Source: a virus. Taken from it: a stretch of DNA of 24,495 bases. The stretch is from the IMG/VR virus record IMGVR_UViG_3300044701_000927, positions 1-24,495 of that record, one strand, 5' to 3'. Shown here in pieces: positions 1 to 24,495 of the stretch (position 1 is its first letter; each line of letters starts with the position of its first letter). Both the position numbers and the translations under genes were made by a program. The notes under the pieces were generated by a model. The model was not told the origin of the DNA and did no database searches. It worked only from the letters and a program-made list of their open reading frames with translations.

Positions 1-302
1 ATCGTTTACTTCAGGAACAACTTCGCGCTAAAGATGGTCAGCCTGTGGCTGTTGTCGGCGGCGTCGAACTTCCGGTTAGCGACTACATCGCTAATCTGAA
101 AAACCCTGGCAGCGGCTACGAACATCATTTCGCAGCTACTAACAGGGCCGGCATGGGTGTAACGGGCAGTGCTCGCGCCACCGCATTCCCCGGACAATCC
201 AACCCCTGGTCAAAAGACGGCTGGAACATTACCCAGCAAATGATGCTTTTGGCCCAGGATCCCGACAAGGCCCGTCTACTCAAAGCAGAAGCCGGCGCCT
301 AG
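1..302 (+). CDS. C-terminal part of a protein encoded just upstream of the capsid gene (scaffold or head protein candidate)
   Basis: The frame is open from the left edge (first full codon at 3) to a TAG at 300-302, so only about 99 C-terminal residues are present. GTG at 45 and GTG at 126 could be read as starts, but coding-like sequence continues upstream of both, so I treat the gene as truncated by the window. The tail is mostly polar, with a short helical end (WNITQQMMLLAQDPDKARLL) and no membrane segment. It lies directly before the major capsid gene, where phages of this kind usually encode a scaffold or a maturation protease. I see no protease motif in this fragment, so scaffold or capsid accessory protein is an inference from position. 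A small hairpin (GCCCC, loop TGT, GGGGC) begins at the last base of the stop codon. Confidence 0.65.
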   Translation, partial: RLLQEQLRAKDGQPVAVVGGVELPVSDYIANLKNPGSGYEHHFAATNRAGMGVTGSARATAFPGQSNPWSKDGWNITQQMMLLAQDPDKARLLKAEAGA

Positions 303-314
303 CCCCTGTGGGGC
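302..314 (+). other. short GC hairpin between the first gene and the capsid gene
   Basis: A perfect 5-bp stem with a 3-base loop begins on the last base of the upstream stop codon. No T tract follows, so it is not a standard intrinsic terminator. It could protect a processed 3' end or act as an attenuator ahead of the highly expressed capsid gene, or it could be chance. Confidence 0.35.
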
Positions 315-348
315 GCAACCCCAACCCTGACTCCACTGGAGCTAACCC

Positions 349-1464
349 ATGTCTTCCTTTGCAGGTAACTACGGGGCAACTTCGACTTTCCTGTCGAACC
401 TTGTCACCCGTCCTGAGTTTCTTCAATACACCGCTGAAGGCATCTTCGAGCAATCGAAGTGGATCCAAAGCGGCATTGTGCAGCGCAACGCTGCCCTGGA
501 CGCCCGCGCTGGCGGTACCCGCGTGCGCGTGCCCTTCTTCGATCCGATCGCCCCGACTGAGACCCAAATCCTCAGCACCAACACCTGGGGTGGCGGCGGT
601 GGCTATCTGGTGCCCCAGAACGTGACTGCCGACGAGCAGATCATGACGCTGCTGCACCGTGGCTTTGCCTATGCCGCTGATGACCTCAGCAAGCTCGGCT
701 CCGGCGCTGACCCCTTGGCTCACGTCCGTAACCAGCTGACCGCCGCCATCAACAAGCTGAAGACCGGCACCCTCGCCGCTCAACTGCTTGGCCTGTTTGG
801 TGGTATCTCCGGCGCTGGCGTCCTCGGCCCCAACCAGACCGACAAGTCGTTTGCCGGTGTCCCCGGTTCCATGACCGAGGCCAACTTCCTGAACGTTGCC
901 AACGTTGTGGCCGCCAAGGCCAAGCTGGGTGAGCGCGGCGACGAGTTCGACGCCATCGCCATGCACTCCAACGTGGCGTACTACCTGCAGCAGATCGGGA
1001 TGCTGACCTTCAGCACCTCCGCTCTGTCCACTGGTGGCGCTGTTGTCTGGGGCGGCGGCGGTGTGGGCGTGACCCAAACCGAGGCTGCTTACTTCGCCGG
1101 TCTCCGCGTGGTGATCGACGACCAGCTGATCGCTCTGACCGGCGGTACTGCCACCCACGCCAAGAAGTACCCTGTGTACCTCTTCAAGTCGGGTGTGGTT
1201 TCCGAGGGCATCCAACAGGATCTGCGCCTCGCCGCTGACCGCAACATCCTGTCCATGCAGGACGTTCTGGCTGTGGACTACCACTACGGTTACCACATCA
1301 CCGGCACCAAGTGGAGCGATGCCGGCGACAACCCGACCAACGCCACCACCAGCGGAAACCTCGGCAACACCTCCTCTTGGGCTCTGGTGTTCTCCACCAC
1401 CAAGATGGTGCCTGTGGCCCGTCTGCTCGTCAACACCCCGTTCGATACCACGGCTTACGCCTGA
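349..1464 (+). CDS. major capsid protein
   Basis: This 371-residue protein most likely forms the icosahedral shell. The N-terminal region has the pattern seen in the phage capsid family that resembles gp13-type coat proteins: an F-E-Q-S-K-W-I-Q-S-G stretch near residue 30, then a GGTRVRVPFFDP motif around 55-66. A Gly-rich loop follows near 80. HK97 fold is inferred from family, not seen directly. The start is ATG 349, with TGGAG eleven bases upstream. Codon use is strongly biased to C-ending codons, as expected of the most highly translated phage gene, and differs clearly from the tape measure. It is the last gene before a strong terminator. Downstream neck, tail tube and tape-measure genes in canonical order support the call. 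Confidence 0.9.
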   Translation: MSSFAGNYGATSTFLSNLVTRPEFLQYTAEGIFEQSKWIQSGIVQRNAALDARAGGTRVRVPFFDPIAPTETQILSTNTWGGGGGYLVPQNVTADEQIMTLLHRGFAYAADDLSKLGSGADPLAHVRNQLTAAINKLKTGTLAAQLLGLFGGISGAGVLGPNQTDKSFAGVPGSMTEANFLNVANVVAAKAKLGERGDEFDAIAMHSNVAYYLQQIGMLTFSTSALSTGGAVVWGGGGVGVTQTEAAYFAGLRVVIDDQLIALTGGTATHAKKYPVYLFKSGVVSEGIQQDLRLAADRNILSMQDVLAVDYHYGYHITGTKWSDAGDNPTNATTSGNLGNTSSWALVFSTTKMVPVARLLVNTPFDTTAYA

Positions 1465-1480
1465 TCTTGAACACGGCTAC

Positions 1481-1514
1481 AAAAAGGGCCCCCATTACGG
1501 GGGCCTTTTCTTTT
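1481..1514. terminator. bidirectional intrinsic terminator after the capsid gene
   Basis: AAAAAGGG, then CCCCC, loop ATTAC, GGGGG, then CCTTTT form a stem of 7 G-C pairs extended by A-T pairs. A T-rich run follows on the + strand and the A run gives a U tract on the - strand. It lies 16 bases after the capsid stop and 5 bases beyond the stop of the leftward gene at 1520-1795, so it can serve both converging genes. Confidence 0.88.
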
Positions 1515-1519
1515 GCCTA

Positions 1520-1795
1520 TCAGAGACCCAGCCGGAGTTTCTCCTGCGCCTCGAACACACTGCCGGTGTTCATCGACATCTTGTACGACTGCAGGAAGAG
1601 CTGGTTAATCACGTCAAAGCTCACCTGGAGCATCTCGTGAATCTCCTGGGTCGAGAGCTTCTGATCTTCCCGCAACCGCCGAATCTCGGGTGCCACGTCC
1701 TCCAGTTTCCGCACTTCCTTCCCAGGCAGTACAGAAGGGGCCTCGGCCACTACGCTGGTGTCAGCGTCCACTTGTTTGCGAGCAGGCATGAGCAT
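1520..1795 (-). CDS. small HTH-like protein encoded against the head genes
   Basis: This leftward gene of about 91 residues lies inside the rightward head-tail operon. The middle of the protein (EIRRLREDQKLSTQEIHEML, then QVSFDVINQLFLQSY) has the spacing of a helix-turn-helix: helix, short turn, recognition-like helix. An Ala/Val/Pro-containing N-terminal tail precedes it. The frame stays open up to an ATG at 1831, but ATG 1795 or 1789 is likelier: 1795 follows AACC, matching the Y-Y-ATG context of other starts here, and has a weak purine stretch (GAAGAG) upstream. A -10-like TATCCT lies 20 bases upstream. The gene ends at the bidirectional terminator. A DNA-binding or transcriptional role is inferred from the HTH pattern only. 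It could also be a virion-associated protein. Confidence 0.65.
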   Translation of the reverse strand: MLMPARKQVDADTSVVAEAPSVLPGKEVRKLEDVAPEIRRLREDQKLSTQEIHEMLQVSFDVINQLFLQSYKMSMNTGSVFEAQEKLRLGL

Positions 1796-1957
1796 GGTTC
1801 GTCTCTTCGTACTACAGGATAGCCGCCGCACGTTCCTTGACGTCCCCTACGGCAAACATTTAGAGGCCCAAGCCGACCTGGAAATGTCCGGCGCAAATGT
1901 CTACCACGCAGCTCTTCTAAGTGCTCCGCCGAAATCAAGAAACTACCGCAACACAGC

Positions 1958-1963
1958 TAGACT
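1958..1963 (+). promoter_or_regulatory. -10-like element TAGACT, 21 bases before the start at 1985
   Basis: TAGACT sits in the divergent gap 1796-1984, between the leftward HTH-like gene and the first neck gene. No convincing -35 box lies 17 bases upstream. The spacing of exactly 21 bases to the GTG start is shared with four other sites in the window (5342, 13521, 14593, and 23083 on the minus strand). Confidence 0.55.
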
Positions 1964-1984
1964 GAATCAAAGACTGTATTAGCC

Positions 1985-2515
1985 GTGCCAGCAGCAATCG
2001 ACGCGACTCTCGGAGGCACCTCTGCGAACTCGTACGTCACGCTGGCTGCTGCCAACACGTATTTCGAGACGGTCCCCGACTCCAGCACCTGGACCAACAA
2101 AACCGACGACCAGAAAAACCGGGCCCTAATCTCCGCCACTCGCTGGATCGACGCCCTCACCTTCTACGGTGACCGCTGCACGGAAACCCAAGCCCTGAAG
2201 TGGCCGCGAGAAGACTACAAAGTCGATGGCATCGACTTGGCCTGCACCCTGATCCCCGAGGGCATCAAAGTCGCCACCTACGAACTGGCGCGTGCCTTCG
2301 CCAACGACGCGGACGCCATCACCGGCACCAGCGGTACTAGCGGCATCTACGACGAAGTCGAGCTGGGCGACCTCAAAGTCAAATACAACAAAACTTCACA
2401 AACCAGCGGCGTCATCAACAACGTCTTCGACGTCTACCCCTGGCTCCAGACCTACCTTGGCGCCTACTGCCTGGGCGGCGCATCTAATCACGCCGTTCGC
2501 CTGTACCGAGGTTAG
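1985..2515 (+). CDS. head-tail connector / head completion protein (DnaT_2-like fold family)
   Basis: The 176-residue product carries the recognisable pattern of the phage family labelled putative DnaT-like ssDNA-binding protein: GGTSANSYVTLAAANTYF at residues 10-27, a W-x-x-x-(S/T/D)-D-x-x-K-x-x-A-L-I-x-A-T-x-W-I-D stretch near 36-57, then a QALKWPR motif at about 69-75. Despite the family name, such genes sit between capsid and tail genes in siphoviruses and are usually interpreted as head-tail adaptors that dock on the portal. The start is GTG 1985, preceded by GCC with no Shine-Dalgarno. It opens a unit driven by the TAGACT element. The next gene starts 2 bases after its stop. Confidence 0.8.
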   Translation: MPAAIDATLGGTSANSYVTLAAANTYFETVPDSSTWTNKTDDQKNRALISATRWIDALTFYGDRCTETQALKWPREDYKVDGIDLACTLIPEGIKVATYELARAFANDADAITGTSGTSGIYDEVELGDLKVKYNKTSQTSGVINNVFDVYPWLQTYLGAYCLGGASNHAVRLYRG

Positions 2516-2517
2516 AC

Positions 2518-2895
2518 ATGAGCCGCGTCGATACGGTTTTTGCAGGAATTCCGGGCCCTCTTTTGCAGGACTGGGGCATCGACGCGACGTACATCCAAGC
2601 CGGAAGTTGTGATACCTACGATCCCGAGACTGGCACCCTCTTGAATACCGAGGAGTCCATCCCTGTCCGCGTCCTCATTACCCAAATCAAACCCGAAGAA
2701 TTCGACAGCACCTACCAAACCACGGACGTGAAGATGCTGCTAGGTAACAGCGAACTGGGCGACTACGTCCCCTCCGTCCGTGACACCATCCAGTACCAGC
2801 AGGATGGAACAACCCGCACTGGACGCATCATTGACGTTAAAACTTACCGAGGTGACAGCCCCATTTTTCACTCTTTAGTTGTGAGGCCTCAGTAA
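2518..2895 (+). CDS. head closure / neck protein candidate
   Basis: This 125-residue protein is rich in beta-forming segments (PVRVLITQIKP, TIQYQQDG, TGRIIDVKTYRG, HSLVVRPQ), consistent with the small beta-barrel head-closure proteins (SPP1 gp16 or lambda FII type) that follow the adaptor gene. I see no diagnostic motif, so the function comes from size, order and predicted beta content. ATG 2518 lies two bases after the upstream stop. The stop TAA (2893-2895) overlaps the next ATG by one base (TAATG), indicating coupled translation. Confidence 0.65.
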   Translation: MSRVDTVFAGIPGPLLQDWGIDATYIQAGSCDTYDPETGTLLNTEESIPVRVLITQIKPEEFDSTYQTTDVKMLLGNSELGDYVPSVRDTIQYQQDGTTRTGRIIDVKTYRGDSPIFHSLVVRPQ

Positions 2896-3407
2896 TGGCC
2901 AAACTTACCGACCTAGAAAAAGACGCCTACAACTGGGTCAATAACCTGGCACGAAATTCGGCCAAGGAAATCATGAACGGCCTCGCAGAGGCTGGTCCCG
3001 AGTGGAGCGGCGACTTTAAAGACAGTTGGATAGCGGACGCCGCCGGTGCAGGTACAGGCGGAGGCGGAGGGTATCCGTATTCACTAAAAGAAATACCCCG
3101 ACTACCCGCAACTAAACGAGAAGTCGAGCGCAGAACAAAATTTGTCATCTATAACTCCGCGCCCCATGCTGCTATTGCCATGGATCTCGTCGATGTACCG
3201 GCGAAAGACTTCAAGAAGGTCGGTTACCCCCGTGGCGAAATAGTCGCAAAAGGAAGCCGTCCGGCCACCGGCAAACGTGGCGAAGTCTCAGGCAAGGGCA
3301 ACTCAACCAGCACCGCCCCTCTCGACTGGTATCCCCTGTTCGTGCAAGGCGGCAAAATGCAGAAAGCCCTCGAACGTGGCGTGCGCTCAGCGCCTCCTTC
3401 CCTATGA
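2895..3407 (+). CDS. neck / tail completion protein (HK97 gp10-like)
   Basis: This is a 170-residue basic protein. It has an N-terminal amphipathic helix (about 1-30), the motif WSGDFKDSW at about 37-45, a Gly-rich loop near 54-59 and the segment FVIYNSAPHAAIAMDL at about 83-98. The W-(S/T)-G-x-(L/F)-x-x-S-W motif and the later Y-N-x-A-P-(H/Y)-A-x-(A/x)-x motif are typical of HK97 gp10-like neck proteins, which act in head-tail joining or tail completion. Basic residues are concentrated in 110-140 (KGSRPATGKRGEVSGKG), which could contact DNA or an acidic partner. It overlaps the upstream gene by 1 base and the downstream gene by 4 (ATGA). Confidence 0.75.
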   Translation: MAKLTDLEKDAYNWVNNLARNSAKEIMNGLAEAGPEWSGDFKDSWIADAAGAGTGGGGGYPYSLKEIPRLPATKREVERRTKFVIYNSAPHAAIAMDLVDVPAKDFKKVGYPRGEIVAKGSRPATGKRGEVSGKGNSTSTAPLDWYPLFVQGGKMQKALERGVRSAPPSL

Positions 3408-3871
3408 ACTATCAAGCAATCCGCGCCGTAATCGAAGGACCGCTACTCACGGCATACAACAGCCTGGTGCCCGCCGTCCCTGTCTACTTCGACAACGTAA
3501 TGAACGATGGTGCTGACAGCGCTGAAGAATACGTCCACGTCAATATTCAGTTTGGCCTCACTACCGAGACTGCTCTTTCTGCGGACCATGATTATGTGCG
3601 AGGTGTGGTGGTTGTTCGCACGTACACCCCCAAGGGTAAAGGGCCGGCCCGCAATCAAACCCTGGTTAACACTGCTGCTACTGTTCTGCGCGAGTTAAAC
3701 GCTACACCGAAGTCAAATACAGGCGTGTACCTCCGCACCGGATCTATCGAAGGACCGTCTTTCAGTCCTGACTACGGCGGAAACGTACCAGATCAACAAT
3801 CCCGTCGTGCGTTTACACCGTTCTTTATTTCACGCATTTCCGCAGGATTCCAAGCACAAGTAATTTCTTAG
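3404..3871 (+). CDS. tail terminator protein
   Basis: The 155-residue product fits the phage tail-terminator group: a short N-terminal helix, a VPVYFDNV strand at about 25-32, the AEEYVHVNIQFG motif at about 39-50, a VRGVVVVRTYTPKGKG segment at about 65-80, and a long C-terminal part that includes RRAFTPFFISR. Such proteins form a hexameric ring that stops tail-tube polymerisation and joins the tail to the neck. Position immediately before the tail tube gene agrees. ATG 3404 overlaps the preceding stop (ATGA). It is the last gene of the neck unit. A 75-base gap with a possible hairpin and -10-like TACCGT follows. Confidence 0.75.
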   Translation: MNYQAIRAVIEGPLLTAYNSLVPAVPVYFDNVMNDGADSAEEYVHVNIQFGLTTETALSADHDYVRGVVVVRTYTPKGKGPARNQTLVNTAATVLRELNATPKSNTGVYLRTGSIEGPSFSPDYGGNVPDQQSRRAFTPFFISRISAGFQAQVIS

Positions 3872-3873
3872 TA

Positions 3874-3916
3874 GCACGGCTTTACACCAGCTAACCTGTA
3901 TTAAGCCGGGCCGTGC
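3874..3916 (+). other. possible long hairpin in the gap before the tail tube gene
   Basis: GCACGGC (3874-3880) can pair with GCCGTGC (3910-3916) across a 29-base loop, and GGCTT (3878-3882) can alternatively pair with AAGCC (3903-3907). No T tract follows. The two competing pairings suggest an attenuator or processing site ahead of a highly expressed structural gene. A -10-like TACCGT at 3920-3925 lies 21 bases before ATG 3947. Confidence 0.35.
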
Positions 3917-3946
3917 CCGTACCGTTCACTTCCCCTGGTATCATCC

Positions 3947-4693
3947 ATGGCCACCGTTCTCTCGGGCACTTCCGGCGCCCTGTACTACACCCCTGCCGGT
4001 ACTTCGGTCACCACTCTGGCTGCTAGCGCTTTCCCCGCTACCGGCTCCAACATCACCGTAGGTTCCTACCTGGGCTTCAAGGTCAATGACCCCGTGACCT
4101 TGGCTTACCCTGTAGGCGCCACGGTTACCAACGCTATCGCCGCTGGTGCGTACTTTGTGAAGACGTACGATGCCACGACCGGCATCATGACCATCAGTTC
4201 TACCGCTGGTGGTGCCGCTGCAACCGCAACCGCCCTTCCCTCTGGCTTCGGAGCCAATTTCGCCAGTATCACCTACACCGCCCCTGTTGTGGTGGGCTCC
4301 GTCCGCGAGTGGAGCTTCGAGATCACCCGCGCTGAGATCGACGTCACCACGATCGGTCAGGAAATCGGTCAGTACACGGCCTTCCGTACCTACATCCCCG
4401 GTTTCGCTGACGGTTCTGGTTCCGCCACGGTGTACACCACCGACGACGACACCAACCTGTCCAGCCGGATGATCGAGGACGTCATCCAGCGCCAGCAAAA
4501 CGGTGCAACGATGAAGCTGTACATCGACCGTGTCGTTGCCAGCGGCACCGTCAACGAAACTGCCAGCCGCTCGATCACCGTCCCTGTGATTCTGACCTCT
4601 GCCAGCCTGACGGTTAATCCCGACGACGGCCAGAGTGTCGAGATCGCCTTCCGCCCGAGCGACGTCCCGACCTTCGACCTCAGCAAGTCCTGA
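3947..4693 (+). CDS. major tail (tube) protein
   Basis: This 248-residue protein is dominated by Thr, Ser, Val, Ala and Gly in alternating beta-strand patterns, as in siphovirus tail-tube subunits. The segment VREWSFEITRAEIDVTTIGQ at about 123-142 resembles the conserved strand of tube proteins, and the C-terminal part (SITVPVILTSASLTV) reads as sheet. The Ser/Thr/Ala-rich region at about 20-105 may be a surface insertion. The gene lies between the tail terminator and the chaperone pair and has its own terminator, so it can be expressed at high molar ratio. ATG 3947 is preceded by CC with no Shine-Dalgarno. C-rich codon use matches the capsid gene. The long leftward frame across it is a composition shadow. 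Confidence 0.85.
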   Translation: MATVLSGTSGALYYTPAGTSVTTLAASAFPATGSNITVGSYLGFKVNDPVTLAYPVGATVTNAIAAGAYFVKTYDATTGIMTISSTAGGAAATATALPSGFGANFASITYTAPVVVGSVREWSFEITRAEIDVTTIGQEIGQYTAFRTYIPGFADGSGSATVYTTDDDTNLSSRMIEDVIQRQQNGATMKLYIDRVVASGTVNETASRSITVPVILTSASLTVNPDDGQSVEIAFRPSDVPTFDLSKS

Positions 4694-4722
4694 TAGGTTG
4701 ACACTCGACCAGGAAACATACA

Positions 4723-4747
4723 GCCCCGGCAAACCCGGGGCTTTTTT
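4723..4747 (+). terminator. intrinsic terminator after the tail tube gene
   Basis: The stem GCCCCGG (4723-4729) pairs perfectly with CCGGGGC (4735-4741) across the loop CAAAC, and six T follow. It lies 29 bases beyond the tail tube stop. Confidence 0.9.
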
Positions 4748-4760
4748 CTGTCTACTGCGT

Positions 4761-4766
4761 TACACT
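4761..4766 (+). promoter_or_regulatory. -10-like element TACACT before the tail chaperone gene
   Basis: TACACTAACG follows the terminator directly and is 25 bases before ATG 4792. The same string TACACTAACG, with GTTGTC a few bases later, occurs on the minus strand before the gene starting at 20726. This shared sequence supports a promoter role. No -35 box is evident. Confidence 0.5.
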
Positions 4767-4791
4767 AACGACGTTGTCTACAGCAGTTTCC

Positions 4792-5136
4792 ATGCCCGCC
4801 GCACCACGCGCAATCGACCGTCTGCGAAAGGCCGCCAACCTGGAGCCCGCCAAAAAGACCGTCACACTCACGGACGGCAGCGAATTTGAAATGTGGGTAA
4901 CGCCCCTGACGATGGCGGAACGCGAGCGTGCCCAAAAGCAAGCCAAGTCGGACGATGCTGGCGCCTTTGCCTTGCAACTCCTGCTGACTAAAGCCTGCGA
5001 CGAGACGGGCACCCGCATGTTCAACGCTGGTGAGATCGACATCCTGAAGAACGAGGTCAAGGACAAAGACCTCCAGACCCTGATGCTGGCGATCCTGACC
5101 GATGATTCGGAGGAGCTCGACACCAAAAGCACTTGA
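4792..5136 (+). CDS. tail assembly chaperone, N-terminal part (gpG-like)
   Basis: This 114-residue acidic and helical protein sits between tail tube and tape measure, the fixed place of the tail assembly chaperone. An N-terminal basic helix (RAIDRLRKAANLEPAKK) leads to a strand pair (TVTLTDGSEFEMWVTPL) and a Glu/Lys-rich helix (MAERERAQKQAKSDDAGA), a layout known from gpG-like chaperones. The frame stays open back to a TTG at 4774, but ATG 4792, preceded by TTCC, is preferred. Its last 35 bases overlap the downstream frame, which is +1 relative to it. Shifting at the AAAA of 5125-5128 would give a fusion of about 175 residues (112 + 63). Chaperones of this type bind the tape measure and recruit tube subunits, and are absent from the virion. 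Confidence 0.8.
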   Translation: MPAAPRAIDRLRKAANLEPAKKTVTLTDGSEFEMWVTPLTMAERERAQKQAKSDDAGAFALQLLLTKACDETGTRMFNAGEIDILKNEVKDKDLQTLMLAILTDDSEELDTKST

Positions 5137-5320
5137 GGCCGAACTCAAAAAAGACACCTACCTCTACATCCAGTTCTTCGTCGCGGAGAAGCTCGGACTA
5201 ACGCTGTCCGAGCTCCGCTCGCGTATGACAGAAATGGAATTGATCGGCTGGCACACCTACTTCAAGCTCCAAGCCGACGCCGAAAAAGAAGCCTACGCAA
5301 AAGCCAAACGCCGCCGTTAG
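5102..5320 (+). CDS. tail assembly chaperone, C-terminal extension (gpT-like), probably made by frameshifting
   Basis: The frame encodes LYIQFFVAEKLGLTLSELRS, then RMTEMELIGWHTYFKLQADA and a Lys/Arg-rich end. The M-T-x-x-E-L-x-x-W-x-x-Y-F pattern is typical of the T half of G/T chaperone pairs. The only ATG at the front of the frame (5102) lies inside the upstream gene and has no Shine-Dalgarno, so separate initiation looks poor. The expected product is the fusion read through the overlap, starting in this frame at GCA 5129. This frame is +1 relative to the upstream gene, so the shift would be +1 or -2, unlike the -1 of lambda. The stop TAG (5318-5320) lies in the loop of the following terminator. 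Confidence 0.75.
   Translation: MIRRSSTPKALEAELKKDTYLYIQFFVAEKLGLTLSELRSRMTEMELIGWHTYFKLQADAEKEAYAKAKRRR
5109..5130 (+). promoter_or_regulatory. candidate programmed frameshift site in the chaperone overlap
   Basis: In the upstream frame the codons are ACC AAA AGC ACT TGA, with AAA at 5125-5127. Since 5128 is also A, a tRNA-Lys can move +1 from AAA to AAA with full re-pairing and continue at GCA 5129. GGAGGAG at 5109-5115 is Shine-Dalgarno-like and has no start codon in the downstream frame after it, so it may stimulate shifting rather than initiate. The upstream stop TGA lies two codons after the slip codon. The direction and the exact slip codon are inferences. Confidence 0.5.
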
Positions 5321-5334
5321 TCCGGCGGCTTTTT
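5311..5334 (+). terminator. intrinsic terminator at the end of the chaperone pair
   Basis: CCGCCG pairs with CGGCGG across a short loop that contains the stop codon TAG, followed by CTTTTT. It overlaps the last codons of the chaperone extension and separates it from the tape-measure unit. Confidence 0.82.
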
Positions 5335-5341
5335 AACGGGA

Positions 5342-5347
5342 TAGACT
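5342..5347 (+). promoter_or_regulatory. -10-like element TAGACT, 21 bases before the tape-measure start
   Basis: TAGACT begins 8 bases after the preceding terminator and lies exactly 21 bases before GTG 5369. It is identical to the hexamer at 1958-1963 and has the same spacing. No -35 box is visible because the upstream DNA is the terminator stem. Confidence 0.6.
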
Positions 5348-5368
5348 GCAGACACTGAGGACCAGTCC

Positions 5369-8300
5369 GTGGCAAACTACTCCGCCGTCATCGACCTGCG
5401 CGTAGAAGGCCAGAACGGACTGCGTACGCTGGCGGACAACCTGGAGTCTATAAACAGACTAATTAAACAGGTAAAACCTGTACCAACACTATTTGATAAG
5501 CGTGGAGTAGACGAACTAGTAAAAGCTAAAACGGCTTTAAGTAACCTCGTAAAGGCGTACGCTGACGGCAACACAGTTGTTGCTAAGTGGGCAACATCTA
5601 TGGCTGGCTTAAACCAGCAGATGACGTCCTTCAGAAGCGTAGCCGCGAACGCTCGTGCAGGTAGCGACGAGTTTACTAATGCTTTAAAAGCGGGCGAAAT
5701 TGCATCCAAAAATTTACTGCAAGCTGAACTAGAGAGACTTGCAGCTTTACGCAATATATATACACGCCAAGCTAGCGGTTCCATGACCGCAACGGATCAA
5801 GGTGTGTCCAAGATGGTTAAGGACCTCCTGGCTTTAAAGAAGCAAGTACCTGACAGTATTGCAGCTATGGATTCCTTCCAGCGAGAACTGCTGGAAGTGC
5901 AAAAACTTGTAAGCATGAATAGCCAAGAGTTCCGTGAACTGGAACAGGCTATTTACAAACTCGACGTTGCTATGGGCAAAGTCAAGCTGGGTCCAAAAGC
6001 GCCTCCTGTTCAAGGACCAGAAGAACCTCCTGGCGGCGTAAAGAAACCGCCAGAAAAACCTAAAGGGCAACTGACTTTTAATCCTAAGCCTTCCCAGGAA
6101 AATCTTGCGCTCGGCGCTGGTTTCCCGTTGCTTTTCGGAGGCGGCGTAGGCCAAGTCGCAGGCGGCCTGCTTGGCTCCATGTTTGGAGAAGGTTTCGGAG
6201 GGCAGATCATCGGCGCGGCACTGGGACAACAACTAGAAGATATGTATGTACGCATCGTTGATATATCTAAAGCAGCCGCCGAACTCAATGTAGACGGACT
6301 GCGCGATAGCGTAATTACTGTAAACAGTGAACTAGATTACCAAGTCGGTTTGCTAGTAAAAGCTAACGAACTTGAAGCTGCCCGAGCTGTAGTAGCCGCG
6401 GAGGTTTACGAACAAACCGGTTTGACTGCCGGTGCTGCGGCGGATATCGCGTCCAACACAGACACTTTAAAAACCGCGTGGGACGGAGCTCTCGGGTCTA
6501 TATCTGCAGTTGTGGCTCAGATAGTCAATCTATTTGTCCCTGGTATAGCTAGCGCTCTTGATTTAATCGGGATGGTTGCCAGGGGGTGGGCAAACATAGG
6601 CAGTGTTGTTATTGACGCATCTAACGGGGTAAAAGGATGGCTACAGAACTTAATTTTTGGGGAAGGAACCGCGCAGAAAGTTAGAGAAAAATTCGGAGGC
6701 ATTAACGAACAAGCTGAAAAGTTAAAAGCAACGCTGCAGAGTACACTCGATAAACAGGCTAATAGTCTTCTAACCGCAAGACAACTTTTAGATATAGATA
6801 AGCTTCGTAACGACGCGACGACGCTCCAGGGCAAGCTAAACAACATCGAACTCGACCAGCGCGAAAAACTCGTACGCATTGAAGAGCAATACGGTAACAA
6901 AAAAGCTGATTTTCTCGGTACTTTTAAGTCAATAACAGCCGAAAACCAAAACCTAGTTGACCTGGGCCTCAAGCAGATCGAGGCAGAAAAGCAACTAGCA
7001 ATCCAGGCCGCCGAAGTTGCTGCTCAAAAACAAAGGCAACTAGCGGTAGTCGAATCCATCATCAGCAAAGTCACCGCCGAAAATCAAATCAGTCAAGCCG
7101 GCATCAGCGCCGCCCAACAAATAAATGCCCTGGAAAAAACCAGGCTAGAGATTGCATACCAAAGCACCGAAAATTTAAATCAAAAAGTACAAATCCTTGC
7201 CGCGCTGTACCAGAGCGAGGTCCGCGCAGCGCAACTGGAATACGACAGCCAAATCCTCTCCATACAGCTAGAAGAGAAAAAGTTAAAAGTTCAATTAAGT
7301 GCAGCCGAATGGAAAGTCAAAGAAATCCAAGCTGAAGGCCAGCTGCTACTCCTTCGGTCTAAATCAGTTGCCGAATCAGAAGCAATTAAAAATAAAGTAG
7401 CTATAGCCGTTGCTGCCCAAAACGAAGTCGTCCTAGGTCTACGCAGCCAACTTGCGACCACACAACAGATAGGCGTTTACCAAGAACAAGGAGCACGTGC
7501 TCAAGCACAAAACAGAATCGAAACAGCAGCATGGGCACTACAAAGCAAACTGGTTGGCCAAGAAATTGGATTTACAAACGAAAAAGCACAAGAAGTACTT
7601 GCGGGTATTCAGGGTGCTGATCTACAAACACGCACGTTATCTACTAGCGTGAACGGCGTTACACAAGCTTTAGACGCGACTAAACAGAATCAAGATGAAG
7701 TCACCACAGCTGTAAAACTGACGGGCGCGGCAGCGGTTCTAGCTGAAGCAGAACGCTTAAATGCAACGATAACCACCAACGACGAGATTGTAGCTAGTCA
7801 AGAAAAAACAAACACAAAGTTAACCAACTCCTGGAAAGACATAGCCCAGTCATGGGTTTCTTCTGTCATAGACCCCCTTAAAGAAAACTGGCAGGGACTC
7901 CTAGCGTATCTGGGAGATCCCAATCTCATTAACAATATAATTACCGACGCCTGGAATAACCTAGCCACTGGGTTCGACGCGAGCGTCGTGCAGCCTATTC
8001 GAAATATATGGAATGGTCTTATGAGTTTTATTAAAAACTCACAAAACGACAGCGTGGGAGCTGTTAATAAAGTGTGGAAAACTATTACAGGGACAGTTCA
8101 AAGTGTGTTCAAAGCCGTGGCTGGATACATTGCCAGTAATGTTAACAAAATTATTGATATGATCAATAGACTTATCGACGGGTACAATAGTATTCCTAAC
8201 ATTCCCGATATTCAGCGAATTGATAGAGTATCCGTACCCGCTTATGCAGAAGGAGGTGTCGTAACAAAACCCACGCTGGCTTTAGTTGGCGAAGGTGGTG

Positions 8301-8566
8301 AGCCGGAGTATATTATTCCCCAGTCCAAGATGGCTGCCGCTGCGAGCAACTACCTTTCCGGTTCACGTGGTGCTAGTGTTATGGAAACTGGCAACGGTGG
8401 TGGGGACAGCGCAATCATCAACATCCAAACTGGCCCCGTGATGGAGATGAACGGAGAGCGATACGTAACCATGGCCGACTTTGAGCGCGGCTTACGTCAA
8501 GTAGCCGGCAACGTATATAGAGGCCTTCGCACTCCGGCCGGTCGCTATGCTGTCGGGATTCGATAA
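5369..8566 (+). CDS. tape measure protein
   Basis: At 1065 residues this is the longest protein in the window and follows the tail chaperone genes. It sets tail length. By the usual rule of about 0.15 nm per residue the tail would be near 160 nm. Long Glu/Lys/Gln-rich helical or coiled-coil stretches cover about 15-200 and 435-745. Two hydrophobic Gly/Ala-rich segments (about 247-293, including PLLFGGGVGQVAGGLLG, and 373-417) could be membrane-inserting. Near the C-terminus VGEGGEPEYIIPQS (about 972-985) is the motif common to many tape measures (G-E-x-G-P-E-(Y/I)). GTG 5369 is fixed by the terminator and TAGACT element upstream. From about 5450 codon use becomes visibly more A/T-rich than in neighbouring genes. 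The stop overlaps the next ATG by one base. Confidence 0.93.
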   Translation: MANYSAVIDLRVEGQNGLRTLADNLESINRLIKQVKPVPTLFDKRGVDELVKAKTALSNLVKAYADGNTVVAKWATSMAGLNQQMTSFRSVAANARAGSDEFTNALKAGEIASKNLLQAELERLAALRNIYTRQASGSMTATDQGVSKMVKDLLALKKQVPDSIAAMDSFQRELLEVQKLVSMNSQEFRELEQAIYKLDVAMGKVKLGPKAPPVQGPEEPPGGVKKPPEKPKGQLTFNPKPSQENLALGAGFPLLFGGGVGQVAGGLLGSMFGEGFGGQIIGAALGQQLEDMYVRIVDISKAAAELNVDGLRDSVITVNSELDYQVGLLVKANELEAARAVVAAEVYEQTGLTAGAAADIASNTDTLKTAWDGALGSISAVVAQIVNLFVPGIASALDLIGMVARGWANIGSVVIDASNGVKGWLQNLIFGEGTAQKVREKFGGINEQAEKLKATLQSTLDKQANSLLTARQLLDIDKLRNDATTLQGKLNNIELDQREKLVRIEEQYGNKKADFLGTFKSITAENQNLVDLGLKQIEAEKQLAIQAAEVAAQKQRQLAVVESIISKVTAENQISQAGISAAQQINALEKTRLEIAYQSTENLNQKVQILAALYQSEVRAAQLEYDSQILSIQLEEKKLKVQLSAAEWKVKEIQAEGQLLLLRSKSVAESEAIKNKVAIAVAAQNEVVLGLRSQLATTQQIGVYQEQGARAQAQNRIETAAWALQSKLVGQEIGFTNEKAQEVLAGIQGADLQTRTLSTSVNGVTQALDATKQNQDEVTTAVKLTGAAAVLAEAERLNATITTNDEIVASQEKTNTKLTNSWKDIAQSWVSSVIDPLKENWQGLLAYLGDPNLINNIITDAWNNLATGFDASVVQPIRNIWNGLMSFIKNSQNDSVGAVNKVWKTITGTVQSVFKAVAGYIASNVNKIIDMINRLIDGYNSIPNIPDIQRIDRVSVPAYAEGGVVTKPTLALVGEGGEPEYIIPQSKMAAAASNYLSGSRGASVMETGNGGGDSAIINIQTGPVMEMNGERYVTMADFERGLRQVAGNVYRGLRTPAGRYAVGIR

Positions 8567-9027
8567 TGGCTAGAGCTCAATCGCAATTCCTGCGCATATT
8601 CTCCGGCACCACCACTTATCAGCGGTGGCAATCATATTACGTCAACGTCAGTGTCACCTGGGATAGTGCGTCATGGGCCTATCAACCGTTCGATGCTGAT
8701 GGCATCACGGCTGGCGAAGGTCAAAGTGAAGCATCCATTGGCATCAGGCTGCCAGCCACCACGAACGTGGTAGAGGTAGCATTGCAAGCCCTAAACGAGG
8801 CAAGGCTTGCCGAATTGCAACTTTACGAATTCGACACGCTGCTAGGCAATTCTTTTCCACAAGCCGGTCAAACACTAGTCGCTTCCTATATTGGAGAAGT
8901 GGTCGGAGTCAGTGGGAGCTTCACAGAACTTACCCTAGAGCTAGGAAGCAGCCTGGCACCTGTCGGCGCGCAGGTTCCGCCACTGAAGTACACATCAAAG
9001 CTGATCGGATCCCCTTGTAAGCTTTAA
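8566..9027 (+). CDS. minor tail / distal tail protein candidate
   Basis: This 153-residue protein is encoded directly after the tape measure (TAATG overlap) and four bases before the J-like tip gene. It reads as beta-rich with motifs such as YYVNVSVTWDSASWAYQPF at about 25-43, a SEASIGIRLP strand near 55-64, a Leu/Glu-rich helix (VVEVALQALNEARLAELQLY) and a VPPLKYTSKLIGSPCKL end. In lambda-like order this is the place of gpM/gpL-type tip components or a distal tail protein that joins tube and tip. The ending resembles the (I/L)G-(S/T)-P-C pattern of some L-type minor tail proteins, but I cannot assign a family with certainty. Confidence 0.65.
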   Translation: MARAQSQFLRIFSGTTTYQRWQSYYVNVSVTWDSASWAYQPFDADGITAGEGQSEASIGIRLPATTNVVEVALQALNEARLAELQLYEFDTLLGNSFPQAGQTLVASYIGEVVGVSGSFTELTLELGSSLAPVGAQVPPLKYTSKLIGSPCKL

Positions 9028-9030
9028 GGC

Positions 9031-11433
9031 ATGTACACCAGAACCACTGCAGTCGGGTCAACTTCTCTCGTTTCGAGAGAATTTATAGTTCTCAACGAAG
9101 AGCCGGCCACTGGTACGCCACTCGAAGAAACCGGTGCAACGGGCGCTGAAAATCTAGACACACCCCAACGTGGAGCTGTAATCGGCGAGCCAATCCCCCT
9201 CGTATTTTGCCGTCGTGTAGGAGGGGTCGGGGGTGTCCTGATTAGTCCCGCTGCCACCGAAGCTAGATTCGAAAACAGCCTGACAAATGAAGTGACAGGT
9301 TTTTACCACCTTGTGCTGGGTCAAGGTGACATGGATTCAATCCAGGTGCGCGACGTGTTTCAGCGCAGTTGCCGTGTAGGTACTTTCAGTCAGACCTATA
9401 ACAAGCGCGCTGGGACGTTTATTCCTGGCAATTTTATTGTTGACAGGGCAGGTTATACCACACCAGAATGCCCGACATACTGCGGCACAGGCGGCACATA
9501 CACAGATCTGTCAACGATGGAGTATGAATGCACTTACCCAAATGGCGTTGACCAGTGGAATCGTCAAGTGCATTGCTTCATTCGTGGCGGGATGTACGTC
9601 ACGCGGTTATTGGATAACGTCTACGGACCAAGCAATAATGTAGCTGACCTGCTGTTATTCCTTCTCCGCAAAAGTTCACGCGTTCCGGAGGAGCAAATCG
9701 ACACGGTAGGTTTGCTAGCTGCCGCGACATTTACCAATGTCAACGGCTTCTGGTTTAACGGCGTTGTCTATGAATCCAGCAACCTACGCGACTGGATGAA
9801 TAACACGCTAAAACATTTTCTGCTGAGACAAACCAGAGTCGGCGGCAAGGAATCACTCAAACCCTTGCTGCCTGTTAACAACGATGGAACCATCAAGACA
9901 ACTCCGGTCACATATGTAACTGCATTTACGGAAGATCACATAATCCCGGACACATTTCAAATCTCGTACACACCGTTGGCAGATCGGAAGCCGGTGTGTA
10001 TCACGGTACTTTGGCGGCAGCAAGACGACTTGGGAATTGCCGTGATGCGAACCACCGAAATTCGATATCCAGGCACTGCAATTGATGGACCGTTTGAGCA
10101 GCACGATCTTTCTTCGTTCTGCGCTTCGGAAAACCATGCTGTCAAAATCGGAACCTATATTCTTTCTAGGCGTAATCACATCAAGCACAGGCTACAAATA
10201 ACGGTTAAACCTTCGGACTTTAATAGCAGCTTAGCGCCAGGTGATATTGTCCGGGTTCGTCTAGCTCGGGTTGCATCAACTGGAAACAGCAGCGTTCACG
10301 ACTCTCTGTATGAAGTAGACCAGATCGGCAAAACTTTAACGGGTGAAGTTACGCTGGCTCTTACTCACTTTCCGGTTGACGACACGCTATGCAGCGTCGT
10401 CGCTAAAGAAGTCGCCGCAGCTGTTGGTGCTGGGCTGGTGCTGGATTCCGGCCTTAGCGCAGTAACCTGTGATATAAACGACCCGGGCGACACAAGCGTT
10501 CCGGCGGACACCAGCTTAGATCCTGAGGACTGGAGTTTGCCTGACCCAGCCGATTTTGGCTACAACGTGCCAGAGATTCCTGAATTTGGTGGAGACGGTG
10601 CCGGCGGTAGTGCTGGTGCTGGTGCTGGCGGTGGTGTTGGCAGCCTGGACGATATAGCCGGGGCAATTGGTTATGGTGGCCAGAGTGCCGGACGCAAAGA
10701 AGACGAAGATCAATTCGGCGGTGGCGATAATGATGGGTTGGGCGGCCGCCAAGTTGGTGGTGATATTTACGCAGATCCACCTAGTGGAATTGCTGAGCCG
10801 GGCGAAACACTTACATCACCGCCAATCTGCCAAGGTGCCACGGTCACGTGGTACGAAGCAAGCTCGACAGCTCCGGGTGGCAAACAAATACTCGGTCAAG
10901 GTCCAACATATGTGCCCACCGCAAATGACCTCAACAAGGATGTGTTCACTCAAACTACATGTCCCGGTGGCGGCGACCCCATCACATCAGGCTCGGTGAC
11001 AATTACAGATGGGTTTATACCCACACCTACCACAGTTACGGTTAATGTAACAACAGAAACATATGTTTACTCTGGCGAGAAACGGTATTGCTCCAATGAT
11101 ACTTTAGCTAACGCTGCGGATATCCAGTCAAACACAAGTTCATTCAGCGTTACAAATGTAGTGAGCTACAAGCCGCTTCCCACTGCAAGAGTTCAGACAT
11201 TTGTCTGCACTGGACCATCTCAAACTGTCGTTAAAGACTACGGCGTCGAGCTAAAGCTAGCTGACGGTAGCACAGTCCTTGTAGGCGCAAGAGCTTCAGA
11301 AGGCGATGTATTTATTAGCCCAGCGGTCTATGGTAGAAACACAACATATTATCAAGTTTACCTAACATTCGGCGCTGGTATATTCCTTTACCAATCGCCA
11401 CCTGTTCCAGATCCACCTAATCCTTACCCATGA
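9031..11433 (+). CDS. J-like tail tip / host-specificity protein with Gly-rich linker and Ig-like C-terminal region
   Basis: This 800-residue protein follows the minor tail gene. Residues 1-460 look like a tip hub: GEPIPLVFCRRVGGVGGVLI at 52-71 is the region where J/TipJ-like proteins have their G-x-x-(I/V)-P-x-V-(Y/F)-G strand, and 385-460 (LQITVKPSDFNSSLAPGDIV, then YEVDQIG) match the hub domain that binds tail completion partners. A Cys cluster (146, 151, 167, 182) is unusual. Residues about 519-582 are low-complexity Gly/Asp/Ala. From 590 an Ig-like repeat occurs (ICQGATVTWYEASSTAPGGK, then GPTYVPTANDL), followed by further beta-rich sequence and a Pro-rich end. A receptor-contact role of the C-terminus is inferred. 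Its stop overlaps the next gene (ATGA). Confidence 0.82.
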   Translation: MYTRTTAVGSTSLVSREFIVLNEEPATGTPLEETGATGAENLDTPQRGAVIGEPIPLVFCRRVGGVGGVLISPAATEARFENSLTNEVTGFYHLVLGQGDMDSIQVRDVFQRSCRVGTFSQTYNKRAGTFIPGNFIVDRAGYTTPECPTYCGTGGTYTDLSTMEYECTYPNGVDQWNRQVHCFIRGGMYVTRLLDNVYGPSNNVADLLLFLLRKSSRVPEEQIDTVGLLAAATFTNVNGFWFNGVVYESSNLRDWMNNTLKHFLLRQTRVGGKESLKPLLPVNNDGTIKTTPVTYVTAFTEDHIIPDTFQISYTPLADRKPVCITVLWRQQDDLGIAVMRTTEIRYPGTAIDGPFEQHDLSSFCASENHAVKIGTYILSRRNHIKHRLQITVKPSDFNSSLAPGDIVRVRLARVASTGNSSVHDSLYEVDQIGKTLTGEVTLALTHFPVDDTLCSVVAKEVAAAVGAGLVLDSGLSAVTCDINDPGDTSVPADTSLDPEDWSLPDPADFGYNVPEIPEFGGDGAGGSAGAGAGGGVGSLDDIAGAIGYGGQSAGRKEDEDQFGGGDNDGLGGRQVGGDIYADPPSGIAEPGETLTSPPICQGATVTWYEASSTAPGGKQILGQGPTYVPTANDLNKDVFTQTTCPGGGDPITSGSVTITDGFIPTPTTVTVNVTTETYVYSGEKRYCSNDTLANAADIQSNTSSFSVTNVVSYKPLPTARVQTFVCTGPSQTVVKDYGVELKLADGSTVLVGARASEGDVFISPAVYGRNTTYYQVYLTFGAGIFLYQSPPVPDPPNPYP

Positions 11434-11570
11434 CTGCAGCCGATCGCCTAGCAATTTGCGCAGCTTGCAAGCATTTTGATGCCAAGCTGCAGCGCTGTAA
11501 ACTGTGTGGATGCCTGATGCAACTGAAGGCTAGATTCCCGCAAGCAAAATGCCCTGATGGTCGCTGGTAA
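11430..11570 (+). CDS. 46-residue Cys-rich zinc-finger-like protein
   Basis: This very short gene lies between two tail genes. It starts at ATG 11430, overlapping the preceding stop, and ends at TAA 11568-11570, two bases before the next gene. The product has C10-x2-C13-x-H15, C23-x2-C26-x-C28 and C41-P-D-G-R-W at the end. The C-x2-C, C-K-L-C-G-C, C-P-x-G-x-W arrangement is, as I recall, a small family found in cyanophage and other tailed-phage genomes (DUF6171-like). Zinc binding is inferred from paired Cys. The role is unknown. Placement inside the tail operon with tight overlaps suggests co-expression with tip and fibre proteins, possibly in assembly. Confidence 0.75.
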   Translation: MTAADRLAICAACKHFDAKLQRCKLCGCLMQLKARFPQAKCPDGRW

Positions 11571-11572
11571 TC

Positions 11573-13513
11573 ATGGCTACTTTCCCCGCGCTTAAGCCAT
11601 CCACCAGGACGTTCACGCCTGGCAGGTACCCACACTCAACCATCAATACGTTGTCTGGGTTGCAGACTCGCGTTCGCACCAGCAATGTTTTGTTGAATCG
11701 GGGTTTGCGGCTGACGTATGAAGCACTGACTGAAGCTGAGATGCTGAGCATTTGCAGCCATTACAACGGTCAGCAAGGCCGATTTTTGAGCTTTACTATT
11801 CCAGCTGAATTGCTGAGTGGTGTTGCTACTCCTGCTGATTTCACGCCGACCGACTATAGCTGGATCTACGCAGCCCGCCCAATCATCACGGATATCGGCA
11901 TCCAACGTTATAACGTATCTATAGAACTCAACACAGTTCCACCCGAGGGTGCAAACCTGAATGGAAGCGAATTTACGGTTAACGTATCGTTTGCCGATGG
12001 TGCTGCAACTGCATCAACCGAAAATGCCGGCGCCGCTTACACCGTAGGGGCTTCGTTGGTTAGCGGCATTGTTGCAGATAATACAAGCGCTGGATTTGAT
12101 AGCAGCGTCACAATTTCTAGCGCTTTTGGCGCAGCGGCAGGTGGCGGCGGCGATCCCAACTTCTCTAGCGTTTCGCTGTTGCTACATGGAAATGGAGCTA
12201 ACAACAGCACCATATTTTTTGATGACAGTCAATACAACCTTCGCATAGGTAATACATCTAATCTTGTCTCTATTGATACGGCTCAAAGCAAATTTGGCGG
12301 TTCAAGTATTAGATTCGATGGTGCTGAGTCACTTGAGGCCCCCGGTGGTACCGTAAGCGCTGTATTTGCATTTTCGGGAGACTTTACGATGGAATGCTGG
12401 TTCCGCATTTCATCACATACAGCCACAACAAGAACCTTGATGCAATTCTTTGACGGCTCAATAAAGGCTGGAATAGCATTAACCACAACCAATGTGCTGG
12501 CGCTTAGATATTCCTCACAACAAATAGTGGGAACAACTATTCCAGCCGTAGATACATGGCACCATGCGGCAGTTACGCGAGCAGCAGGTGTTCACAGGCT
12601 ATTCTTAAACGGCGTACAAGAAGGAGGTACATATACTTTAACATCTGCATACAGCAATGCCCGCCTAAGTATAGGCGTGAACACGAGTGGAAGCACAGCA
12701 TTTACCGGCTGGCTAGATGATATTCGCATCACGGACGGCATAGCACGTTACACTGCTGGATTTACACCACCAGCCACTCAATTTGCTGACGAGACACTAA
12801 CTCCAGGTGCTCCGACAAACCCGACATTTGCCAATGTCAGCTTGCTGCTGCATATGGATGGCAGCAACGGTAGCACCACCTTTACGGACAGCAGCACTAA
12901 TGCTTTTACCGTAACAGCAAACGGCAATGCACAAATCAGCACAGCTCAAAGCAAATATGGCGGCGCCAGCGGTTTGTTTGATGGAGCTGGCGACTATCTA
13001 GACCTTGCTGCAAATACAGCATTCGACTTTGGCACAGGTGATTTCACGGTCGAGTTTTGGTATCGAAGCACTGCAACTCCAGCCGGCTTTGCTCGTGTTA
13101 TTGCGCCTCGCACAAGTACGAACCCAGCCAGTGGCGGCCTTCAAATCTGGCACGCATCATCAACAGCAAACGGCGCCGTAACTGATGCGATTGAGCTAGC
13201 CCAGACAGGCGGCACGGGTGTTACGGCTAGCACCAAAACAGCTATCAGCGACTCCAACTGGCACCACATCGCATTCTCGCGCCAAGGCACCACAGTTAGA
13301 GCGTACTTTGATGGCGTCTGCAAAGATGTGAAAGCTGATAACAACAATTACACAAGAGGCGGGACAGAGGGGATTCGGATTGCCGGACTTGCTAGCTTGG
13401 CTGCCAACACGTTTGTTAATGGCTACATCGACGATTTGCGAATCACCAAAGGCGTGGCCATTTACACAAAACCTTCTTACACGCCACCAGCCGCAGCCTT
13501 CCCTGATTCTTGA
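11573..13513 (+). CDS. tail fibre / adhesin with two tandem LamG-like domains
   Basis: The protein has 646 residues in three parts. Residues 1-125 form a base domain similar to most of the protein encoded at 13964-14461 (both start MA-x-FPA and share Y-P, L-T-(E/D)-A and a T/L-P-(A/S)-(E/D)-x-x-x-G motif). Residues about 128-195 are a Ser/Thr/Ala/Gly linker ending in GGGG. Two LamG-like (concanavalin-like) domains follow at about 197-406 and 419-644. Each has F-(S/A)-x-VSLLLH-x-(N/D)-G at its start, TAQSK-(F/Y)-GG, FDGA, FTxExW-(F/Y)R, a WHH motif and a terminal DDIRIT-(D/K)-G. Such domains bind sugars, so attachment to host surface glycans is the likely role. ATG 11573 is preceded by AATC. 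A -10-like TAGAAT follows the stop. Confidence 0.82.
   Translation: MATFPALKPSTRTFTPGRYPHSTINTLSGLQTRVRTSNVLLNRGLRLTYEALTEAEMLSICSHYNGQQGRFLSFTIPAELLSGVATPADFTPTDYSWIYAARPIITDIGIQRYNVSIELNTVPPEGANLNGSEFTVNVSFADGAATASTENAGAAYTVGASLVSGIVADNTSAGFDSSVTISSAFGAAAGGGGDPNFSSVSLLLHGNGANNSTIFFDDSQYNLRIGNTSNLVSIDTAQSKFGGSSIRFDGAESLEAPGGTVSAVFAFSGDFTMECWFRISSHTATTRTLMQFFDGSIKAGIALTTTNVLALRYSSQQIVGTTIPAVDTWHHAAVTRAAGVHRLFLNGVQEGGTYTLTSAYSNARLSIGVNTSGSTAFTGWLDDIRITDGIARYTAGFTPPATQFADETLTPGAPTNPTFANVSLLLHMDGSNGSTTFTDSSTNAFTVTANGNAQISTAQSKYGGASGLFDGAGDYLDLAANTAFDFGTGDFTVEFWYRSTATPAGFARVIAPRTSTNPASGGLQIWHASSTANGAVTDAIELAQTGGTGVTASTKTAISDSNWHHIAFSRQGTTVRAYFDGVCKDVKADNNNYTRGGTEGIRIAGLASLAANTFVNGYIDDLRITKGVAIYTKPSYTPPAAAFPDS
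12161..12790 (+). repeat. LamG-like domain copy 1 within the tail adhesin
   Basis: This encodes residues 197-406 of the adhesin. Shared anchors with copy 2 are VSLLLH, TAQSKFGGSSIRFDGAE, FTMECWFRIS, TWHHAAV and GWLDDIRITDGIARY. The copies are clearly divergent, so the duplication is a protein-level repeat and not a recent DNA repeat. Confidence 0.75.
12827..13504 (+). repeat. LamG-like domain copy 2 within the tail adhesin
   Basis: This encodes residues 419-644. Anchors are VSLLLHMDGSNG, TAQSKYGGASGLFDGAG, FTVEFWYRST, NWHHIAFSR and GYIDDLRITKGVAIY. It differs from copy 1 by a longer central segment (about 505-558) with a Thr/Ala/Gly-rich stretch, so the two copies may recognise different ligands. 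Confidence 0.75.
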
Positions 13514-13520
13514 GTCGGGC

Positions 13521-13526
13521 TAGAAT
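13521..13526 (+). promoter_or_regulatory. -10-like element TAGAAT, 21 bases before the start at 13548
   Basis: TAGAAT lies in the only gap (34 bases) between the adhesin gene and the next gene. It is exactly 21 bases before ATG 13548. The spacing equals that of TAGACT at 1958 and 5342 and of TAGAAT at 14593. No -35 box is visible. Confidence 0.55.
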
Positions 13527-13547
13527 TTCACCAACGAGGTACGCTTC

Positions 13548-13964
13548 ATGGCTTCCCTGATCTACAACTCCTGCATCGACGACATGGCGCGTGGCGCCAT
13601 CGACTTCGACACAGACACGTTCAAGGCCATGCTGGTGACCTCGACCTACACGCCAAACAAAGACACTGACCTAAAGCGCAGTGCCGTAACCAACGAAGTC
13701 ACTGGCACTGGTTACACAGCTGGCGGCACTGCCAGCGTGGTAACAGTCACCAAGGACACCTCACTGGACAAAGTGACCGTCCAGTTCGGTGCTGTCTCTT
13801 GGGCCAGTTCCACCATTACTGCTCGCGGTTGCGTTTATTACAAATCGCGTGGCGGTGCCAGTTCCGCAGATGAGCTGGTGGCGTATAACGACTTTGGCTC
13901 AGATGTGAGCAGCACAGGCGGCACCTTTTCAATCACCGCTAGCACGATCACGCTTCAGAACTAA
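13548..13964 (+). CDS. conserved virion-type protein, function unknown
   Basis: The product is 138 residues. It has an N-terminal L-I-Y-N-x-C-x-D-D-M-A-R-G segment, then DTDTFKAMLVTSTYTPNKDT, then the EVTGTGYTAGG motif at about 50-60, and a Thr/Val/Ser-rich beta-forming remainder. The pattern FK-x-ML-V-x-x-x-Y-x-P, x-x-R-x-x-V-T-x-E-V-x-x-x-G-Y-T-A-G-G is recurrent in phage structural regions, so a virion or tail accessory protein is likely. The precise role is not known to me. It starts a unit with its own -10-like element and overlaps the next gene by one base (TAATG). Confidence 0.7.
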   Translation: MASLIYNSCIDDMARGAIDFDTDTFKAMLVTSTYTPNKDTDLKRSAVTNEVTGTGYTAGGTASVVTVTKDTSLDKVTVQFGAVSWASSTITARGCVYYKSRGGASSADELVAYNDFGSDVSSTGGTFSITASTITLQN

Positions 13965-14461
13965 TGGCAATATTCCCAGCAATCGAACCTGCAGCTCGCA
14001 GCTACGACCTGGGAGCCTACCCACTTGTGGAACAGCCTTCGCTGAGCGCTGGGATTGTGCGATTTAAGCACGGTTTTGAGCCTTTTGACTATCGCCTAAA
14101 TTTAGATTTTGCCTATTTGACTGATGCGCAGGCTGCTGAAATTCGGGATCATTTTGAGATTCAAGCGGGCAGCCATCGCTCATTTCAGCTTCCTTCAGAC
14201 ATCTGGAAAGGGCACACATTTAGCGGCAATGTTTTTCCAGTAGGCACTCGCTGGCGGTATGCAGAATCCATCGAAGAAACGCACCATGAGATCGGACGCT
14301 ATAGCATCAAAGTCGCGCTGGTATCCGACGGCAAATACAAAGCTGCTGAGCTCGACCCCGTAACCGCAAGTTTCGCACCGGGCACTGCGTTCATCCAGGC
14401 TGGTAGCTTCAGCGTATCTGTAGCGGCTAGCCTTGTGAGTGGAACCGCAACCGGAGCGTAG
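13964..14461 (+). CDS. fibre-base paralogue without LamG domains (minor tail protein)
   Basis: This 165-residue protein is homologous along most of its length to the first 125 residues of the LamG adhesin (MAIFPAIEPAARSY against MATFPALKPSTRTF, both followed by G-x-YP and LT-(D/E)-A). Both continue into a Ser/Thr/Ala linker with the shared string ASLVSG, but here the protein stops. It therefore looks like a tail-attachment base with no adhesin head: either a separate structural subunit at the tail tip or the remnant of a fibre that lost its distal domain. No broken frame is seen downstream. ATG 13964 overlaps the upstream stop. Its TAG overlaps the next GTG by one base. Confidence 0.72.
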   Translation: MAIFPAIEPAARSYDLGAYPLVEQPSLSAGIVRFKHGFEPFDYRLNLDFAYLTDAQAAEIRDHFEIQAGSHRSFQLPSDIWKGHTFSGNVFPVGTRWRYAESIEETHHEIGRYSIKVALVSDGKYKAAELDPVTASFAPGTAFIQAGSFSVSVAASLVSGTATGA

Positions 14462-14595
14462 TGGCAGTCCGCAGTAAAACCGGCACTGGTGCAGTGCTGC
14501 ATCAACCCGGCAAGCCCAAACTTACCCGGCAAGGACAAGGCAAACGCAGCAAGCCAAATCACGGGCGTAAAAAACTGCGCGGTCAAGGCCGTTAG
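14461..14595 (+). CDS. 44-residue highly basic protein
   Basis: GTG 14461 overlaps the upstream stop (TAGTG) and the gene ends at TAG 14593-14595. The product is almost entirely Lys, Arg, Gly, Gln, Ser and Pro, with the repeated pattern T-R-Q-G-Q-G-K-R-S-K, P-N-H-G-R-K-K, R-G-Q-G-R. Similar tiny basic proteins with R-Q-G-x-G-K repeats occur in cyanophage structural regions as I recall them, with no assigned function. The charge suggests nucleic acid binding or packing in the virion. Its stop codon is the first three bases of the TAGAAT element for the next gene, so coding and promoter sequence are fused. Confidence 0.65.
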   Translation: MAVRSKTGTGAVLHQPGKPKLTRQGQGKRSKPNHGRKKLRGQGR

Positions 14596-14598
14596 AAT
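14593..14598 (+). promoter_or_regulatory. -10-like element TAGAAT, 21 bases before the start at 14620
   Basis: TAGAAT includes the stop codon TAG of the upstream basic protein and lies exactly 21 bases before ATG 14620, the first gene of the lysis region. Same hexamer and same spacing as at 13521. Confidence 0.55.
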
Positions 14599-14619
14599 CA
14601 AACTACGCGCACCTGCATC

Positions 14620-14895
14620 ATGATTGAAGTCATCGCCGCAGTTGCTGGCGCCAGTATTTCGGTCGCCGCCATGGGCGCGATGGGTTTTAGTAAACGTAAC
14701 GACGAGGCCAGAGACGCCGTCATCCGTCTCACCTCTGCCGTAGAGCACATCGCCACCCAGCTCGAAATCCTCCACACCGACATCAAGGAAGACCGCCGCG
14801 AAACCTTTACCCGCCTCAACACCGTCGAGCAACGGGTCGCCAAAATCGAAGCCAAAGATATGAAATGGGAAGGCCAAGAACGCCGAAAATTTTGA
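14620..14895 (+). CDS. small membrane protein with coiled coil (holin or lysis accessory candidate)
   Basis: This 91-residue protein has one N-terminal membrane segment (about residues 3-22, IEVIAAVAGASISVAAMGAM) followed by a charged helix with heptad-like hydrophobics (about 27-80), predicted to form a coiled coil, and a basic end. Position at the head of the region leading to the endolysin suggests a lysis role: holin, pinholin or spanin-like. One membrane helix is compatible with some holins but does not prove it. A structural anchor is also possible. ATG 14620 is preceded by ATC and no Shine-Dalgarno. Confidence 0.6.
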   Translation: MIEVIAAVAGASISVAAMGAMGFSKRNDEARDAVIRLTSAVEHIATQLEILHTDIKEDRRETFTRLNTVEQRVAKIEAKDMKWEGQERRKF

Positions 14896-14905
14896 ATCCC
14901 GCCCC

Positions 14906-15097
14906 GTGAGCAATACAACCCAGACAACCGACTTGGGACAGGGCTTTACCCTCGATCAACTGGAATCCCCCCAAGGCCACATCTACTACCGCGTCTGCAC
15001 CCGCGGAACCTGTAGATATGCTGAAGATCATTACATGTGCATGATGTACGCCGAAGCCATGGGCTGGCTACCTCCGCACAAGCAACCTACTGGCTAG
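14906..15097 (+). CDS. small protein of unknown function
   Basis: A 63-residue protein read from GTG 14906, preceded by CCC. It has C32 and C36 in the context YRVCTRGTCRY, followed by a His/Cys/Met-rich segment (EDHYMCMMYAEAMGWLPPHK). The C-x3-C and H-x2-C spacing might bind a metal, but I do not recognise the family. It lies 10 bases after the membrane protein gene, so it is probably co-transcribed. Its 3' end overlaps by 11 bases the 3' end of the leftward HNH gene. Confidence 0.55.
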   Translation: MSNTTQTTDLGQGFTLDQLESPQGHIYYRVCTRGTCRYAEDHYMCMMYAEAMGWLPPHKQPTG

Positions 15098-15395
15098 TCC
15101 ACCACCGAATCGCATCTTCCAGGTGGGGCTCCCAAAACTCCTGCTGCCTGAACCACAACGCCCACTCGCTGGAACTCTTCTTGCTGTTGCAGGAAAAACA
15201 GCAGGCAACCAAGTTCGTAACGGTGGTTTCACCGCCTTTGACCTTGGGACGGACATGGTCCAAAGTACCGGACTTACCTAGAGCTTCCCTGCAGTAGGCA
15301 CATTTGTAGTCCCAGCCCTTAAGGATCTGCTCCCTAAACCTGGCCTTGGCTTCCCTCTTCCTTAAAAATCCGTGTTGCTCGTCGATGTAATCCAC
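15087..15395 (-). CDS. HNH endonuclease on the opposite strand within the lysis region
   Basis: The 102-residue product has an N-terminal basic helix (LRKREAKARFREQILKGW), zinc Cys pairs C32-x2-C35 and C66-x2-C69, and the HNH core D46-H47, N61 and N70 in LDHVRPKVKGG, TNLVACC and SCNSKK. This is the HNN variant of the fold common in cyanobacteria and cyanophages. The frame is open to 15491, but residues before VDYIDEQHGF are hydrophobic and unlike the family, and a rightward promoter-like element lies in that part, so I prefer the GTG at 15395. It is oriented against its neighbours, as mobile HNH genes often are. It could be a homing-type nuclease or serve in DNA packaging or host DNA breakdown. 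It is not next to a terminase here. Confidence 0.82.
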   Translation of the reverse strand: MDYIDEQHGFLRKREAKARFREQILKGWDYKCAYCREALGKSGTLDHVRPKVKGGETTVTNLVACCFSCNSKKSSSEWALWFRQQEFWEPHLEDAIRWWTSQ

Positions 15396-15464
15396 ATCGA
15401 GTAGCAGCTGCCCAAACGGTAGCAAGCAAAACAACGCCCTGCTTCCAAAAACCCTTGCAACGGC

Positions 15465-15476
15465 TACACTTACACA
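15465..15476 (+). promoter_or_regulatory. -10-like tandem TACACT/TACACA before the lysis gene at 15498
   Basis: TACACT (15465-15470) is immediately followed by TACACA (15471-15476). The second hexamer is exactly 21 bases before GTG 15498, the first is 27. The site supports a new rightward unit starting after the inserted HNH gene. Confidence 0.45.
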
Positions 15477-15497
15477 GAGAACCTGGGGCATCCAGTC

Positions 15498-15695
15498 GTG
15501 AGTGAGCGAGCCTTACTACTTAAGTGCATCGTCTCTTTCTACGCGATCGCCGTAGTGGTTTTTACTGCCGATTTGGGTGTCTGCGAACTACGCCGTCCTG
15601 GTACGTGCGATTCTTCCCGGGGACGTCTTGAGGGAGCATTAACCGCAGCTCCAGGATCTCTACTAGCTTTATTAGTAGACACGTCAAAACGATGA
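15498..15695 (+). CDS. small membrane protein, holin candidate
   Basis: The 65-residue product has a clear membrane segment at about 7-26 (LLKCIVSFYAIAVVVFTADL), a short loop with C29 and C37, and a second moderately hydrophobic stretch at about 44-60 (LEGALTAAPGSLLALLV). Two short membrane segments upstream of an endolysin are what a class II holin would look like. The charged end (DTSKR) also fits. The translation is coupled to the next gene by an ATGA overlap. A holin call is an inference from topology and position. Confidence 0.6.
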   Translation: MSERALLLKCIVSFYAIAVVVFTADLGVCELRRPGTCDSSRGRLEGALTAAPGSLLALLVDTSKR

Positions 15696-15958
15696 AACTC
15701 TTTCTCGTCGAACTTGGCCGCGCCCTGATGCGCCTCGCCCTTGACCGCGCTGTCCGCGAAGGGCTACCCCGCATCTACAAGCGCCTGGACGTCGAACTAC
15801 CGAACATCCTCCTGAATGGGACACCTGAGCAGGTCAAGTCCGAGATCACTGGTGCCATCGCCGCGACGACGCACAAAATCCCAGAAAAATCTCAGGTCGA
15901 GGCAGTCATCGGTCTATACAGTCCGGTAAGTGCGGCCATACGCGCCTTCACAAAATGA
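15692..15958 (+). CDS. lysis-region protein of unknown function
   Basis: This 88-residue protein begins with an amphipathic basic helix (MKLFLVELGRALMRLALDRA), continues with REGLPRIYKRLDVELPNIL and ends with a helix of mixed character. No membrane segment is long enough to be certain, and I recognise no motif. It overlaps the upstream holin-like gene (ATGA) and the endolysin gene downstream (ATGA), so it belongs to a three-gene lysis operon. It could be an antiholin, a regulator or an accessory factor. This is inference from context. Confidence 0.6.
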   Translation: MKLFLVELGRALMRLALDRAVREGLPRIYKRLDVELPNILLNGTPEQVKSEITGAIAATTHKIPEKSQVEAVIGLYSPVSAAIRAFTK

Positions 15959-17076
15959 GCGGCCAGCAATCCATCCGTCTCCTGGATCTGTGCCGTTTCT
16001 ACCGGGCACTGCCGCATCAGATGGCGGCAATCCAGGAGCTGGAAGCCACCATCAACAAGGCCAACCCTCACATCCTGAACCGCAATCAAGCCTGGTTCAA
16101 AACCTGGAGCCAAAGCGGCAAAATCCTTGAAGCCACCAACGACTGGAACGGCATCACCAAGGCAGCCCGCATCGCAGGCGCCAAATTCCCCGAACTGGTC
16201 GCAGCCCAGTGGGCCCTGGAATCCAACTACGGCAAAGCCGTATCAGCCCGCAACAACTTTTTCGGCTTGAAGGGCGAAGGTAATTCCGCCCTCACCCAAG
16301 AATTCATCAATAACCAGTGGATCACAATTAGCGACCAGTTCATCAACTTCCCCGACGTCCAAACCTGCATCAACTACCTTGTTGACCGCTGGTACAAAGA
16401 CTTCAAAACCTACCAGGGCTGCAACAACGCCACCGACCGCAACAAAGCAGCCAGGATGCTGCAGGATCAGGGGTATGCCACAGACCCCAACTACGCCGAA
16501 AAACTCATAAAAATCATGAACCAGCAGGCTCCTGTGACGGAGTCCGCCGGAGCCCACACGCTGAAAGTCCCCTACGAATACCAACTCGACAACAAATCCG
16601 GCCAGGGCTACCGGGAATGTTTCAGCTCCAGCTGCGCAATGGTTGCACGCTACTGGGGCAAGATCGGCAACGACGACGCCTACAACGTGATCCGTCGCAA
16701 GTACGGCGACAGCACTGACGTCCACGCCCAACTCAACACGCTACGCGAACTTGGCCTCCGGGCCACCTTTATCCAAGATGGGACGGCTAGTGCTCTGGAG
16801 AACGAAATCCGCAACGGCTACCCAGCGCCGGTCGGCTGGCTCCACCGCGGTCCTGTATCTGCTCCGAGCGGCTCTGGTCACTGGAGTGTGGTTATCGGAT
16901 TCACGCCAACCCACTTCATCCACAACGACCCGAACGGCGAAGCCGACCTCGTAAAAGGTGGCTACGTGAGCAACAAAGGCGGCTCAGGCATTGCATACTC
17001 CAGGAAGAACTGGCTCCCCCGCTGGCTCATCGACGGTTCCGATTCCGGCTGGTTCCTGAAAATCCGCCCTTCCTGA
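15955..17076 (+). CDS. two-domain endolysin: glucosaminidase plus C39-like cysteine peptidase
   Basis: The 373-residue protein starts with a helix-rich segment (1-55). Residues about 62-190 form a FlgJ/glucosaminidase-type lysozyme domain: WALESNYGKA with catalytic Glu89, then ARNNFFGLKGE (N-N-x-F-G-(I/L)-K-G), and YLVDRWYKDF and RNKAARMLQDQGYATDPNYA typical of the domain end. Residues about 204-373 form a C39-like papain-fold peptidase domain: YRECFSSSCAMVARYWG with candidate nucleophile Cys222, GHWSVVIGF with His309, and HNDPNGE with Asp325. No signal peptide is seen, so a holin is needed. It would cut glycan strands and peptide cross-links of the cyanobacterial wall. ATG 15955 overlaps the previous stop, and the next gene starts one base after its stop. 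Confidence 0.87.
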   Translation: MSGQQSIRLLDLCRFYRALPHQMAAIQELEATINKANPHILNRNQAWFKTWSQSGKILEATNDWNGITKAARIAGAKFPELVAAQWALESNYGKAVSARNNFFGLKGEGNSALTQEFINNQWITISDQFINFPDVQTCINYLVDRWYKDFKTYQGCNNATDRNKAARMLQDQGYATDPNYAEKLIKIMNQQAPVTESAGAHTLKVPYEYQLDNKSGQGYRECFSSSCAMVARYWGKIGNDDAYNVIRRKYGDSTDVHAQLNTLRELGLRATFIQDGTASALENEIRNGYPAPVGWLHRGPVSAPSGSGHWSVVIGFTPTHFIHNDPNGEADLVKGGYVSNKGGSGIAYSRKNWLPRWLIDGSDSGWFLKIRPS

Positions 17077-17077
17077 A

Positions 17078-17305
17078 ATGCGCGAGAACAACCTCGAACC
17101 ACGCCTGGAGCACCAGCTAACGCAGTACGCCCAGGACAAGCACCTGGAAGAACTACATTACTGCGGCCACTTCGACAAGCTCCTCGAAGCAGCCAAACTC
17201 CTGAACCAGCTCTACTACATGGAGCGCATCAAGACCGACTGGGCCCTCCGAGAGGCCAGCAACAATCTCAGCGCCCTATGCGGTTACGACCGAGACTCCT
17301 GTTGA
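17078..17305 (+). CDS. small helical protein, last rightward gene
   Basis: This 75-residue protein consists mostly of charged helices (LEPRLEHQLTQYAQDKHLEE, then KLLEAAKLLNQLYYMER, then DWALREASNNLSALCG). The pattern of paired Leu/Glu helices with DWA-x-R-E-A is a recurrent small phage protein as I recall it, without known function. It begins one base after the lysin stop and ends the rightward arm. Its last 22 bases overlap the 3' end of the first leftward gene. No terminator hairpin is visible at this convergence. Confidence 0.6.
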   Translation: MRENNLEPRLEHQLTQYAQDKHLEELHYCGHFDKLLEAAKLLNQLYYMERIKTDWALREASNNLSALCGYDRDSC

Positions 17306-17676
17306 GCCGCTACAAACAATCCTGTGTACAGGCCGTGCATGGGGTGGCTTTTATCCAGGCGCCCATCCTTTTCGTACAAATACTCCAGGTAATCCTGACG
17401 TGACTGGTCCTGTGCAACGGACAGTTTCGACGAATTAACGGACGTGTTCATAAGTTTTCGATTGCGTTTGTAACGCAAACTTTTCAGTACAGAACTACTG
17501 GTGTAAGACCGCACCAGCTTCGGTTTGACCGTTGCCTGGGGCACCAGGACAACCGCATCACGATACAACCGCTGCGCTTTTTCGGTTGCAATCTCAATAG
17601 TCTCCCCCTGGAACGCCTTCCGCCATGGCGCCTTCCCGGGAAGCTGCACCTCCAGCTCAAACCACGGACTAGGCAT
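17284..17676 (-). CDS. unknown protein at the 3' end of the leftward arm
   Basis: A 130-residue product. The N-terminal third (WFELEVQLPGKAPWRKAFQG, then EIATEKAQRLY) reads as a small alpha/beta unit. The middle is very basic (VKPKLVRSY, KSLRYKRNRK). The C-terminus has an acidic helix (QDYLEYLYEKDGRL). I recognise no family. ATG 17676 has a purine-rich AAGAAAG directly upstream and overlaps the previous gene by 8 bases. It converges with the rightward gene ending at 17305. The basic middle could bind nucleic acid, but that is speculative. Confidence 0.6.
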   Translation of the reverse strand: MPSPWFELEVQLPGKAPWRKAFQGETIEIATEKAQRLYRDAVVLVPQATVKPKLVRSYTSSSVLKSLRYKRNRKLMNTSVNSSKLSVAQDQSRQDYLEYLYEKDGRLDKSHPMHGLYTGLFVAAQQESRS

Positions 17677-17902
17677 CTTTCTTTGCAGTTAGCCAAGACT
17701 TGGGGTAATCGGGCTCTTCCACAGCCTGGATTATGGCCATGTTGCCCGTGGTCTCTTCCACGAATCGAGCAGCTTTAACCGCCCGTTCGTACACCACCCA
17801 CGACCCAGCCTCTTCCTTTTCTTTGGTAAACCAGACGTGGCGCGTATCCGCCTGGACCGCCCCCACATAAAAACCACCGCTCAAGACAACGTAGCGAGTC
17901 AT
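17669..17902 (-). CDS. small unknown protein
   Basis: A 77-residue alpha/beta protein: strands TRYVVLSGGFYVGAVQ and RHVWFTKEKEEAG, then helix ERAVKAARFVEETT and strand GNMAIIQAVE. The sequence resembles no enzyme I can name. The strand-strand-helix-strand order suggests a compact single domain. An inverted repeat with an ACAGTAGC half, shared with the operator-like site at 18272, lies 24-38 bases upstream, so it may be under the same control as the RHH gene. Confidence 0.6.
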   Translation of the reverse strand: MTRYVVLSGGFYVGAVQADTRHVWFTKEKEEAGSWVVYERAVKAARFVEETTGNMAIIQAVEEPDYPKSWLTAKKDA

Positions 17903-17925
17903 TCCGAGTCACCTAACCTCAGGGG

Positions 17926-17940
17926 CTGTGTAACAGTAGC
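17926..17940 (-). promoter_or_regulatory. operator-like inverted repeat upstream of the gene at 17902
   Basis: CTGT-gta-ACAG is an 11-base perfect inverted repeat (17926-17936). It continues into AGTAGC, so that ACAGTAGC (17933-17940) matches 18279-18286 exactly, in the same orientation and at a similar distance from a leftward start codon. Low-GC DNA (17945-17995) flanks it. A binding site for the RHH protein encoded at 17997-18254 is an inference. Confidence 0.35.
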
Positions 17941-17996
17941 CGATACCGGTACTCTGAATCAGAATTATTGCAATTTACAACTGAGTCTTATGCGTC

Positions 17997-18254
17997 TCAC
18001 TCTTCTTGTTGCTTGGATCGCTGTCTTCCCTCAACCCGCCTTTTCACCGATTCTGCCCAGGCGGCTTGATCTGCTGCCGCAGCCGCCTTGTACTCAGATG
18101 CTGGGAATGCTTTTTCCAGTGCCGCGTACACCATCTCCCGCATCAATGCCGTGGGACGCTTGCCCTCTTGTGTAGCCAGCTGCTCCAGCAACCCGTAACG
18201 ATGCCTGTCGAGCAGCAACTGGCAGTAAAACTTTTGTCCGTGACGAAGAGGCAT
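17997..18254 (-). CDS. ribbon-helix-helix-like DNA-binding protein
   Basis: The 85-residue protein starts with a strand (KFYCQLLLDRHRYGLL) followed by two helices (EQLATQEGKRPTALMREMVY and ALEKAF), which is the ribbon-helix-helix (CopG/MetJ) layout. The turn G-K-R-P-T-A matches the (G/x)-x-(S/T)-x-(S/T) break between the RHH helices. The C-terminal half is Ala/Glu/Lys-rich and helical. Such proteins dimerise and bind short inverted repeats. A perfect one, CTGCTAC-aca-GTAGCAG, lies 17-34 bases upstream of its ATG, so autoregulation is likely. The surrounding genes are small and early-type. Confidence 0.68.
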   Translation of the reverse strand: MPLRHGQKFYCQLLLDRHRYGLLEQLATQEGKRPTALMREMVYAALEKAFPASEYKAAAAADQAAWAESVKRRVEGRQRSKQQEE

Positions 18255-18271
18255 CCAACTGGCGGTCTACT

Positions 18272-18288
18272 CTGCTACACAGTAGCAG
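18272..18288 (-). promoter_or_regulatory. perfect inverted repeat CTGCTAC-aca-GTAGCAG, probable operator of the RHH gene
   Basis: A 7-base perfect arm pair with a 3-base centre, in the 47-base gap between the leftward genes ending at 18302 and starting at 18254. On the minus strand it includes TACTGT, a -10-like hexamer 24 bases from the start codon, so a bound protein would block transcription initiation. It is too short and has no T tract, so it is not a terminator. Confidence 0.55.
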
Positions 18289-18301
18289 AAAACACAGCCG
18301 C

Positions 18302-18505
18302 TCACCAACGCGCAGGACTATCCACCTTCTTTTCCCACGCCTGGGACTGCGCTTTCCGTGCGCCGGACCGCTGTTTGCTGCAGCCTCGCCTAATGTCGTA
18401 GGCCCATTCGAGAAACATGGCCGCACGCTGCAAATCCGCCGTAGTAGCACGACGGACCGCAGCGTACAGCCGTTCCAGGATGATCTCCCTACCAGTCTTC
18501 GCCAT
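18302..18505 (-). CDS. small helical basic protein of unknown function
   Basis: This 67-residue protein is read from ATG 18505, the internal Met that follows the end of the upstream gene. The longer frame to 18601 lies over the upstream gene and is unlikely. The N-terminal helices (GREIILERLYAAVRRATT and LQRAAMFLEWAYDIRRG) are followed by a Lys/Arg-rich tail. GGGG directly before ATG and an overlap of 17 bases with the upstream gene suggest translational coupling. No family is recognised. The small size and charge could fit a DNA-binding or inhibitor protein, but this is a guess. Confidence 0.55.
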   Translation of the reverse strand: MAKTGREIILERLYAAVRRATTADLQRAAMFLEWAYDIRRGCSKQRSGARKAQSQAWEKKVDSPARW

Positions 18506-18674
18506 CCCCACACTCTGGCACCAGTGCAATCTTGACGACGGTTCTGTCTGGAAACATCGCCATCGCCTGCCTGTGCGCCAGAAAAGAATCCTCCGCTTCA
18601 ACCTCCACTTGGTAGATAAGTTGTCCCCTCGATCGCATTGTTACGGCAAAACGCCGTACTCCTCGGTTAATCAT
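18489..18674 (-). CDS. small beta-rich protein directly after the DNA polymerase
   Basis: A 61-residue product from ATG 18674, which overlaps the polymerase stop (ATGA) and has a good GGAGG 6 bases upstream, one of the clearest Shine-Dalgarno sequences in the window. The protein reads as strand (RRFAVTMRSRGQLIYQVEVE), helix (EDSFLAHRQAMAMF) and strand (RTVVKIALVPE). This short strand-helix-strand form is known from several small phage proteins that follow the polymerase. The function is unknown. The Shine-Dalgarno and overlap imply co-expression with polymerase. Confidence 0.65.
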   Translation of the reverse strand: MINRGVRRFAVTMRSRGQLIYQVEVEAEDSFLAHRQAMAMFPDRTVVKIALVPECGDGEDW

Positions 18675-20500
18675 TTGGCCTCCAGCCACGAATCACCAAC
18701 GTGCGCCTCGGCCAGGGCTGGAACATCTCCCAACCACACCGCCTCAGCGTCCTGCATCACTGCAGCAAGTTGAGCTGCCCACGTTTCGGCATGTTCTTCT
18801 CTAACCAAAAGCACCACTTCGTCATGTACTACACCTGCAAGCCGCACAACCTCTTCCCCGTCAGCTTTAAGCAGAGGCCACAACAATCCCAGCGTCCGCT
18901 TAAGCACAGCAGCACCAGCCCCCTGGATCGGAGTATTACAGCGGGTAGTCAGCTTGTTGTGATCTCCCGGAAGAAACCGCCGCAACCCGGACTTGCGAAT
19001 GCGGATAGAGGCATTGCATGGAGAAGCATCAGCTGCCTGAGCATTCTTGCGTTGCCACCGGCTGATTCCGTTATACGCAGCGTGGAACTTCTCGCGGATT
19101 TCCGCAGCTTCAGCAAGATCCATTTGTATCCCCATACCTGCTGCATAGTTGCGTAATCCTCGGGCTCCCGATCCATACAACAAACCGAAGTTCGCAGATT
19201 TTGCAATTTGCCTTTGTTCCTTTGTAATTTCATTCTCTGGGACGCCATAAATCTGCATTGCAGTGACAGTGTGTAAGTCCAGGCCATCCTGGAATGCGCG
19301 GATCATCAGAGAATCCTCTGCTTCCGCAGCCGCAAGGCGCAGCTCCATCTGGGCGTAGTCCGCCACTACCAGTTTCCACCCGCTGGGGGCCTTGACACAC
19401 TCCCGAAACCTTGAATCTCTTGGAACTTGCTGCAAGTTGGGCGAAATACAGGACATGCGTCCAGTGTCCGCCCCCAACTGCATATAACTGGCACGAATAA
19501 ACCCGTCATCGTGCATATGTTTAATCAATGCCTCGACCATCTGCCTGCGCTTCTCCACCCGCTTCCAGGCCAAGTAATCGGCCACAACTTTGTGGTCTCC
19601 GATGTACTCCCGCAGCGCCTGCCGACTGGCGCTTGCCTTGCCATTCGCGTCTACAGGCTGCTCACCCAGCAGCGTGGTGAACACGCTGAGCAGTTGCTTG
19701 GGACTGTTGAGATTGAACCCTGCTTCCTGTTTGTTACCTGCCCGGATGGTGCCAGTGGCCTTAGCCCTGGTGTTGATGCTGCCGTCAGGATCCCGGGGTA
19801 GCTTGGAATCCTCAGGCAAGGCCTCGTCAAGTGCCAGCAGAAACTCCGCGCCGAGGCGCTCGTGGTCCTTTGCCAGATCCTCGTGCAGCGTTTCTAGTGA
19901 CGTGCGATCAAACGGCAGGCCGGTTCGCCAAAGCTGCGCCATCGCAGGAAGCGCCTTGCACTCCAGGAACCACGCCCGATGGAGATTCGCCTCCGCCATC
20001 CGAGCATTGATGGGTCCATCCAGGTCCACCAGCACCTGAACGTCCATCGCCGCATACGCCAGCTGCTCCGGAGTTAAGTCACCACTCCAATCGCTGCGCT
20101 GCTCCTCCTTGGATAGCTCCTGCTTCAGGTAGCGACTAACCACATGCTGCAAACCGTGCTTCACGTAGGGCAGCCCGTTCGTCAGAATGCGGCTAGCCAG
20201 CATGGTGCAGAGCACGTCCCCCTCGGGATACAGCTCGTGCTCCTGCAGCCAACCCAGGTCAAACACGGCGTTGTGGGCTACCCAGTACCGCTTGCGGCTG
20301 AAGAACTCCTCCAGCTCAATCCAGTCGTTGTCCTCTAAATCCCAGCAGTCAATCACCACTGGAGTCCGGTCCAAGGCTGCCAACTGAAGCAGCCGCAACC
20401 CTCCGAAAGTGGGCTGGAGCCCGGTGGTCTCACAGTCAAGCGCAACCGTGGTCGCGTTGCTGAGAGTGTGTAGATGTTTGATGCCTTGAAGAAATTTCAT
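18671..20500 (-). CDS. DNA polymerase family A with 3'-5' exonuclease domain
   Basis: This 609-residue replicative polymerase starts at ATG 20500, 7 bases after the upstream stop. The longer frame to 20572 lies inside the previous gene. Exonuclease motifs are LDCETTGL (D22, E24), HNAVFDLGWL (D81) and YAAMDVQVLV (Y149, D153). The polymerase core has motif A DYAQMELRLA (D381, E386, R388), motif B RQIAKSANFGLLYG (R430, K434, F438) and motif C GVVHDEVVLL (H559, D560, E561). The residue equivalent to E. coli F762 is Phe438. There is no 5'-3' exonuclease domain, as in T7 and many cyanophage enzymes. In surveys of viral PolA, Phe or Tyr at this position has been linked to virulent lifestyle and Leu to temperate. 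This is a family-level correlation only. Confidence 0.96.
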   Translation of the reverse strand: MKFLQGIKHLHTLSNATTVALDCETTGLQPTFGGLRLLQLAALDRTPVVIDCWDLEDNDWIELEEFFSRKRYWVAHNAVFDLGWLQEHELYPEGDVLCTMLASRILTNGLPYVKHGLQHVVSRYLKQELSKEEQRSDWSGDLTPEQLAYAAMDVQVLVDLDGPINARMAEANLHRAWFLECKALPAMAQLWRTGLPFDRTSLETLHEDLAKDHERLGAEFLLALDEALPEDSKLPRDPDGSINTRAKATGTIRAGNKQEAGFNLNSPKQLLSVFTTLLGEQPVDANGKASASRQALREYIGDHKVVADYLAWKRVEKRRQMVEALIKHMHDDGFIRASYMQLGADTGRMSCISPNLQQVPRDSRFRECVKAPSGWKLVVADYAQMELRLAAAEAEDSLMIRAFQDGLDLHTVTAMQIYGVPENEITKEQRQIAKSANFGLLYGSGARGLRNYAAGMGIQMDLAEAAEIREKFHAAYNGISRWQRKNAQAADASPCNASIRIRKSGLRRFLPGDHNKLTTRCNTPIQGAGAAVLKRTLGLLWPLLKADGEEVVRLAGVVHDEVVLLVREEHAETWAAQLAAVMQDAEAVWLGDVPALAEAHVGDSWLEAK

Positions 20501-20507
20501 GGGGAGA

Positions 20508-20726
20508 TCAGGCGCGGTAGTCGGCAAGGTCGGCATCAGTAGGCTCCCAGTCGAGAGCGTCTTCCACCGCATCTAGTGCAGGAATCAGGTGCTCCTCAAG
20601 CGCCTCAAGCGTGCGGAAGTCGAGGTGACAATCCATCATGTGCCGGGTTGCCTCGCGTATCAGCAAGGCGTTCAGCTGTTTGCGAAAGTCGGTGACAAGC
20701 GTCGAGAGAACGGAAAAGTCGTTCAT
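20508..20726 (-). CDS. small acidic protein upstream of the polymerase
   Basis: The 72-residue product has helices rich in Leu, Asp and Glu (STLVTDFRKQLNALLIREAT, then RTLEALEEHLIPALDAVEDA) and an acidic end (LDWEPTDADLADYRA). No known motif. Its stop is 7 bases before the polymerase start, so the two are probably co-transcribed. A TACACT -10-like element is 26 bases upstream of ATG 20726. It could be a polymerase or replication accessory protein on position only. Confidence 0.6.
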   Translation of the reverse strand: MNDFSVLSTLVTDFRKQLNALLIREATRHMMDCHLDFRTLEALEEHLIPALDAVEDALDWEPTDADLADYRA

Positions 20727-20750
20727 GGCCTGGTGTGGGCGACAACTCCG

Positions 20751-21071
20751 TTAGTGTAGTACATGGACAGCATCCCCCACCGCCCGAGCAACACACACTG
20801 AAACAAACCCTGGATCACCCGCCTCGGGGAATCCCAAGGAACAGAACCCATTGCACTGGTGTATGCAGTACGTGCATAGCTCACTGGCTTGCACTCTCCA
20901 GTCTTTAGGCGTGTGGTCCTCCAGCACCTGACCGTCCTGCACGCGCCAGTCATCCTGACAGGAGCGGCACTTCAGACGCCACCAGCGGGTCCCGTCCTTG
21001 TTCAACCGCGTGTCCTGCACCACGACATTGGTGCATTTACACGTCGGGCAGGTGTTCTGGTGCGTTTTCAT
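20751..21071 (-). CDS. Cys-rich zinc-ribbon protein
   Basis: The 106-residue protein begins with a zinc ribbon (C8-x2-C11 and C35-x2-C38, with a WWRLKC strand between). A second Cys group follows at C66-x2-C69, C73, C77 and C93 with HQCNGFCSLGFPEAGDPGF. It could bind two metals, or an iron-sulfur cluster in the second group. I do not recognise a family. ATG 21071 overlaps the stop of the upstream RHH gene (ATGA). The stop is the TAA inside the promoter string TACACTAA. A transcription or nucleic-acid role is an inference from zinc ribbons. Confidence 0.6.
   Translation of the reverse strand: MKTHQNTCPTCKCTNVVVQDTRLNKDGTRWWRLKCRSCQDDWRVQDGQVLEDHTPKDWRVQASELCTYCIHQCNGFCSLGFPEAGDPGFVSVCVARAVGDAVHVLH
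20753..20758 (-). promoter_or_regulatory. -10-like element TACACT before the polymerase unit
   Basis: On the minus strand TACACTAACG overlaps the stop codon of the upstream zinc-ribbon gene and ends 26 bases before ATG 20726. The TACACTAACG string, with GTTGTC a few bases on, repeats at 4761 on the plus strand. Confidence 0.45.
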
Positions 21072-21340
21072 CGCGTGGTACGTGGTGCGCCACGTTTGGG
21101 AGACTGTTCAAGTTCGGCTGCCATCTCGGCGGCCGCCCGCAGCATGGTACTTAGCGGAATACCTCTAATAGACCGCTCCGCCATGTACCGGACAGCCATC
21201 CGATACCCATGCGAGGCGTTGCCATTACCCAGTTGCTGCGCCAGTTTTATCTCCTCGTCTGTAACCCGAATGTTGAGTGTCCGGTTACGTGCTTGCCTGG
21301 CTCTAACCGATGGATTCAGGACTGTTGCTTGTGCCGGCAT
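21068..21340 (-). CDS. ribbon-helix-helix-like protein
   Basis: A 90-residue protein from ATG 21340, two bases after the upstream stop. The frame continues to 21376, but that part lies over the upstream gene. After a basic N-terminal arm, NRTLNIRVTDEEIKLAQQLG (about 19-38) has the strand then helix of an Arc/CopG-type ribbon-helix-helix, and NGNASHGYRMAVRYMAE forms the second helix with the G-N-A-S-H-G turn. The C-terminal part is helical (STMLRAAAEMAAELEQ). Likely a DNA-binding regulator. The operator is not evident upstream because the gene is inside an overlapping array. Confidence 0.65.
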   Translation of the reverse strand: MPAQATVLNPSVRARQARNRTLNIRVTDEEIKLAQQLGNGNASHGYRMAVRYMAERSIRGIPLSTMLRAAAEMAAELEQSPKRGAPRTTR

Positions 21341-21342
21341 AA

Positions 21343-21687
21343 CTAGATAGCTGGTGTGTCTTTTAGGTGTCCCCACCGCTTCGCCTTGACGATGCGGTAA
21401 ACAGTTTGCGGATGAATCCCATATCGCTTGGCAATCACTTTGTATGTGTACTCTTGCGCGAGCTGCCGTATATCCCGCACGTTCTGTTCTGTCAAAACGG
21501 CAAAGTTGTTGTCCTCTCCACGCTTGATTTGCCTGGGATGAATCTCTCGAACTGGAACTAAGTAGGTCTCAATCGTGATGTAACGCTTCTCACAATCCAG
21601 GCAACGACAATACCTTTTAGTTTCGTTGCCCTGGTGCTGTGTACACGTCACACGAGTGCTGGTACTTTTACACTTCGGACACTTCAT
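21343..21687 (-). CDS. zinc-ribbon plus helix-turn-helix protein
   Basis: The 114-residue protein has an N-terminal zinc ribbon (C3-x2-C6, C27-R-C29-x2-C32, then YITIETY), of the kind seen in NrdR and Ogr/Delta type regulators. A C-terminal helix-turn-helix follows at 66-108: TEQNVRDIRQLAQEY, then VIAKRYGIHPQTVYRIVKAK and RWGHL. The same HTH module, with the ending W-x-H, occurs in the protein encoded at 22648-23061. ATG 21687 has AAGAGG upstream and overlaps the previous stop by one base (TGATG). The combination suggests a transcription factor or a DNA-targeting module related to homing endonuclease HTHs. It has no nuclease motif. Confidence 0.7.
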   Translation of the reverse strand: MKCPKCKSTSTRVTCTQHQGNETKRYCRCLDCEKRYITIETYLVPVREIHPRQIKRGEDNNFAVLTEQNVRDIRQLAQEYTYKVIAKRYGIHPQTVYRIVKAKRWGHLKDTPAI

Positions 21688-21914
21688 CAGTCCTCTTGTA
21701 ACGGGTGCTCCTTGACTGTGTACAGCAGGTCTTCTTCGGCAAGCATCTCGAAAGCCTCAATCAAATGTTCCTTCGGATAACCACACCCAGAAACAAAATC
21801 GACAAAGGCTGCTACAAGGTCTGCAGCAGTAGCTGCCTGGAACTTGGCGTTCATGCAGTACATAATTTCCTGGGCTGCATTAGCCCGTATCAACTCAAAC
21901 TTAAAGTTGTCCAT
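21687..21914 (-). CDS. small unknown protein
   Basis: The 75-residue product is read from ATG 21914, overlapping the DUF3310 gene by 14 bases (TTG 21926 is also possible but less likely). It contains mostly helices: MDNFKFELIRANAAQEIMYC, TAADLVAAFVDFVSGCGYPK, HLIEAFEMLAEEDLLY. Acidic overall. No family is recognised. It is co-transcribed with the DUF3310 and dCTP deaminase genes upstream and the zinc-ribbon HTH gene downstream. Confidence 0.55.
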   Translation of the reverse strand: MDNFKFELIRANAAQEIMYCMNAKFQAATAADLVAAFVDFVSGCGYPKEHLIEAFEMLAEEDLLYTVKEHPLQED

Positions 21915-22143
21915 CGGTAGTTTCAAGATGGGTGATAAGACGGTTCAGATACCAGCGAGCCTTAGACAAATCCTCAACAGTGTTGTGCTTGCCCCAGCAG
22001 CGATGCACGTATTTGAGTACCTGCCATTGGAGTCCGCCACTGACGGCATCTGGCGCAAACTGCACGGAGTCTTCGATGACGTCGATTACTTCGTACTTAC
22101 GACTGGATGCGTAGTGAGAAGGATGATTGACCGAATCAGACAT
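21901..22143 (-). CDS. DUF3310 family protein
   Basis: The 80-residue protein has the DUF3310 signature: V-N-H-P-S-H-Y near residue 5-11, then YEVIDVIEDS, then W-Q-V-L-K-Y-V-H-R-C-W-G-K and a DLSKARWYLNRLI end. This family (PF11753) is common in tailed phages and sometimes annotated as nucleotide kinase-like, without a demonstrated reaction. It follows the dCTP deaminase gene (8-base overlap), which is consistent with a role in nucleotide supply. ATG 22143 lies within the end of the upstream gene. Confidence 0.85.
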   Translation of the reverse strand: MSDSVNHPSHYASSRKYEVIDVIEDSVQFAPDAVSGGLQWQVLKYVHRCWGKHNTVEDLSKARWYLNRLITHLETTDGQL

Positions 22144-22651
22144 ACTTGGCAGCCTGTACAGAAACGTCGTTGTTGTAGTGCCCAGTCACGGAGTAATCCC
22201 GCGATGGGATGGCTGACATGCGATGGAACACAAGCTGCCCAATCCGCATCTCCGGCCACAAGGCAACCGGGTGCAAACTGCGGGCATTCTGCAGCTCTAG
22301 GGTCAGCTTCGACCCGGACCATCCTGGATCGCAGTAACCAGCCATCAAATGCTCCAGTCCTTGACGTGCTCGGGTGCTTTTAAGGGCAAACTGACCCGCC
22401 ACATCCACCGGCAGGTAGAACGTTTCGATGGTGCAGCCCAGTACAAATTCCCCAGGGCGCAGGTAGAACGGATTCTCTGGTGTGTGCCCGGTTATATCGA
22501 CTGGAATCAGTGTTGGGTACTCCTCCACCTCAACCATCAACTCAAATCCCAGGCGTACATCCAGGCTGGCCGGATTGACTAGGACTGGGTCGTAAGGATC
22601 GACAAGGCCCCCCGCACAGAGGGCCCGGATCTCTGAATCACAGAGAATCAC
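22136..22651 (-). CDS. dcd: dCTP deaminase / dUTPase-fold enzyme
   Basis: The 171-residue protein has the dCTP deaminase pattern. NPASLDVRLG is at 26-35, the PGEFVLGCTIE strand at 66-76, KSTRARQGL at 91-99 (S92 and R96 align with the active-site Ser and Arg of the E. coli enzyme), AGYCDPGWSG at 104-113, LTLELQN at 116-122 (Glu119 aligns with the catalytic Glu), and MRIGQLVF at 135-142. It would convert dCTP to dUTP, or dUTP to dUMP, for dTTP synthesis. The bifunctional possibility cannot be excluded by sight. GTG 22651 overlaps the upstream TGA (GTGA). Its 3' end overlaps the DUF3310 gene by 8. Confidence 0.88.
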   Translation of the reverse strand: MILCDSEIRALCAGGLVDPYDPVLVNPASLDVRLGFELMVEVEEYPTLIPVDITGHTPENPFYLRPGEFVLGCTIETFYLPVDVAGQFALKSTRARQGLEHLMAGYCDPGWSGSKLTLELQNARSLHPVALWPEMRIGQLVFHRMSAIPSRDYSVTGHYNNDVSVQAAKYV

Positions 22652-23061
22652 TTACGAATCTCCACAATCTCCAGGGCTTTGGCGTTGGCAGCCTCGACGT
22701 GCTTCCAGGTCTTGCCCCATTTGATGGCGTTGATGGTGCTGTAGTGGACCTTGAACTCGCGGGCAATCGCGGCCGCAGACCTGCCGGTACCAAGCAGTCG
22801 CTTGATCTCGCCAACCTGACGCACCGACAGCAAAGCATTGCCCTTTCTCACCTGGGTCCAACGGGTCTTGGATGGGGACTTTTGCTTTGGAGCAGCAGTA
22901 GCAGCAGCTTTTGCTGGTTTGATATCGGTGGTTTGTTGCACGTCGAAGGCAACCGTCTGGGCACCGCCGAGAATACGGGTCAGGTTTTCCACTGCAACGG
23001 CCATTTCGGTCATGTGGCTGTGGATCTGGTGAATTTCGTTGTCGGAGAGAAGAGTAAGCAT
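22648..23061 (-). CDS. helix-turn-helix protein with coiled N-terminus
   Basis: The 137-residue product has an N-terminal helix (1-32, including HQIHSHMTEMAVAVENLTRI), an Ala/Lys/Pro linker (48-66) and a C-terminal HTH at about 78-122: LSVRQVGEIKRLLGTG, then AAAIAREFKVHYSTINAIKW and KTWKHV. The HTH has the resolvase-type turn and ends in W-K-H, aligning with the one in the protein at 21343-21687. ATG 23061 is 21 bases after a TACACT element. A regulator is the best guess. Such HTHs also occur attached to homing nucleases, but no nuclease core is present. The N-terminal helix may mediate oligomerisation. Confidence 0.7.
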   Translation of the reverse strand: MLTLLSDNEIHQIHSHMTEMAVAVENLTRILGGAQTVAFDVQQTTDIKPAKAAATAAPKQKSPSKTRWTQVRKGNALLSVRQVGEIKRLLGTGRSAAAIAREFKVHYSTINAIKWGKTWKHVEAANAKALEIVEIRK

Positions 23062-23080
23062 GGCAGGTAAGAAAACAAAG

Positions 23081-23407
23081 TTAGTGTACTAGAGAAGTGA
23101 CATCTTGCGAGAGTCTCATAAGAGTCTCACCTGGGAGAGTAAGAAGCTCGGAAATGGCAATGGCCGCCAGCTGCTGGTGACTCACAGTCTCCGCTTCTTG
23201 AAACCGCTGGAGCAACCGGGAGTAGACGTGGAGCACACTGCTAGGGGCTATCCAGGCAGTATCTCCACGGATCGGCTCGGTGCCGTACTCCCAGTCGTCG
23301 TAGTCCGGCTCGTTACGGACTGTCCTCGCAATCGCCGTATAGATCGGACAGATCGACCGGCTCCAAGTTGCTGACTCGGGCTTCGACAAATTCTGCGAGG
23401 TCTCCAT
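23081..23407 (-). CDS. unknown protein
   Basis: A frame of 108 residues. The C-terminal two thirds look coding: the acidic NEPDYDDWEYGTEP, then the helix-rich WIAPSSVLHVYSRLLQRFQE, then the Ala/Leu-rich LAAIAISELLTLP. The first 30 residues overlap the upstream gene by 95 bases, which is more than usual here. ATG 23407 has AGAGG close upstream, and no better start exists before the acidic region except beyond it, so the overlap is probably real. No family recognised. The last three bases of the stop are inside the TACACTAA element. Confidence 0.5.
   Translation of the reverse strand: METSQNLSKPESATWSRSICPIYTAIARTVRNEPDYDDWEYGTEPIRGDTAWIAPSSVLHVYSRLLQRFQEAETVSHQQLAAIAISELLTLPGETLMRLSQDVTSLVH
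23083..23088 (-). promoter_or_regulatory. -10-like element TACACT, 21 bases before the HTH gene at 23061
   Basis: On the minus strand TACACTAAC includes the TAA stop of the upstream gene and lies exactly 21 bases before ATG 23061. It has the same 21-base spacing as the plus-strand elements at 1958, 5342, 13521 and 14593. Confidence 0.55.
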
Positions 23408-23591
23408 CGTCCTCTGGAATCACTTCGTCATCTTGAAGGTAGAAGGAGCCTCTGCACATGGCAGGTCCGTACTCTTCTGGGTCGAGTAGCGACGCCTTGC
23501 TTGTAACAACAACGTCATCGACGTCAGCGACAACAGAACAAAACCCATCGACATCGCAATTAATTTCCAGTACGGCAAGCACATCAGACAT
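23313..23591 (-). CDS. unknown acidic protein
   Basis: The 92-residue product is read from ATG 23591, overlapping the upstream stop by 8 bases. It is very acidic: VLAVLEINCDVDGFCSVV, then DVDDVVVTSKASLLD, later FYLQDDEVIPEDDGDLAEFV and a terminal LSDLYGDCEDSP. Strong negative charge and absence of membrane segments would fit a DNA mimic or an inhibitor of a host DNA-binding protein, but no specific family is recognised and this is speculation. The 3' end overlaps the next gene by 95 bases. Confidence 0.5.
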   Translation of the reverse strand: MSDVLAVLEINCDVDGFCSVVADVDDVVVTSKASLLDPEEYGPAMCRGSFYLQDDEVIPEDDGDLAEFVEARVSNLEPVDLSDLYGDCEDSP

Positions 23592-23853
23592 GGGTAGGCA
23601 CCTGATCGAGTTTGGCCTGAGCAAGCCGCAGTTTCTCCTGGAGTGTATCCATGTAGTCCTCCCAGGTGGTTTCGAGAAACTTCTCTACTTCCATAAGAGT
23701 TAACAGACAAGCCTCGTCATAAGCACAAGGCTGACCTGCCCGCTGGTACGCCTTCACCTTGTCTTCCAAGGCAAAACGGCTCCAGCGAACTGCGAACCAC
23801 CAGATGCTGAGTTGGGTGACTTTTTCTTCGGGGATGGTTAGGGTGACGTCCAT
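23584..23853 (-). CDS. small helical protein of unknown function
   Basis: An 89-residue protein from ATG 23853 (the frame continues to 23925, but that part is an intergenic gap with a stop-like AACACTAA string). It begins with strand MDVTLTIPEEKVTQ, then a Trp-rich helix (SIWWFAVRWSRFALEDKVKA), a cysteine segment (CAYDEACL) and a long acidic helix (EKFLETTWEDYMDTLQEKLR). It might be membrane-associated or a partner-binding helix bundle. The function is unknown. It overlaps the downstream gene by 8 bases. Confidence 0.5.
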   Translation of the reverse strand: MDVTLTIPEEKVTQLSIWWFAVRWSRFALEDKVKAYQRAGQPCAYDEACLLTLMEVEKFLETTWEDYMDTLQEKLRLAQAKLDQVPTHV

Positions 23854-23900
23854 TGTGTTAGGGAGACAGGTGCCTCCCCTTTGGTTGAACTCCCTTAGTG

Positions 23901-24131
23901 TTACACACGGCCAGCGGTATCGCAAGCGTCCGCTTTACGTGCTGTAACAATCCCCTGCTGCAGGTAGCCGTAGTCCCGGGTGCTGGTGACGGTCATCTCC
24001 AGTCCACAGACGTCACAGACCCCATGCCAGCACGTGCTCATACCTGATGTGGGTTTGCCATAGGCCTGCCCACAAGTAGCGCAGCACTGGCAGGCCTTCT
24101 GTAGGCGCTGCAGCAGTTTCGGATCGGTCAT
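23901..24131 (-). CDS. Cys-rich zinc-binding-like protein
   Basis: The 76-residue product has C14-x-C16-C17-x2-C20, then C34-W-H36-x2-C39-D-x-C42 in STCWHGVCDVCGLEMTVTST, then RDYGYL and a basic tail. Two clusters of Cys/His suggest a zinc ribbon or treble-clef-like domain, as in small phage nucleases or DNA-binding proteins, but I cannot place it. ATG 24131 overlaps the stop of the upstream gene (ATGA). It is the third zinc-ribbon-like protein of the early arm. Confidence 0.6.
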   Translation of the reverse strand: MTDPKLLQRLQKACQCCATCGQAYGKPTSGMSTCWHGVCDVCGLEMTVTSTRDYGYLQQGIVTARKADACDTAGRV

Positions 24132-24463
24132 TCGCGGGGCACCCCCAGTGCCTCAGGAGGGTAGGTCGTCATGACGGTGACGTCACAACCATTCCGCAGG
24201 GCCCCACCCACGAGGTACTGGAACACCTCCAGGGAGTCTTCATCCTCGGGAAGGATGATCTGGTCCACCTCAGTCACCTTCCCGTTTTTGAACCACGTCG
24301 TGCGAATGACGCTGTGGACGTCATCGGGGATGGAGTTCTGGATGAAGTTGAAGGTGGGCCGCCTGGGGGGACGGGGCTTGGGCCTGCTGTCGGTTACGTC
24401 CACTGGATCCCTCCGCGCAGGCTGGCTGATTTTGGCAAGGAGCCACAACAAAAAGTTAGGCAT
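24128..24463 (-). CDS. unknown protein with N-terminal hydrophobic segment
   Basis: The 111-residue product begins MPNFLLWLLAKISQ, a short hydrophobic stretch that could be a membrane anchor or a hydrophobic helix but is too short for a full signal peptide. A basic Pro/Arg-rich linker follows (RPKPRPPRRP), then an alpha/beta-looking domain (SIPDDVHSVIRTTWFKNGK, then IILPEDEDSLEVFQYLVGGA and VTVMTTYPP). No known family. It overlaps the next gene by 4 bases (ATGA). Its ATG at 24463 lies 4 bases after a possible upstream stop. Confidence 0.5.
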   Translation of the reverse strand: MPNFLLWLLAKISQPARRDPVDVTDSRPKPRPPRRPTFNFIQNSIPDDVHSVIRTTWFKNGKVTEVDQIILPEDEDSLEVFQYLVGGALRNGCDVTVMTTYPPEALGVPRE

Positions 24464-24467
24464 GGCG

Positions 24468-24494
24468 TCAGCTCCATGCGTCCGCCGCAGCCTG
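24468..24494 (-). CDS. possible C-terminal end of the next leftward gene
   Basis: On the minus strand from the right edge one frame reads Q-A-A-A-D-A-W-S then TGA (24468-24470), four bases upstream of the ATG at 24463. The spacing matches the tight packing of the other genes, so this is probably the end of a gene cut by the window. Eight residues do not allow an assignment. Confidence 0.3.
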   Translation of the reverse strand, partial: QAAADAWS

Positions 24495-24495
24495 C

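Follow-up and report, generated by a model that had tools for sequence, protein, structure and literature searches.

Putative host-type -10 boxes precede leading genes in a Synechococcus/Cyanobium siphophage fragment and its relatives

The -10-like hexamers lying 20-28 nt upstream of genes in this phage DNA are very probably the -10 boxes of host-type (cyanobacterial RpoD/SigA-family) promoters that have no -35 consensus. The window (i.e., the whole stretch of DNA that was analysed) is the linear virus record IMGVR_UViG_3300044701_000927 of IMG/VR, with 24,495 bases. It is a fragment of a Synechococcus/Cyanobium siphophage. Its proteins matched a major head protein, the Ad1 head-tail adaptor, a tape measure protein, tail proteins, an endolysin and a family A DNA polymerase, and the named phages having a relative of the tail protein encoded at 9031 (S-LBS1, S-CBS1 and S-CBS3) all infect Synechococcus. 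Small HTH and zinc-ribbon proteins are also encoded. Four syntenic IMG/VR relatives of 42-47 kb (G007-G010) have in common with the window homologs of the capsid, Ad1, the major tail protein, the chaperone, the endolysin, the polymerase and a dCTP deaminase. A megablast of the window against phage records and an Rfam search of the window gave no match, and no tRNA was found in the window or in the long relatives.

Results

All ten hexamers listed by a sequence-only reading of the window were recovered, and TA[GC]A[AC]T indeed ends exactly 21 nt before the start codon of five genes, as that reading had claimed. It had also judged five identical spacings unlikely by chance, which our null model bears out: using dinucleotide shuffles of the same upstream regions (n=2000), 0.04 occurrences are expected at 21 nt, and no shuffle (0/2000) gave five such hexamers at 21 nt or at any single spacing. 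With the looser TANNNT, the window holds 6 occurrences at 21 nt (shuffle mean 0.47) and 15 at 20-28 nt (shuffle mean 4.0). A chance origin of the hexamers is thus rejected by window counts far above those of the shuffles. The spacing of exactly 21 bases, however, is common rather than obligatory, since it ranges from 20 to 28 nt with modes at 21 and 23 nt. The remark that -35 boxes are missing agrees with the TTGACA-TATAAT matches in the first 18.8 kb, which show no excess (8 vs 11.2 in shuffles), and there were no TTGACA-like columns upstream of the aligned boxes.

The putative -10 boxes of the window are the following (spacing is counted from the end of the hexamer to the start codon).

1816-1821, minus strand: TATCCT, box of the gene starting at 1789; 26 nt to the conserved start; at 26 nt in 16 of 16 orthologs
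1958-1963, plus strand: TAGACT, box of the Ad1 head-tail adaptor gene (GTG 1985); spacing 21 nt; TAGACT or TAAACT in 16 of 18 orthologs; predicted transcription start 1970 (A)
3892-3897, plus strand: TAACCT, which takes the place of TACCGT at 3920 as the likelier box of the major tail protein gene (ATG 3947); start predicted at 3904 (A)
4761-4766, plus strand: TACACT, box of the tail assembly chaperone gene (ATG 4792); spacing 25 nt; TANNNT in 27 of 27 orthologs; predicted start 4773 (G)
5342-5347, plus strand: TAGACT, box of the tape measure gene (GTG 5369); spacing 21 nt; 7 of 7 orthologs; predicted start 5354 (A)
13521-13526, plus strand: TAGAAT, box of gene 13548; 23 of 24 orthologs; predicted start 13533 (A)
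14593-14598, plus strand: TAGAAT, box of gene 14620; 9 of 11 orthologs; predicted start 14605 (A)
15465-15470, plus strand: TACACT, probable box of the small gene 15498; spacing 27 nt
20753-20758, minus strand: TACACT, probable box of gene 20726; spacing 26 nt; from sequence only
23083-23088, minus strand: TACACT, box of the HTH-protein gene starting at 23061; spacing 21 nt; predicted start 23076 (G)

Conservation was assessed as TANNNT located 18-30 nt upstream in non-redundant orthologs of six window genes, and the box is present in 98 of these 103 orthologs taken together. In the chaperone orthologs it is mostly TACACT or TACAGT at 23 nt. In the alignment for gene 13548, the search pattern dictates the outer T, A and T and leaves the interior and position +7 free. 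The box columns stand out there, as does position +7, with A in 83% of orthologs, most neighbouring columns being at about 0.3-0.65. The probable box at 15465 is based on relatives in which the gene in front of the endolysin has TACACT or TAAACT at a distance of 21-23 nt, and one relative (G011) has TACACT 21 nt before its homolog of the HTH protein. Gene 20726 lies just upstream of the DNA polymerase gene. Two of the hexamers first listed had to be revised. TACCGT at 3920 is not conserved, being found in 1 of 27 non-redundant orthologs, and the minus-strand TATCCT at 1816-1821, formerly placed 20 nt from its gene, is actually 26 nt from the start common to the orthologs.

We extended the count to 134 related phage loci, with a gene caller blind to upstream sequence, and separated leading genes (upstream gap of at least 40 nt) from operonic, i.e., operon-internal, starts; start codons are those of our own gene calling, except where orthologs fix them. 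Among 469 non-redundant leading genes of related phages, TANNNT between 20 and 28 nt reaches 3.1 occurrences per 100 genes per position, compared with 0.4-0.8 elsewhere. This peak is much weaker at operonic starts and stays when each protein family is weighted once. The promoter reading thus survives the check set out with the sequence-only reading, by which related genomes should have hexamers at this distance in excess of shuffles. The same enrichment 20-28 nt before starts was observed in all six isolates (S-LBS1, S-CBS1, S-CBS3, S-2L, KBS-S-2A and S-H1).

Transcription probably begins 7 nt after the box, at a purine that is mostly A, which predicts a leader of ~15 nt at the 21-nt spacing, in line with the leader of about 14 bases proposed earlier. 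In the window, a purine occupies +7 in 9 of 10 supported sites, and in the host genomes described below A is found there in 40% of sites (p=0.006 vs other positions). The six isolates have a purine at +7 in 37 of 39 listed sites, a count without matched control, and in the pooled phage set the purine excess is not significant (p=0.15).

Several leaders contain further elements, as follows.

302-314: GCCCC-TGT-GGGGC in the major capsid leader
3907-3919, plus strand: stem-loop CGGGC-NGT-GCCCG in the major tail protein leader; conserved between the window and six relatives, at 26-31 nt from the start
4722-4742, plus strand: terminator-like hairpin with a T-run, immediately ahead of the chaperone box (pattern scan; T-run conserved in orthologs)
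5310-5329, plus strand: terminator-like hairpin with a T-run, immediately ahead of the tape measure box (pattern scan, ORF list and relatives)

The two terminator-like hairpins adjoin the next box (4722-4766 and 5310-5347), so that transcription units would end and begin within about 20 nt; the loop of the second hairpin holds the stop codon of the preceding ORF (5102-5320). This terminator-then-box arrangement is conserved in relatives at both places. In the major tail protein leaders, most relatives have TAACCT or TAATCT followed by the hairpin sequence GCCGGGCNGTGCCCG. Both in the window and in six relatives (G007-G012), the capsid and major tail protein leaders contain a GC stem of 5 perfectly paired bp, capped by an NGT triloop and located 26-35 nt from the start. 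These stem-loops may possibly act as a stabiliser or bind a protein. When the two leaders were folded as single strands, the minimum-energy structures were different ones, and their z-scores were unremarkable. In addition, a stretch resembling a tRNA T-arm, GGGGTTCAATTCC, is found just before a TACCCT or TAACCT box in four relatives (G007 ~28256, G008 ~22014, G011 ~14659 and G012 ~18558), and ARAGORN found no tRNA at these stretches.

As stand-ins for the true host of the window phage, we used 1.2 Mb of RCC307 and two Cyanobium genomes. In RCC307 the TANNNT peak likewise lies at 20-28 nt and nearly vanishes at operonic starts, and both Cyanobium genomes have it too, in a weaker form. Since hosts share this peak, the layout is the host's. 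The proposal of a phage-specific -10-only promoter was hence half right: a -10-only promoter is well supported, with conserved hexamers and no -35 consensus, whereas an architecture specific to phages is not supported, given these three genomes. What looks phage-biased is the box interior, TANACT in phages against TANNNT in hosts. Indeed, A at position 4 and C at position 5 reach 0.66 and 0.67 in the pooled phage boxes (0.52 and 0.49 with one vote per family), while host interiors are near background. An unsupervised motif search recovered TANACT in phages and, in RCC307, a low-information motif that is not the box. Among isolates, KBS-S-2A and S-H1 have TANACT before several genes, while the boxes of S-LBS1 and S-CBS1 are mostly not TANACT. 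Strong host genes were considered as the source of the bias and discarded, the most conserved RCC307 genes being without it (few sites).

Box-led genes also differ in their translation signals. SD-like 4-mers precede 12% of box-led vs 39% of operonic starts (5% and 13%, respectively, in the control stretch). The earlier statement that these starts lack a Shine-Dalgarno sequence therefore holds as a tendency and not absolutely, as the starts at 5369 and 13548 each have a GAGG ~8 nt upstream. CC or TC directly precedes 69 of 128 box-led starts, and the region from -14 to +20 of box-led genes is slightly less structured than shuffles. We infer initiation on short open leaders without SD; Synechococcus work, as far as it is cited in PMC5607370, suggests S1-dependent or leaderless-type initiation. 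Note that GTG starts are found in 51 of 128 box-led vs 28 of 398 operonic genes of related phages, partly from repeated orthologs.

Discussion

Our results are best accounted for by the following model. Host RNA polymerase would melt the DNA at the box and probably start 7 nt further on, at the purine, so that a 21-nt spacing leaves a leader of 15 nt. Leaders being usually without Shine-Dalgarno and weakly structured, the first gene would depend on its short open leader for translation, while genes inside operons have an SD more often. The genome would be split into short transcription units, with a terminator in some cases adjoining the following box. Which sigma factor acts here is suggested by what the phages encode. 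The Sigma70 region 2 profile (Sigma70_r2) was not found in the window or in the four syntenic relatives with the same boxes, records which may be fragments, while the control search was positive in S. elongatus; this result in the five records favours a host sigma. The single-subunit phage RNA polymerase profile (PF00940) had no match in 11 records, and none in the control set either.

Dependence on a phage-encoded sigma factor appears quite unlikely to us. It would fit the A and C of phage interiors, which differ from hosts and are missing from the few sites of the most conserved host genes, as well as the small HTH and zinc-ribbon proteins of the window; moreover, RpoD-like sigma genes do occur in S-LBS1, S-CBS1, S-CBS3, KBS-S-2A and a few contigs. 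However, the same boxes are found in the four relatives in which the search detected no Sigma70 region 2, S-LBS1 and S-CBS1 mostly do not use TANACT despite having their own sigma, and box position and layout match the host's own promoters. As a separate observation, a contig binned in a Synechococcaceae MAG (L135, 3379-4257) carries a sigma factor 59% identical to that of S-LBS1, and is perhaps a phage contig in the bin. It is even harder to believe that the boxes are not promoters at all, and are instead a by-product of upstream TAG or TAA stop codons or an mRNA element serving translation or processing. The short and fixed distance to the start codon could be read in this way, and the TAG of the box at 14593 doubles as the stop codon of a small ORF (14461-14595, ORF list). 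Yet neither TACACT nor TATCCT has a stop codon in that register, the leading genes were picked with gaps of at least 40 nt and the signal is weak at operonic starts, boxes come after terminators, and hosts have the same element in the same place. Apart from the overlap at 14593, the stop-codon by-product is rejected.

The preferred reading, host-type promoters, is consistent with published systems. In S. elongatus and Prochlorococcus MED4, cyanobacterial promoters were described as having a -10 element but lacking a strong -35 (PMC3219970), and the phage boxes resemble such SigA/RpoD promoters in their TANNNT-type -10, short leader and A at the likely start. In contrast, the motif published for S. 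elongatus is Ta-aaT (PMC3219970), whereas phage interiors favour A and C (TANACT), and the leaders of ~15 nt predicted in the window are shorter than the reported medians of 27-52 nt, those for two Prochlorococcus strains being 27 and 29 nt (PMC6091082). The cyanophage Ma-LMM01 is thought to use host SigA-like promoters at all stages, and its middle promoters (TTNNNNN10-25TANNNT) are alike in having a host SigA-like TANNNT in a phage that apparently encodes no sigma factor (PMC5780444). Unlike the present phage, it is an unrelated T4-like myovirus of Microcystis, with a weak upstream TT element and late promoters of TATTMT type (PMC5780444). Closer to the window, S-LBS1, S-CBS1, S-CBS3, KBS-S-2A, S-H1 and S-2L have TANNNT at 20-28 nt and related virion proteins, although the first four encode an RpoD-like sigma gene and none was seen in the window.

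Full host identity is opposed by the phage preference for A and C, as host interiors are unconstrained, and the reason for this difference is the question that we single out. One unlikely answer would be that TANACT forms a distinct cyanosiphophage promoter class, preferred by a host polymerase altered by a phage protein and thus able to outcompete host TANNNT without a sigma factor of its own. In practice, promoters and true start codons of uncultured cyanosiphophages can be sought by a simple and testable rule, namely a TANACT at 20-28 nt from the start codon, with a purine often standing 7 nt past the box. Our findings also suggest that the virion genes of these cyanosiphophages rely on the host polymerase.
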